Shown piece after piece: positions 1 through 64,000 of a stretch of 64,000 bases of DNA (position 1 is the first letter of the stretch; every line of letters begins with the position of its first letter). The notes below the pieces were generated by a model. It had not been told where the DNA came from. It searched no databases and saw nothing but the letters and a program-made list of their open reading frames with translations. This stretch comes from Pilasporangium apinafurcum. Lineage: Eukaryota > Oomycota > Peronosporomycetes > Pythiales > Pythiaceae. The position numbers were made by a program, and so were the translations under genes. The stretch spans positions 193,670-257,669 of the forward strand of contig BCKE01000054.1 of NCBI GenBank assembly GCA_001600495.1. The letters run 5' to 3'.

Positions 1-1101
1 CGTACACACGGCACAAACAGCGAGAGAATGAAACAGCTTGACAGCTTTCTGGCACATACTGCAGTTCAAGATCACACTGTTGCGTTTGCTTCGACTAGCA
101 CTTAGGTCTTCGCGGCTACCAGCGGTAGAGGAAGAGGCCACTGAGATGGTTGAGAGGTCCTCAAGTCTCGGGCGACTACGGTGCTGAACGAACCATGCCA
201 GTTTCTTGTTTTCTGCACATACTACAGCCTTCCAGCAAGAGAGTAAACCCTGGGCGGCGGCATTGAGTGTCCAGTTATTGAGTAAGAGCTTGCCTCTGGC
301 GTCCACGAAACCTTTCATGTACACCTCCACCATGTCATGTTTCGACGGCTTAAACAAATAGCACAACGACAATCGGCCTCTGATCGGTCCAGGTGTACTT
401 GTGGATTGGTTGGCAGTCGGTAGGTGCACCGAGTGCATCACCAAGTAACCCATCCGTTCGCTCGTATTGGGATGTTTTATCATGCCCGTCGCTTCTAAGA
501 CCATGAGGTCCGTACGGTGCCACATCATGTCGATTCGGCATTTTAGCCCCAAGAATCGATAGGGATCGTCTGCTGTCGGGCTGTGGATCTCACTGAGCAG
601 GATCTCGTCGTCCTGTTCATTTGGGGGTGCATTCGTCCTTGCGTTATTACTGTCGGTAGCCTTGAACAGCAGCGCCGACGTAAACGCGTTCGGCTTGGTG
701 ACGATCCCGTACATCACGTCATCCAAGGAACCCTGCATCGTCCCAACAGTCATGAGCTGCGGCAAATGCCACTCTGGATCCTCTTTTTTTTCCTCAGCAG
801 CGACACCAATGTTCGACTTGTAAGAACTCTGACTCATATTAGGATCAAAAGACGGACTTGCTGCTGGTCCATTCCAGCTTGCCTTCCGCTGCTTCTGCTT
901 CCTCATCTTGTAAACCGTGAGGTTTTCATGGGATTTGATGACGCGCCACGCTTTCTTATCCACACGGGAGCCATCACGAAACCGAAAGCGATCGTATGCA
1001 TGCAGTGTTTGCTGGACGATGTTGGCAGCTAAAACCTCATAGGCCATCCGGTCGTCCATTGACAACACCAAGACTGGCGGTGGTAGAATCAATTGCGTCA
1101 T
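1..1101 (-). CDS. START-like lipid-binding protein with FYVE-related zinc finger, 3' end beyond the window
   Basis: Reading the minus strand from the ATG at 1101 gives one uninterrupted frame of 367 codons that runs off the left edge. The protein starts MTQLILPPP and carries the array signatures IVQQTLHAYDRF, ENLTVYK, VGTMQGSLDDVMYG, DPYRFLGLK, VLEATGM, GYLVMHSV and FVDARGKLLL, all shared with the three downstream paralogues. It then enters a zinc finger (CSMCQKAVKLFH, then CAVC) cut by the window end. The first roughly 260 residues are START-like, a helix-grip lipid-binding fold; the finger is FYVE-related, a fold that usually binds PI3P on endosomes. Lipid sensing or transfer at membranes is inferred from the family. 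It is the last member, in transcription order, of a four-gene minus-strand array. Confidence 0.8.
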   Translation of the reverse strand, partial: MTQLILPPPVLVLSMDDRMAYEVLAANIVQQTLHAYDRFRFRDGSRVDKKAWRVIKSHENLTVYKMRKQKQRKASWNGPAASPSFDPNMSQSSYKSNIGVAAEEKKEDPEWHLPQLMTVGTMQGSLDDVMYGIVTKPNAFTSALLFKATDSNNARTNAPPNEQDDEILLSEIHSPTADDPYRFLGLKCRIDMMWHRTDLMVLEATGMIKHPNTSERMGYLVMHSVHLPTANQSTSTPGPIRGRLSLCYLFKPSKHDMVEVYMKGFVDARGKLLLNNWTLNAAAQGLLSCWKAVVCAENKKLAWFVQHRSRPRLEDLSTISVASSSTAGSREDLSASRSKRNSVILNCSMCQKAVKLFHSLAVCAVCT

Positions 1102-2426
1102 ACTAACAAATTTCACCTCTGGCGCCGATGAGATAGATGGAAAGAGAAGCAACACCCTGAGACAAAAAAAGTAGGGAGGAAAGAGGTCCAACGGCGGCTA
1201 GTAGCAGCCCACAGCAAAGACAGGCAGTCGTAGACGCATGTATACTCGCAAAGCCGCTTAACCGTCCAATAGTCTGTACATATCTAGCGCAATTGCATGT
1301 CTAGCATACAAAGGTTAGGGTAATTTTGCTATTTTAGACGTTTTGCGCTAATTGTAAAGAATTCTGAAATAATAGAACACAGATATGTGAAGTGAGCTAA
1401 ATCAAAACTGACGTCAGGATGCAATCCTTGGAACGTGTGAGGCTGTCTTCACATCACAGGTACACATTTTTTGTCCTCGACTTGTCTAGTCTATTAAGAT
1501 CGATCCCTTCTTTTTTCAGCTCCCTTTGCGTACATTGTGCGGTATGACCGCGTGAGTTAACGCTGTTGGGTAAGTGATGGGTAAGGCAGCAGAGAAGTGC
1601 AACGACGCGGCAAAGAAAAGCTCTAAATACCGATATTCTTACGTCTATTTCCAATGAGGCAATTGTTGATTCCTGGCGACATAATAGAACGTCTCATATT
1701 ACTGAAACTATTCCATCGCGATGCAATGACGATAAATTGGTTGGTGGGAAATGGTTATTGATCCTCCATTTTGCGCTAAATAAAGCAGAATTTCTTTAAA
1801 CATGTTAAAATGCCGATTAAACTAGCACGAATTTGTATGTTGAAGTGGAAACAGCCACCATTACTTCGTTGCGTTTCCATTGAGCAAAGCACTGCGACAT
1901 TGCTAAGCGATCGACGAAAGGAAGAGAAAGACGCCAAAACCACTCATTCATTCTCCTCCTCTGATCCTCATCCACCCACTCGCTAAAAATCCCTCTGACT
2001 GCGTGTCTTGGCAGCGAATGAAGCATTTGATGTTGCTGACGCACACGACAAGGCTGACGAATTTTCAGCACCATATACTTTTGGGTGCTTGCTGATTCAT
2101 CCCCATACGTTTCTTAATGGCGAAAATGGATTCAAAATGCATCGTCCATGTCTTAGAAGGGAAAAAAAATAAATCGTGGCAATGATGCTACGTTGCAGTC
2201 GATTACTGACTCAAACGTGCTTCTATGCTCCAAGGTCGTCATCTTTTACCACGTATATGCAGTCATGTACACAAGTTGAGAAAGCACGTGTAAAACATTC
2301 CGACGTGTTATACTAAATGTACAACAATAACAATATGGTGTAGCCTACCGATACAACTGGATACAAAGTATTGAGTACAGCATCATGGGTTATCTCTCGC
2401 GTTCATAATCTACTGAGAGCAAGTAA
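1102..2426. other. intergenic, no supported gene
   Basis: This AT-rich spacer separates two START-FYVE paralogues. An 85-codon minus-strand frame at 1817-2074 has a Trp-containing pattern (RRMNEWFWRL, CFAQWKRNE), but it has no recognised family and no visible splice partner, so I do not call it. No RNA gene or repeat was seen. Confidence 0.5.
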
Positions 2427-4067
2427 TTAATCAAGTTCCCACATGCTATCGTCAGTTACTGACATGGTCGACGCCAATGGGGATGGAGAAGGCGGAAGCT
2501 GTACCAGCAAGTCGGTCGTGCGCTTCGTGTAGCGATATACATTTTCAGCGGCCATTCGTAGCTCTGTCATGCGTTCGTACAATTCTTGTGCTTGCCGCCG
2601 CTCCGCTCGCTTATATGCAGTCTTGCTTCGGTGCATGCGGTTTGAACCAAAATCGACTGTCTTCACAGTGCGTTTGGTCTTGACATCCAGGTCAATGATC
2701 TCCACAGCCTGCGACGTCTTGTATGCAGCCATTGAGTTGGTTGATGATTGAGCGAGTGAGCTTTCGACTTGACCCTCCGACATAGTAGTGGTAGAGGCGG
2801 TGGATGATGATGCATTCTCTCGAAACTGGACGGCCAAAACCTCTTGCTGGGCAATTTCGATTGTGCTTTGATGGGCAGCCTGCGCAAGACAACCTTTGCA
2901 AACCGTGACAGGACGGGTGTCGGCGTATTTCTTCCAGATACCGCACCAGCTTTTATGATGGGAGAAAGTGGTGCTGCCATCAGCAAGAGTCTTCACGACG
3001 CTGCATCGCGAGCACATGACGACGTGGCAGATTGCACAACCACTAGCACGATGGAAGCGCGTTAGACGCTTTTGGCAGGTTGCGCAGCTCAATTCACCAT
3101 TGGCAGCCATAGAACCGTTCCAAATTGCTATGGCGGTCTGCTCGGTGGACTTATTAGCGTTTTTGTTCAGCAACCACCAGAGTTTCTTGTTAATGGCGTG
3201 CGCAACCGCTGTGGTGCAAGTCGAGAGACACTGCGAAGCAGCAGCATGGAGCGAGATAGATCTGAAAATTCTGCCTTTGGGATCCACAGCACTCGTCACA
3301 TATAGTTCCACTTGACCATGTGGCAGTTGTCGGAAGAGGTAGCATGTTGAAACATAGTCACCGTGGTCCATTGCCACAGATGTGCGGTGGTAGCTTTTAT
3401 TCAAGCTAATTGCAGATGGTGCCTTGACCGAGTGCAGCATTACGTAGCCAATACGGTCACAATCATCGCCACTTGTAAGTATACCTGTCGCTTCTAAGGC
3501 GACCAGTTCACGGCGATGGTTGCTTTTGCCATGGCTACCGACCAGAATCTTCTTGAGACCCAAGAATCGAAAGGGCTCCGCCGATGTGGGGCCATGGATC
3601 TCGCTCAATGTACAGACATCTTGGACACTCTCTGCTTGTAAAATCATTGAAGAAACCCCATGGTCATGTGACAGCATACCGTACAGGATGTCATCGACCG
3701 TGCCAGCCATCGTACCAACGGTAAGCAACTGCTCAGCCGGCCGTTCCATAGCAAGATCAGTGATTGACAATACACTACCAGTGCTGGATGGGGTGGAAGA
3801 GCATCGTGGGGTAGACAGGGTGTCGTGCCAGTCATTGGCGTGTTGAGCATGAGTGCGCTGTCGATAGACTGTCAAATTGCCATGAGATTTGACAGTCTTC
3901 CAATGCGATGGATCAATGAACCGTGTGTATGTTCTGAATCGGTCAAATGCCTCAAGCGTTTGTTGGACAATTGACTGTGCCACGTCAAGGTACGAGCTGC
4001 GCTCCTGTGAGGACAGTGGTGTGGCGGGTGTGGGAGTTGATGGAAGCATGTGTGTCTTAGCTCGCAA
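2427..4067 (-). CDS. START-like lipid-binding protein with FYVE-related zinc finger
   Basis: A 546-residue intronless gene. The START-like region spans about residues 25-290 (SIVQQTLEAFDRF, HGNLTVYRQR, VGTMAGTVDDILYG, PFRFLGLKK, VALEATGI). The zinc finger spans about 328-395 and has paired cysteines CATC, CAIC, CSRC and CKGC. It is FYVE-related but lacks the classical R/KHHCR core, so PI3P binding is not assured. The C-terminal tail ends in a short helical segment (ERMTELRMAAENVYRYT) found in similar form in the other two full-length paralogues. The start could instead be the ATG at 4049 (MLPSTPT). Presumably a cytosolic or endosomal lipid-binding adaptor; the ligand is unknown. Confidence 0.85.
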   Translation of the reverse strand: MRAKTHMLPSTPTPATPLSSQERSSYLDVAQSIVQQTLEAFDRFRTYTRFIDPSHWKTVKSHGNLTVYRQRTHAQHANDWHDTLSTPRCSSTPSSTGSVLSITDLAMERPAEQLLTVGTMAGTVDDILYGMLSHDHGVSSMILQAESVQDVCTLSEIHGPTSAEPFRFLGLKKILVGSHGKSNHRRELVALEATGILTSGDDCDRIGYVMLHSVKAPSAISLNKSYHRTSVAMDHGDYVSTCYLFRQLPHGQVELYVTSAVDPKGRIFRSISLHAAASQCLSTCTTAVAHAINKKLWWLLNKNANKSTEQTAIAIWNGSMAANGELSCATCQKRLTRFHRASGCAICHVVMCSRCSVVKTLADGSTTFSHHKSWCGIWKKYADTRPVTVCKGCLAQAAHQSTIEIAQQEVLAVQFRENASSSTASTTTMSEGQVESSLAQSSTNSMAAYKTSQAVEIIDLDVKTKRTVKTVDFGSNRMHRSKTAYKRAERRQAQELYERMTELRMAAENVYRYTKRTTDLLVQLPPSPSPLASTMSVTDDSMWELD

Positions 4068-5934
4068 ATTTGGATATGAACAGTTCTAGCATCGAATGTT
4101 TTTATCGATCAGCCCATAATAACAGAGCAGGACGACAAGATATTAAACACCCAATATATGGATGAAAAGATCGATCTCATGCTCTGTGCTGTTAACATCG
4201 CACTCATCCGAACATCAAGAAGCAAGTAGTTGATGACGAAAAAATAAAAAAAAGATAATGGACGCGGGGTTTCGGGGTGCTCCACAGGATGGTCCTGCTC
4301 TTACACAATTGATGTTACACTAGCCGCCTTCTGACTGGCTGGTGTTTTTAGCGCAGGTTGAAGCCATAAGAGCACTAATATAGACCATTTCCTTGCTTCC
4401 ACCATATAATATAGCACAATATACCGGTATACCGGTATTATACGTTAAATGGTACCACTAATATAAATACATTAGAAAAATATGCTAAAGTAACTGAATA
4501 AATTCAACTTTTGCGCTATGCCTATCAAAAAAGACTTTGAACACCGTCAAGAAGTTTCACTTCACTTCACTTTGCTTCCAAACGGTTAAAACATTAGTCC
4601 TTGCATTTAAGAAATCGTCATATAGCTCCCGTGAAAATACGCTGCTTTTGACGATCAGCATTTTTCTTGGGAATCTCTGCATAAATTTAGCGCACTCGCT
4701 ATTCTGACTGATGTGTATGATCATTTGGATGAAGTGATTGGTGCACAACGAAGCCAGCATTTCAACCAAGGTGCCGCCACTGTTCGCATGTGTGGCGCAA
4801 TGTATTCGAAGGATCGAAGCAAGGGGTTCAGGGAACGTCGCATTATCGTTGCAGTTCATTCGGTCAATAGAACAATGCGTCATGATGTGTCGGCGCTACT
4901 CTCTGTCCAGTCATATGGGCTCGCCCTTATTTATTTACTTTTTTCATGTATGTATATCATGTATTATTTTCATACATACTGTTTACACCCTCCAGTAAGC
5001 AAACGTCTGCCGTCATCATCATCCTACTTATATAAAATATCGAAGAGGAGCGGGCGAGGTAACGTTGCACTCCCGCCATTGGCGTCCATTAATACAACTC
5101 GAACGAATGCGATCGAACATAGGACGGGATCTTCCCTAGCCTCTTGCTAATTTGCATATCGCACTTGCGCCACTTGGGCCGCTTGTCGCGTTCGCTGTGT
5201 TGTTTCGATCGATGTCCATGGAACAATCTGGACACAATTCTGTCAAACATGAGGTGATACGCTAGTACTCCAAGTTTGTCTACTAACGCACAATAGAAGA
5301 GTCCGTATCAGATGAAAAGCCCCTACGAGCAGCTTTTCGTCAAGAAACACAAGCAACTTCATGGTAAATACAAAGATCGTGCATGACCATGGTCCTACTA
5401 TGCAGTGATGGCACCCTTCTTTGAATTGATGAGTGTGTTTTTTTACAAGCCGCTTGCGAGTTCATCATTTAAGCAATATAAGATTGCTACATGGTAGTTT
5501 GTTGCCTATCATTCTCATTTCACTCATATAAGATGTATCTGGGCACCATATGCGATACAATACTCTAGATTCGACGTTACGCGTAGATACCAAAGTAAGG
5601 CAAAATAGCAGTAAGAGAATCACTCTGTTTACTTCAAGTCTCCTTGCAAATTCACATGCTATAATGGCTCGGGAAAGGCGCTATAGTGGCTTGAAAGAAA
5701 CTCAAAGTAAACAAACAAAGATCGTCCCTGAGTTGCCAAGTGGTACCTCATATGATCTTTATTCAATATTTAGCATGTGTTAAATCTCAGCGAGGCCGAT
5801 CGTCAGAAATCGATATCAAATAAGGTACAAATATTAGTTATTCCATCTGGTAATTCACTTATGGGAACCTCTCCATGGAAACGTTTTGAACATGCGCAGT
5901 TTGCCAGCATGACGTGAGTATGTCCCTGTTTCTT
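4068..5934. other. intergenic, no supported gene
   Basis: This 1.9-kb AT-rich spacer lies between two array members. It contains the perfect 18-bp palindrome listed separately. Overlapping frames at 4557-4883 (minus) and 4713-5150 (plus) show no domain or recognisable composition and contradict each other. No RNA gene was seen. Confidence 0.5.
4421..4438. repeat. perfect 18-bp palindrome built from two ATACCGGT units
   Basis: The sequence ATACCGGTATACCGGTAT equals its own reverse complement. It lies in an AT-rich stretch about 350 bp upstream of the minus-strand START-FYVE gene that ends at 2427. A dimeric protein-binding site or chance are both possible; no second exact copy was noticed. 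Confidence 0.6.
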
Positions 5935-7605
5935 TCAGTCCAGCGACAGCAAATCCACCTGTTTTGCAGCTAATGGCCTAGTATTTGTCACTCTGGTTAT
6001 GGGCACAAAGGACTCGTTCACTTGTGGTGAGTGTGTCGCGACTTGCGTGGCAGATTGGTAGGCGGTATCGGCTGCGAGCTGTAGCTGCGTCATGCGCATG
6101 AGCAACTGTCGTTGGTGCGTCAATTTGTTGGCCATGGCTGTCTCTACATACTGCTGTTGCTGCTGCTGAATTGGTTCAGAAGAGCTGGCAAGTACTCGGT
6201 TGGATTGAAATGACGACCCTGACATTTGTTGAGGTTTGGTAATCCTTTGCAGTCCGCCATCTTCATTACTGGTTGCAGGGTTTCCGATCGGTGAACTCTG
6301 ACGTGTTGAGGGTGTGAGTAGGATGTTGCCCAAGTCTTTGAGTTTCTGGCGGTCAACAGCCGGCGGCGATGAACTTGCATTTTGCTTAGTATATCCAAAT
6401 CTGCCACTTAACACCTCTTTCCGTGCGATATCAAATGTGCTGTGTCGATGCACAGTGGCCAAACACGTCTTACAGAGCTTAACAGCGGATTGTGTGACGT
6501 GTTTTGTTTCGCTAATGGTCTTGTAGATGGTCTTGTCTACGCTACACCGCGTACACATATGTGTCCGGCATAAAGCACAATCGTTCACCGTTGATCCTTT
6601 CAATGCTTTGCTGCAGACACCACAGCATCTATTATCGCTACTCACTCGTTCACGTGACTTCACCATTACCACCGATGTACCCGCTTGATTCTCATCGTCA
6701 TTTGTGTGGTCAAGCAGCCACACAAGTTTCTTGTGTTGTGCGCAATCATATGCTCTTCGACAATAGAGAAACCAATTCGCGCAGGATGCGAGCGTTACCG
6801 CCTTAACGATCTTGCCTCGGGCTTCGACAAAAGTTTTCAAATACACTTCCACGAGCCCATGTGGTAGTTGCCTGAACAAATAACAAGATGAGAAAAGCGC
6901 ACGCTGAATAGAGCTGCCACTCCTTCTGTCGGACATCGAATCCTGTTTCTTCTTAGAACAAGCCGGCGGATTGATTGAGTGCACGACCACAAAACCCATT
7001 CGATCACCTGAATTTGGTCGTGTGAGGATCCCAGTAGACTCAAGAACGACAAAGTCGCGGTCCCGGACCAATGACCGTACAGCGGATGGGTTAGCGATCT
7101 GCATCCATTTGATCCCGACGAACCTGTATGGCTCCTGAGGTGTTGGACCATCGATGTCAGCGAGTACAGTGCCATCTTCCATCTCTTCCTGCGTGTAAGC
7201 AGCCTTGAGCAACATTGCCGAGGCGTCTGGTGTAGTGAGGCCATACATGACATCGTCCAATGTACCTTCCATCGTTCCAACGATCAGTAACGGTGGAAGT
7301 GTCCAGTTTTCTATCGTCGCTACCGACGAGATAGCACTATTCATACTGTTTTTGTTTTTCACGAGTGGCGAGGCGAGTCCATAGTGTCTCTTGTCGCGCT
7401 TCTTATACCCACGTTGCTTGTAGACGGTCAAGTTTTCGTGGGTTTTAATGCTCTTCCATTGACTGGGATCGACATGACTGCGTGAGGCTTTGCTAAAATG
7501 GTCGTAGTCCAACAATGTTTGTTGAACGATACCGTCCGCCAGTAAGCGATAGGCGGCTTGGTCGTCCAAGGAAAGCGTAAAAGGCGACGGTGATTCCTGC
7601 GTCAT
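5935..7605 (-). CDS. START-like lipid-binding protein with FYVE-related zinc finger
   Basis: A 556-residue intronless paralogue. The START-like part spans about residues 15-300 (GIVQQTLLDYDHF, HENLTVYKQR, VGTMEGTLDDVMYG, PYRFVGIKW, VLESTGIL, GFVVVHSINPP). The zinc finger spans about 330-395 with CGVC, CALC, CTRC and CKTC. A Gln-rich run (IQQQQQQYVE) precedes the conserved C-terminal helix (LLMRMTQLQLAADTAYQ). The start MTQESPSP matches the MTQ start of the gene at 1-1101, which supports it. Ligand unknown; the function is inferred from the fold. Confidence 0.85.
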   Translation of the reverse strand: MTQESPSPFTLSLDDQAAYRLLADGIVQQTLLDYDHFSKASRSHVDPSQWKSIKTHENLTVYKQRGYKKRDKRHYGLASPLVKNKNSMNSAISSVATIENWTLPPLLIVGTMEGTLDDVMYGLTTPDASAMLLKAAYTQEEMEDGTVLADIDGPTPQEPYRFVGIKWMQIANPSAVRSLVRDRDFVVLESTGILTRPNSGDRMGFVVVHSINPPACSKKKQDSMSDRRSGSSIQRALFSSCYLFRQLPHGLVEVYLKTFVEARGKIVKAVTLASCANWFLYCRRAYDCAQHKKLVWLLDHTNDDENQAGTSVVMVKSRERVSSDNRCCGVCSKALKGSTVNDCALCRTHMCTRCSVDKTIYKTISETKHVTQSAVKLCKTCLATVHRHSTFDIARKEVLSGRFGYTKQNASSSPPAVDRQKLKDLGNILLTPSTRQSSPIGNPATSNEDGGLQRITKPQQMSGSSFQSNRVLASSSEPIQQQQQQYVETAMANKLTHQRQLLMRMTQLQLAADTAYQSATQVATHSPQVNESFVPITRVTNTRPLAAKQVDLLSLD

Positions 7606-8761
7606 GGGCGAAAAGAATGCTGATTGATTCGTGGTACGTTAGTTATTTTCCGCTTGTGAAGAGGACACGAACGGAATGGTTTTCAGAACCCCATTGATAC
7701 GCTGCCAAGGATTAGTATGTTTTCATTTCCACCATCTGGATGGAAGAGAACGCCATCAGTGGTGGTTCACATGGTGGCTGAATCCAAAACAAAAAAAGCG
7801 CCAACTGCGACACATACAAACACATACAGCGCACCACATGGCGACGAGCGGCAAACCAATGGCAGGTGATCCATATGGTGCCAAACGAAAAATTGACAAG
7901 ATCAAAAATGATTTGATGATACAAAATCGAAAGGATCAAATATTTAAATTGACATATCCATTCAGTATAGAAATCACAACAGTAGTCAGACCCTAATAAA
8001 AGATTTTGAAGGAGATCATACAGCACTTCCACGACTGCAAGAGAAGTACTTTGTGTTCTTCAAAGAATGCTTTGCTTCCTAAAAGTATTGAACTGCGCGA
8101 AGAAGATACGTCTCATCAATACATTGACGTCTAGACATAACGACACATTTCCATGACATGTATTGGTCATTGTTTTGTATCTTTCCATTGGGATGTAAAA
8201 ATATGCTAAGGCGGTCGGTTTGGTGGAATGTATAAGAGCCATGTGCAGAGTGATACACGTCGCAATAAATTCACTCATGATAACTGCACCAACTACACGC
8301 ACGTAGTGTAAGATAGCAAATGTTTACTCTTTTACAATGTGAGTAGTCGCTGGAAATAACTTGATTCTTTATCACTCTAGTCTCACTAGTCAGACTAAAA
8401 CCCTGTATTGGTAAAACTGATAATGTGCTTTCCATTTGTTCTCGGTCAAGAAAGACTCATTGGCTTCCCTGCCTCTGTCGTGTGGATACGCGTTTGTTGT
8501 TGAACTTTTTTCTTCTGTAAAGTTAAAACTTTTATGCAAATCGTGCTCTCTTCGCGTAAATGACTTTCTTCTTCGTTTTTTTTTACAAGTTCTTTTTTGT
8601 GTTTGTTTTGCTTTGTGCTTCTGAATTCTTTTGTACATGCTCAACTACTCCTCTACCTTCACATCTTTCGTCTGTATCTAAGTGTAAATTGGTGGAGAGA
8701 GAAAAAATAATAATTCAAATATACAACCTTTTTACCTACTTGCAATGCATGCGTGAGGGCT
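7606..8761. other. intergenic, no supported gene
   Basis: This spacer between array members holds homopolymer T and A runs (around 8575 and 8700) and short contradictory frames on both strands. No domain, RNA gene or repeat family is recognisable. Confidence 0.5.
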
Positions 8762-10624
8762 TCAATCGCGCTCAACGTCTAGGATAGAAGGAATAGCTGG
8801 ACTGGCAGCTGATGATTGTGCATTGTGTACGAAACGATCGGACGTTTCCTTAGTGTATTGGTAGATACTTTCTACAGCCGAATGCAACAGGCTCATACGC
8901 TGCTTGAGCTCCTGGTGCTCCGATGACATTGGACCAACCGAAGTCGACGACAGTTCACTTAAACGCTGTTGGAGTTCCATCTTAATATAAGGCAGTGAAG
9001 ACGTAGAAGAAGATGACGCAGCCGTTGGTGAATCATGGTCTTCTATCGATGGTCTTTCAAGATCACCAACTTCTGCCATCACTAGACTTACCATTGAGTC
9101 TAGCTTAGGCAAGGTAGTCTGTGCGTATGAATTTGTACCAAGGTGATCGACTGGTGATTTGCTTGTAAGAGTCTCCGGTTCTTTCAATTTCTGAGGATCG
9201 ATCGTTCGTGAGGAACTGCCACAAGAGGATTTCCGCTTGTTAAAACTCGGCACAGATGCTGACACACTCTCTAAAGTATCAAATCTCCCAGACAAGACCT
9301 CTTCACAAGCAATATCATACGTGCTTTGCTTGATAGCATGACTTAAACACCAATTGCACATTTTCTCGACACGTTTGTTGACTGTTTTAGAGAAGCGTGC
9401 GGCCATGTGAAGCGTTTTCATGACGCTGCATCGCGAGCACATCGGCAGATCACAAAACGAACATGAATGGACCTGATGGAAGCGTCGGATGACTTTTCGG
9501 CAGACACCACAGCTCAGCGCACTCGCATACTCACTGTAGCTGCTGCTTCTTTTCGTACTGACATCAAAACTACTCGAAACGGAGTAGCAAGTGACCCCTG
9601 TAGCGGTAAAATCCTCTCCTTCTTCGTCATCACCCTTGTGTTCTTCGTCGCCATCGCTCGATTTATGGTCGCGCTTGAGTAGCCAGAGTAGCTTCTTTTT
9701 CAGTGCACACTGCGCAGCCTGTTGGCATTGCAAGAACACCTTTGCACACGCCTGGGACGCTACTTTGCTCGAAATTGCCTTACCCTTTGGATCGACAAAG
9801 CCCATCATGAACACTTCAACCGTTTCGTTTGGCAAACCCCGAAAGAGGAAACAGCATGACAGTTTACCACGCTGGACGGATTTATCACGCAACTCCGGGC
9901 ACGTCGGCAAATTGACTGACTGCATTACCCAGAATCCCAAATTCCCATCACTACCAATTGGTAACGTAGCAGCCAATGATGATGGCATTTCTGGAAGAAC
10001 ACCGGTCGATTCCAGGAAAATAAAGTCTCGTGGACGCACGAGTGCTTTCGAAGACCCACTCAAGGCCATGACCCCCCATTTCAGACCCAAGAACTGGTAC
10101 GGTTCCTGTGGTGTTGGGCCAAGAATCTGGTTGAGGATTTCACTGTCCTGGATTAGGTCGTCTTTGATTACTGAAGACTTGACTAGCATCGCACTGACGT
10201 CTGGTGCTGAGAGACCATACATGACATCGTCTAATGAGCCTTCGATGGTCCCGACGGTCAGGAATTGCGGCAACCGCCATTCCTCCATGGCTATCACAGG
10301 ATGAGACGAGCTGTGGTGCGGCAGGGACCGCAATGGATTTGCCAGACCGTAATGCTTTTTTGTATTGATGGTCGGGTGCCGAAGGTTCCGGACGTTGATT
10401 GTGGAGTCAAAGCGGCCGATCCGTTTGTACACCGTGAGCTGTTTGCTGGTCTTGATTGTTTTCCATTGCGTGGCATCAATATGGCCCTGATCTTCACGTT
10501 TGAAGTGTGCATAGTCTTGGATAGTTTGCTGGACGATACCATCCGCAAGTTGATGGTAACTCAACCGCTCTTTATCTGACAGCGACACGGGTGGAAACAC
10601 GTTCGTTGTCGTCGGAAATTTCAT
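8762..10624 (-). CDS. START-like lipid-binding protein with FYVE-related zinc finger
   Basis: The largest array member, 620 residues from the ATG at 10624 (MKFPTTTNVF). The frame extends upstream to an ATG at 10708, but the added 28 residues have no counterpart in the paralogues, so I take the inner start. It has the shared blocks GIVQQTIQDYAHF, KQLTVYKRI, VGTIEGSLDDVMYG, PYQFLGLKW and LESTGVL. An acidic insert (DGDEEHKGDDEEGEDF) separates START from the zinc finger, whose pairs are CGVC, CSFC, CSRC and CNWC. A Ser-rich linker leads to the C-terminal helix common to the full-length members. As in the others, the finger lacks the R/KHHCR core. Confidence 0.85.
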   Translation of the reverse strand: MKFPTTTNVFPPVSLSDKERLSYHQLADGIVQQTIQDYAHFKREDQGHIDATQWKTIKTSKQLTVYKRIGRFDSTINVRNLRHPTINTKKHYGLANPLRSLPHHSSSHPVIAMEEWRLPQFLTVGTIEGSLDDVMYGLSAPDVSAMLVKSSVIKDDLIQDSEILNQILGPTPQEPYQFLGLKWGVMALSGSSKALVRPRDFIFLESTGVLPEMPSSLAATLPIGSDGNLGFWVMQSVNLPTCPELRDKSVQRGKLSCCFLFRGLPNETVEVFMMGFVDPKGKAISSKVASQACAKVFLQCQQAAQCALKKKLLWLLKRDHKSSDGDEEHKGDDEEGEDFTATGVTCYSVSSSFDVSTKRSSSYSEYASALSCGVCRKVIRRFHQVHSCSFCDLPMCSRCSVMKTLHMAARFSKTVNKRVEKMCNWCLSHAIKQSTYDIACEEVLSGRFDTLESVSASVPSFNKRKSSCGSSSRTIDPQKLKEPETLTSKSPVDHLGTNSYAQTTLPKLDSMVSLVMAEVGDLERPSIEDHDSPTAASSSSTSSLPYIKMELQQRLSELSSTSVGPMSSEHQELKQRMSLLHSAVESIYQYTKETSDRFVHNAQSSAASPAIPSILDVERD

Positions 10625-11748
10625 CTTTGAACAGTTGAAATCTCGAAAGAACTGCAGAAGACGAAGAGGTAGTCGACAGATGCAAAAAGAGAAAACACAT
10701 GAAAGCACGAATAAATGCAGTTTGTTGGGGGATCATGTCGCGTGTACATCTGGAGCCACCATCAGCTGATTTCGCCTCAGTGACTAACACCAAATGTCTC
10801 TAGAAGAAGCATTTCGTGCGAGATCCTCAAGTGAATTGGTGCATCATTATTATTAGTGGCGTCCATGAAACACCATGCCCACGAAATCTTCCATCTGGGA
10901 TGGGTACTCTGTGCGGCTCTTAGTTCTAGTTAAGCGGAACTATATTGTCGTTGTATTGAAAAACTAATGAAACAATGTGTCTAGTGAATGGCGAGGTATC
11001 CATATGGGAACTGGCAGGCGCCCAGTGACAGGCAAACCAGAGATACTGGCTGCCCTTTTGTGTGTTTCCGCGATCCATCTCATGTGTGCCACTGTGCTTT
11101 TTTTGTTCCCGCGTGAATTTTTATTTAGCACAAGTGTTTCACCAAGCGGGACAAAACATGGCGGACTGTAGGACATGAAGGATTACGTTCTTGGAATGTG
11201 TCGCACATGGTGAGTGCTCCGACTAGTAGCTGGTCCTTTATCGAAGACTGCGGCAGAGAGACCAAGGGATAATGGGTATGTGTTGGATACATAAGGATGG
11301 GTTCGCGCATACCGCTATGGTTTCACTCAAGTGCTGTTGCACATCAATAGCTCGCCCAGATTTAATGGGATTTTACAATCTAAACTATAGAACCATCCGT
11401 ATCGATTGACAAAGAATCGGTTTCACCCTACGTCTTGCACTGGGAACCAACAGCAACCAACTCTTCTCTTCATGGCTGATTAAACTTCTTGTAATAGCAA
11501 CTAGTTACTACATAGGCAATCTCTGGATTGGTCCTTTCATGAATGGGAATGAATGGATCCACAAATGGAGGGTAGAACGTTTGCTCTAGAGTAATGACGC
11601 ATCGACAAGTGCAATCATAGACTTGAAATCACATAAAATTCATATTGCCTCGAGCTGGACTTGATTCTACTTGTTCTAGTTACCGGTTCCCTTCAAAAGC
11701 ACGAAGATGCTACTTCGTTTCATCGCTCACCATTTCCTTCCCATTAGT
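10625..11748. other. intergenic, no supported gene
   Basis: This is the upstream region of the last START-FYVE gene and the downstream region of the ankyrin/WW gene. Short frames on both strands have no family signature. No RNA gene or repeat was seen. Confidence 0.5.
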
Positions 11749-14700
11749 TTAATCGCCTGAAACACCAGCACCAGAGATTGGTGGTATATGAACCGCTACC
11801 TGGTTGGTCTGCACGCGCTGGATAGCTGGATGGCTCTCCAGTCGACGAAAGAACGTGATTAACATTTCCATAATAGTTGCCTCGTCTCTGGTGTCTCCTT
11901 CCCCTGGATCTCGATAGGCTTCTCCATCAGCAATGGCTTTACTACTCGAGCCAAATATTGCCATTGTTGACAGTGGCAACACCGCCAACATGGTCAGCAA
12001 CTGCTGGAACTTTTCAAACGAGATAATTTCTGTATGGGCGTTCCCACTGATCCAATTCACGGCCTCATATAGCTGGTACAATGCTGGTAACGTCGAGACA
12101 GTGACGATGCCAAAGTCCACGGCAAACTGACTCAGCCCGCGGAACGTCAGCATCTTGAGCTTGGCTTCTTGACTCGAGTAATGGCGATGCAGCGTCTGAA
12201 TCATATGTCGACTCTGCATCAGTAAATCCTGAATTTTTTGTGAACCAACGAGCTGTAGATCGAGTTCTTTCGCAATTCGAATCTGTGTGAGTAGTTTTGT
12301 ACCATACTTGAGCGTTAGTGGCACTATGTATGTCACGAGGAACCACGCTTCATCGTCATCAATCTCCTGCTGATCAGCGCTATGTGTCTCGAATTCAGTC
12401 ACGACGCGTTCACGCACCAATTGCATTGCCGTGAGGAAGCCGCTAATGCTGAGATGCGTGCTTTCGCTGCCAGTAATTGCTGCTTGTCGATGATGTACCA
12501 GCGCTTTTTGGGAAGAAGAATGAGGTGAAGAAGAAGAAAATGGAGATGACGGAGCAAGTACCGCATATGATGAGGCGTCCATCGCATCCGCTCGAGCAGC
12601 TTGAGCGAAAATCAAATCCACAATATGCAGCTTCAACGGAGGCGGCCCACTGCTAATATGACTGGAACTATTGTTAGAAGCTGATGATGCTGTTGGGATA
12701 ATGGTGGCATCACGGAGAATCGTCCGAAAGAGGCTCTTACTCAGTCCTAAAGTGGTCAGTGGATCGACCAACGCAGTATAGTAATGATACAAACAATTAT
12801 ACACACGCTTCTCGGCCGTGAGTACTTGAAGGTTCCGAACACCATGCATCTTCAAATACGTAGTCAAGAAAATATCGAGCGCTGGCTCACTCGCACATAT
12901 CTCGTCCAATTTCGCATCAGCGTCACTCGTGCCTTGGTCATCATCATTGCTTTCGTCTAGTTGGTCTTCTCGTGTGGTGATCAATGTCCCAGCAGTACCA
13001 CTACCTCGCCTGTTCCTGTTGTTATGCGCTGCAATCTTCATCATCATTGACTGCTTCTTTCGGCTCACAAACGACGACCGCGGCAGCAATTGCTGCAATT
13101 TCGCGGTTTCTTCGCGCTTTTGCATCTCTTCCCGCCGTTGTCGCAGGTGGCGCTTGTAATTCTCAATCGCTTGTTTTTGATTCGTCAGTTGTCTGTGCTT
13201 TTCACGTGCCAATGCGGCCGCCAATGAATTGCGGGATGTTTCCAGTTCGTCCCAAATCTTGGAGGCTTGTTGCGCTGTGCGAGCACCAGCAGACTGCTGC
13301 AGCTGCTGCACTGCATCTGGCTCCTCCCATTGTGACTGGCCAGTGCGCGTGTTCTTGTAGTAAATAGCCTTTGAGACTGGATCTTGTACGGTTGTCCACT
13401 CGGTGGCTTTTCCAGTGACCACACACACGGTCTGTCGTTTCTTTTTGACCCAAACGTACTCACTACCATCGTCTTCTTCTTCTTCTCCTCCTCCTTCCCC
13501 ATTATTATTGTTGTTCATTTGAGCTGTGGTTTGTTGGTGCTGCAGTTGTGGCTGGAAACCCGCTGGTACTACCCACTGGCATTTGCCTGTGAGGTTGTGG
13601 TAGTAGAATGCTTGCCCACTCGCCGAATCCCAGCATTCAATCCATCCATCACTACTCTCAGAATTATAGTAATAGCTGTTATTATCACCATCACTACCCG
13701 TGTAATCACTGCCCCCTACAGCATTCGCCGGTGCGAACCACGTATTGGCATTGTCCAGTTCCTGTTCTGCGCGTTCTAAGACTTCCACACATTTATCGTG
13801 GTTGTTCGCTCGAGCTAAATCTTTGGGTGTCATGTTCTTCCCATTAGCGATTCTCGGGTCGGCCCCATATTTCAGTAGTGTCTCTAAAGATGCTAAGCTG
13901 CCATTACAGGCTGCAGCGTGGATAGGTCGATCGCCTCGTTGGTCCTCTTGGTCGAGCATCCATGAACGGGTCTGGTAGTTCCAGGCACACAAGAATTCGG
14001 TGCACTCGCTTCGATCGCGCGCACAAGCAACAAATAGTGGTGTGCGTCCTAGTTTATCGCCCTGCAGCAGATCGTCTCCATACGAGAGCAGCAATTCCAG
14101 ACACTCTTTCGTCTTGGTGATGTGGGACGGTTTAAAACCTTTTGCATTGCGCACATGTGGGTTGGCACCTGCATCGAGAAGCTGTTGTAGACACTGATGC
14201 CAACCAAAGAAGCAGCAAACATGCACGGGCGTATCAAGCTGTTTATCGGGTAGATCCCGCCATTGAGGGCGTTGGGCGAGCAGTAACGTACAACAATCAC
14301 TATGATTTGCAGCACACGAGTAAAAGAGAGGCGTGCGATGTTTCTTGTCCAGCTCAGCGTATTGGGGAAGGTTCGAGGAGGGATTTTGGGCTTGTTCAGC
14401 AAGTAGTGCGTATGAGAGGCACTGGACATGGCCAGCGTACGCTGTTGTATGCATTAATGGCATCTCTCGACTTCCAGCGATGCATTTGGCGCATATTTGC
14501 TCTTTATTGTTGTCTGATGGGCTATTCATATCACTCACTTCTCCAGCACCAGATGAGGAGCTAGTGGAAGTAGTTACCTGTTGATTCAGATGATGCCGTG
14601 GGGATCCAGCCAATGGGGCCAACTTACGTGGCTTTACACTGTGAGATTGAGCGGGAGTAGTCGCGTCCTCCGGAGCAATTTCTTTATCCAGTAGATGCTT

Positions 14701-15189
14701 GGCTTCCAAAGAACTCAGTGCTGAATGAGATTCGATACGATACAAGGATGGACTTGTTGATGGCAACGAGTGCTTCTTCGAATGTAGTCGTTGTTTGTAA
14801 TTGTGGTGCTTGGCGTTTGTAATGTGGTGTTCTTCATCATCTTCATCCTCATCTTCATCATCGTCTTCCCCGTCCGCTACTTTTGCATCGATAAGTTGAT
14901 CGGAAAACAATTGTTCTGTGGAAATATCGTGTGAAAGCGTCGACGCTGCACGTGCAGTGAGTACCTTCCGCTCGAGCGTTAAGGTTGCACCACTAACACT
15001 TTCTGAGTTGGAGTCAGACAGTGGGGTTGTGGCATTAGGACTATTATCTTCATCAGCATAAGGAAGAGGGGAGGTAACTTTGCTCACTGCTAGATGTGAA
15101 TCCACATTCTCCACGTAAACTTTGGCGGATTTTTTGGCCCTGTGATGATTGTCACCCATGTTCAATCGGTTCTTGCCGCTGAAAAACAC
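11749..15189 (-). CDS. ankyrin-repeat, WW-domain and coiled-coil scaffold protein
   Basis: A 1146-residue intronless gene. Residues 1-230 are low complexity with an acidic run near 107-120. Ankyrin repeats span about 245-475 (RTPLFYSCAANHSDC, TPVHVCCFFGWHQC, RTPLFVACARDRSEC, DRPIHAAACNGSLAS). WW domain 1 is at about 514-548 (WIECWDSASGQAFYYH, then CQWVVP) and WW domain 2 at about 597-625 (WTTVQDPVSKAIYYKN, then SQWEEP). A charged coiled coil follows at about 645-715. The last roughly 400 residues are probably helical and match no family I recognise. WW domains usually bind proline-rich ligands, so a signalling scaffold is a reasonable inference. A second possible start lies at 15159 (MGDNHH). 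Confidence 0.85.
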   Translation of the reverse strand: MFFSGKNRLNMGDNHHRAKKSAKVYVENVDSHLAVSKVTSPLPYADEDNSPNATTPLSDSNSESVSGATLTLERKVLTARAASTLSHDISTEQLFSDQLIDAKVADGEDDDEDEDEDDEEHHITNAKHHNYKQRLHSKKHSLPSTSPSLYRIESHSALSSLEAKHLLDKEIAPEDATTPAQSHSVKPRKLAPLAGSPRHHLNQQVTTSTSSSSGAGEVSDMNSPSDNNKEQICAKCIAGSREMPLMHTTAYAGHVQCLSYALLAEQAQNPSSNLPQYAELDKKHRTPLFYSCAANHSDCCTLLLAQRPQWRDLPDKQLDTPVHVCCFFGWHQCLQQLLDAGANPHVRNAKGFKPSHITKTKECLELLLSYGDDLLQGDKLGRTPLFVACARDRSECTEFLCAWNYQTRSWMLDQEDQRGDRPIHAAACNGSLASLETLLKYGADPRIANGKNMTPKDLARANNHDKCVEVLERAEQELDNANTWFAPANAVGGSDYTGSDGDNNSYYYNSESSDGWIECWDSASGQAFYYHNLTGKCQWVVPAGFQPQLQHQQTTAQMNNNNNGEGGGEEEEDDGSEYVWVKKKRQTVCVVTGKATEWTTVQDPVSKAIYYKNTRTGQSQWEEPDAVQQLQQSAGARTAQQASKIWDELETSRNSLAAALAREKHRQLTNQKQAIENYKRHLRQRREEMQKREETAKLQQLLPRSSFVSRKKQSMMMKIAAHNNRNRRGSGTAGTLITTREDQLDESNDDDQGTSDADAKLDEICASEPALDIFLTTYLKMHGVRNLQVLTAEKRVYNCLYHYYTALVDPLTTLGLSKSLFRTILRDATIIPTASSASNNSSSHISSGPPPLKLHIVDLIFAQAARADAMDASSYAVLAPSSPFSSSSPHSSSQKALVHHRQAAITGSESTHLSISGFLTAMQLVRERVVTEFETHSADQQEIDDDEAWFLVTYIVPLTLKYGTKLLTQIRIAKELDLQLVGSQKIQDLLMQSRHMIQTLHRHYSSQEAKLKMLTFRGLSQFAVDFGIVTVSTLPALYQLYEAVNWISGNAHTEIISFEKFQQLLTMLAVLPLSTMAIFGSSSKAIADGEAYRDPGEGDTRDEATIMEMLITFFRRLESHPAIQRVQTNQVAVHIPPISGAGVSGD

Positions 15190-15670
15190 GAAACGGCGTG
15201 ACTTGCATTTGACGCATTTTATTGGCAGAAATAGTATCTTCCGAGTGTCTAATTTAGCACCAAGTCAATTACTGGATCCATGGCATCGGATTGGTGGAAA
15301 TACACAGAATGGCTACATTAATTTATGTATTGGAGATGCGTTAAAAAGCTCAGTGAATCGTATTTTAGACTAGATTTAGGACACGCAAATTCGGCTAAAA
15401 ACCCACTTTTACTGATGATTATTACAAAGGGCACCAAGAATGTCACCTTTTGCCAGGATGTAAATCCTACGGTGATATTCTCAATGTCTTTGGTAATAAT
15501 ACGGAGCCACGATACGAAAAAGCTCGGATGTTGATTGTTTAGTAATGAGAAACGAGCAATAGCTTACGACAACACTGCATCCTGCCCACACGCTCTTGAA
15601 ACTCATTCATAGCGCGATGGTATTGGAGATGGCCAATCCAAGCGTGTAAACGACAGTCGACGCCGAAAAT
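15190..15670. other. intergenic, no supported gene
   Basis: AT-rich spacer upstream of the minus-strand scaffold gene. It contains the tail of an alternative reading frame of the secreted-protein locus (down to 15607). Nothing else was recognised. Confidence 0.45.
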
Positions 15671-16120
15671 TTAGCAATAGAAGAGATCACCAAAGTGAAT
15701 GCCAAGTTCGCAGCCACCTCTGTACAATCCAGCGCCGTAGGCATTCCAGTAACCGAGTAGGTAACCCCATTCTCCTCAACCATCGCAAGTACATCCGAAG
15801 CGGTATGGTCCAAATCNACCCCAGCCTNCCCAACCTCTCCGCCATTCCTTCTTGTCATCAGATTCCGCACCGCGAAGATCGACTTCTTTCTTGTCGGTTT
15901 GTTGTTGTGGTGGTGGTTCTGGGATATACTCGGCAGTATTAGTGAGNGTGACTCNCTTGGGAAGTNCAAGTNCNTTGANCGCTTGTAGNGCTTCCTGNGG
16001 NGAGATGACGGATGATGGATTGGCTGGAGCAGCAACGTCATCGCTGACTGCAGAATTGGTGGATGCCACACCAGTAGTGATAGCGACAAGCGCAGCGACA
16101 ACGAAGGTAATGAACTTCAT
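15671..16120 (-). pseudogene. small secreted Gly/Trp/Tyr-rich protein with an in-frame TGA
   Basis: From the ATG at 16120 the product begins MKFITFVVAALVAITTGVAS, a clear signal peptide. A Pro/Gln and charged segment follows (EPPPQQQTDKKEVDLRGAES), then a Gly/Trp-rich stretch ending FGPYRFGCTCDG and a TGA at 15776-15778. The same frame continues for 34 codons with the same composition (GYLLGYWNAYGAGLYRGG, CELGIHFGD) to a TAA at 15671, so the TGA looks like a nonsense mutation or base-call error inside a longer gene. About a dozen single Ns fall in this region. An alternative frame stays open to 15607 but is not Gly/Tyr-rich; an N-linked frameshift into it cannot be excluded. The function is unknown; extracellular or wall-associated is inferred. 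Confidence 0.55.
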
Positions 16121-16160
16121 GGTGTTGTTGTGGCTTGTGAAGTTGGAAGCAAGTAGCGTT

Positions 16161-16225
16161 NNNNNNNNNNNNNNNNNNNNNNNNNNNNNNNNNNNNNNNN
16201 NNNNNNNNNNNNNNNNNNNNNNNNN
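16161..16225. other. assembly gap of 65 N
   Basis: This is a run of N just upstream of the secreted-protein start. Single Ns occur on both sides, so local base quality is low and frames here should be read with caution. Confidence 0.99.
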
Positions 16226-16493
16226 TCTTGGATACCTGATGACATCAAGTTGATTGTTGTTTCTGTGTTGAATGGTGATGGCGTCCGTCGTGCATTCGGT
16301 CGCATCTGTTTTCGTTCCATCCCATTCGAGTGGCGGAAGTAAGGCAGATGTGATGATGGTGGTTTTGGTTGAAAGTCGATATGTGATAGGTGGTTCGTCT
16401 TGATTGTTGGCTGTGGCGAGTTGGTGGTGAAGAATTGAATGTTTTGACGATGAATGAAGACGGTGGCGGTTCGAATACTAGACATTGATTATT

Positions 16494-17095
16494 CTAGACA
16501 CTACTACATCTTTTTTTGTGTTGGTAAAAAGTATTTGCTGTAGGAAATGTAACTAAACACTTTTCACGTTTCTTTGAACATAAATTCAATTCTCTACACC
16601 GTGCATTATACTTGTCTCGATTTTTGTTTCCATTGCAATAGCGCATACGATTGTTGATGGTAATATGAAGTAAGAATTGNCAGAGATGCGTGTTCGTATC
16701 TNGTCCTTTGAAGTAAGACTTGGTGAAGATACAAAAAGTAAAGCTATTATTTAATACGGAGCGCATCGAGAATGTCACCCTTATCCACAAAAATATATAG
16801 TTATGAATTCAACTGCTGAACGACAAATTTGTTTTCGTCTTCGGACCCAAAGGTTCATCCTCAACAACATCGCTGAGATTCTTGATATCTGGAAACACCT
16901 GACGTACATTAGATNGCCTCAAACAATGTATTCACATCATCTATTTGCAAGAAAATGTTTTCACAAACACTCGCAATTTAGCGAATTTGGTCTTCCGTAA
17001 TGGACCAGCAAACATATCATAGCATTCGACCATTCTCCAATCTACTGCTACGGAAAGCACAATGCCGCCACGCGGAGCAAAGCGTACAGATCTGT
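16494..17095 (-). pseudogene. degraded coding remnant, family not recognised
   Basis: The minus strand has protein-like stretches in more than one frame, separated by stops: about 17090-16960 (RSVRFAPRGGIVLSVAVDW, then FAGPLRKTKFAKLR), about 16880-16810 (DIKNLSDVVEDEPLGPKTK) and 16790-16494 (MRYCNGNKNRDKYNARC, ending YQHKKRCSSV). The Cys/His/Lys-rich end could be a zinc-binding tail. I cannot name the family; a decayed transposon or effector gene are both possible. The rest of 16226-17403 shows nothing. Confidence 0.25.
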
Positions 17096-17403
17096 CAGAC
17101 AAGAAGAAGACCCTCAGATTTTTGTAGAGCTAGAACATAGGATAAAAAAATAAGTGTCGCTTAGTGCTATAGGTTGCTAGGCGATAGCTGGACTCCATTG
17201 GAGTCTCCAGTATTATTACTTAGGGTGACATTTTCGTTGCGCTTGGTAATAATATCCGCAGCGTAATATGGAATAAACATATTTGAAGAATTTTTTTCTG
17301 GTAATGGGGCTTTAGCGCTAAATTTTAGCAAAGGAGCTGTATTTTTATGCATTATTTTGACACAAGTTGCGATTGAGTAGCCTCATTGCTCTTCTTTGCT
17401 TCA

Positions 17404-19110
17404 TCAAGTGGACACGACTTGCAGCCAATTGGGTGGTGCAAGCGAAATAATGTGCTTGAGTTCTTCTTCGACATTGTCATGGATCTCTGGACGCGAGAGC
17501 ATGAGCTGCCGCGCACTTTCCAAGACGTCTGAGGCGTTCCAGAGCAAGATACCCATGATTTTGTTGCCTTTTAAATAGTATACCACACCTCGACGAAAGG
17601 TTGGCCCATTCACCAACGCTGCGTTACGTGCCGTGTTCTTCTCCTGTACCCACACGCCCACAGTACGCAATGAAGAATCAATCTCACCGATCCCTTCGAT
17701 GAGCACATCAATGCCGCTTAAATTGCAGCGAAACATGGGCTGATGGCGATAGATCTTCATTTTCCCTGTGCCTTGCAACGAATGGACCATGTTACTACCT
17801 GCGACCAAGCCGCTGTTGACTGCATGGTCATAGCGATCAACTCGACGGCGTCCCAAGTATGGATCATAATAACTGGCCGCATTGCCTGCCACGAACAGAC
17901 TTGAAATGGCTTCCAATTGCGCATTTACGACGATCCCGCCATTCTTATCGTCGATTTCGAAGCAGCTTTCGCGTGCAAACCGGAAATTCGGATCAGTATG
18001 TGTGGACGCTAGCACAACGTAATCAGTAAACAATTTCTGTTTCTCCATCCCCAGCGCTGAAATGGCGATACTGTCCGGTTCACTTGGTTCTTTGTCTTTG
18101 ACGCTTTTCAGACTCGTGATAAGATGATCCGGAATTACTTCAATCCCCACAGCCTCAAACTTTTTAGTCAGTTCCTGCGCCAAATAAGGCGGCAATGATC
18201 CACTCGCAGGAGCGGACTCAACAAATACCATACGTGTTTTGATCTCTTTGTTGCGTGGGTCTGTCGCTAGTGCTGTCGCAACTTCCGTACCCAGGAATCC
18301 ACCCCCAACGACCATGATCGACTTGATTTCTGGGCGCTTGTTCAGCTGATCTAATTGCTCAAAGTCGTGCAGTGTCGTGCAGGTGTTAATGCGATCCTTG
18401 AGCGAGTACGAGATTCGGTCACTGTCCAATACATAGAAATGCCGGGGTTTCCCGGATGAAGCAATCAAGCATTTCTCGTATCGAATTTCTGTACCATCCC
18501 CCAGAAAAATTCGGTTCTTTTCAACGTCAAACTGCATCGGTTTCTTGTCCAATAGCAGTGTTAATGGCGCTCGCGATAAACCAGTTGCGTCGTTCGGTTC
18601 GTCCTCCAGCCTCGCAGTGATATGACGTCGCCATTCATTATACGTTTCCATCAACGCCACAGATATAGGCTCATCTGCATTATTCCCATCATTTTCACCG
18701 ATCTCCATCCGTGGGAGCGCATTCTCATCGCTCAAGACCAAGATGTCAGCCTCGGGATCTTCTTGGCGAATCGCTTCGATGGCGGCATGTGCGGCGGTTC
18801 CCGATCCAACAATCACAAATCGGTGAAATTTCTTCTGCTTGCGTCGCGTGAACCGTCGTGTGAGCTGCATTTTCTTTCCATCACTCGCGATACTCAAGCC
18901 CATTATATGGTGACGCACTGGAGACGGAGGAGGAGTGGGATGCTGCTCTTGATGAGAATCATCGATGGTAGAAGCTGCTGCAGCGACAGTGAGTAGCGCT
19001 ACACCTACTACACCCGCAGGAAGGCTTTTCCCTGCTCTATGAAGTAATGTTGGGTGGTTAATCGAGCGCCATACATTAGAGATAACGTGCTTTCCTTCGC
19101 GTCGCCACAT
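17404..19110 (-). CDS. AIF-like mitochondrial FAD/NAD(P)H oxidoreductase
   Basis: A 568-residue intronless protein of the apoptosis-inducing-factor family. The N-terminus is Arg-rich and followed by a hydrophobic stretch (about residues 31-47), as expected for targeting and anchoring in the mitochondrial inner membrane or intermembrane space. The FAD-binding Rossmann motif VGSGTAAHAA lies at 101-110. The NAD(P)H motif VVGGGFLGTEVA lies at about 267-278. The second FAD segment LFVAGNAASYYDP, followed by RRRVDRYDHAVNSG, is typical of AIF. By analogy it transfers electrons from NADH and supports respiratory-complex assembly; a cell-death role in this organism is not implied by sequence. Confidence 0.9.
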   Translation of the reverse strand: MWRREGKHVISNVWRSINHPTLLHRAGKSLPAGVVGVALLTVAAAASTIDDSHQEQHPTPPPSPVRHHIMGLSIASDGKKMQLTRRFTRRKQKKFHRFVIVGSGTAAHAAIEAIRQEDPEADILVLSDENALPRMEIGENDGNNADEPISVALMETYNEWRRHITARLEDEPNDATGLSRAPLTLLLDKKPMQFDVEKNRIFLGDGTEIRYEKCLIASSGKPRHFYVLDSDRISYSLKDRINTCTTLHDFEQLDQLNKRPEIKSIMVVGGGFLGTEVATALATDPRNKEIKTRMVFVESAPASGSLPPYLAQELTKKFEAVGIEVIPDHLITSLKSVKDKEPSEPDSIAISALGMEKQKLFTDYVVLASTHTDPNFRFARESCFEIDDKNGGIVVNAQLEAISSLFVAGNAASYYDPYLGRRRVDRYDHAVNSGLVAGSNMVHSLQGTGKMKIYRHQPMFRCNLSGIDVLIEGIGEIDSSLRTVGVWVQEKNTARNAALVNGPTFRRGVVYYLKGNKIMGILLWNASDVLESARQLMLSRPEIHDNVEEELKHIISLAPPNWLQVVST

Positions 19111-19635
19111 GCTCCTCTTCCCTCATTAACTGGGTTTCTAGATTGTGTTTGTCGCATCGATGACAAAGTGGCCAACCTTATTTTGATATTATCTACAATT
19201 CATTAACCTCATTTTGAGTATATAGAAAACACTTAATGTACTTGGCCTTACTATGTTAAATATAATCAACAATGATTGGTAGAAAATTTATATTGAAGTT
19301 TACTTCACAACCAATCAGATCTATCAGATCCATTTTTATTTACGTAGATAACGTATTTATGAATTTATTTATGGTACACAATGCACCAAACGTCGCCAAG
19401 ATAGATGGCTTCTCTCTCATCTGTGACTGTCGAGTGTTTAACTATCCTCTTTCGTCTATCGACTTCCGGGTATTTTCAACGAGCGCTAGCAGTGGGGAGA
19501 TGGCACATCGCCAGCCGCTTGGCATCACATATCGCTCCTGAATATATTCACGATCTCTGTAAATTTTTCTCCCTCACTCTCGCCGTACGCATATCCCCCG
19601 TGCCAGGTTTACTCGCTTCCCATTCAATTTGTACT
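19111..19635. other. divergent promoter region
   Basis: About 525 bp lie between the minus-strand AIF-like gene and the plus-strand kinase gene, probably holding both promoters. The kinase frame stays open upstream to an ATG at 19405, but those 77 residues look non-coding (Leu/Ser-rich, no domain), so I treat them as 5' untranslated. Confidence 0.5.
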
Positions 19636-22121
19636 ATGAAACCACATGACACCAGACGACATGATCCACGTGAGCACGATGAACAGCAAAGGGCAACGAA
19701 TTATGACACTGCGCAGCATGCTGCAGAATTCATTCATCGCAGCACGTGGAGCAATAGAGATCCTAGGCGATTGTCCCATCACTTTCCCTGTGATAATCAA
19801 ACTCAAGACGATGACGAAATCTCAGATGGATCTATGTACGAGAACACGAAGAAACACCCTATTTGGCCTGTAGCTGAGTCTTCAGGTGGACGAAATTTGA
19901 AGCCAAATAGGGCGGGAGGTGTACCCATGGCGCTGCGTATTCAACCGCTAGTAGAGACACACCGAAGCAGTAGTGGGCGGAACGTGCGATTGAAGCACAT
20001 CACACATACACAACATGAAACGCTTTCTCCACATGCATTGACCCCCCGCGTTCCTACAGGTAGACGGCCATCATCGGTGCGTTCTGGTGAATCAAGGAAA
20101 GGAACATCAGTGAGAAGCAGCTCCTATCCAAGTTGTTTTGCTGGCACGCCTAGTGGTTCCACTCTATCTACAGCCTCAGATACATTGCACCGAAAATCAA
20201 AACAGCAATCATCAAAGGAAGTTGAAAAAACACCGAAGACCAATCAAGAACGGCGCAGTAGTTTCCGTATCTCCGCTGATATACTGCGAGAGTTGGAGAA
20301 AGCACGAACAGAGTATCATCAGAAGAGTACCTACGACCGCAGTATAATACCAGAAGAAGATGTAGATGAAGACGATGAAGAAGAAGATAGTGATGATGGC
20401 CATGATCATAAAGTGGAACATTTTGAACAAGAATGTGGACATGAAGAAGAGTCAACATATGTGGAACAGCAACAGAAAGAAGAAGAAGAACAGAAGGTGG
20501 TCTATCGTTTCGATTTATGGAAAAAGGCGTTAAAACATAAACCACTTCCAAATGCCATCACTACTCAACAGCAGCCTCACATGCAACAACAGTCGCAGTC
20601 TCAACACTTTTACAACCAGCAGCAAACTGCTGTCCATCCTCCGCAATATAAACGACCAGGTGCGTCTCCACCTCGTCCTTTAAAGTCCATCCGACCAGAA
20701 TGCAACGAAAAGCAAAGCATCCAGGACGCCTGTGCAATGGTTTCCAAGTTACACATGGATAACTCAACAAGAAAAGGAAATATCTTCGGCAGTGACGACG
20801 CTCCTGTGTCGTTGTCATTAACAAGGTCTCGATCGCCTAAAATCGGAGGCAATCGAGCGTCTCGGCGACTACAGGAAATGGCTACTCCACCAGAGAATAA
20901 CACTATTACAAAGTGGAAACAGGGCGAACTGATAGGCGAAGGCACGTTTGGGAAGGTAACATTGCTATCTACCATCGGCTTATTATTTTGTTCTGTGCGT
21001 TTAATCAGGGCCATCTAGTTACCCTGGATGGGGATGACTACAAATGAAGAAAATGGCTAACTGCGTTGCATTACTAGGTCTACATGGGTCTGAATCTCGC
21101 CACAGGTGAGCTGTTTGCGCTAAAAGAGATCGAGATTTCCGCCAGTCCAAACGCCGACCAAATGAAGCAAATGCAGAAACTCGGCGAAGAAATCGCCATG
21201 ATGAATAACCTTTCCCACAAGCACATCGTCCGGTAAGGAGAAATTTCATCATCGTCGCGTTGATTATAGGTCTACTATCGTGGAAAATGCGTCCACGTAT
21301 ATAGCTACAAGGGCAGTCACCGCACTGACAAGTTTTTCTACATTTTCATGGAGTATGTCCCTGGTGGCTCCATTGCCAGGTACGACTTTGTTTGTATGTG
21401 TCACCCATGGCTGAATAAGTGTTTCACATGTTCTATTGTTTCTAGTATGCTCAAACAGTTTGATGCCTTCAGTGAGGGTCTCATCCGCATTTTCACGCGT
21501 CAGATCGTCGAAGGTGTCATGTATTTGCACAGCATGGGGATCATTCACCGCGACATTAAAGGTATAACCAGCAAAATCCGACTAACCAAGGATAAATGCT
21601 GTGTGTACGCACTAATATCTCATGTCTGTTCAGGAGCCAACGTATTGGTGAATGAGCAAGGTGTATCCAAGCTCGCAGATTTTGGCTGCTCTAAGCAATT
21701 GCCTCAACTCTTGACGACGAGTCTCGAAGAAAGTCTGCGATCGATCCGAGGGTCTATTCCTTGGATGGCTCCTGAGGTGGTCAAGCAGACTGGCCATGGC
21801 TACCCAGCAGATATTTGGAGCATTGGTGCAACGGTCATTGAGATGGCAACGGCGAGTCATCCGTGGCCAGCAAGTACAAACAGTGTCTCTGCGATGTATG
21901 CGATCGCTACGGCAACCTCGTCCCCACCGATTCCGGAGCATTTATCACTCGAAGCGAAGTCATTCCTGCAACGATGTTTTTGCATCAACCCCGAAGGTGA
22001 GTTGTGTGACATTTTATGAACGGTAAATGGCAAACAAGTGCTGACTTTGTTTGTGGATGGATGGACAGAGCGAGCAACCGCGGAAGAATTGACTCGACAC
22101 GTTTTCTTAGCGAATACTTAA
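19636..22121 (+). CDS. MAPKKK-type (STE11-like) protein kinase, six exons
   Basis: Exons: 19636-20955, 21078-21232, 21305-21379, 21446-21561, 21634-21996 and 22069-22121, all with GT-AG borders, giving 693 residues. The N-terminal 430 residues are disordered, with Glu-rich (EEDVDEDDEEEDSDD) and Gln/His-rich runs. The kinase domain starts with GEGTFGKV across the exon 1/2 junction and has ALKEIEI (catalytic Lys), HIVRYKGS, FMEYVPGGSIAS, HRDIKGANVLV, ADFGCS, a long activation loop and GSIPWMAPEV, then DIWSIGATVIEMA. These are MEKK/ANP-type features, so it presumably phosphorylates a MAPKK. The region before 19636 is open to 19405 and could extend the N-terminus. Confidence 0.85.
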
Positions 22122-23199
22122 AGGAGCCCTCCTTAGCAAAGCATAAAAAATCATATTTGATCTGAAGAAGATCATCTCAAGAAGCGAGAACCTGGGCTAC
22201 GACGAATGTGTACTGTCGCTACATAGATAAAAGAGTGGGTGCTTGTGGATGGTACTATGACAAAAATCGGCAATGCGATAACGGGACCAGGAAGTCAACA
22301 AGCAAGCTTGCAGAAGTAGACATGTATGATATGAGAGGATATCGAGTAGAGCATGTATCGACTTGGTTCAATGGGGCTGTATTGGCATGCTAAGTATGTG
22401 TTACAGCTGAGCCATGCGTTTTACATTTTGAAGCAATGTTGCACAGAGGAGCGAAAACAACAAACCCATGCTGGTCTTCCATTTTCATCTTTCTTTAATT
22501 ATACCATCTACTACGAATCCCATCTGCATCGAGGATGTTTAGCTCTTGAGGACCTTGCCTCTTCTGGTTGCTAACTTTTCAAATAGTGAAAGGAATCTCC
22601 AGTTTTGGATCTTGAAACGTTGTTTGTGATTCATTGGTTGATATATTCTTACCACGAGCCAATAAACGTTCATTGGATTTGATTTATTACATTCATGAAA
22701 GGAGACACGCATCATCCAAGCAACGCAGCGAGGCTAGGTCAACTTCTTTTGACTTCGCTTATGAAAAATCTCAACACAATTTTCACAAAGGTAATGGACC
22801 AAGACGTGTATTGCATCATCAATGCACCTGAATGTATAGCGCTGATTGCTGTTAGTATCACCATGAGACTTTTCTCAAAAGACCAGATTATCAAGTGATG
22901 ATCATAGCTAGACGAGCAGCTAGCATAAACAGCAGATGGCAGCAGTCAGTGACTGGATAGAATGATGGATTTCCGTTGTAAAAAAAATACGCCGTCGACC
23001 GTGCATGGAGGTTGAAAACAAGATGAATCAGATGGAATCGCGAATAGAGCAACCATCTGTGTCACCTGCTCTTTGTTCTTTTCATATGTCACGTTGGGAC
23101 AGCCCAACAGATACAGAGTATCTGAGAAGACATCAAGAAAACCACAACGTATGGTGACATGGATGTGAAGTTGTCACGTAGCTGTCTGACCGATGTACC
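22122..23199. other. intergenic, possible decayed sequence
   Basis: Between the kinase gene and Fanzor copy D. A 67-codon frame at 22695-22898 has a protein-like stretch (QDVYCIINAPECIALIAV) but no recognised family. It could be a remnant of a mobile element or a gene. No RNA gene was seen. Confidence 0.4.
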
Positions 23200-23490
23200 G
23201 AAAAGAAGATGCACTCCATAGATCTTATGAGATACCGAAATATTGGTAACTCTGGAAAGATCTTCTGTCAATGTTGTTTGGGTTCGATTGGATTACTTAA
23301 GACTAGACAACCGCGAAGTAGACATCTCTGATATGTGGAGTCGATGAATAAGTGGTGATTTTTGAGGAGAAAACAATGTTTCTACGAGCATTGACATCTT
23401 TATCAAGCACAAAGTTGCAAGTGAGGACACTTTTCAAACTTTCTTCTACCAGACATTTTATAAGGAGTGTTGGTAGAGCCAGACTGATGA
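23200..23490 (-). pseudogene. Fanzor (TnpB-like nuclease) C-terminal remnant, copy D
   Basis: The minus strand encodes CNFVLDKDVNARRNIVF (about 23433-23383), the second half of a TnpB/Fanzor zinc ribbon joined to the RuvC-III motif D-x-N-x-x-R-N. A Cys-Pro-His stretch just before it is in a frame offset by one base. A short divergent C-terminus leads into non-coding DNA homologous to copies B, C and E (ACCCAAACAACAT, then the hairpin). No RuvC-I or RuvC-II region is visible, so this is a broken 3' fragment. The catalytic Asp position (D in DKDVN) is kept. Confidence 0.75.
23220..23263 (-). ncRNA. conserved Fanzor 3' hairpin, copy D (candidate guide-scaffold RNA)
   Basis: In the sense (minus) orientation the outer stem is AGATCTT/AAGATCT, then GAG/CTC, a T-T mismatch and TACC/GGTA closing the loop. 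Position and architecture match copies B, C and E while stem sequences differ. Expression as a Fanzor guide RNA is inferred from where TnpB/Fanzor RNAs usually arise, the 3' end of the element. Confidence 0.55.
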
Positions 23491-24116
23491 AGAATGGACA
23501 GTATCAGGTGGATTCGGCAGTACAGTATAAAAAACTGCAGCGTTTTTTTTTCCTATCCGTCGTCCACACGTGCATACATGTGGGTGTGTCACACTTGCTC
23601 TTATGAAAAACGGCTCATCTGATTGGTCCCCATAGTGACATTATTTCACCCAATCACAACGCCAGGTGGGTTTCCACCACCAAACCGACCATAGTTTCAT
23701 CTAGTCAACTCGTTTTTCTTTCGAAACCCTTCGCCCCACAATATCGACCACATAATTTACGTTTGCAAACAAGTAATTTACATGTAATTTACTTTGAAGG
23801 ATTTGATGCGAAAATTAAAACTAGTATGCGAAATCAGATGCTCAACTTCTTGCTGGACGAACGACAGGGGTCATGTGTGCGACATGTGTCCTGTGAGGAC
23901 GTGTAGGGTGTAAATTCCCGACCATTCTGTAGTTTACTTTGTAAATTACGGCTTCACCAATTTTGGTTTGATTCAGAAAAGAAATGTTTTCCGGAGCGCG
24001 TCTAGACCAGCTAAGTTACAGGAAACAGCGACCGTCACTCGTGGAGAAAAGTGAGGGAAAGAAGAAGGCAAGCGAAGACACAAGGAGCAACTTCTAAGTA
24101 TACAAGAAAAACAACG
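23491..24116. other. intergenic, promoter of the PX-kinase gene
   Basis: Contains the 5' flank of Fanzor copy D, heavily decayed, and the promoter of the plus-strand kinase. A repeated TAATTTAC word occurs around 23755-23790. No gene is supported. Confidence 0.45.
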
Positions 24117-26304
24117 ATGGCCACGCTGAGTGTGGTAGTCAGTGGCTACGGGGTCGCTCGCGATGCCCACCACAATGAGTGTGCGGTACGTTATGCTTGT
24201 GGCAGTTGAAAATGCTTTGATAATGGCAGCCACCAACAGATCATTTCTTTGCATCTTTGGTCGGTTCGTATGGCTCTGTGAATAGCGACTAATATCCTTG
24301 CGAATGTGCCAGGTATTTTTTGTGACGGTGCAGCAGGGTGGATGCAACAGCTGGACAGTGTATCGCCAATATGATAGTTTCCAGCGACTCAGCTCCCAGG
24401 TACGTTGTGGTGCAATACGATGTCACATGTGCGAGTTGCACGATATCGAGCGGATTAAATGATCTATATGGAATTGTTTGTTGGTGTTGATTCAGTTGAT
24501 GATGACTTTTGGTGGCGCGGTGCCGCCGTGTCCGATGACACTATGTGACGTGCGGTTCCCTGACAATTTGGAGAAAGCACGTGTGGAGCTGTCGATGTGG
24601 ATCATGCAATTGCTGCAGCACCCACCACTCTACCAATCGCATGCGTTCATCGACTTCGTGAGTGCCGATGCAAATGTAAGTTGATTGGTGGTGTTGTGTC
24701 TGATCACTAGCGAACTCGTGGTTCTCACTTGCATTTTGTGTAAATACCTGTCTGTAGATGCCACCACCTGGTTTGCAACAGAATGCTGGACATCCTGGTC
24801 GAAACATTGGCGAATTGGATGTAAGTCGCCTTGACAAATTGCGATTGGCAATGCAAAAAAAAATGGATTGCAGAATGCAGAAAGAGTGGTGGAGTCTAAT
24901 CTGCAATGGTGTTTTTGTACAATTTTCATCAGATGGATGAAATGTTCGACTCATCAACCGACGATCGCACGCACGATGATGATGATGTAAGCAAATGCAG
25001 CCCGTAGAACGGACAACCTCGTTACCGCTATCTTGATAGCAGGAGCAGTAGCAGCTCACACATAGCATGTTTGCTTGATGATGTTGCAGATGTTTAGCTT
25101 TGACTACAACACGGATCTCTCCGGCGGCCAGCTGAACAGCCACCAGCATCAGTTGCAACAACAGCCGCCAGCATTGCCACCCAAGAAGGAGAAAGTGGAA
25201 CTGGATGATTTCCAGATGATCAAAGTTATTGGTAAAGGTAGCTTTGGCAAAGTGTTGTTGGTTCGCAAGCGTGACACGGGCTTGATCTACGCCATGAAGG
25301 TCCTACGCAAGGAAAACATTATCAAACGGAACCAAGTTGAGCATACCCGTACGGAACGGCATGTGCTTGGGTACGTGCGTCATCCGTTTATTGTGGGACT
25401 GAATTATGCGTTCCAGACGTCCGAGAAGCTCTATTTTGTGCTGGATTACTGTGCCGGTGGGGAGTTATTTTTCCACTTGGGCAAGGTTCAGCGCTTTCCC
25501 GAACACCGTGCACGCTTTTACGCAGCTGAGATCACGTTGGCAATTGAATACGTGCACAATTTGGACGTCATCTATCGTGACCTCAAGCCCGAGAACGTGT
25601 TGCTGGATGAAAATGGCCACATTCGGTTGACCGACTTTGGATTATCGAAAGAGGGTATTCAAGACGATTTCTCCGGCGCAAATTCGTTCTGCGGAACGCC
25701 AGAATATCTGGCACCGGAGATCTTGAATCGTTCGGGCCATGGACGAGCAGTGGATTGGTGGTCGCTTGGTGCGTTGTTGTACGAAATGCTAACAGGACTA
25801 CCGCCATTCTATTGCAGAGACCGCGATAAATTGTTTGAAAAGATCCGTAAGGGTGACCTCACGTTCCCGAAATATCTGTCTCCACATGCCAAGGACTTGC
25901 TCACGAGATTGCTAGAACGTGACCCAACGAAGCGATTAGGAACAGGTCCAGATGATGCTGGTGAAATCAAGAACCATCCGTTCTTTGCTGAGATTCAATG
26001 GGATGCTCTGGCAACGGGTCAGGTACCTCCACCATGGCGGCCAACGTTCTCAGGAGCTTTGGATACGTCTCAGTTCGACCGCGAGTTTACCGAAATGCCG
26101 ATTGTGAGCCCAGATAACCACGTACGCGGCGTGGCCATGACCCGACGACCTGCGAATGCAGGCGGCATCTATGGCAGTTTGACAAATGCAGGAGATTTGT
26201 TCAAGGGCTTCACGTATACGGAAGACTCGTATTTACAGGATGGATTGCCGCAATTTGGTAATCGATATGTCGGAAACACAAGGATGCCACAAACAAATGT
26301 ATAA
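24117..26304 (+). CDS. PX-domain AGC protein kinase (SGK3/CISK-like architecture), six exons
   Basis: Exons: 24117-24185, 24313-24399, 24496-24675, 24758-24820, 24933-24986 and 25090-26304, giving 555 residues. Every intron is phase 0. Exons 1-3 encode a compact PX domain (SVVVSGYGVARDA, WTVYRQYDSFQRL, AFIDFVSAD), a module that binds phosphoinositides, usually PI3P. After an acidic and Gln-rich linker comes the AGC kinase: GKGSFGKV at about 197, YAMKVLRKE, YRDLKPENVLLDE, TDFGLSKEG and a T-loop with SFCGTPEYLAPE. The C-tail has a hydrophobic motif FKGFTY near 522. Endosomal recruitment through PX and T-loop plus hydrophobic-motif phosphorylation are inferred from SGK3. The frame beginning at 25075 alone would miss the PX domain. 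Confidence 0.9.
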
Positions 26305-26681
26305 AGTGCATCACCAACACGGAATGAAGAGACAATACTAAGGATGCAGGGACTAACGACCTATTGCTACTACAACCGCCAATCATTCGCTACTTGGAGG
26401 CGGACTTAGCAGTTCAAAAGGTGGAGGGTGAAGACAGATGATAAGCGAGACAACAAGAAGAGGGTTAATGTGGAGTTTGTAAGATCGTGGGGAGTCCAGG
26501 AGATGGGGGAGTTGTAGTAGTAGCAACCTACAGTAGTGGTGCCGACGTGGCCGTCATTTTGGGTTTGGGCTTTTTAATTGTATAATTTGGAGGTTTTGTA
26601 TTCTCACGCAACACATGAGAAAATAAATTTTTTGGTTTAGCCGCTCGTAGACATCAACGTCACTACCTAGTAAAAATGTCT
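26305..26681. other. convergent 3' region
   Basis: This stretch lies between the stops of the PX-kinase and the minus-strand membrane protein. It contains AATAAATT at about 26622, usable as a poly(A) signal, and nothing else recognised. Confidence 0.5.
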
Positions 26682-27749
26682 TTAGTCGTTTTTTTTGTCA
26701 GGCGCTTCCGCTGTAATAGCATCCGTCATTGTAGTGGTAGTAACTATGGTGGTAGTCGTTTTCTTAATGCGTGTGTGTCTCGGTGTATTTGGTTTACTTG
26801 AAACAGGGATCGGTGGAGGCATTCGTGACGTGTAAATGACGACCACACCCATGGCAATGAGCGTTACGCCGCCAATCAGTAGCCATATCGTCACGTCTGA
26901 CCGCTTTTCCAGACGTCGCTGCATTTCTTTCGCGAGGAATTCCTTTGATTGTTGGATCGTCAGCCGTATGTTGCGTGATCCATTGGCATCGAGCTCCCAG
27001 GCATACACTATCGAAAATTTGTGTTCTACAAATCAACCAAACATAAGAAGTGTTCAGTAATAACATTGGACTAACCTCAACTATGTCTATGTGTTTGCTT
27101 TAAACGTACCACGGCTGTCGATCACCATTTCGACCTCATACGACACAGTCAATGGTTCCTCTGGTCGCTTGTATGAACTAGTGCCAGTGTTGGCCGTCTT
27201 GTCTAGAGGATCGCGCATCGCCTGGAGCACCAGCACCAAACGATCATCTTCGCCTGGTTTCTTGTATTTATTATGCCGTCGCGTCTTTTCTGGGTCTTTC
27301 TCACTGAAACTTGTGAATGTGTACCCTTTCGCATACCCATGCCGCTGAATTTCCTGAAAAGCCTTCTTGGAGATCTCAATCGTAAACGCAAACTGTGGGT
27401 CATGTGCCTGGATATCAGCCAGCTTCTCTTGTTTCCACTGCGCTTCTGGTTCTTTAGTCACAGTTGTTTGCTGTGTCTGTTGTTGTTCAACCAGTCTTTC
27501 AAATTCTTCAACCGAAATTTCCTGTTCTTCGCCGTTGGCTTTGGTGATTGTCATCCGTTGCGTCTTGTCTAAGTTCATCAAACCTTCGACATCGTTGTGT
27601 TCCGCAGCTATTACAAGTGTAAAGAGATTACAGAAAATAAACAAGAAGCATGTGGCCAACAGAACGCGCCGCGGCAAGATAAGAGCAAATGTATCTCCGC
27701 GCATGCTGGATGTGGGAGAAGTGCTTTGATTTTCCCTCCCGAATCTCAA
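26682..27749 (-). CDS. type I single-pass membrane protein, function unknown
   Basis: Two exons (27749-27110 and 27025-26682; donor GTACGT, acceptor TAG) give 327 residues. An N-terminal hydrophobic signal (VLLATCFLFIFCNLFTLVIA) is followed by a roughly 200-residue luminal domain with a coiled Gln/Glu segment and a beta-rich part (FAFTIEISKKAFQEI, LTVSYEVEMVIDSR, IVYAWELDANGSR). One transmembrane helix follows (VTIWLLIGGVTLIAMGVVVI), then a Thr-rich, basic cytosolic tail. The start may instead be the ATG at 27704 (MRGDTFALI), closer to the signal core. I do not recognise the family; an ER or secretory-pathway membrane protein is the plain reading. Confidence 0.75.
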
Positions 27750-28980
27750 AACAATGCCACGTCATTTTTCCATTGGGACAAATCGCCATTACCTCTATAA
27801 GATGGACAGAAAGCGAAATGTACCTTATAAGAAGGTTTTTTAGGACATGTTTTGATCCTATCGTACTTTAGTGGGATCACTATAGTGAACATCGTGTGTC
27901 ATGAAGTTGAGGGCTAGCTTGAAAGTTAGTGGCTACATTCTGTGGGAGCTTTAGAAGCATCTCCTATCATCCGTGCTCATCAATCACGAAAGGACTGTTG
28001 ATCGAATGTATGTATCATCGTCGTCATTCACTTCCCACACAACGGCCCATGTCTCGATTTGTGAAGCTTTGTCGCTAGTCGCCGTGGTCTTTTTTGGTTC
28101 TAGTGAAAGTTTGATGATGGTGGTCAAGAGTACGCCACTCACAAAGCCTCAGAGATGCAGTGGTCATTTCGGTGTTGGTATGGCTCTAGTTCCATGACAA
28201 GAAGTTTGATGTATCGAAACCACCGTCGATGTACGCACTCATATGGCTTGCGTGTCGCCATACCGAATGTCTCCACATGGCATACGATGCCAAGGACATT
28301 TTCATATGTCTGATAAAATAAAAGAATGGTTTTGCGTCATTCACTGGGGGGTATAATGACGGCATCGTCAAGATCCATCTGATACCTCGTTCGTAGTTCT
28401 CTAAACTTCTAGAAATGGTCGCGGAAATTAGTAGCGGGCACCCTTCGCTCGCAGCTTTAACTTCATCCTTGTCCTCAAATATACCTGGCATCCGAGCAGT
28501 GCAAGTCGATGTTTCAGTGTCCGCCCATATCTCACAATAAGCCGCACCTTTCGATCGATGACATCCACAAAGACGACAGTGCGAAGTCACCAATAGCAAC
28601 ATCATTTAACCTTTTTTCTCCAAGTGTACTACCGGAAGTACATCCTCTTTTACAGTGTAAGTTAGTTTCTACTGGATTTAGCAACGAGCACTCTACTTGG
28701 CATAAAAGAGTAGATTCTGAGGATTCTTTCGCTATTTCATTTTCTGCAGGGCAACAAATAGTTATGACGATATTGGCATGTGGAGATTGTAAGGTAGGTG
28801 GGCAATTGGAAAGTGATCGTGTTTCTGGTTTTAACTACCTACTGATTATCCATTTGTAAACAGCTATGTATTCTTATTGCTAAGCATTCCTTTTACAACT
28901 ATCCTGAACCTTCTACCAATTTAACTTGATGGTCTAGAGGTCTATCTGTTTTTGAAACGTTAATAGTGTTCTGATCAAAT

Positions 28981-29511
28981 GTGCGCTTCTGGAACCTACC
29001 TTCTCGCACTATGCTTGCAACTCTCGTTCGCGACAGTGATTATTTCGAAAAGCACCAAGACAAGATGATCAAGAGTGCTGTTTCACTGCTGGTCCGTGTA
29101 AGCACCCAAACTCAGTATAGCTTACTCGGCCAGATACTCGCGTGTGGAAAAACAAGTTTCAAAGCTCAGCTAAAGGCAACATTAATGTTCCCACAACGAC
29201 CCTACAGAAGAAAATTGGTTTTAGATGTCGTGTTGCTGATGTGGACGAGCAAGCTGTGTTGTGCTTGTTAGAAGAAGATGAAGGGGTTCGTCCTTGACGG
29301 AAAAGTTGTCAGTGNCAGTCTTTATGGTGTGCGACACTGCAAAAATAGTGAATGCCATCGCACATTGTGGGACCATGACATCAACGCTGCAATCAACATT
29401 TTGAAACTCTTCATCGACCAAGTGAAGAAAAAGAAGAGACTCGAGGCATTCACAAGGAAAAAGAATGAGTTGGTACTCGAAATCAAAAACTGAGGTGATA
29501 AACGACCTCAC
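28981..29511 (+). pseudogene. Fanzor (TnpB-like RNA-guided nuclease), copy A, broken
   Basis: The C-terminal half is recognisable. One frame reads VPTTTLQKKIGFRCRVADVDE (about 29190-29250). A small deletion or frameshift then moves to TSKLCCAC, an in-frame TAG (29269-29271) follows, and the frame continues to VRHCKNSECHRTLWDHDINA with AINILKLF. This is the standard TnpB/Fanzor order: SKLC-x2-C, C-x4-C zinc ribbon, then the RuvC-III motif D-x-N-x-A-x-N. One N lies at about 29315. No intact RuvC-I or II motif is visible upstream. It differs from copies B-E in sequence and 3' flank. The stop codon sits in a small hairpin (TGAGGT/ACCTCA). Confidence 0.8.
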
Positions 29512-29538
29512 TGCTATGATTCCGGAAACGGATGAGTA

Positions 29539-29602
29539 TAACCTTTATTCCCCATGTGTTCTGTACCGCGCATAATACAAAACACGTGGAGAATAAAGGT
29601 TA
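29539..29602. repeat. 64-bp imperfect palindrome at the right end of the Fanzor A element
   Basis: Arms TAACCTTTATTC and GAATAAAGGTTA are perfect over 12 bp and pair on with two mismatches for another 10 bp, with TGTACCGCG near the centre. The right arm is also the element's terminal repeat. Related palindromes occur at 28606-28650, 29815-29860 and 59723-59782. Confidence 0.75.
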
Positions 29603-29725
29603 AGTGTCGACGATGCTCTGAGAAAGACAAGTAATAAATTTTCCGCGTCCTGATCAATCATTTCGCTGGCACATTCTGGGAAACCTCCACACGAACTCTA
29701 TGAGAGTCTCTTTTCTGCTCATAAT

Positions 29726-30476
29726 CAATGGATACAAACAAGACGAGTAAGAAGAAGATGTTACAAACCACGTCTCTTCTTGCACAAATCGCTAAATGAT
29801 TGTGAAAGATTATTTAGTCCCATTTGTACCACCAGTGGTACAAATAGGAAGTAAAAGTTATAAAGCACTGCCACAAAATCTTTCTGTTCTACAAACATGT
29901 CGATTGATAACCATTGCTGCGTGCAGTTTTTTGTTATTACGATGATTGAACGATTGAATGCCATTTACTGACGATGGTGAACTTGTTTTTCGATCTTGCC
30001 AAGAGCAACTGCGATTCTCTCGTCGTCACCTTGAAGTTTTTTATTCGCTGCATTTATAGAAAAGCAGATCTTCTTCGTTCATCGTCACATTCATCCATTT
30101 ATTCATCGTGATTCATCATTGTAGTAGCAGGAAGCTAAAATGCCGTCAAGGTCGTCCATAAAGACTACAATGCTTGATGTAGATCGTTTCTCAACTATCC
30201 GAGTCTTAATATGAGCCATCTGAAGCTCAATAGCAAACTCACGCCACCTATCGCTCATTATTGATCAGCAGAGAGCTGCCATGATATCATTCGTTTGGCC
30301 ACAGCAACGAAAAATCAAAATTTGTCACCGTTTGCGTGATCGCCATCATCAGAACCATTCTCTCGGACGGATCCGTCTAAGTACGAGTGACCATTCCATC
30401 AAATGATACATGATATTCTTCGTTCTACGCTTGGTTTCAGTGGCTTCATTCAGAATTCGGATAAGTTGAGGGTAAG
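29726..30476. other. promoter region of the first intact lipase
   Basis: Apart from the palindrome near 29830, short blocks around 30000-30050 resemble the region upstream of the second lipase (for example CACCTTGAAGT), so the tandem duplication included upstream DNA. No other gene was recognised. Confidence 0.5.
29815..29860. repeat. palindromic repeat related to the Fanzor A ends
   Basis: A core with arms ATTTGTACCAC/GTGGTACAAAT (29822-29845), flanked by TTAGTCCC on the left and AGTAAAAGTTA on the right. It resembles the palindrome at 59723-59782 (GTGGTACAAGTGGGG). It may be a solitary miniature element. Confidence 0.6.
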
Positions 30477-32157
30477 ATGCATGAAATCACGACCACCAAG
30501 TATCCTGTCGTGTTCATCCATGGTAAGTGACCATCAAGGTCGTCTCAACTGTTAACGAGAACTGATGCGTAACGTTTATGTATCTATGCTGCATGCAGGT
30601 GCGTTTGGATATGGTAAACAGCGACCGTTGTGGAACTACTCGCCTCCCTATTGGCCCGAGAAGCAGTTGAACCAGCTCAATCCAAACCACATTATTGTTG
30701 ACGTGGGTTTTGTTTCTTCAGATCACGACCGCGCCTGTGAAATCTTTTATCAATTACTCAGTGGCACTGTTGATTATGGCGAACAGCATGCAGAAGCATG
30801 TGGACATAGCCGCTTTGGTACGCATTTCCCAAATGGCAAGCACGAAAAATGGGGAGAAACGCACCCAGTGCACTTGGTGGGCCATTCACTTGGCGCAACG
30901 ACTGCTATTGAGCTTTATCAGTTGCTCTGTTCGGATTTCTTTGGTGTAAGGACAAGTCATAAATGGGTGAGATCCATTACGTGCATCGCTGGGCCACTTA
31001 CAGGGTCGACGCTGCCCTATTTGGTGGGGCTCCATCACAGCCTGCCAATGCGTCGAGGAACAATCTTTCATATCATGTGTATTGCATTGGTGGTCTGGTT
31101 GAAACTCGCTCATTATTTTCCGCGGCTGAATCACATCTTGGCACTACGCATGCCGCAATGGGAACATCTATCTGCTCGCAAGCTTATGTCTGTGACTGGA
31201 CCAGTCAATACGTCAAAGGATTCGGGGATGTACAACATGATCCCGGCAACACGCATTCGCAAAAACGCGATGCTACAGCATATGGACCGCGTGCATTTGC
31301 TCAGTATCACGACTTCTCACAGGACTGCACATGTTCCTACTCGCGAGGTTTTGTCGCTGGTGATTATAGTGCTACTTGGCATCAGCAAGGTCCCACGATG
31401 GTGGCGGAAAGTGCCCCATTGGCAAAGCATCAGGACTGCAGTGATTACTGCGCTCTTGGTGTCGCTCTGGTCCAAAGTGAAGGAGCTGGACGTGTCGAAA
31501 TTGCCGTCGATGTATGCGCTCATGTGGCTTATGCGGCGACGTGTGAAGAGTCTTGATATGATTTATGATGGTATGGCTGTTATTGCTCATCTGTTTTGGT
31601 TCGACGAGTTTGGTCATTTGTAACTTCGGTATGCGTTTGTGGTAGGATTCGAAGCTAGTCATTGGGAGCACAACGATGGTGCCGTCAATATTCATTCAAT
31701 GCTTCGCCCTTGGTTCCCGAAGCCGCAAGAGATGACCGCTGAGATTAGTAGCGACCAATCACTACCGTTAGCGTCCACACCATCTTTAGCATCGGCTTTA
31801 TCCGACATACCAACAGTTCAAATTGGAACCGAAACTCTCTTGTCGCGAAACGAGTCGTACATCTCGATCGATGAGTTCCACAAGGAGGATGGTGGTGATA
31901 CAACCACAATGAAATCAAGTCGGTCATTTGAGAAGGGCAAATGGTACGTGTTTCGTGTTCCTAGCAACCACTTGGCAGGTACGTACTGGGACAGTAATGC
32001 CCACAATCTCTACAAGAGCCTCTTTACGCTGCTGGCCAGTGAATACGAGCAGGAGGACCAAGAAATGGAGGGAGAACAAGAAGGCGAGAGGAAGATGATG
32101 ACAACGGTAGTGAAGAAGAAGGATCAATTCAATACTGCACCAGCCTCTTCTGGGTGA
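30477..32157 (+). CDS. alpha/beta-hydrolase lipase resembling bacterial family I.5, tandem copy 1
   Basis: Exons 30477-30522, 30599-31570 and 31646-32157 give 509 residues. The fold is close to thermostable Bacillus/staphylococcal (family I.5) lipases: oxyanion segment VVFIHGAFGYG, SSDHDRACE, GTVDYGEQHAEACGH with SRFG, and the nucleophile elbow GHSLG (Ser112). The candidate acid region is HNDGAVNIHSM and the His segment SNHLAGTYWDSNAHNLY. Asp59, His79 and His85 match the spacing of the zinc ligands known in that family. There is no signal peptide, so the enzyme is probably intracellular. It presumably hydrolyses acylglycerols. It pairs with the next gene: exon 2 is 972 nt in both and the intron positions are the same. 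Confidence 0.88.
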
Positions 32158-32673
32158 ATGCATGAATGCTATAAATGTAGAAAGGAGCGTTTGGTTTGAG
32201 ATCCTGGCGTTTCGACGAACAGGTGTACCTGTCATAACCTATTGAGCGAGCGTTGTAGAATCTTTATAAGGATCTTCATGTTCTTATAAAGAGGCATCTA
32301 TGGCTAAGATAGAAGTTGGGCTTCCGAACTCGGGCAGGAACATTTGCATGCACCATAATATGCACCTTTTTGCACACCTGTAACTTTCGCTCACTAATGG
32401 CTATGGATGATTCGTTGATGGTGGAGACTTCGTTAATATATAACGGTCTGCATGGTTCAATCCTCCAGTTGCAACGGTGACCCATTCATCATCACCTTGA
32501 AGTTCGACTAAGTACGAGACTTTTGTGGAAGCTTCTAGCTTTTGATAGCTTGGACAGCTCCTTCTTCCTCCTTCAGTCTTCCTCAGAGGCATCGCTCGGT
32601 ACGTGTTTGAGAGGTCACCAAATGCTTTAGGTAGAAATGGGATCAATCAGTTGTTCTTTTGATGCAAATAGGA
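32158..32673. other. promoter region of the second lipase
   Basis: Spacer between the tandem lipases, with blocks similar to the region upstream of copy 1 (around 32460-32510). No gene or RNA was seen. Confidence 0.5.
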
Positions 32674-34352
32674 ATGGAAGTGTCTACAACCACCAAGTAT
32701 CCCGTCGTGTTCATCCATGGTAAAGTCATCAGTTGTGAAATCTGTATAGTCGAAAACAACTTGAATATGCATTTCTTTGATGGAATTAGGTGTGTTTGGT
32801 CATGGTAAGCAGGGGCCGTTGTGGAATCATTGGGTACCCTACTGGCCGGAGAAGCACCTGAACGAACTTAATCCCAACCATATCATCGTTGACATTGGCG
32901 TTGTCTCCTCTGATCACGATCGCGCCTGTGAAGCGTTTTACCAATTGCTTGGCGGAACAGTTGACTATGGTGAGATTCATGCCCAGGAAACTGGCCACAT
33001 GCGGTTTGGAGCCCGATTTGCAAAGGGTTTGCATGAGCAATGGAGCGAAACAAATCCTGTGCACTTAGTGGGTCATTCACTTGGTGCAACGACTGCCATT
33101 GAGTTGTATCAGTTGCTCTGTGTGAACTTTTTTGGTGTCGGGACGAATTCGAAATGGGTGAAATCTATCACGTGCATTGCAGGACCACTCACAGGAACGA
33201 CACTTCCGTACTTGGTGGGGTTGGACCACGGCCAGCGCATGCGTCGAGGCACCATCGCCCACATTTTAAATATGGGCTTGGTGCTCTGGGCGAAGTTGTA
33301 TCTCTGTTTCCCGTGGCTAAAAGGCGCATGGGACTTGCGCATGCCGCAATGGGAACATCGATCCACGCGAGAGCTCATGTCCGTGACGGGACCGGTCAAT
33401 ACATCAATGGACACTGCCATGTATGGCGTATTGCCTGCGCGAAGGATTCAACGTAATTTAGCGCTGATGTACATGGATCGTGTGCATCTGCTCAGTATCA
33501 CGACATCCCCAAAGACTATTCATGTTCCGGTGCAGGAAATGTTGTCGCTGGCAGTTGTGATGTTGCTTGGAATTGGTAGATTTCCTCGATGGTGGCCAAA
33601 ACTCGCGCGATGGCGTGGTTCGAGAGCGATGGTGATCACAGCGCTACTGGTGTCGCTTTGGTTCAAAGTTAAGAAGTTGGATGTGTCAAAATTACCATCG
33701 ATGTATGGGCTCATGTGGTTCATGCGTCGACGAGCCAAGAGTCTCCCAATGATATTTGATGGTAACGAGCATATAACGTGAGTTAGCATGTTTTTGGTGA
33801 CTGATCCTTTGCATTGTAGGTTTTGATGCGGGTAATTGGGAGCATAATGACGGCGCTGTCAATATCCGCTCCATGCTTCGGCCATGGTTTCCCAAGCCTC
33901 AAGAAATGGCCGCAGAAACCAGCAACGATCAGAGCTGCGCTCCACCACATTCTACATCAACAACATCGCTACAATCTGCCTTGTCAGATGTACCAACGGT
34001 AGAAATTCCAGTGGCACCACTAACTTCTTCATTACCACGGACGGGATCACATATTTCCATCGATGGATTTCACAAAACCGACAATCCAGCAGACGCAAAT
34101 ATCGCTCTACAGGAGCAGCGGCGCTTCGAGAAAGGACAATGGTACGTTTACCGAGTGCCGAGTAATCACTTGGCTGGCACATACTGGGATAGCAACGCCC
34201 ATGACCTCTACAAGAGCATCTTCACGCTTATGGTCAACGAGTACGAACAGAAAGAAGGAGGAGAAGGGAAGAGAGAAGATGTGGATGAGACCACAAAGAC
34301 TCATCATCATCATCAACCTCTACACCTTCCCGCTCGAGCTACGTTTGGATGA
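32674..34352 (+). CDS. alpha/beta-hydrolase lipase resembling bacterial family I.5, tandem copy 2
   Basis: Exons 32674-32719, 32790-33761 and 33820-34352 give 516 residues. Motifs parallel copy 1: VVFIHGVFGHG, SSDHDRACEAFYQLL, GTVDYGEIHAQETGH with MRFG, VHLVGHSLGATT (nucleophile Ser), WEHNDGAVNIRSM and SNHLAGTYWDSNAHDLY. Exon borders coincide with copy 1, although the intron sequences differ. The C-terminus after the catalytic His is a variable, charged, His-rich tail. No signal peptide. Both copies are open and keep all catalytic motifs, so both are probably active; divergence is concentrated in the linker between the acid and His segments. Confidence 0.88.
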
Positions 34353-34680
34353 ATGTAATCCATGCATAGCAAATGAATAATAACAAATACATCTATAATG
34401 AAAATGTTGGATAGAATACATGACTTCGAAATTGTGGATATTGAGGTATTGTCATAAATGGCTACACTTTAGAGGACAACAGAATCTCTCACAAACGCTT
34501 AAGCATATCAAAGAAGGAAAGAGGTGGGTGGGAGAGAGATGAGATTGTTTTACATATGTAGAAGTCTGAGGGTTCATGCAACCTTTTAACGCTGCCATTT
34601 TTCTTCAAAGATATGTCGCTGATCTTGAAGTGTTAGTTCGTTAGGTTCGCAAAATACACCGACTTTTCCCATCACCCCAT
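34353..34680. other. intergenic spacer
   Basis: Between the second lipase and Fanzor copy B; a 3' untranslated region and nothing else recognised. Confidence 0.5.
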
Positions 34681-34718
34681 AGATCTTCTGAGATACAAAA
34701 GTAACTCAGGGAAGACCT
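34681..34718 (-). ncRNA. conserved Fanzor 3' hairpin, copy B (candidate guide-scaffold RNA)
   Basis: In the sense (minus) orientation AGGTCTTC pairs with GAAGATCT (one G-U), then TGAG/CTCA, a T-T mismatch and TAC/GTA closing a TTTT loop. It begins about 40 nt after the stop codon, following GTTGAGTCGGACCC. A smaller hairpin ACTAG/CTAGT overlaps the stop codon itself. Confidence 0.6.
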
Positions 34719-35253
34719 TTTGCTATGTTGTTTGGGTCCGACTCAACTAGCAAAAACTAGTCAAGACTAAACAATAGCGGAGTAGCCATCTCCAACACCA
34801 GGACTCGATGAGTCCAGGAGAATAGGTGCTCATTCTTGAGAAAGATGTTTCTAGCAGTGTTGACATCTCTATCAAGGACGAACTTGCAGTGAGAACCGTC
34901 GAAGACTTTCTGGTGCTTCATCGCGCGGTTGATTCGCGCGCACTTAATGTCATGCCATGAAGGTCGTACAAAGTCACAAACTATGGACTCCGGGATCGAT
35001 TGCGCACGTTCGAATGGGGTCCGTCTGCTTGAATTCTTGTACTCAAGGAATGCAGAGATAGTAGGGATCTTTTCGAGTTCTCGGTAAACAAGCTGCATAC
35101 TCGAATGCCCTCATTCTTAGAGAACCCGCTGAATTCGGCCATGTACGCATCGACTAGATGATGCACATGAGTGCGAAAGAATCCATGCATGATGTCCAAA
35201 GCATTCCCAAGGGTAACTTGTAGGTCAAGATTTACTGATGCGACCAACTTCAA
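34681..35253 (-). pseudogene. Fanzor remnant, copy B, internally deleted
   Basis: The minus strand gives an N-terminal part (NLDLQVTLGNALDIMHGFF, HVHHLVDAYMAEFSGFSK). A frameshift near 35100 moves to QLVYRELEKIPTISAFLEY, and a jump leads straight to the C-terminus: HQKVFDGSHCKFVLDRDVN, then TARNIFLKN. The first zinc-ribbon Cys pair and the RuvC-I/II core are missing, so the middle has been deleted. The RuvC-III Asp is kept (DRDVN). Coding ends at TAG 34757-34759. The last roughly 130 bp and the 3' flank are nearly identical to copy C, so these two diverged recently compared with D and E. Confidence 0.8.
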
Positions 35254-35695
35254 GATGACTTTTAATCCTTATATGTCACTAAACTGATTGCTTACTGTAA
35301 AAAATATTAGATTCGGTATGTAATGAAAACAGAATAAAATTAAAATGATCTCCTTCGAATTTCTCAATGATGTTTGATGATTTTTATTGTTGAACATGGC
35401 GATCTTCCACCTCGCGCATTATTGGGATAGTAGCAAAATTGTATAGAAGAGTGTTTTTATTGGCTAAAAGAAATCAGGAGTACAAGCAAACTCGGCCAAG
35501 GATTGGACCAAAACTCCAACCCACAAAAAAAATCAGGGGTTTAGGTCTTTTTTTTGGCTTTATCCGTGCGCTAGGTATCGGGCGGCGCGTCCGCCCATCG
35601 TCAGCCCCTCTACATGCGCACAAAAAGATTTTGTTGCTGACCCACACAAGCCAGCAGGCAGCCATAAGGAGAAACCACATTGATAACCAAATCGG
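35254..35695. other. promoter region of the ferlin gene
   Basis: Spacer between the 5' remnant of Fanzor B and the ferlin start. Contains A and T runs only; no gene was recognised. Confidence 0.45.
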
Positions 35696-38600
35696 ATGGC
35701 TTCTATTGTCACACCGCGAGTGTGTTTGAAAGTTATTGGCGCCACTGGTGTGGGCAAAGCGATTGAAAATCCTGGTCCTGCTTCGTTCAATCCATGTATG
35801 TGCTGCTCATCTCCGCTCTAATTTGTCAAGCAAGTAGCAGCAAAAGTATTGATTTGATATTATATACCGTGTTATGATGAATGGGATGGTCATCTAATTA
35901 GATTGCCAAGCGCGATGTGGTGAAGTTGTGTTGCGTACCGAGGCAAAAGAAAAAACCAGCAATCCAACATGGAACCAGGACTTCAAGTTTGGCGTCCGCA
36001 AACCGCTGGGCGAGGAAATCAGTTTTAAAGTCTTTGGGTACCAGGAGCTTGTTAAAGATATGTTCTTAGGGCAAACAGAGCTCAAAATCACTGAACTGAC
36101 ACCGAATGTTTGGGTGCGTACCTTGCTGGCTAACTAGATACGTTTGGTGTATGCTGATGGTATGGGTTGTTATCTTACTTTCGCAGACGAAGCACACATT
36201 GATCTTGAAACTCAATGAAAGCGATCTGCATGGTTGTGGTGAACTGATTGTGGAGGCAACCTATGAGCCAGAGTTTGTTAAGCCTGCAGAGAGAGCCACA
36301 TCATCCACATCATCGACCATAACTACGTCTACCACCACTACCACAGCAACCACATCCACTTCAAGTGCACTACCGCCATTGTCCCCACGACGAGAAGTTG
36401 TAGCGACATCCACTCGCCCAAAGACTACGGTAACCACAGTGCAATCCGCACCAACGGAGCCAGCATCGACTACAGATGTGGTCACAGAAGAAACAGTCAC
36501 ACCCGACGGTCATCGTGTCAAGACCATCCGCACGACTACCCGAACCACACGAGGCGGCGATGACTCAACCACAACTACAACTACCACAGGCGGGTCGACC
36601 ACATTCACCACAAGCGCGTCCACCACCACTAGTGGATCCACAATGACGAGTATGGTCCAGGGTGGGACCGTTACCACCGAATCCGCCTCGTTGGTTACAG
36701 GTGCTGGGAAGAGATCAAGTAGCGAAGGTGCAGTCACAACTACTACTAGCGACGATGATGCGACGATTATCACGACCAAATTGGATGACGGATCCATGAC
36801 CGAAACAACGGTTTTAGAAGGAGGCGAGGCTGTGCTTAGTGTTGCTGGTGATAGTGAGAAAACCACGTCCATCAGTTCGGATGTGGATGCAGGCACCACA
36901 ACCACAACGACTACCACTAGCGCCGATATGGGTGGGGAAACCACTACTACAGTTGTGGAGAAGATGACCACAACCACTACCGAGGAGGAGATCGTGGATG
37001 CCGCCGCAACCACTACATCTAGGAGTGATACGACGACCACAACGACAAGCGCAAATACAGGAGGAACTACTGGAAATTTCCGGTCCGACTCAAGTTCGTC
37101 CTCGATCGCCAGCCCATTGTCGACGTCCATCCCATCTACTACAGCATCGGCGGCTGATCTCCCTCAGCCCAACTACCTCGTCGTGACGATTCTCGAAGCG
37201 AAAGGTTTGCAGGCCATGGATGGGTCCGGGATGGAGGCAACTAGTGATCCATTTGTGAAGGTTCATTGCACCAACAACCAATCCCAACGCACGCGCACTC
37301 AGCAGCAAACACTCCATCCGCGATGGCGGCAAAAATTTTACTTTTATCTAGCGCCTGGGTCATTACAGGTGCTTGAGTTGGTCGTGGAAGATCAAGACAT
37401 GATTTCGAACGACTTTCTCGGTCGATGTATCATCAACCTGGAAGAGTGGAAGGCGCATTTCCAGAGCATCAAACAAGTGTTTTGGCTCGCACTTGAACAT
37501 AAAGAGCAGTCTGGAGCGACTGCGTACAGTGATATCAGTCCCGAGCGGAAGATGAATTACGGCCGCGGGAAGATCTGCATTGCACTGGAAATGCAGTACA
37601 TGGACCGGAAGATGAGCACATTGGAGCAGGGCGAACTGGATCACGATACAGCGATCCCGACTGGTAAGGGCCTGAAAAACACTGGTCCAACCGCCAACAA
37701 TAACGAAGAAGGCGGGGAGGAGGAAAACATCCAGGCTGGAGGTGATGCTGACGTAGCTGGCAGCGACGATAACGATGATGAAGATAGCGACGATGACGAT
37801 GATGATGAAGACGATGATGACGCTCTAAAGAAAGAAACAGAAGAGGAGAAGAAAGAACGTGAGGATGAGCGTGCTCGGATGATGGCTGAGCTCTCCAATG
37901 TCGAATTCAAGTCGGGTGATTATCAAATCCGTGTTCGAATCATTGAAGTTCGCGACCTCGTGCCAATGGATGTCAATGGATCATGTGACCCCGTCGTGGC
38001 AGTTGAATGCCTTGGTCAGCGGCAACACACCTCGGTGAAGCAGAAACAACTGTCATGCATCTTTGACGAGTATTTGTACTTTAACTTCAAACACTTGGAT
38101 AAGGACGCGGTCGAGCAAGGTAGCATTAAAGTGTCGGTATTAGATGCTGATGGACCGAGTGTGCTGTCCAGGAGAACCAGGCGATCCGGTTACATGGACG
38201 ATCTCATTGGTTTCTTCGTGGTTGATCTGCCATACGTGTACTTCAAGCCGAATCATCAGATTCATCGCAAATGGGTAGCGCTCGTCGGCAACGGAAAAAA
38301 CAATAGCGACTGCATCTTGGGGTATCTTTTGCTCTCAATTGTTGTTCTTGGACCAGGCGATAAGCTCATGATGCATGACATCGCTGATGACAGTGAGGTT
38401 GAGGGCCAGAATGTAACCTCGAAGAATGACATCAATTCGCTCGTGCTGATCCCACCGCGTGTGACGCAGACCTTGAATTACCTTGTGGTGACTGTGCATC
38501 GTGCCGAAGAACTGCCCGATATGGACCAAAGCATGATGAAACAAGGAGGGTGCGATGGCTACGTACGTGCCTACTTCGCTGGTCAGGATGTGCTTGAGAC

Positions 38601-41600
38601 TAAAAAGGTTACAGCAAAGGGTGGCGGCAACTTGATGTTGGAGTTCAACCAGGAACTCTGGTTTCCAATTAAGTTGCCAACTATGAGCAACAATATCTTC
38701 ATCTCCGTCTGGGATTGGGATATGACTGCCGATGAATTGGTCGCCAACATTGTTAAACCATTTCAGTTCAATCAAATTCAAAAATACCCGAACCAGTTCA
38801 AGCTGTTTTATGCCAACTTGTATGGACCACCGTTGGGATATGTCATGGACTCGGAAGAGAGACGATACATGCATGATCATCCAGCGTTGGCCAGTACCTA
38901 CCGCGGTCGTGTGCTTCTGTCAATGCGAGTGGAAGGCAATTCCAAGTCTGTGAATGACCGTGCTCATACACGGAACTTGATGAGAATTCCATCACTTCCT
39001 CCAACGAAGCGCTATATTTTACGTGCGGCACTATTTTATGGCACGGAGATCCCGAAGTTTGCGAGTAAAACGGCCTGGAACCGCAATTCTCGGATGGGAG
39101 TACGGATTTCGATCGGTAAGCACTCGATCAAGACTGCACGTGTCGACAATGTCTCGGGCATCTGCCACTGGAACCAGTACCTAGACATTCCAGACCTCGC
39201 GTTCCCAGAACAGCTCGATCAAATGCCCGACATTTTTGTGCACCTTGTCCGCCGACAAATGACAGAATTACGACCAATTTGTTATGCACGTTTCAACGCC
39301 AAAGACTTATTTTATGATAGCAACAACATTCATGAGCTGAAAACTATCCCATCCCCGCAGTGGGTGGTGCTCAAGGAAGATCCCGTGCTGGACGACTTGA
39401 AGGATCATGACTTTACTGGCAATATCCTCATGAATTTGCGTATTGAGCCGATGCAAACCCATGAAGCAGTCGAGCGTGAAATCGCACGAAAATGGCGCGA
39501 CCATTCGTCGACGACCGTTGCCTACATGAAATACACTTTATTCATTCACATCTTCCAAGGACGCTGTCTGCCCGCTTCGGATTCCAATGGTGCCTTAGAT
39601 TCGTATGTGAAGGTCAGTTGTGCTGGTGCTGAGGGCAAAGTAGCCACGCGTATGGGCACTCGTGATCCATGCTACTACGAAACTGTGACGCTTGACGTGG
39701 AGCTGCCTCAGAACCAGATATTCTTACCAAAGGTGTCTCTGCAGGTCTACGATTGGGACCAATTTGATGCCGACGATTACGTTGGCAGCCTCAAATTCAG
39801 TCTCACGGATTTTCCACAAATGTCGTCCACGGAATACAACTCAAGGCGCGCCAACGGCGAATACTTGGCACCACGACCGAAATGGTATCCGATTTGCTAC
39901 CAGACCGAGGGCGATACGGAAGGCGAACTTTTGCTATCGTTTGATTTGATCAAGAAAGACACACCAGGTGTGATCCTCGAACCACCAGAGTCAATCCATC
40001 CACCGACCGAAGAGAAATTTGTGGAGATTATCTGTTTGGGTTGCCGTGGCTTGCAACCAGTGAACTTTATGCCCGTAAATACCCCGTTCGTGAAATTCGA
40101 AATCGGTGAAATGACCAAGACAAACCAACCAAAGTTTACGAATTCTTCTTCGAAACCGAGTGGCCGGAATCCAAATTTTCTCGAACGTGTGGTCATCCCG
40201 GTGAAAATGCCGTTAGATGCGTTGTTCGCCCCACGGTTGAACATCAGCGTATACGATCGACTGCTTGGTGGATATTACAAGCCCCTGCTCGGCTTGTGTG
40301 CTGTGGATTTGAGCACGAAAATGCAATTCTCAAATGGTGAGCCCAATCCGTTGTACGTTGAATCAGGTGTGAAGACCACATTCTGGAACCCATACGTGGA
40401 TCATCCAGATGATTTTTCGACGTACCCGGGCACAATTCCCGCCAAAATTAAGGAAAAGGCGCTAGCGGACATCAAAGAGGATAAAGCTGAAGACAAAGCA
40501 AACGAAATAGCTGCTGCGGATGCAGGCGTAGGTGTCTTCCCGCTGTCGTTTAGCCGAAGTGGCTATTCATCAGTCACTGAGTCAGATTATGAAGACGACT
40601 TGCCGCATTACATGCACGACCGCGAAGTGATGGATTGTGCACTGGAAGAGGTCCTTCCCACACCATTTGAGACATTCTCATTGTTCCGCGGTGAGATGCT
40701 GATGCGGCGGCATCCTTTTTCACAGCCCACAGAGGTTGACTATCGGTCTGTGGGGAAGTTCAAAGGTATGATTCGTGTACTGAAAAGTCGCGACGAGCCG
40801 CCGCTCTTCGACTTGGATCAGTTCCTCAATCCGCATCCGTACTTGATTCGTGTGTATGTGCTCGACGCCATGAACATTCAACCCAAGGACGACAGCAACA
40901 AGGCGGATCCGTATCTACGACTGAGTTTGGGTGATGGTCGGAAGCGTTCGACAATGTTTAACGATCGTGAAAATTTCAAAAGAGAGACGTTGACTCCGAA
41001 GTTCCATAAGATGTTCGAATTCAAGACTGAGTTGCCTGGTGCGTCAGAGTTACGCGTGGAAGTGCTGGACCACGATTTCTTTGCGATCCCCGCGATTCCG
41101 CATGGATTGAGTAAAGGACTCGTCTCGGTGGGTACAACCGTTGATGGCGATGACTTTATTGGTGCGACGCTGATCGATCTGGAAGATCGTTGGTTCAGTC
41201 AAAAATGGCATGAGCTTGGCGCTCATCCTGATAGATATGAACGCCGCAAACCATTGGAAATCCGTCCACTGTATGCACCATCGAGTACATTGGCGCAGGG
41301 CAACATTCGCTTGTGGGTTGATATCTTGACGCCACCAGAAATCAAATTGGTGAAACCACTGGATATTTCGTTACCGCCGATGGAGCACTTCGAAGTGCGT
41401 GTGATTATCTACAAAGCAAGGAATGTCATTCCTGGAGATTTCACGGATCTCACTGATTTAGTCGTCAAGTGCTGGCTGCAAAACAATGACGACAAGGCAC
41501 AATACACGGATACGCATTGGCGAGCCAAGTACGGCAAGGCGTCTTTTAACTGGCGCATGAAGTTTGACATCGATTTGCCGATCGACCCCGACAGTGAAGC

Positions 41601-42594
41601 CGATAAAGGGTATCTACACTTTCAATTGTGGGACAAAGACGTTTTGTACGACGATTGCTTGGCTGATACGGTCGTGGATTTGAGTATGTTCTTAAAGCAA
41701 GCATATAAGACCAAGAAAATCGTAAATGTGTTTGGCAAATCGAAGCCTGTGCGTATGCGTGGACCAAGCATACATTCCGGGCGTGCTTCGTCGGAGAAGC
41801 CAATGGCATTGTACTCAACGTCATCGATCATGGATTCGTCCAAGAGCAATTTCTACTCGGCTTCGTCAATGGCAGAGTCGTTCCAGCAGACGCAACCACC
41901 CACGTCGGGTAATTCCGAAATCTTCCTCAATGTAGATACAGAATCGGACGTTACTCGTCCGTTGCTCAGCAGTATGAGTTCGAGCGGAAGCACGGTTGTG
42001 GATCCAGTCACAGGTCAACGGAAGAAGAAAGAAAATATTCCGGAGTCAATTGAATCGAAGGAGAACGCTGAATCGCTTGTCAGGTCTATCAAGCAGCGTT
42101 TAGGCATGGGAGACGACCCGGAAGACTCGAGTTGGCTCACGTGTGCCACCCGCGATCCGGCCACAGGTGACCGAGTGTGTGCTGGCGAACTGCTTGTGTC
42201 GGTCGAGATTTTACCCATAGCAGTGGCGCATGCACGTGCTGCTGGGTTGGGCCGCAGTGAACCAAACAATTTCCCATTCTTGCCAGAACCAGCCGACCGT
42301 CTGCACTTGTCGGCCATGTGGAATCCGTTCTTCGTCTTGGAAGCAGTCATCGGACCGAAATTCTACCGCGCGTTTGCGTCCTGTTTTGTCTTTGCGTTCC
42401 TCATCACCATGCTCATCCTTGCTGGGCCAATCCTGAACGTCATGCTGGAGCTTTTGGAGTTAGTCCCTCCACCTTATGGTATCATCACCTTTGGAGTCCT
42501 TGTCGTGCTGTTCCTTCTCTCAATTTTCTACATCAACTATCGCTGTCGTCGCGCGTTCAAGACCTCGCATTTTGACGACGAAGGTGACAAGTAA
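35696..42594 (+). CDS. ferlin-family multi-C2 membrane protein, three exons
   Basis: Exons 35696-35795, 35902-36113 and 36187-42594 give 2239 residues. An N-terminal C2 (TSNPTWNQDFKFGV) is followed by a Thr/Ser-rich low-complexity linker (about residues 141-426). Further C2 domains start near 430 (YLVVTILEAKGLQAMD), 680, 867, 1046, 1219, 1379, 1656 and 1838, several with paired Asp suited to calcium. An acidic run lies near 630 (DDNDDEDSDDDDDDEDDDD). The C-terminus has the ferlin hallmark AGLGRSEPNNFPFLPEPADR, then hydrophobic segments at about 2165-2225 and a short basic cytosolic tail. Ferlins act in calcium-triggered vesicle fusion and membrane repair; the same role here is inferred. I did not see FerA/FerB or DysF modules. 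Confidence 0.88.
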
Positions 42595-42861
42595 AGAAAG
42601 AACGTGCAGTTGCGAAATTTCGTTGGTGCATTCATCCAAAATGCTTTTGTATCTTTGAAAGCGTTGCATACTGCTTTCTAGTTTCTTGTTCTCTGGTGAG
42701 GCTTTGTATATTCTGTCGTTGTGATTGTGTGGTCTATTTTGTAACCCGTTATGGAGTGTAGTCTGTACAGAAGAAAAAATTAAATGATATGTATCAAGTT
42801 TGAAACCAAAAAGGGAAGCAAGCACTTGCTCATTATCTTCGCTAACCCCACTTGTTTTCAG

Positions 42862-43878
42862 CTATAACTTCCGAAACGATGCCATCTTTACAACATCTTC
42901 GCGTACCAGGTATTCTCGACAATGTTCCTTTGTCGGCTCATACTGTGGTTGTTGAGAATGGGCTTCTTTGTTCAAGAACGGTTCGTGTAAGGGCCCAGTT
43001 GCAATATACTCAAAGTGTTGTCGTCGTAAGGCTACGAGAAGCAAAACCATTGCCATTTCCCCGCCTAGGAAGATGACAAAGATTTGGTACTCCATATAAC
43101 CACAGCGTACGTCATCCATCAATACTGTCGTATTCGACGAAGTACGCGCTCGTATTTCTCTGTGATACACCTCGAGCATTTCCTGTCGTAAATACTCGCA
43201 CGTCGAGCGTTTCCAGTCAAAGAGCGTGACAACATCAAGCAATATGCTACCACTAATGGCTACGACCCAGAATATCCACACGACACCAGGAAGTATGAGC
43301 TGCCGCTCCGTCTGTAGTAAAACCATCAACAGGAACAACCAAATGGCTACAACAATATGCGCCCACGTATTCACCACTGCCCAGCCACCCTCGAATGTTA
43401 GCACTGGAGTTGTTCTACTGTACTCATCGCTTTGTTGGTCTTCAATGATCGCGAGATTCGGGCCTCCTCGTAGTCGAATCGTCGCTACTGTTGCGTTGAC
43501 TGTGGGTTTCCAGAGTCCACACTCCACTGAGAGAGGCACGTCAATTGCACTGCGCAAAATGTGTGGGTGCAAGCAAATCTGACCATGGTATTGTTGAGTG
43601 CACGCCCAATAAATACTGACCAGCGCAAAGACCTTAATGAGTATCTGCAGAGCTGCTGTCATCACTTTCGTATCCGAATTTGGATCAGTATCATTATTAC
43701 AGAATGACCAGGGACGATTGGTGGACAACGGTGGGATTGTAGTGTCAGCAAGCACTGATGGCAAGTCGCGAGATGGTAAATCTCGTGGCAATGTATCTGA
43801 AAGACTCATATAGGGCGTGATTATTGAATCATCCGCAGTGTTATTGGCTCGTGAAGCTTCACCGCTTCTTCCCTCCAT
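42862..43878 (-). CDS. tetraspan membrane protein, function unknown
   Basis: A 338-residue intronless protein. After a roughly 70-residue polar N-terminus there are about four hydrophobic segments: ALQILIKVFALVSIYWA, then after an extracytosolic loop (CLHPH, with CGLWKP) TWAHIVVAIWLFLLMVLL, LPGVVWIFWVVAISGSILL and YMEYQIFVIFLGGEMAMVLL. The C-terminus is polar. No family is recognised. It converges on the ferlin gene, with stops 267 bp apart. Confidence 0.7.
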   Translation of the reverse strand: MEGRSGEASRANNTADDSIITPYMSLSDTLPRDLPSRDLPSVLADTTIPPLSTNRPWSFCNNDTDPNSDTKVMTAALQILIKVFALVSIYWACTQQYHGQICLHPHILRSAIDVPLSVECGLWKPTVNATVATIRLRGGPNLAIIEDQQSDEYSRTTPVLTFEGGWAVVNTWAHIVVAIWLFLLMVLLQTERQLILPGVVWIFWVVAISGSILLDVVTLFDWKRSTCEYLRQEMLEVYHREIRARTSSNTTVLMDDVRCGYMEYQIFVIFLGGEMAMVLLLVALRRQHFEYIATGPLHEPFLNKEAHSQQPQYEPTKEHCREYLVREDVVKMASFRKL

Positions 43879-45008
43879 TTAGTCAAAGAGGATGTGACCT
43901 ATCAAGATACAGTTTCGATTTAATGACATGTAAAGCTTATGCTAGTTATTATCATGTAGAAGCCGTCAAGCTCAGCTATGTACTTTACATGGAAAAAAAT
44001 AGCAATACATCATTCTCAAATGTGTGGGGTTTTTTAGTGAACAACATGAATGAAGGCGCGGTGGATTTGAATTTTACAATCCAAATCCTAGCTGCACTGC
44101 TGCTGATGCATTTGGTTGTTGCGACCGCTACAGGTTTGCTGTCAGCATCATGGTTCGTTTCAATGACGCCCTTTGAAAATTGATAAAGTACCCACATGGA
44201 TTGCTGATGTCCGTCTAGCAACCTCACTTTAGTAACTTATTTTCAAACAAACTTCATAAATAACCGTGAATAAATATTGTTTTTGCATTGAAGTAGATCA
44301 TAGAGTTCTTAAACCAAATACCTTTTCTTTGTTGCATCTCGCTTTGCATCATAAGACATCTCCTTTGGGATCGACCAACCGAATACATGCCTTCGTCGCT
44401 CGTACAACAATGAAACGATATAACAGTAAAGAGGAAAAAGAAAATCCGTCGGACAGTGTCAAACTTCCACGACTGTAAAATTTAGGATAGCGACAGGCTT
44501 TTTGGATAGAGTGTGCACGAAAATATTCACCATGAAAACCCTTTAGGCGCACTTCTTCACAAAGTTACAATGGTCACATGTCACTGTTTCTTCTGTCTCC
44601 TCCCATCCTCCTATCTCCCCATTAATTTTATCCAATAAAAAAATACAAGGAAAAATTACTAACCAATCAGCAAGCGTTCCTTCCACCCCATCCTCAGCCT
44701 GAAGAGGAGAGAGAGAGGAACGGTCTGCACTGTGAGAAACAGAAAGCGCACACGCTACTCCCCCCAAGCAACAAGCGCTTCAGTGGTTTGATCTGCCGAG
44801 ACGCGCCTCCCTCTACATCTCCATCGCTCCCTACGCATTTAGGGTCGGACTCTCCTCCGCCCACACTCGTCACCGCTTCTAATTGACCCGTTTGAGTTAA
44901 AGCCACGTGGGAAAAAGGAAGAAAAAAAATTGCCTTATTTCTTGATATAGCTACTCGTCGACGGGGACCGACAAGAGGCAGTGGTAAGTAAATTGACGGG
45001 ATAAAACG
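43879..45008. other. divergent intergenic region, no supported gene
   Basis: Contains the promoters of the tetraspan gene (minus) and the TMEM184-like gene (plus). A 119-codon plus frame at 43824-44183 overlaps the start of the tetraspan gene and has no signature. No RNA gene was seen. Confidence 0.45.
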
Positions 45009-46463
45009 ATGGAGCAAGTAGTGTCACATCAGATCAATGAGTCCAGTATCATCCAGGGCAACGTGACGGGTGATGGTATGGTTATGGGGTTGCCACTGGC
45101 ATGGGTCGAGACCAACCGCGCCGAGTGTTTGCTAATCGCATTGGGGTGCTGCCTCTTCGCGTCTCTCGTGAGTCTCTACAACATCCGTCAGCACCTGCAG
45201 CATTATTCGCGGCCACAACTGCAGCGGTACATCGTGCGCATCCTCGTGATAGTGCCCGTATATGCTATGGGGTCGCTGCTCTCGCTCAAATTTGTGAATC
45301 AAGCGTTGTATTTCGACACAATCCGTGATTGTTATGAAGCGTTTGTCGTATATAGCTTCCTGGCATTGGTGCTATCTTTTGCTGGGGGTGAGTCCGTCTG
45401 TGTATTAAAAATGCAAAGCGAACCAGATATCACGCATGCATGGCCGCTAAACCGTTGTTTGAACCCGATTGGACGCGATGGTCGCTTGCTGCGATCCTGT
45501 AAGCGCGCGACGATTCAATTTGTGCTCATCAAGCCATTCTTTGCAGCTTTATCGTTGGTGATGCTGATTTGTGGGCAATACCATACGCTCGCGTACCAAT
45601 TGATCTTGACAGTTGTTTACAACATCTCGTATTCCTTGGCGTTGTATGGGCTTTGGCTGTTTTACTTGGCAACGAAGCACATTCTCAAGACGTTTAACCC
45701 CGTGATGAAATTCTTTGCGGTCAAGATTGTCGTATTTATGACGTTTTGGCAGACGAGCATGCTCGCGTTTGTACCGGGGATTACAAATGAGCAGAGCTTT
45801 GCGTGGAAAGAGTTTATCTTGTGCATTGAGATGGTGCCTTTCGCATTAATCCACTTAGCGGCATTCAATTCCAATCAGTTTAAGAAGAATTTAGATCGGT
45901 TACCGGATTCGGAAGTGCTGAAGAACATGAAGGAAGTGCTGAGTTTGGCGGATATTATCGCCGATGCGTATCATAATTTCATGCCTTCTTACCAGGAATA
46001 TATGCTACAACGTGCCGATTCCACAGGGCGCATGCGTGGAAGGACCAAGAGTACGAATATGTTTGGTGAAGATATGACCACGAATTCCTCTGCGTCTGAA
46101 GGCAGTCCAACGCCAATGGCACATGCGAATGCTCATGTGCCAAAATTTGTGATTGACGATGAAGATGAGGACGAAAGTGAAGACGAGATGAAAGAAGTGG
46201 ACATTGAAACAGGAGAAGGATTGTTTAAGAATCCCACCGCAGTAACAGAAGAAAAGCATACGAGTGACGCTGTGGAAAAAGGAGGAGAAGGGACACAACA
46301 GAAAATGCCACCTCCTCTCGAGACACCAGACGTGGACACGACTCCAACTTCTACAGAAGAAGCAGAGAAATCATCGAACTCAAATAGTTCCGACAATAAG
46401 TCGACAGCATCATCGTCGTCAACAACGACATCGGAGCAAGCTCAATTTGACGAGAATGTATGA
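45009..46463 (+). CDS. TMEM184/LAZ1-like seven-helix membrane protein (Ost-alpha superfamily)
   Basis: A 484-residue intronless protein. The order of helices and conserved blocks fits the organic-solute-transporter-alpha/TMEM184 family: IALGCCLFASLVSLYNI with RQHLQHYSRPQLQRYIVRI and VPVYAMGSLLSLKF; DTIRDCYEAFVVYSFLALV; RCLNPIGRDG; RATIQFVLIKPFFAALSLV; a Tyr-rich helix; FAVKIVVFMTFWQTSML; and CIEMVPFALIHLAAF. The C-terminal roughly 160 residues are a disordered, acidic and Ser/Thr-rich cytosolic tail. Members sit in the plasma membrane, endosomes or vacuole, with proposed roles in transport and trafficking; the substrate here is unknown. Confidence 0.88.
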   Translation: MEQVVSHQINESSIIQGNVTGDGMVMGLPLAWVETNRAECLLIALGCCLFASLVSLYNIRQHLQHYSRPQLQRYIVRILVIVPVYAMGSLLSLKFVNQALYFDTIRDCYEAFVVYSFLALVLSFAGGESVCVLKMQSEPDITHAWPLNRCLNPIGRDGRLLRSCKRATIQFVLIKPFFAALSLVMLICGQYHTLAYQLILTVVYNISYSLALYGLWLFYLATKHILKTFNPVMKFFAVKIVVFMTFWQTSMLAFVPGITNEQSFAWKEFILCIEMVPFALIHLAAFNSNQFKKNLDRLPDSEVLKNMKEVLSLADIIADAYHNFMPSYQEYMLQRADSTGRMRGRTKSTNMFGEDMTTNSSASEGSPTPMAHANAHVPKFVIDDEDEDESEDEMKEVDIETGEGLFKNPTAVTEEKHTSDAVEKGGEGTQQKMPPPLETPDVDTTPTSTEEAEKSSNSNSSDNKSTASSSSTTTSEQAQFDENV

Positions 46464-48076
46464 TGGCATTGTGGTAACTAGCCGCAAAACTTTTTTTCTA
46501 GTAGAGGTAGTAGCAGGACTGACGCTTGTACATGGATGTGGAGGTAAGCGGTGCAGAGGGCTATATCATCATTATGATTGATCCTCTTGCGCGTTTTCGC
46601 CTTCATCCTTCCATCCTTCAACGCGAAGTCAATGTGGCGCAAACGTAGAGATGAATTGTAACAATATGTGAAACTCTTTTTTTAGATGCAAATTCCACCG
46701 TTGATGACCACAGAATCATTTACCCCATTGAATTCGTGTAGTGCACATGACGATTCCTGGCAATGCGCTCTTGTTGACACAGAAATAATTTCATCTTGAA
46801 GACATTAGGAGACTGTTCGCACCCTCTTGTTAACTACTTGGATTTGGCCATGAGCTGCAATAAATGCAGATCCACATCATGCATTTGTCCATTTCATCTC
46901 ATCAACGACGACTCGACAAATCTGAAGGTTTTGTATTGCATCAACACCATGCAAAGGAAAAATGACTGGTTGAACCGATGGGTACGCATCTGGCTCGCAA
47001 ATCGGTGCGTGAATGGATGTATGGATCGAGTTGCACTTTGAATCATTACCAAGTGCAGACGAAGGGTTCGTCACGACTCTCGTCTCGTGTTCGGAGAATT
47101 GACCAGTCACAATAGAGAAAAACCATCCAGAACACCAAACTTCAATGAAAACACTCAACACATTCACACTTTCCTGCACCGATTATTGCATTCAGCACGT
47201 TGGAATTCCCCACGTCCGAAATGGAAGACAGAAAACCCCCAGAATAACAGCGCTCAGCTGGTGAGACTCCATGCAGAAACGTCGTCTACAGCGACGAGTA
47301 ACGTATAATACGTAGGAGAAGGCTGCTTGGGCTGCATTTGACATCGTTGTGTGGACGAATGCTAAGACATGACTCCAGGCAGCACCAGAAACGGCGAAAA
47401 AGCTTCACCGAACATTTCGAGAAAAAAAGTAGTCATTGTGACCATTTTGCCTACAACATTGAGGTTTTGTCGGCGGGAATGGGAAGAGCCAAGAACGAAG
47501 GGAAAAAGCGCATCCGCCTCTTTTTTTTTGTCGCCTATAGCGGTGGAGCTTCCAAGAGTAACGTAGGTATAAAAACGAAAAAAAACGAAAAAAAAAAACT
47601 CAACCAGTAGTAATTTTACATGAATGCATGCATGTGAGACACCAGAATTGATATCGCCTTCAAGCACATAATGATGAACAATATGCCATTTAGAAGGAAA
47701 AAAAAACAAATCACGTGAGTTACTTTAGTGTCTTGAGCGACATATCGATCAGACCACCAATATCAATACTTGAGGAGCTCTTGCGAATCAGAGGAATTAC
47801 GTGTTGATGGCGTGATCGAATCCACCAATCAATGGCAAAAAACATGAAGCGCATCCATGGATGGGGTCAGGGTACGCTCCACTCCCTGGTGTGTCCGCCC
47901 TTGAGCGTCCGCTCTCTTTCCGCTGCGTAATCAGAGGATGTGAGCTCCCCAGATAAGTAAGTACCTTCCAGCAGCCTTTTGCTGGTTGAACTTGTGCTCT
48001 CATTTTTACTTTTGCACCCAAGCACAAAAGAACACCTTTCTATTTTCCAACGGTCAAACGACACACCCACGCAGGA
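46464..48076. other. intergenic, no supported gene
   Basis: A 1.6-kb region between the TMEM184-like gene and the IDH gene. Short frames (for example 46796-47041, with a Cys pattern CNKC and CIC) lack a recognisable family. A-rich and T-rich runs occur near 47520-47600. The last 80 bp, pyrimidine-rich around 47998 (CTCATTTTTACTTTTGC), loosely resemble an oomycete initiator-type core promoter. Confidence 0.45.
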
Positions 48077-49518
48077 ATGAGTGGCTTCCAGAAGATCAAG
48101 GTCGAAAACCCAGTCGTGGAACTCGATGGTGATGAAATGACGCGCATCATTTGGCAAGACATCCGTGAAAAGGTAAAAATCATTGCCATAAGAGATGAAT
48201 CTGGTCTTGATTTGTTTGGTTTTTTTAAGCGAAGATGCGTTGTTCATGTTGAAAAATCCACAGTTGATCTTGCCATTTCTCGATTTGAAGATTGAATACT
48301 ATGATCTGGGATTGGAGAATCGTGATGCCACGGATGACAGTAAGCAACGAAGCTCGTATGCGTTTGATGATTGTGAGAAAAGATTGTGTTTAAATGACAT
48401 GGAATTGTGTGTATTTGAATGCAGAGGTGACGTTGGAAGCTGCCCATGCCATCAAGAAGCATAATGTAGGAATCAAGTGTGCAACGATCACGCCTGATGA
48501 AGCACGCGTGGAAGAATTCGGTCTGAAGAAAATGTGGCTCAGTCCGAATGGCACCTTGCGCAATGAATTGGGCGGTACCGTCTTTCGGGAACCGATTGTT
48601 TGCAAGAACATCCCCAAGTTGGTACCTGGATGGAAAGAGCCTATCATCATTGGTCGTCATGCATTTGGTGACCAGTACAAAGCACTCGACTTTGTCGCCA
48701 AGGAACCGGGCACATTCACGATGACGTTTACACCTGCAAATGGCGGGGAACCACAGGAATTCAAGGTCTATGACTTCAAGCACGAAGCCGGTGGTGTTGG
48801 TATGGCTATGTACAACACTGTGGAATCTATTATGGGATTTGCGAAGTCGAGCTTCGAATATGCATTGGCCCGCAAGATGCCATTGTACCTGAGCACCAAG
48901 AATACAATCCTGAAGCGTTATGATGGTCGATTTAAGGATATTTTTGAAGCCATGTACGTCAACGAGTACGAGGCTGCCTTCAAGGCTGCTGGCATTTGGT
49001 ACGAACATCGCCTGATTGATGATATGGTCGCGCAGTGCCTCAAATCTAAGGGTGGGTTCGTCTGGGCGTGCAAGAACTACGATGGTGATGTGCAATCGGA
49101 TGTATTGGCGCAGGGTTTCGGCTCGTTGGGCTTGATGACCAGTGTGTTGCTCACTCCGGATGGGAAGACTGTCGAAGCTGAAGCTGCGCATGGCACCGTT
49201 ACACGTCATTACCGAGTGCATCAGAAGGGTGGTGAGACCAGCACAAACTCTATTGCGAGTATCTTCGCCTGGACGCGAGGACTGCTGCACCGAGCAAAAT
49301 TGGATGCCAACGACAAACTCAAGCTCTTCTGCGAAGAACTAGAAGCTTGCATTGTTGAAAGCGTGGAAAGCGGCGTCATGACCAAGGATTTGGCATTGCT
49401 CATCCATGAAGGTAACCTCAAGCGCGAGCATTACCTGAACACGTTCGAGTTCATCGAAAAAATTTCCCAGAACTTGCAAGTTCGTCTCGCTGAGAACCCC
49501 AATTTTAGTCGTTTGTAG
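48077..49518 (+). CDS. NADP-dependent isocitrate dehydrogenase, eukaryotic cytosolic/peroxisomal type
   Basis: Exons 48077-48172, 48264-48339 and 48425-49518 give 421 residues, usual for the homodimeric eukaryotic enzyme. It starts [20 protein letters not shown] without a mitochondrial presequence. Landmarks include [37 protein letters not shown] (substrate loop), [10 protein letters not shown], the IDH signature [19 protein letters not shown] and [12 protein letters not shown]. It oxidises isocitrate to 2-oxoglutarate and CO2, producing NADPH. The last residues are NFSRL; Ser-Arg-Leu fits the type 1 peroxisomal targeting consensus, so peroxisomal or dual location is possible. Confidence 0.93.
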
Positions 49519-49907
49519 AGAAATATATCCATGGTAGTTGTTTAAAAGAAAAAGACTAGCGCGCCTCAATACACAATTACATTGACCGACACGTGTCAAC
49601 CTGCAGAATTGGCATGAATGTTCATCGTGCAAAGCTTTTGCTGTTGAATATGGCTACATTTGTCACTATCACATTTGTCACTAAATCAAGGTGTAAAATG
49701 GCTGTCAAAACCGTACATTGAATACCGGCAAATACCTTCTTATACTGGTATTTCAATGTTCTCAAACGCCAGGCAGCAGTGGACGATTGGACCTTTAGGC
49801 AGTGCGATCTCGTCTGCGCTGTATCTCTTTTTGTGTTATCCGCATTCGGAGCCAAAGGAAAAGTTCAACTACTTATCTTAGGCACAAAGGGGAAAGAAAA
49901 AAGTAGC
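49519..49907. other. promoter region of the HECT ligase
   Basis: A 3' untranslated region of IDH followed by the HECT gene's 5' region. The HECT frame is open upstream to 49779, but I prefer the ATG at 49908, after which acidic and His-rich coding begins. Nothing else was seen. Confidence 0.5.
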
Positions 49908-52900
49908 ATGAGCGCGCGACGACGAAGGAGTCTGGACGATGCGGAGGGAGAATATGAAGAAGAAGACGAAGAAGAACATCATCGTCAGCATCATCATCAT
50001 CGCCAGTCGTTTGATCTAGACGAGCAGGACCTTTCTCAAGAATTAACGGGCGGCAGATTCTTCGAACGGGCATTTTCATCGTTGGCTCCATCTGGTGATG
50101 GTCCGGCTGCGCGATCGAATGCAAATCGGCTCTTGGAAGCGCTTGAGGTGCTTTCGCAGGATGCAGCGAACGGTGGAGAGGGTGGCGACGATATTCCTCA
50201 TACTTTACGCGGACTGTTGGGACAACTACATAGCGTTGGTGGTGACGGAGCGGTAAGGTTTGCTTTCTTGCTTATTCTCCAGAAGGGTAGAAATGAGGTT
50301 GTTTATTTTTTTGCTCATGTGCGTTACTGTTGTATATCTTACAGATGTTGAATGGATTGTTTCCGTTGGCACAATTGTTCGAAGGTGCGACAGGCAGCCC
50401 GCGGTTCCACCGGATTCTAGATTCTATTAAACTACAGGCTCCTCCACATGTGCAAATGGTGTGTAGAATGAAACGAATCTTGGTTTTGCCTTTTAGTCTT
50501 CCAGTCTTGGTGGTCTAACACGGTCACATGTGTGGATACGTTGTTTTTTATTGTTTATGAAGTCTGGCTTATCGGAGCTTTGCGAAACGCTATCGCTATC
50601 TACAGAAGAAGTATTAGTCGTATCTGGCTTCAGTGTGGACGCATTTGTTGCAGCAATTGCAGCGCTTATCCGCACGCCACCGACGATGGATGTGCTATTA
50701 CTGGCGGCACGCGCATTATCATCCATTTTGGAGCTGTTCCCAGCAAATGCTACGCCGAAAGCGATTGCCGAAGGCGTGGTGCCATCTCTTTGTGCGAAGC
50801 TGTTGGAGATTGAATATATGGACGTTGCCGAACTTGCGTTACAGATACTGGAGCGACTAGTCAATGGAGAAAATGGTCTAACGCCCACAGAGCGAGATCT
50901 ACTGTCATCGTCCTCAAGTTCTACTGCCACCACAGCGCAAATACATGCAGATGCGCGTCTTGCTATACTTCAGGAGAACGGTATTGTAGCAATTCTCCAG
51001 TTCGTGGATTTTTTCCCGTTAGAAATTCAGCGGACTGCAGCTCGGATTGTTGCCCAAGTATGTACCAACTACCCATTGTCCATGGCGGCAAAATTGCAGA
51101 ACGCATTACCGCTGATCATAGCGCTGCTACATTCATTTGATGGTGAGATTTTGCAGAGTGGCTATGAGTGTCTTTGCAAGCTCAGCGAAAGCAGAGCTTT
51201 TTCAGAGAATGCATCGTTTGCCGCACGCATTGCGACAGACAGTATCTGTGATTTAGTGCTTCAGAAGCTGACCGATTACGGATGTCAAGGCAATGCCGCT
51301 ACTGGTAGTAATGCGCAGGTGCCATCTTCAGCTTATGCAAACATGTTACGCTTCCTGTCGTGCGTTCTTTCATTGCCCGTTGGGACACGTCATGGTCGGA
51401 CTGCAGTATCTTTCTTGGTGGAGCGATTGCGCTTTGTTGGACTTCCTCCAATTGTGACAATGTTGTTGGCCAAGCACGAAGTAATCAGAGATAAGCAATT
51501 TTTACGGGAGACGCTCAAAATGATTATTGTTTTGCTCCCTATCACTGAAGAACTCGCTTCAATGGAAAACATTCCGCTTCCAATGCTGACGTTTGCACAC
51601 GAGTTACTGCCGTTGATCATTTGTGTCTATGATACAACGTCGCGAAGCGACTTGCGATATGATTGCTTGGGGGTTATTTCCCGTAGTTGTTCAATTATAT
51701 ACTCCAAGCAGCAGCATCCCTTTACGACAGATGAATATAAGGAGTTGTCGCGTCTGGCAGCATTTCTCTCTCGAGTTTTGCGTCCGAAGCAAGTGTCACA
51801 CTCTAACGCAAGAGCCAAGGGTGATAGACGAGAAGAAGATTTGTTTTCTGTTCACCTCGCCCTTCAAATTGTCGAAGTATCGTTACTGTACGCTGGTTCT
51901 CGGAATGTGGCACAGAATTTATTCGAACGTCACGATGTAGCAAGTGCGATTCGTTTTTACGCCTCTTATTTCAACCAAAACAATGAGTCTACGGTGCCAT
52001 CCGACGATATAAATTTTGAAACGGACAACTATGATGTTTGTGCCATGTCGGCACGACTTGTCACCGATTATCTGGGTGTTAAAAGGACTGAAACTAGTGT
52101 TGTAAAGCAGCTTCAGGGTATTGCCAAAGAACTGCAACAACTCATAGACGAAGATGCACATCTTCAAACAGAGTCTATCCAACATGTATTGGAAAAGTTA
52201 GGCACGCTTAATGGTGTTGGGGACAGTGAAATTATGACAGCTCACGAAATTGCGTGCAGCGGTCTTGTGAAGATCCTTCTTCGAATTTGTGTATTAAGCG
52301 AAGGTCGAAGAGCATTCACACAGGCGCTTTCGTCAAGACGGAATGGAAGTGATCAAACCACCAGTATTGGATCTATACTGGTTCATTGCTTGCAAGATGC
52401 AATTTCGTCAGAAAAAGATACATTTTCAATCGAAAATGGGTTGCCATCTTTACCAATTGCTTGGTTTGAGTCTGGAGGTGTTGCAAATGATTTGGACCAA
52501 TTGACTCAGCACATTAAAATTCGAGTTCTGATTGAAGATTGTACTTCAAGTAGCGTGAGTGAAGGAAAGTCTTCCACTCAGCACGTATCGAGCAGGGAGC
52601 CGCGAATCCATGAAGATGGATACGAAAAACGGGAAGAGGCAGGGATCCTTCAGAAGCATTTGCTCAGAAGAAGTGATGGTCGCGAGAGTAGCTCTTATCA
52701 CAGACGGAATCGTCGTGGAGTACATGACACAGTCGTGTTAGTGGAACCTTTGGCTCGAATTGAAACGATGGAAGAGTTTATTGCCGATAAATTATTTGGT
52801 GGAAAGAGCACTTCGTCTCTCATCGACGATTTGGCAGAAGCGGGCCGAACTGAGGACGAATACGAGTGCAAACGCGGAGATAACGAAACTGGGGAAAACG

Positions 52901-55755
52901 AGAAAAAACTACGAGCTTTGTACAAAGGGCATCTGCTACCAGCTGATTCGAGTATCTTAGAAGCTATCGTCAAATTTGGTGCTGAGGATGAAGATAATAG
53001 TGAGAAGATGAACGATGAAGGAGCGTCTTCCTTTCCTTCCACTCTCGGTGCTGTGAATGGCATTTGGAGAAGTACCCCACATGAAATCACCTTCCGCATT
53101 GTCACCTCGAAGGTAACTGCGACTTCACCTTCACTCGATACAAATGAAGTGATTGGGAATGTTGCGCAGAACGATACTTTGAAGATATTGGAAGACAAGA
53201 CAGTATCTCGCTCTGAACAGTGGTGGGATGATGTATGGGATCTCTTACGATTACTGAAATATGTGCACGAATTTTTGGTCTCTGGCTCGCAGGCGCAACA
53301 TGGCTTCCACCAGACTATCAACTTTGTCAACAACTTTTTATGTCTCCAGATAAATCGAGCATTGCAACAGCCAATTAAGGTAGTCGCAAATTGTTTGCCA
53401 GAATGGTGTTTTCGAATTGTGAACGAATTTCCTTTCGTCTTGGATTTCGACACGAGATACAACTTTGTATATGCAACCATGTGTGGTACACCTCGTGCAA
53501 TCCAGTATTTGTGTGGCTCGGTGTGGAAGAAAGCAGTTCTAGAAGAAAACACTGTTTTACCTGGACCGTCTAGTGCACGACAAAATAATACTCGTCGGCG
53601 ATCGAGAGACGTTGGGACTAACCGATCACGTACTTCCGCGCTTGTAAATATATCAAGAATGGTGAAACTACCGCGATTGAAAGTACGAGTATCTCGTTCT
53701 CGTTTGCTCCAGTCAGCCATGAAGCTTTTTGCAATCTATGGCGGGAAGAAGGCTGTAATCGAAATTGAGTTTCTTGGAGAAGTGGGCACCGGACTAGGGC
53801 CAACAACGGAGTTTTTTACTCTAATTTGTGAAGAGATTCAGTCCAAGAAGTTGAAAATGTGGAGAGACGAAGGTCGTGATGTAACTGGCAACCTCAAAGA
53901 CGAGGAAAAACACATTTCTACCTCTGAAAATGGAAAAGTGTCGTCATCCCTGCCTATACGAGGATATCATCGTGTTGCTATTTATCACTGTATTGGATGC
54001 AAACGTGTTCGCATACCGCACTGTTCAGTTCATCGGCAGCTTTTGACCCACGAAAAGAAGAGTATACGGGTTGAAAAATCTGCCGCAGTTAATACTACAC
54101 AAACTACTGAGAATACAGAAAACCAAGTAAATCATACTACTCGCTCTTGCAAGGCTATGGAATCTATTCCACAATGCGCGGAATGTATGGATGATTGCGA
54201 TTTATTCTCGTCCTATACTATGTGTGATTGTGGTCATACCAATGGGAAACCCGATAGTACAGCTTCAAACAATTTAAGATGGTGGATTGTTAGTGATGAA
54301 GAAATCCAATACCTCGCCAAGGTATTTCCCCGACGATCGGTGAGTGTGAAGCATCCCGTACTTCAATGTGCTCATTGCGATACAGTGAACTTTCCTGGTA
54401 CCGATGCCGGCATCGTGGAAGTGGATGGAGATAGAATGATTTCACGTTCTGGACGCCGAATGTACGAACGGGACTATCGAGCAGTGACCAAGCATGTGTC
54501 ACCGTTGTGTGAAGGAACACCATTAACTCAAATTACGTCTATTCTCACACGGGAACTGGTGGATTTATTTGTGGATATGCTGCCGCGTAGCCCAGAAGTA
54601 CCGGAGTCTGAAGTGGAGGCATTGAACTATTTGAGCGAATCTTCATCGATTTTTGGTTCTAGTATCGGGGGACCTCCCGTGGAAGCTCCATTTGGGCTAT
54701 ATCCAAAGCCGTACGTTCCTACGGACAAAACGTTGATGACCTCAAATGTGAAGGCAGAGGTGGTACTTTCTGAAACCAGCATTAGTGACATGGATGTTCT
54801 CGGATGGTTTAACTTTTTGGGCCGCTTCATCGGTCAGGCATTATTGGACGAGCGATTGCTGAATCTGCCATTCTCACGCCCGTTCCTGCGTGCGTTGCGG
54901 GGAGAAAAAATGGTAGGACCGGATGTGGATGTGGCAAGATCGCTGGATATTGTAGAAGAATTTGATCCGGCCATCGCTAACTCGCTTCGTTATCTGAATG
55001 AGCTCGCCAAAAAATACCTCAATGCTGACGCTACCGCAACCAGTCCAGAAGATGTGCAAGCATGGGAGGAGGAAGTCAACGCCATGTGTTTGTATTTCAC
55101 ATTAGTAGGGGATTCTGATATCGAACTGTTGCCTGATGGCTCATCAGTGCAAGTGACGTTGGATTCGTTGTCCTCATATGTGACCAAGAATCTCGAGTTA
55201 TTATTGGATACCTCTATTGCGAGCCAAGTTGAAGCATTCCAGCAAGGCTTTGAAAAAATTATTGGTACGTCTTGCCATGAACAAGCAAAGCACAAGAAAC
55301 AGCATTTCCTGCATGTCTTTGAACTGAATGAGCTGGAACGCCTGTTTAGCGATCATAGTTTGGGCAGTAGTATGTGGGACCGTGAAGGGCAAGAGCTACG
55401 CGAGCACATGGTGTGCGATCATGGCTATACTGCTGAGAGCAAGGCGATTGCCGATCTCATTGCCATCTTGTGTGAGCTGACCTTGGAGGAGCAGCGATTA
55501 TTTGTACGCTTCGTCACTGGTGCCAGCCGTCTACCGCTTGGCGGTCTTGCCAAGTTGGATCCAAAGCTCACCGTTGTGCGTAAGTTGACCGACACTTCGT
55601 CGGCATCGTCGACGGAGGAGGGGGATGCCGTGCTCCCGTCGGCGTCTACGTGCACGAATTACCTGAAACTGCCAGATTATTCGACACGTGCGATCATGAA
55701 GGAGCGGCTACTGTATTGCATGCACGAAGGCCAAGGGAGCTTCCATCTCTCGTAA
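49908..55755 (+). CDS. HECT E3 ubiquitin ligase, TRIP12/UFD4/UPL3-like, with Cys-rich insertion
   Basis: Exons 49908-50252, 50345-50458 and 50563-55755 give 1883 residues. The acidic/His-rich N-terminus leads into a long armadillo-like helical region (HRILDSIKLQAPPHVQM, SGLSELCETLSL, ALSSILELFPANATPKAI), typical of TRIP12/UPL3. The HECT domain begins near 1202 (MKLFAIYGGKKAVIEIEFLG, EVGTGLGPTTEFFTL) and resumes with DVLGWFNFLGRFIGQALLDE. The catalytic Cys is about residue 1850 in STCTNYLKLPDYS and the protein ends GQGSFHLS. Between the halves of the N-lobe (about 1296-1430) sits a Cys/His-rich insert (CIGC, HCSVH, CAEC, CDCGH, CAHC) that probably binds zinc. It should ubiquitinate proteins, perhaps ubiquitin-fusion-type substrates. 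Confidence 0.9.
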
Positions 55756-56718
55756 AAAAGGCGCAGAGATTGATGGTAGATGATGAGAATCAAAGGGATC
55801 AGGTATGCTGTTTAGTAGGTTTGTCAATGGTCCCACCCTTGTTCGTCACTTTGTGGCACATGTCAACAATCAACATTCTTGTGTGTTTGGTAGAAGAGGA
55901 AGATGTTCGATATTCTTCTGAGTGTATCGCATGACCTTTACATATAAACTCTCTGGTGGGAGTGCTCACTACTTTACGGAATAACGATACTTGAACCGTC
56001 TGGAAAATCCACTCTGACGCTTTACGGTTTGCATGAATGACGTCAACACGATGGATGTGAGGTTGGCACAAACATGAAAGAAAGTAAATGGAGATTATAT
56101 CAAGGCGGTGTTGAAATGGAGAACAAAACTGAGTGACTTAAAGCACTCTTCTTGCTGGGTAGAATGTATTGGTTTCATTTTCATGTTCCCTGAATGGTTT
56201 TGGCCCTTGCGATCGGACCAAAATGGTATGCTCATTTATACCATCTACCCTCAAGACTACACTACACACACATACTCTAGGCATCATCCCCTTCGGGGCT
56301 ATCTCTTCTTCTTCTTCTTCCCACCCACAACGGATAAATAACAACAACAGACGCCGCCCAGGAAGAGCTCCGGAAAAATCCCACGGCCCCTTTTCACGCT
56401 ACGGAGATCTATCCCCTCGATCTCCATGGCCACCACAGATTAACAAGTGGAAGGACCTTGGGGGGAGGAGAGCAATATAGCCACTCCACCCAAAAGTCAC
56501 GGATTGCAGTGGATGAATGAGGAAGCGAATTCTTGTAGAGCTCCCTCCCTCAGCCCTGAGTCCTCCCACTGTCATGATGACCAGCGTATAAAGCCCAAAA
56601 ACCTGTTGTATGATTCAGTCTTTGAGGACTCTTCCCTGTGCTCTCTCGCTCTTCCTGGTTGGCTGCTTTAAAAGACAGCCAGCGCAGCTTTCATTTTTGG
56701 ATCCGCTGAAGTCGTCAC
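55756..56718. other. convergent intergenic region
   Basis: Between the HECT ligase stop and the stop of the minus-strand acidic protein. A TTC repeat lies near 56305-56325. No gene, RNA or transposon signature was seen. Confidence 0.45.
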
Positions 56719-57180
56719 CTAAAACTGTTGACGCATTTGGTGAAATTCCTCCATCGAGTACCAGACGCGACGCTTGTAGTCAGCATCGAAACTCGATCGT
56801 GATGGGATCTCAACGATGTTGATGTCGTCGTCAAAGCTGATGCGGCGGTCATGGCTGCAAGTGCGCAATCGTTCCGTGTCGTCTTCATCATCGTCATCAT
56901 CATCCATGTCATCTTCGACATCTGTGCCTTCCCAGCTGTCCACTGTGGATGCACGTTCACGCCATTTGAGGCCCTTGGGTTTTGCTAACGAGTTGTATCG
57001 ACTGTCGTAGTTACTGTTCGTCAAAGTGTTTTTTTTGGATGGTTTCCCCTGTGTAGCGATGAGCATCCAATTGTCATCTTCGCTGTCAGTCTCTTCCAAA
57101 TCGCTAAGTTCAGGGGCGCCTGCACCATCATGGCGGAAGTATTCGCGCACATTTACCACACTCTTGGTTCGCGGACGCAT
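56719..57180 (-). CDS. small acidic hypothetical protein
   Basis: A 153-residue intronless frame starting MRPRTKSVVNVREYF. It contains two acidic stretches (LSDLEETDSEDDNW and DVEDDMDDDDDDEDD) and a C-terminal block RRISFDDDINIVEIPSR ending YKRRVWYSMEEFHQMRQQF. The Ile-Ser-Phe preceded by basic residues, with acidic residues after it, could be a phosphatase-1 docking (RVxF-like) motif, which is a guess. I do not recognise the family; the ordered C-terminus argues that it is a real gene. Confidence 0.6.
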   Translation of the reverse strand: MRPRTKSVVNVREYFRHDGAGAPELSDLEETDSEDDNWMLIATQGKPSKKNTLTNSNYDSRYNSLAKPKGLKWRERASTVDSWEGTDVEDDMDDDDDDEDDTERLRTCSHDRRISFDDDINIVEIPSRSSFDADYKRRVWYSMEEFHQMRQQF

Positions 57181-58130
57181 ATTACTCTTTGCTTTGCTTT
57201 TTTTTGTGGTTTTTTTTGTGGCTATTCAGGAGATTTTCGGAGAGTTCAGAAAGAAGTAGCGCTTTCGGACTGTTTTGGATTATTAGACTGTCACAAGCGT
57301 CTCTCCCCTAGCAATACTTTCCGGAAATGAGGTGAGGTGGTTGGAGAGTCAACAGCATGGGGGACCAAAAACACCCCTGTCACGATGCGACGACGCACAA
57401 CGCGTGGACAAGGCAGAGCAGACGAGGCGACGACAAACACCGGCTGGTGCTCCGACGAACCTGCTGTTTTTGTTTTAGGCCCTACACCTAGACGGTGGGA
57501 CTACTACGGAGTGGCCAAGAGCCAGTGAGGAACTGGCGAGAACGTTCGACATAGAACGATGGAAGAGGTACAAAAACAGGGTAAGAGCGACGGTTGGTCC
57601 ATGCAAAGAAAAGGAAAGATCGAAAGGATCCACACAAACGCATGTCGACATTGCAAGGTGTGGGCCGCAACCATTCATTACCCTACACCTTGTAAATGGT
57701 AGGGCTCAAAATGTGGCGTGTAAGGTTCGGAATGTCGTGGTTGCTTCATGTGGGGAAATGCATTACTTGGTATTGCTCTCACGCGTCAGTGTATTTTGTA
57801 CCTTGGTGGTTTTCCTTTTTGTGATTGGAGGTAGATCAGTGAACGGGAAAACAATAAAACGTATGTCTACTAATGTTTGGATGCGTTCAAGAACGCATCA
57901 ACGACTATCGTTTGGTAGAGGTTTGAGGAAAGTGGTGAGGAAACCTACTGTAGAATTCTGGCCAACCATTGGTTGAAAAAAAATCATCGCTTTTGTACCG
58001 ATGCACTTTTATAAGGATGAGGTATAGGCTTGGGAGGAAGCTCGTTTTTCTTCCTGGCAGCAATAAATATTTCGGACGCAAACGAAATTGGGTGCTGTTG
58101 ACCAATGTTTGGAATTTACACCTTACCTTT
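57181..58130. other. intergenic, no supported gene
   Basis: Upstream of the acidic protein. Frames at 57337-57528 and 57713-57976 have no signature. It may include decayed 5' sequence of the Fanzor E tail (for example a Cys-x2-Cys stretch at about 57645), but the evidence is too weak to call. Confidence 0.4.
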
Positions 58131-58180
58131 GGAGATCATATGAGACATCAATAGATGCCGGCAACTCAGAGAGGATCTCC
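58131..58180 (-). ncRNA. conserved Fanzor 3' hairpin, copy E (candidate guide-scaffold RNA)
   Basis: In the sense orientation GGAGATC pairs with GATCTCC, then TGAG/CTCA, a T-T mismatch and an apical CATC/GATG stem with loop TATT. The outer and apical stems differ in sequence from copies B, C and D yet still pair. Confidence 0.55.
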
Positions 58181-58290
58181 TTTTTTTTTCCTTTTTTCCT
58201 TTTTCTTTGGGTCCGACTCAACCAGCAAAAGCTAAGACTAGAGAACCATGAAATAGACATCTCCCCCAAAGTGTATCCTATCGATAGGAG
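58131..58290 (-). pseudogene. Fanzor 3' end remnant, copy E
   Basis: Only the tail survives. The minus-strand sense sequence GAGATGTCTATTTCATGG and TTGCTGGTTGAGTCGGACCC align with the end of the coding region and stop-proximal flank of copies B and C. An A/G-rich insertion and the conserved hairpin follow. The coding part upstream is not recognisable. Confidence 0.65.
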
Positions 58291-59095
58291 AAATGGGGGA
58301 TAGAGGCTGAGTAAATAATATTGGACGACGTCGTTCTCTGCGCTATTTCATTTTTATCGCATTATTTTTATCGCATACCCAAGTCCGTTGTTCATTGGTG
58401 AGAACTCGTATTTAGGTGTCAATCAACGATTCGTTTGGTTGTACAGATTACACACCTTCCATTTTGTTGGACGGCACGCCTAGCGCACGTTTTTGCCTCT
58501 TTTTGCCGGCAGTTTATGTTGCGAGGCTAATGCGACGAGAACACAACACCCGGTTGGATTTTTGCATTCTCGTTACGTTGAGACGTTTTGGGATTTTCCC
58601 ACCGCAGCCGGTATAATTGATGCTAGTTGGTATTTCATCGTCATAATAGAATAGCAAAGGGATGAAGGAGAGAGCGGAATAAGGACGTAGCTCTGTTTGG
58701 TTGGCATCATCGTGAAAGACGGACCTGGGGGATTTTGCCTTGAAAATGGTGGGCGTTGTTTTGCGAAATGGATTTGAGACACTAGAAAAAAAAGGTGCAT
58801 AGCTCCTTTCATGTGTCCAATTTATGCGGATGTTTTTAGTTCATGGGTGAAAAAGATGGCGTCTCGAACCCTAATGAGAGTAGAAGAAAATGATTTCCTC
58901 ATCGCAGAGTGGAGAGCACCCATCGACTGACGCCACGTAAAGTTGGCGTGAATATTTTGCTCTCCATAATCGCTCGAAGCGAGTAATCATAAGTGCGTGA
59001 TAAGTATCCATTTTTCTTTCGAACACTGTTCCTGATGGCTCGTTATATACCATGTTTTGTTATGCGCATGGTTTATTTATCCCAGGGCACTCCAC
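58291..59095. other. intergenic, no supported gene
   Basis: Spacer between Fanzor copies E and C. Short frames only; no RNA gene or repeat was recognised. Confidence 0.45.
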
Positions 59096-59133
59096 AGATC
59101 TTCTGAGATACAAAAGTAACTCAGGGAAGACCT
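59096..59133 (-). ncRNA. conserved Fanzor 3' hairpin, copy C (candidate guide-scaffold RNA)
   Basis: The sequence is the same as in copy B across the hairpin (AGGTCTTC/GAAGATCT, TGAG/CTCA, TAC/GTA with loop TTTT), again about 40 nt after the stop codon. Confidence 0.6.
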
Positions 59134-59720
59134 TTTGCTATGTTGCTTGGGTCCGACTCAACTAGCAAAAACTAGTCAAGACTAAACAATAGCGGAGTAG
59201 CCATCTCCGACACCAGGACTCGATGAGTCCAGGAGAATAGGTGCTCATTCTTGAGAAAGATGTTTCTAGCAGTGTTGACATTTCTATCAAGGACGAACTT
59301 GCAGTGAGAACCGTCGAAGACTTTCTGGTGCTTCATCGCGTGGTTGATTCTCCCACACCGAGAACAAGTCTTTGCTGTATAGTTTTCCTCACTCAACCAT
59401 CTTTCCTCCAGTTCTTTTTATCTTGCACTTCAGTAGCGTCTTGAATTTGTAGTGAGACCGCGTGATCGTCTTTCTTGACACCTTGCTTGAAATTCTTTTT
59501 TGTTTGGACGTCAGCTCCGAGGTCCCGAAGGATGGAAGGACTTCATGATAGTTGTCCGACATCATCGCTTTCATCCGTTGAAAGATCCTGTAAACTCTCT
59601 TTCTCTACGTGCTATCGCCGCCAATTTGGACAGTCCTGACTTGTTGTATTTGAGATCGGAACCAATGTCTGCAGCCACTTCACGATCTGAGAAGGCAGTC
59701 GATAGCAATGTTCGTATTGT
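59096..59720 (-). pseudogene. Fanzor remnant, copy C, with RuvC-III Asp changed to Asn
   Basis: The minus strand first gives EVAADIGSDLKYNKSGLSK (about 59660), shifts frame to MKAMMSDNYHEVLPSFGTSE and RKTITRSHYKFKTLLKCKI, then after a stop near 59388 gives SEENYTAKTCSRCGRINH, HQKVFDGSHCKFVLDRNVN and TARNIFLKN. This is the TnpB/Fanzor order: LPSFGTSE block, SHYKFK block, zinc ribbon C-x2-C, RuvC-III. The RuvC-III residue that is Asp in copies B and D is Asn here (RNVN), so the remnant would be catalytically dead even if translated. The C-terminus is almost identical to copy B. Coding ends at 59172. Confidence 0.82.
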
Positions 59721-59722
59721 GT

Positions 59723-59782
59723 TTAGCCTTTAGCCTTCAGATGTTTAATACCACGCGTGGTACAAGTGGGGCTAAAGGTTAG
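59723..59782. repeat. 60-bp palindromic repeat at the 5' side of Fanzor copy C
   Basis: Arms TAGCCTTTAGCC (59724) and GGCTAAAGGTTA (59770) pair at 11 of 12 positions around the perfect centre TACCACGCGTGGTA (59749-59762). It resembles the palindrome at the right end of the Fanzor A element in arm sequence, centre and size. It could be an element end or a solitary miniature element. Confidence 0.7.
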
Positions 59783-59944
59783 CGGGGTGCTTTACCGTCC
59801 ATAAATATAAATTCTACCAATCATATACATTGTTACTACAAGTTTCTACCAATTAAACATATATATCAACAAGCACGGTATATTTGGTTCGGCAATACCG
59901 GGCCAGCAAAATTGAGCAGATCCAGTGTTCAACAAGAAAAAATT

Positions 59945-61375
59945 ATGTCCAGCACTGAGGACAATGGCAACAAGAAGCGGCGATTTCATATCGCCATGTG
60001 CTGTGACTTCTTTTATCCGCGTCTTGGTGGAGTAGAGATGCACATCTGGTCGCTCTCGCAATGTCTATTGCGACAGGGCCATCAGGTGATCATCTTAACA
60101 CACGCCGTGAGTGACCATGTCAGCAAGCAGCTCCACATTCCCAAACAGCGCGCTGGGATCCGATGGATGACCAACGGGCTCAAAGTATACTACATGCCAC
60201 TCACGCCATTGGTGGACAACGTCACGTACCCAACGTTTGTCGGAAATTTCGCACTCTTCCGCACAATTTGTTTGAGGGAGCGGATCGAGATTGTGCATGG
60301 TCATCAGGCAACCTCGACGTTGATGCATGAATGTCTCATCCAGGCCAAGACCATGGGGTTCCTGCGCACAGTGTACACAGACCACTCGCTTTTCGGGTTT
60401 GCCGATGCAGCAAGTGTGCACTTGAATAAGGTCATGAAATTTTCACTGTCGACAATCGATCACGCGATTTCCGTCTCGCATACGTGCAAAGAGAACCTTG
60501 TGCTACGCGCGTCGATCAGTCCCGATATCGTCTCGACGATCCCCAACGCAGTCGATGCCACCAAATTTACACCTCCCTCCGACAAAGAGCTGCAACTACT
60601 AAACCACAAGCCGGGGACGATTAATGTGGTCATTATTTCGCGACTCGTATATCGTAAAGGCATCGACCTCGTAGGCCGTGCCATTCAGATAGTATGTGCC
60701 GCGAATGTGCACGTCAATTTTATTATTGGTGGTGATGGTCCAAAGCGGCTACTGATTGAGGAAATGCGCGAGAAATACCGACTACATGATCGCGTCCACC
60801 TCTTGGGCGCTGTGCCGCACTCTAAAGTGCGCGAAGTACTCTGTCAGGGTCATATCTTCCTTAACAGCTCGTTAACTGAATCATTCTGTATTGCAATTTT
60901 GGAAGCAGCCGCCTGTGGGCTGTTTGTCGTCAGCACACGCGTCGGTGGTGTCCCAGAAGTGCTGCCACCAGATATGATCAAGTTTGCTGCAGAAACCACA
61001 CCCGAGGCACTCGCTGAAGCAGTGCTGGAAGCATTGCCCCTGGTGCCACATATCAATCGCCAAGAGTTTCATGACCGCGTGGCACAAATGTATAATTGGG
61101 ATGCGGTTGCAGAGCGCACGGAGAAGGTGTATGCAAAGGTCATGCAGCTGCAGCAAACGTCACTGTTGCACCGGCTGCAGCTGTACCACGGAATTGGTCC
61201 GATCGCTGGTATGCTGGCGTGTGTGATCGCCGCGGTGCTGCATCTTTATTTATGCTGGTTGGAGATATGGAAACCAGCCAATAAGATTGAGCGCGCACTT
61301 GAGTGGAATTGCATGCAGCAGCATCAGCGAGAGATGGCGAATGATGAAGAAGTGAAAGAAAAGGGACCCCGATGA
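59945..61375 (+). CDS. PIGA: PIG-A, catalytic subunit of GPI N-acetylglucosaminyltransferase
   Basis: A 476-residue intronless protein from the ATG at 59945 (MSSTEDNGNK); an ATG 33 bp upstream is possible. It is a GT4 glycosyltransferase with the PIG-A/Gpi3 blocks CCDFFYPRLGGVEMHIWSLS, IEIVHGHQATSTLMHE, YTDHSLFGFADA, SHTCKENLVLRA, IPNAVDATKF, SRLVYRKGIDL, IGGDGPKR, FLNSSLTESFCIAILEAAAC (containing the E-x7-E motif) and STRVGGVPEVLP. A single membrane helix near the C-terminus (GMLACVIAAVLHLYLCWLEI) anchors it on the cytosolic face of the ER. It transfers GlcNAc from UDP-GlcNAc to phosphatidylinositol, the first step of GPI-anchor synthesis, with other PIG subunits. Confidence 0.95.
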   Translation: MSSTEDNGNKKRRFHIAMCCDFFYPRLGGVEMHIWSLSQCLLRQGHQVIILTHAVSDHVSKQLHIPKQRAGIRWMTNGLKVYYMPLTPLVDNVTYPTFVGNFALFRTICLRERIEIVHGHQATSTLMHECLIQAKTMGFLRTVYTDHSLFGFADAASVHLNKVMKFSLSTIDHAISVSHTCKENLVLRASISPDIVSTIPNAVDATKFTPPSDKELQLLNHKPGTINVVIISRLVYRKGIDLVGRAIQIVCAANVHVNFIIGGDGPKRLLIEEMREKYRLHDRVHLLGAVPHSKVREVLCQGHIFLNSSLTESFCIAILEAAACGLFVVSTRVGGVPEVLPPDMIKFAAETTPEALAEAVLEALPLVPHINRQEFHDRVAQMYNWDAVAERTEKVYAKVMQLQQTSLLHRLQLYHGIGPIAGMLACVIAAVLHLYLCWLEIWKPANKIERALEWNCMQQHQREMANDEEVKEKGPR

Positions 61376-61837
61376 AGATAAAGTGATTAATCATCGACGA
61401 TGCGTAACGTGTGATCTGCAAAGCGTGTGGCTATCTATGAAATAAATTTAGTGAATACAAGCAGATGGCCAACAGAGGCGAACGAATTGAGAGCGAGAAA
61501 AATGCAAGTTGAATGAAGAAGTTGCCAATACTCTTCCAAGTCAATGAGATGGGTTCAAAAATTTTGGTGAGTTCATGCGTAATCGTTATCCACTATTTTT
61601 AGATTGTTGATCACTTTGCAATGGAGACTGTGCCGGTTCTCTATCCAATCTCCTCATATGATTGGATAAAATACTGTAGTGGGAAATTATGATTGGTGGA
61701 TGAGATGGGTGACCATTCAAGCTGCGACAAGGAGCTTGGACCAACAACAGCAAATGGAATAAATGACTTGGCGCATTCAGCATAGCACAAGTCGAACGAA
61801 GAAGTAATAACTGCATAGGAGTGAAGAAGAAGAAAGA
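61376..61837. other. intergenic, no supported gene
   Basis: A 3' untranslated region of PIG-A (AATAAATTTAG at about 61441) and the promoter of the Nudix gene. Nothing else was recognised. Confidence 0.5.
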
Positions 61838-62660
61838 ATGGTTAATCAGTCTTTGCGCACCGCAAACAGCACCGTCAGCTCATGCTGTGATGATGTGGCA
61901 GAGTCGCAGATGGTTCAACGCCACTACAGTCAGCACTTGCAATCACGGGTGGGAAGGCATCTGCAGCGGTTCGATGGCAGCACGCGGCTGTTGGCGTGTG
62001 TGGTGGTGACACGGCGCGTTCGCTGCAGCGTGCATCACATTATGCACAAACGGCGACTGGAAACACAAACCTCTGATGTGAATGAGAACGACGATGCAAT
62101 AAGCACCAGCAGCAGTAGCGATTGCAGTCACATGGGCGAGGACCAGATATTGGTGATCACTAGCTCCAAACATCCGAACGAATGGATCATCCCAAAAGGT
62201 GGATGGGAGATGGACGAAACTGTGCACGAATGTGCTATGCGTGAAGCGGATGAGGAAGCTGGGGTATGAGTGAATGTTCCCAAAAGCTGCAGATCATAGG
62301 GATGTTGGGCTGACCTGGCAAGTATTGGTAACAGGTCGCCGGTGAAATCATTGCTGATCTGGGGATGTTGGATTTTCAGAGCAAGCAGGGCAAGCACTGC
62401 CGCTTTTATGGTTTTAGAATGAACGTGCAGCAAATTTTCCATGAATGGGCGGAAAGCACACGACAGCGGCAATGGGTAAGTCAAGTTCACACATGGAGAA
62501 ATTGGGGTGCTCTGAATGGAGAGTGGCTCTTTGATCTGTTAATTGACGTTGTGCGTGCTTTACGACTTGTTAGGTCTCTGTGGAAGAAGCGAAGCGGCGG
62601 TTACAACATCGACCAGAGATGCTAGACATGCTAGCGCGTGCTATCGATCGCTCGGCATAG
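61838..62660 (+). CDS. Nudix hydrolase, diphosphoinositol-polyphosphate phosphohydrolase-like, three exons
   Basis: Exons 61838-62263, 62335-62475 and 62574-62660, all phase 0, give 217 residues. It contains SKHPNEWIIPKGGWEMDET followed by HECAMREADEEAGV, an exact Nudix box (G-x5-E-x7-R-E-x2-E-E-x-G). The setting WIIPKGGWE and the later KHCRFYGFRM and RRLQHRPEMLDML match DIPP/Aps1-type enzymes that cleave inositol pyrophosphates and diadenosine polyphosphates. The N-terminal 60 residues contain LLACVVVTRR, the first beta strand; a Ser-rich loop is inserted before the Nudix box. Substrate choice is inferred. Confidence 0.88.
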
Positions 62661-62974
62661 TAAACTCAGTAAGGATCATTGAATTTGATGATAGATAACC
62701 AGCCATTCGCCATTTTGACTATCGATGAGTCACAGTAATCCACTTCCCCCTTCCCTTACATGGTGTATCCGCTCATGGCAGCCAATCATATTTCGTTTCA
62801 ATTAGCAAAAAGCCACAGGATTGGTTAAAAACACAGAAAGGTGAGTGGACGGAAAGATTGTTCCTCGCCCGCGTCTGCCTCGGTGGATATGGACATGGAG
62901 GCGTCCGCAAATGTGAGTGAATGCGGGTAAAAAGGGAAACGAGCAGAAAAAGCAAAGGAAAGTAAGTAAATGTG
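62661..62974. other. promoter region
   Basis: About 310 bp between the Nudix stop and the next start; no element was recognised. Confidence 0.5.
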
Positions 62975-64000
62975 ATGGTGATGGCAAAGCAAATGCGATG
63001 GTGGATGTGGATATGGTTGTTACTTTTGGCTGTGGTGGTGATTGATGGCGTATATGTGCCGTCGACCAACTGCCCAATCGTGGCAAAGACCGTCGTGATG
63101 CAGTCGACTCTGTTGAAGTCAGAAGGGTGGATGCGTGTGAGCAGTCATGAGTTACTCACCGTCGCCAAAAAACGAGCGACAATGATGCTGCAGTCTTCGA
63201 CAAATCTGGTGCTCACAGGTGTTGGGTTTCAAGCATTTCCAGTCTCTACTGGGCATTTAATGCATCGAGCATCAAACCAATCGCAGTGGTTGCATGCGAC
63301 GAGAGTCCAAGCTCCCAGTGAACGATGGGTACGGGAATCAGACGTGCTACTCGTGCTACATCCATCGAATTCAGCGCAGGAAATGACAGTGATGGTTAAT
63401 GTCAGTTTGGTTGACCAAGAATCGCATCAGCAGGTCCTTGTGTACGTCGTGCAAGTGGTAAAAATCATTTCAGATCCGAGAGAGCTGTTCAGTAGTGATG
63501 TCTTGAATCGTCATGTGCGTGTAAATGCTATTGAAGGTGAGCATATTGAGCTTCCTGTGATCGAGAAGGGCTTGTTTGCTGTTTCTAGTAAGTCAATACA
63601 ACCATGGAGCAAGTACTGGACTATGCACGTGGAAGTTCGCGGAATCGGATTATCTGAAGCAATAGCAGAGATAATATATGATGGCCAATCATTGTCGTTT
63701 GAAGCAAGGAAAGGACGTGATAGTGACGTGGTGCAGGTGCCCACTACTATTGATCACCTTGTGAACATGGGCGACAGAGCCACAATAGTGTTGTATCCAT
63801 CGAGTTCGACAGGAAGAGCAATGAATGGGTCGTTGGTATATAAATTTATATCCCAATCCTCGATATATGGCAAAAAGATAATAGAAGTGAGTCGCTCATT
63901 CGTACTCCATTGGCATCCCAATGAACAACACTTTACAGGTCCGTTGTCGATGCAGTCAGTGGTATTTGTGAACGAGTCACTGCGGTTGCCGAAGGAGGAG
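62975..64000 (+). CDS. secreted or type I membrane protein, N-terminal part only
   Basis: From the ATG at 62975 the frame is open for 342 codons to the right edge. It starts MVMAKQMRWWMWIWLLLLAV, with a hydrophobic signal sequence. The rest is rich in beta-strand-like segments (TVMVNVSLVDQ, VLVYVVQVVKI, HVRVNAIEGEHIELPVIEKG, HVEVRGIGL, VVFVNESLRLP) with few cysteines, suggesting repeated Ig-like or similar domains. A long extracytosolic region is likely. I do not recognise the family. The start could be the ATG at 62981. Confidence 0.7.
   Translation, partial: MVMAKQMRWWMWIWLLLLAVVVIDGVYVPSTNCPIVAKTVVMQSTLLKSEGWMRVSSHELLTVAKKRATMMLQSSTNLVLTGVGFQAFPVSTGHLMHRASNQSQWLHATRVQAPSERWVRESDVLLVLHPSNSAQEMTVMVNVSLVDQESHQQVLVYVVQVVKIISDPRELFSSDVLNRHVRVNAIEGEHIELPVIEKGLFAVSSKSIQPWSKYWTMHVEVRGIGLSEAIAEIIYDGQSLSFEARKGRDSDVVQVPTTIDHLVNMGDRATIVLYPSSSTGRAMNGSLVYKFISQSSIYGKKIIEVSRSFVLHWHPNEQHFTGPLSMQSVVFVNESLRLPKEE

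Follow-up and report, generated by a model that had tools for sequence, protein, structure and literature searches.

The window analysed here, a stretch of 64,000 nt, contains five decayed copies (B to F) of one element, each of which ends in a hairpin that we call P3. Four of these hairpins, B, C, D and E, had been located by an earlier, sequence-only reading of the same DNA; all four are present at the stated positions, on the coding (minus) strand, and are homologous to one another. That reading had also proposed a covariance model of the four copies, and when such a model, R1, was trained on B, C, D and E and run over this window, it recovered copy F, which was absent from the earlier list and raises the number of hairpin copies to five. 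The features are as follows (P2, a second hairpin just 5' of P3; P1, a predicted closing stem).

5626..5713, plus strand: copy F, P2 hairpin; folds, and ends 3 nt 5' of P3
5717..5760, plus strand: copy F, P3 hairpin (z -5.31; R1 match); no Fanzor reading frame seen
23212..23219, minus strand: copy D, right-end octamer at the end of similarity, possible P1 3' arm (5' arm 23313-23320)
23220..23263, minus strand: copy D, P3 hairpin (z -4.65; 63.3 bits with R1, training-set member)
23303..23428, minus strand: copy D, coding remnant (VLDKDVNARRNI...; PF07282 below cut-off)
34673..34680, minus strand: copy B, right-end octamer at the end of B/C/D similarity, predicted P1 3' arm (P1 in the MFE structure)
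34681..34718, minus strand: copy B, P3 hairpin of the earlier reading (-14.8 kcal/mol, z -4.07; 59.6 bits with R1, training-set member)
34722..34778, minus strand: copy B, P2 hairpin, between the last codons and P3; folds
34757..34945, minus strand: copy B, TnpB/Fanzor-type C-terminal coding remnant including the stop codon
34777-34784, minus strand: copy B, predicted P1 5' arm, within the last codons and overlapping the foot of P2
58131..58180, minus strand: copy E, P3 hairpin (z -1.79; 55.3 bits with R1, training-set member); no Fanzor reading frame seen
58194..58264, minus strand: copy E, homology to B and C (their last codons and 3' untranslated part)
59088..59095, minus strand: copy C, right-end octamer, P1 3' arm by similarity end and fold (5' arm 59192-59199)
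59096..59133, minus strand: copy C, P3 hairpin, identical to B in sequence (59.6 bits with R1, training-set member)
59172..59396, minus strand: copy C, coding remnant of 74 aa from the zinc-ribbon/RuvC-III region (PF07282)

The remnants in B, C and D are of TnpB/Fanzor type and too short to separate Fanzor1, Fanzor2 and TnpB. Against PF07282, the 74-aa frame of copy C scores 38.2 bits, above the cut-off of 26.3, while copy B (21.5 and 23.7 bits) and copy D (13 bits) fall under it. The top NCBIfam match is IS607_TnpB at 25.8 bits, to be set against a full-length cut-off of 350, and none of 15 PDB matches is named as a Fanzor chain. The published Fanzor/TnpB motif is given as D-x(125,275)-[TS][TS]xx-C4 finger-x(5,50)-RD (PMC3627910). 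Of its residues, the broken copy C shows CxxC, one more C and, where RD is expected, RN; copies B and D, also broken, have RD and KD. A motif of the type D[RK][DNE]xN occurs at three places in all six frames of the window, each of them inside a broken copy. To speak of an undescribed oomycete Fanzor family, as had been suggested, is too strong: Bao and Jurka described oomycete Fanzor1 elements, such as PUl-1 and PUl-4 of Pythium ultimum, as early as 2013 (PMC3627910), and the present remnants are too short to classify.

Copies B and C are 96.7% identical over 271 columns, B and D 68% over 237 columns, and B and E 75% over 76 columns (E-value 4.9e-7), the last match ending short of E's hairpin. 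Similarity among B, C and D breaks off at 34673, 59088 and 23212, which is 8 nt past the hairpin in each case, so the hairpin marks the 3' end of the element; the flanks beyond this right end differ among the three. The hairpin begins 38 nt after the stop codon in B and C and 39 nt after it in D, and the equal distance from the end of coding that had been ascribed to all four copies therefore holds for these three and fails for E, which has no coding frame. A structured segment thus lies between stop codon and right end in all three copies with coding. Directly 3' of the hairpin, B, C and D read RTGGRGTG; perfect matches to this right-end motif in the window number three, namely these right ends themselves, and with up to 3 mismatches there are 9 matches vs 14.9 expected. 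The next bases are AT in B, CC in C and CA in D; copy E is followed by TA, its end position being uncertain.

A left end, a terminal inverted repeat and a target duplication were looked for and none was found, nor did a motif search and short BLAST reveal an inverted repeat of the right end. Right ends compared with upstream flanks by short BLAST gave only matches of 7-13 nt (E-value at least 1.2). The flanks of B, C, D and E were also taken as possible guides, and their first 11 nt have no further match in the window. As a separate observation, TTTACACCYTAC, which lies near D and E, has 12 matches vs 6.3 expected, a number reached in 2 of 100 shuffles.

A hairpin at most 8 nt from the end of an element may also be explained at the DNA level, as a terminal palindrome recognised by a transposase, comparable to IS200/IS605 ends and Helitron 3' hairpins, with E and F as non-autonomous elements moved by it; the hairpin might even be transcribed while its conserved role was in transposition. 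We regard this explanation as rather unlikely, even though Helitron1 and Helitron2 are described as having 3' hairpins, Fanzor1 occurs in Helitrons (PMC3627910), and E and F bear the hairpin with no Fanzor coding seen. The Helitron1 3' end, a hairpin followed by CTRR, was considered for these copies and rejected, as RTGGRGTG follows the hairpin in B, C and D; this lack of a CTRR end, and of any inverted left end in our searches, speaks against the palindrome. The features of Mariner-borne Fanzor1 (TA duplication, terminal inverted repeats) were likewise rejected for B, C and D.

Folding energies support P3 in most copies. When 44-nt windows placed on the hairpins were ranked among 11,555 windows of 44 nt from the same DNA, those of B, C and D fell within the lowest 0.9%, 0.8% and 2.7%, respectively; that of E ranked at 31%, its hairpin exceeding the window length. 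With its z of -1.79, the hairpin of E is unremarkable by energy. P2 folds in B, C and F: P2 and P3 of copy B taken together (34678-34780) give z -5.09, the upstream 75 nt alone (P2) z -2.57, the fold of copy C at 59088-59205 z -4.15, the fold of copy F at 5619-5765 z -3.73, and the 100 nt upstream in F alone (P2) z -2.46. The second hairpin of these three copies counts against a terminal palindrome. In D (z +1.27) and E (z -0.73) the corresponding segment does not outdo its shuffles, and this lack of P2 counts in favour of that explanation; whole-segment folds of D and E reach only z -0.97 and z -0.80. P1 is part of the MFE structure of B and of D's 114-nt segment, but not of D's 179-nt one, and it is absent from that of E. 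A further hairpin at the coding end of B and C, GGACTC/GAGTCC, was dropped and is not counted, because E retains 2 of its 6 pairs and D is gapped there.

Copy F, outside the training set, was found by R1 at 5719-5758 (plus strand) with 40.4 bits and an E-value of 5.6e-8; the 55.3 bits of copy E are not an independent test, because E belongs to that set. A retrained model finds the five copies, with the next place at 13.1 bits, and on the other strand four of the copies score 15.7-21.7 bits. Run with default filters on 80 of at least 120 viral stretches, all containing the core motif, R1 gave at most 18.4 bits. Those stretches came from DNA-pattern scans, a second of which added 45; BLAST of the copies against the at least 165 pattern stretches returned short matches only, the best (E-value 0.001, 23 nt) in stretch L149, and neither L149 nor L150 shows the hairpin by eye. 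Pattern scans based on the 74-aa piece picked up 4 matches in viral and 52 in prokaryotic sequences, none of them confirmed by tblastn, and a tblastn search of phages at E-values up to 1 gave 98 records, the best with 50% identity over 46 aa (E-value 8e-6). No relative was therefore confirmed among the scanned viral and prokaryotic contigs. Rfam gave no match at gathering score in the whole window and three weak matches only (E-values 2.3-5.9) in 34600-35000.

The argument from covariation among four copies, on which the sequence-only reading had relied, does not survive alignment. With three distinct hairpins (C being equal to B) placed in homologous columns, none of 15 pairs changes on both sides; three change on one side, four vary only by pair loss and eight are invariant. 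No measure clearly exceeds shuffles, cells being paired at 88.9% vs 87.3%, a level that 148 of 500 shuffles reach. The supposedly changed outer stem of E, GGAGATC/GATCTCC, is the AGATC/GATCT core with GG/CC added outward and two mismatches inward, and its apical stem, CATC/GATG, falls within an insertion. Adding copy F alters the result. Two-sided changes that keep pairing now appear at 3 of 17 pairs (reached by 10 of 500 shuffles), 89.4% of 85 cells are paired (1 of 500), the covariation score is reached in 1 of 500, and slid structures pair only 31-47%; the count of further pair types is unremarkable (61 of 500). Once F is included, there is moderate evidence that pairing in the hairpin is conserved.

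These figures also bear on a reading by common descent, in which the hairpin would simply belong to a repeat family, or would be a signal for processing the 3' end of the nuclease mRNA, its pairing going back to an ancestral sequence and being under no present selection. Eight of the 17 pairs are invariant, and P3 substitutions between B and D and between B and E preserve pairs about as well as substitutions placed at random (p 0.24 and 0.12), as that reading would have it; the two-sided changes seen with F, and the retention of the hairpin in E and F despite the loss of coding, make it distinctly improbable in our view. In a hand alignment of four families, P2 and P3 together show 5 two-sided pairs (shuffle p 0.004), with p 0.06 for either hairpin alone. 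A combined test of P1, P2 and P3 on B to E gave p 0.002 and was discounted, as the right end of E had been aligned after its pairing potential was seen. On the coding strand, P3 contains 7 G-U cells vs 1 C-A, two of the seven being the one shared by B and C. A DNA palindrome does not predict this 7:1 ratio, though P2 leans the opposite way, the four families together having 0 G-U vs 6 C-A cells there.

Among the readings weighed, a guide-RNA scaffold is the best supported: P3 would be the guide-proximal stem-loop of an omegaRNA scaffold that a Fanzor-type element family, now decayed, carried at its right end, a reading to which we assign a probability of about 0.58. The same hairpin stands at the tail of five decayed copies, where Fanzor guide RNA arises, so it is probably part of such a scaffold. 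Its supports are homologous hairpins, a nearly constant spacing from stop codon to hairpin in B, C and D, a common 3' boundary, a coding remnant of TnpB/Fanzor type, the recovery of F, moderately conserved pairing and a closing stem in which the last codons may take part. The scaffold proposal of the sequence-only reading is thus partly supported, by position, boundary, the P2/P3 pair in B, C and F and the ghost-like E and F, and loses its four-copy covariation. Counting against it, two of the five copies (E and F) show no Fanzor coding, an occurrence that the earlier reading had itself held to be damaging; yet this is compatible with a guide-RNA scaffold, because loci of this kind have been published (PMC10432273), a compatibility that falls short of proof.

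An intact copy transcribed past the end of its nuclease gene would yield an RNA starting in or near the last codons, which would fold P2 and P3, might close through P1 (last codons with right-end octamer) and would extend into flanking host DNA as the guide. Bound to this RNA, the nuclease would cut DNA that matches it, which would help the element to persist. Transcription, binding, guide use, P1 and the activity of any intact member are what we infer, and the present copies are relics, E and F resembling nuclease-less ghost loci. With five scaffold copies in 64 kb, two of them without coding, the genome might be imagined to be densely stocked with nuclease-less guide-RNA loci, loadable in trans by a few intact Fanzors elsewhere, so that relics would still supply guides against many sites; we find this very doubtful. 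If the scaffold reading is true, it offers a concrete scaffold model for one Fanzor family, perhaps oomycete, with which a census of the whole genome could turn up nucleases that are still intact, along with ghost loci and candidate guides. It would add to knowledge of Fanzor guide RNAs rather than change it.

Likeness to SpuFz1, GtFz1, PpFz1 and PUl-1/PUl-4 was judged from published descriptions, and our searches of open-licence literature brought up no account of an oomycete Fanzor guide RNA. PUl-1 and PUl-4 share with the present copies a TnpB-like protein within a mobile element and, if the assignment of this DNA to oomycetes is right, the host group; Mariner-type Fanzor1 is described with TA duplications (PMC3627910), whereas no TA follows B, C or D. 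The IS607-family TnpB, whose reRNA scaffold is reported to include a nucleotide flanking the right end (Yoon 2023), is the best NCBIfam model for the remnant in this window, although the IS607 system is bacterial (PMC10711439). Fz1 omegaRNAs are given as 75-150 nt long, those of SpuFz1 and PpFz1 having two stem-loops (Xu 2024), and copies B, C and F resemble GtFz1, SpuFz1 and PpFz1 in predicted RNA length and in that more than one stem-loop would precede the guide; in the solved Fz1 structures, however, it is the first stem-loop, of seven base pairs, that is conserved, the region beyond being called not critical and variable (PMC11423790), whereas here the guide-proximal second hairpin is the conserved one. 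The scaffold of SpuFz1, 75 nt long, lies between the stop codon and the 3' repeat and is followed by a guide of 14-15 nt, the GtFz1 omegaRNA overlaps 17 codons, much as the RNA predicted here would overlap the end of coding, and the Spu-1 ghost loci of Spizellomyces punctatus lack the nuclease gene while keeping the RNA region (Saito 2023, PMC10432273). SpuFz1 is further described as flanked by terminal inverted repeats of 30 nt and as having an activity confirmed by test (PMC10432273), whereas neither such a repeat nor an intact gene was seen for the copies in the window. What these share with SpuFz1 and Spu-1 (PMC10432273) is a candidate scaffold located 3' of the stop codon and before the right end, then a variable flank, together with gene-less loci, and they are likely another example of this known kind of system rather than a new kind.

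P3, the hairpin that the sequence-only reading had described as a conserved, covarying 3' feature of four Fanzor remnants, was located at all four positions claimed, with minus as the coding strand. A covariance model built on these four hairpins and run unfiltered on the window returned the four and one more copy, F (40.4 bits, E 5.6e-8; E-values of such models are rough). The copies studied all come from within the 64-kb window:

5719-5758, plus strand: P3 of copy F, the added copy
23220-23263, minus strand: P3 of copy D
34681-34718, minus strand: P3 of copy B
58131-58180, minus strand: P3 of copy E
59096-59133, minus strand: P3 of copy C

As a control, 80 viral stretches, out of 120 listed for the core motif, were scored, and none exceeded 18.4 bits (default filters). 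After retraining with F, the model gave no sixth copy in the window, the next place reaching 13.1 bits when other-strand readings are set aside; four of the copies also match on the other strand (15.7-21.7 bits). The fold of copy F (z -3.73) consists of two hairpins separated by 3 nt, and no Fanzor frame was seen by eye around it, in 5001-5800. It sits between two similar-looking minus-strand ORFs, 2427-4085 and 5935-7638.

Copy B's P3 comprises an outer stem of 8 pairs, an inner stem of 4, a T-T mismatch and an apical stem of 3, a plan that D and E follow with losses. The bare hairpin folds far better than shuffles in B (z -4.07) and D (-4.65), but not clearly better in E (z -1.79; 11 of 200 shuffles equally good). 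The constant distance from the end of coding that had been proposed for all four holds for B, C and D (38, 38 and 39 nt from the stop codon) but not for E, which carries the homologous untranslated stretch and the hairpin, no reading frame being seen there. At the 5' edge of E's homologous stretch lies a strong palindrome (58261-58302, CCCCC...GGGGG around TCCTATCGATAGGA); at the matching place B and C carry GGACTC/GAGTCC in their coding end (34801-34815, 59216-59230), which cannot be aligned with it pair by pair.

The 74-aa frame of copy C matches PF07282 at 38.2 bits, above the cut-off of 26.3, under which B and D score. The top NCBIfam match is IS607_TnpB (25.8 bits, far under the full-length cut-off of 350, as expected for a fragment) and the top PDB match is mimivirus TnpB-like L79 (E 7e-4), with no Fanzor chain named among 15 PDB matches. 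These sequence matches show the coding remnants to be of TnpB/Fanzor type, and we infer Fanzor rather than TnpB from the setting, 64 kb of eukaryotic DNA whose 10 scanned frames include HECT ligase, PIG-A, a C2-domain protein, a protein kinase and isocitrate dehydrogenase. Undetermined bases (N; one run and single ones) at 15607-16477 appear as X in the listed frames. A six-frame motif search of the window turned up B, C and D alone. Copy B has a DPGV motif, which by eye resembles RuvC-I, near the zinc-ribbon end (34943-35010), whereas in C other coding precedes that end, which suggests an internal deletion in B. Two neighbouring ORF sets, 30556-32157 (lipase-like; Lip_C, 50.5 bits) and 32765-34352, have similar sequences, and copy B directly follows the second.

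Over 271 bp, B and C share 96.7% identity, and their match stops 8 nt past the hairpin, exactly where D's match stops; beyond this common end the flanks of all three differ. As judged from three insertions with one common terminus, the right end of the element is RTGGRGTG, while the left end was not found. Upstream of copy D lies a near-perfect palindrome (23771-23794, 94% complementary) with more GTAAATTA motifs close by; this may be a further small repeat. In a rival reading the hairpin serves a transposase, as terminal hairpins elsewhere do, and Fanzor1 is reported in Helitrons, whose 3' ends have hairpins (PMC3627910); the CTRR end of Helitron1, however, is missing here.

The claimed covariation did not withstand analysis of the original four hairpins, three of which are distinct: 0 of 15 pairs changed on both sides, no measure clearly exceeded shuffles, and when substitutions were re-placed at random, P3 gave p 0.24 for the B-D comparison and p 0.12 for B-E. 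The contrast drawn between outer stems had set different registers against each other. Mere descent, by which the copies would simply inherit a shared hairpin, accounts for these four equally well, but less well for the pairing seen when F is included. In that larger set 89.4% of 85 cells are paired (reached by 1 of 500 shuffles), 3 of 17 pairs show two-sided change (10 of 500), the covariation score is reached by 1 of 500 and the value for further pair types by 61 of 500. Sliding the structure by 1-3 columns leaves 31-47% paired and 0-2 two-sided pairs. Support from this conservation is only moderate, since the shuffles take no account of relatedness, B and C nearly duplicate each other, and it was the model that had picked out F.

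A second hairpin, P2, lies between the last codons and P3. Its fold beats shuffles in B (z -2.57), C (-2.22) and F (-2.46); D (+1.27) and E (-0.73) show no such advantage. When P2 and P3 of B, D, E and F were aligned by hand, five pairs differed on both sides while still pairing (p 0.004; p 0.06 for each hairpin alone). In P3 these are the two outermost (GG/CC in E, AA/TT in F) and one further in (U-A, G-U in F); in P2, two changes from G-C to C-G, once in E, which RNAalifold had already shown without F, and once in F. A possible closing stem, P1, appears in the MFE structures of B, C and D, where the right-end octamer pairs with TACTCCGC (TACTTCGC in D) within the last codons. Longer segments keep it in B and C, but there D's octamer pairs with other bases, and E has no P1. 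If real, P1 would give a scaffold of about 110 nt overlapping about ten codons. On the coding strand, G-U outnumber C-A cells 7 to 1 in P3 (B and C sharing one position), which leans towards RNA of that strand, whereas in P2 of four families the count is 0 to 6, reflecting either an opposite lean or unpaired positions, so this RNA-or-DNA strand test is not decisive.

P3 is probably part of a Fanzor-type guide RNA (omegaRNA) scaffold, and the relics match the general plan of such RNAs. PMC10432273 describes, for SpuFz1, a 75-nt scaffold with a 14-15 nt guide in the interval from stop codon to right end, a 17-codon overlap for the GtFz1 RNA, and 134 ghost loci, without the nuclease gene, in S. 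punctatus. PMC11423790 gives Fz1 RNA lengths of 75-150 nt and two stem-loops in SpuFz1 and PpFz1, the first being conserved and the region past it termed not critical; in the window, by contrast, the conserved element is the second, guide-proximal hairpin. Guide RNAs from the 3' end are already known, as are ghost loci, and a 2013 listing of Fanzors includes Pythium ultimum, Phytophthora sojae, capsici and ramorum, and Albugo laibachii (PMC3627910). The window family probably belongs with the known Fanzor/guide-RNA systems, as a further member.
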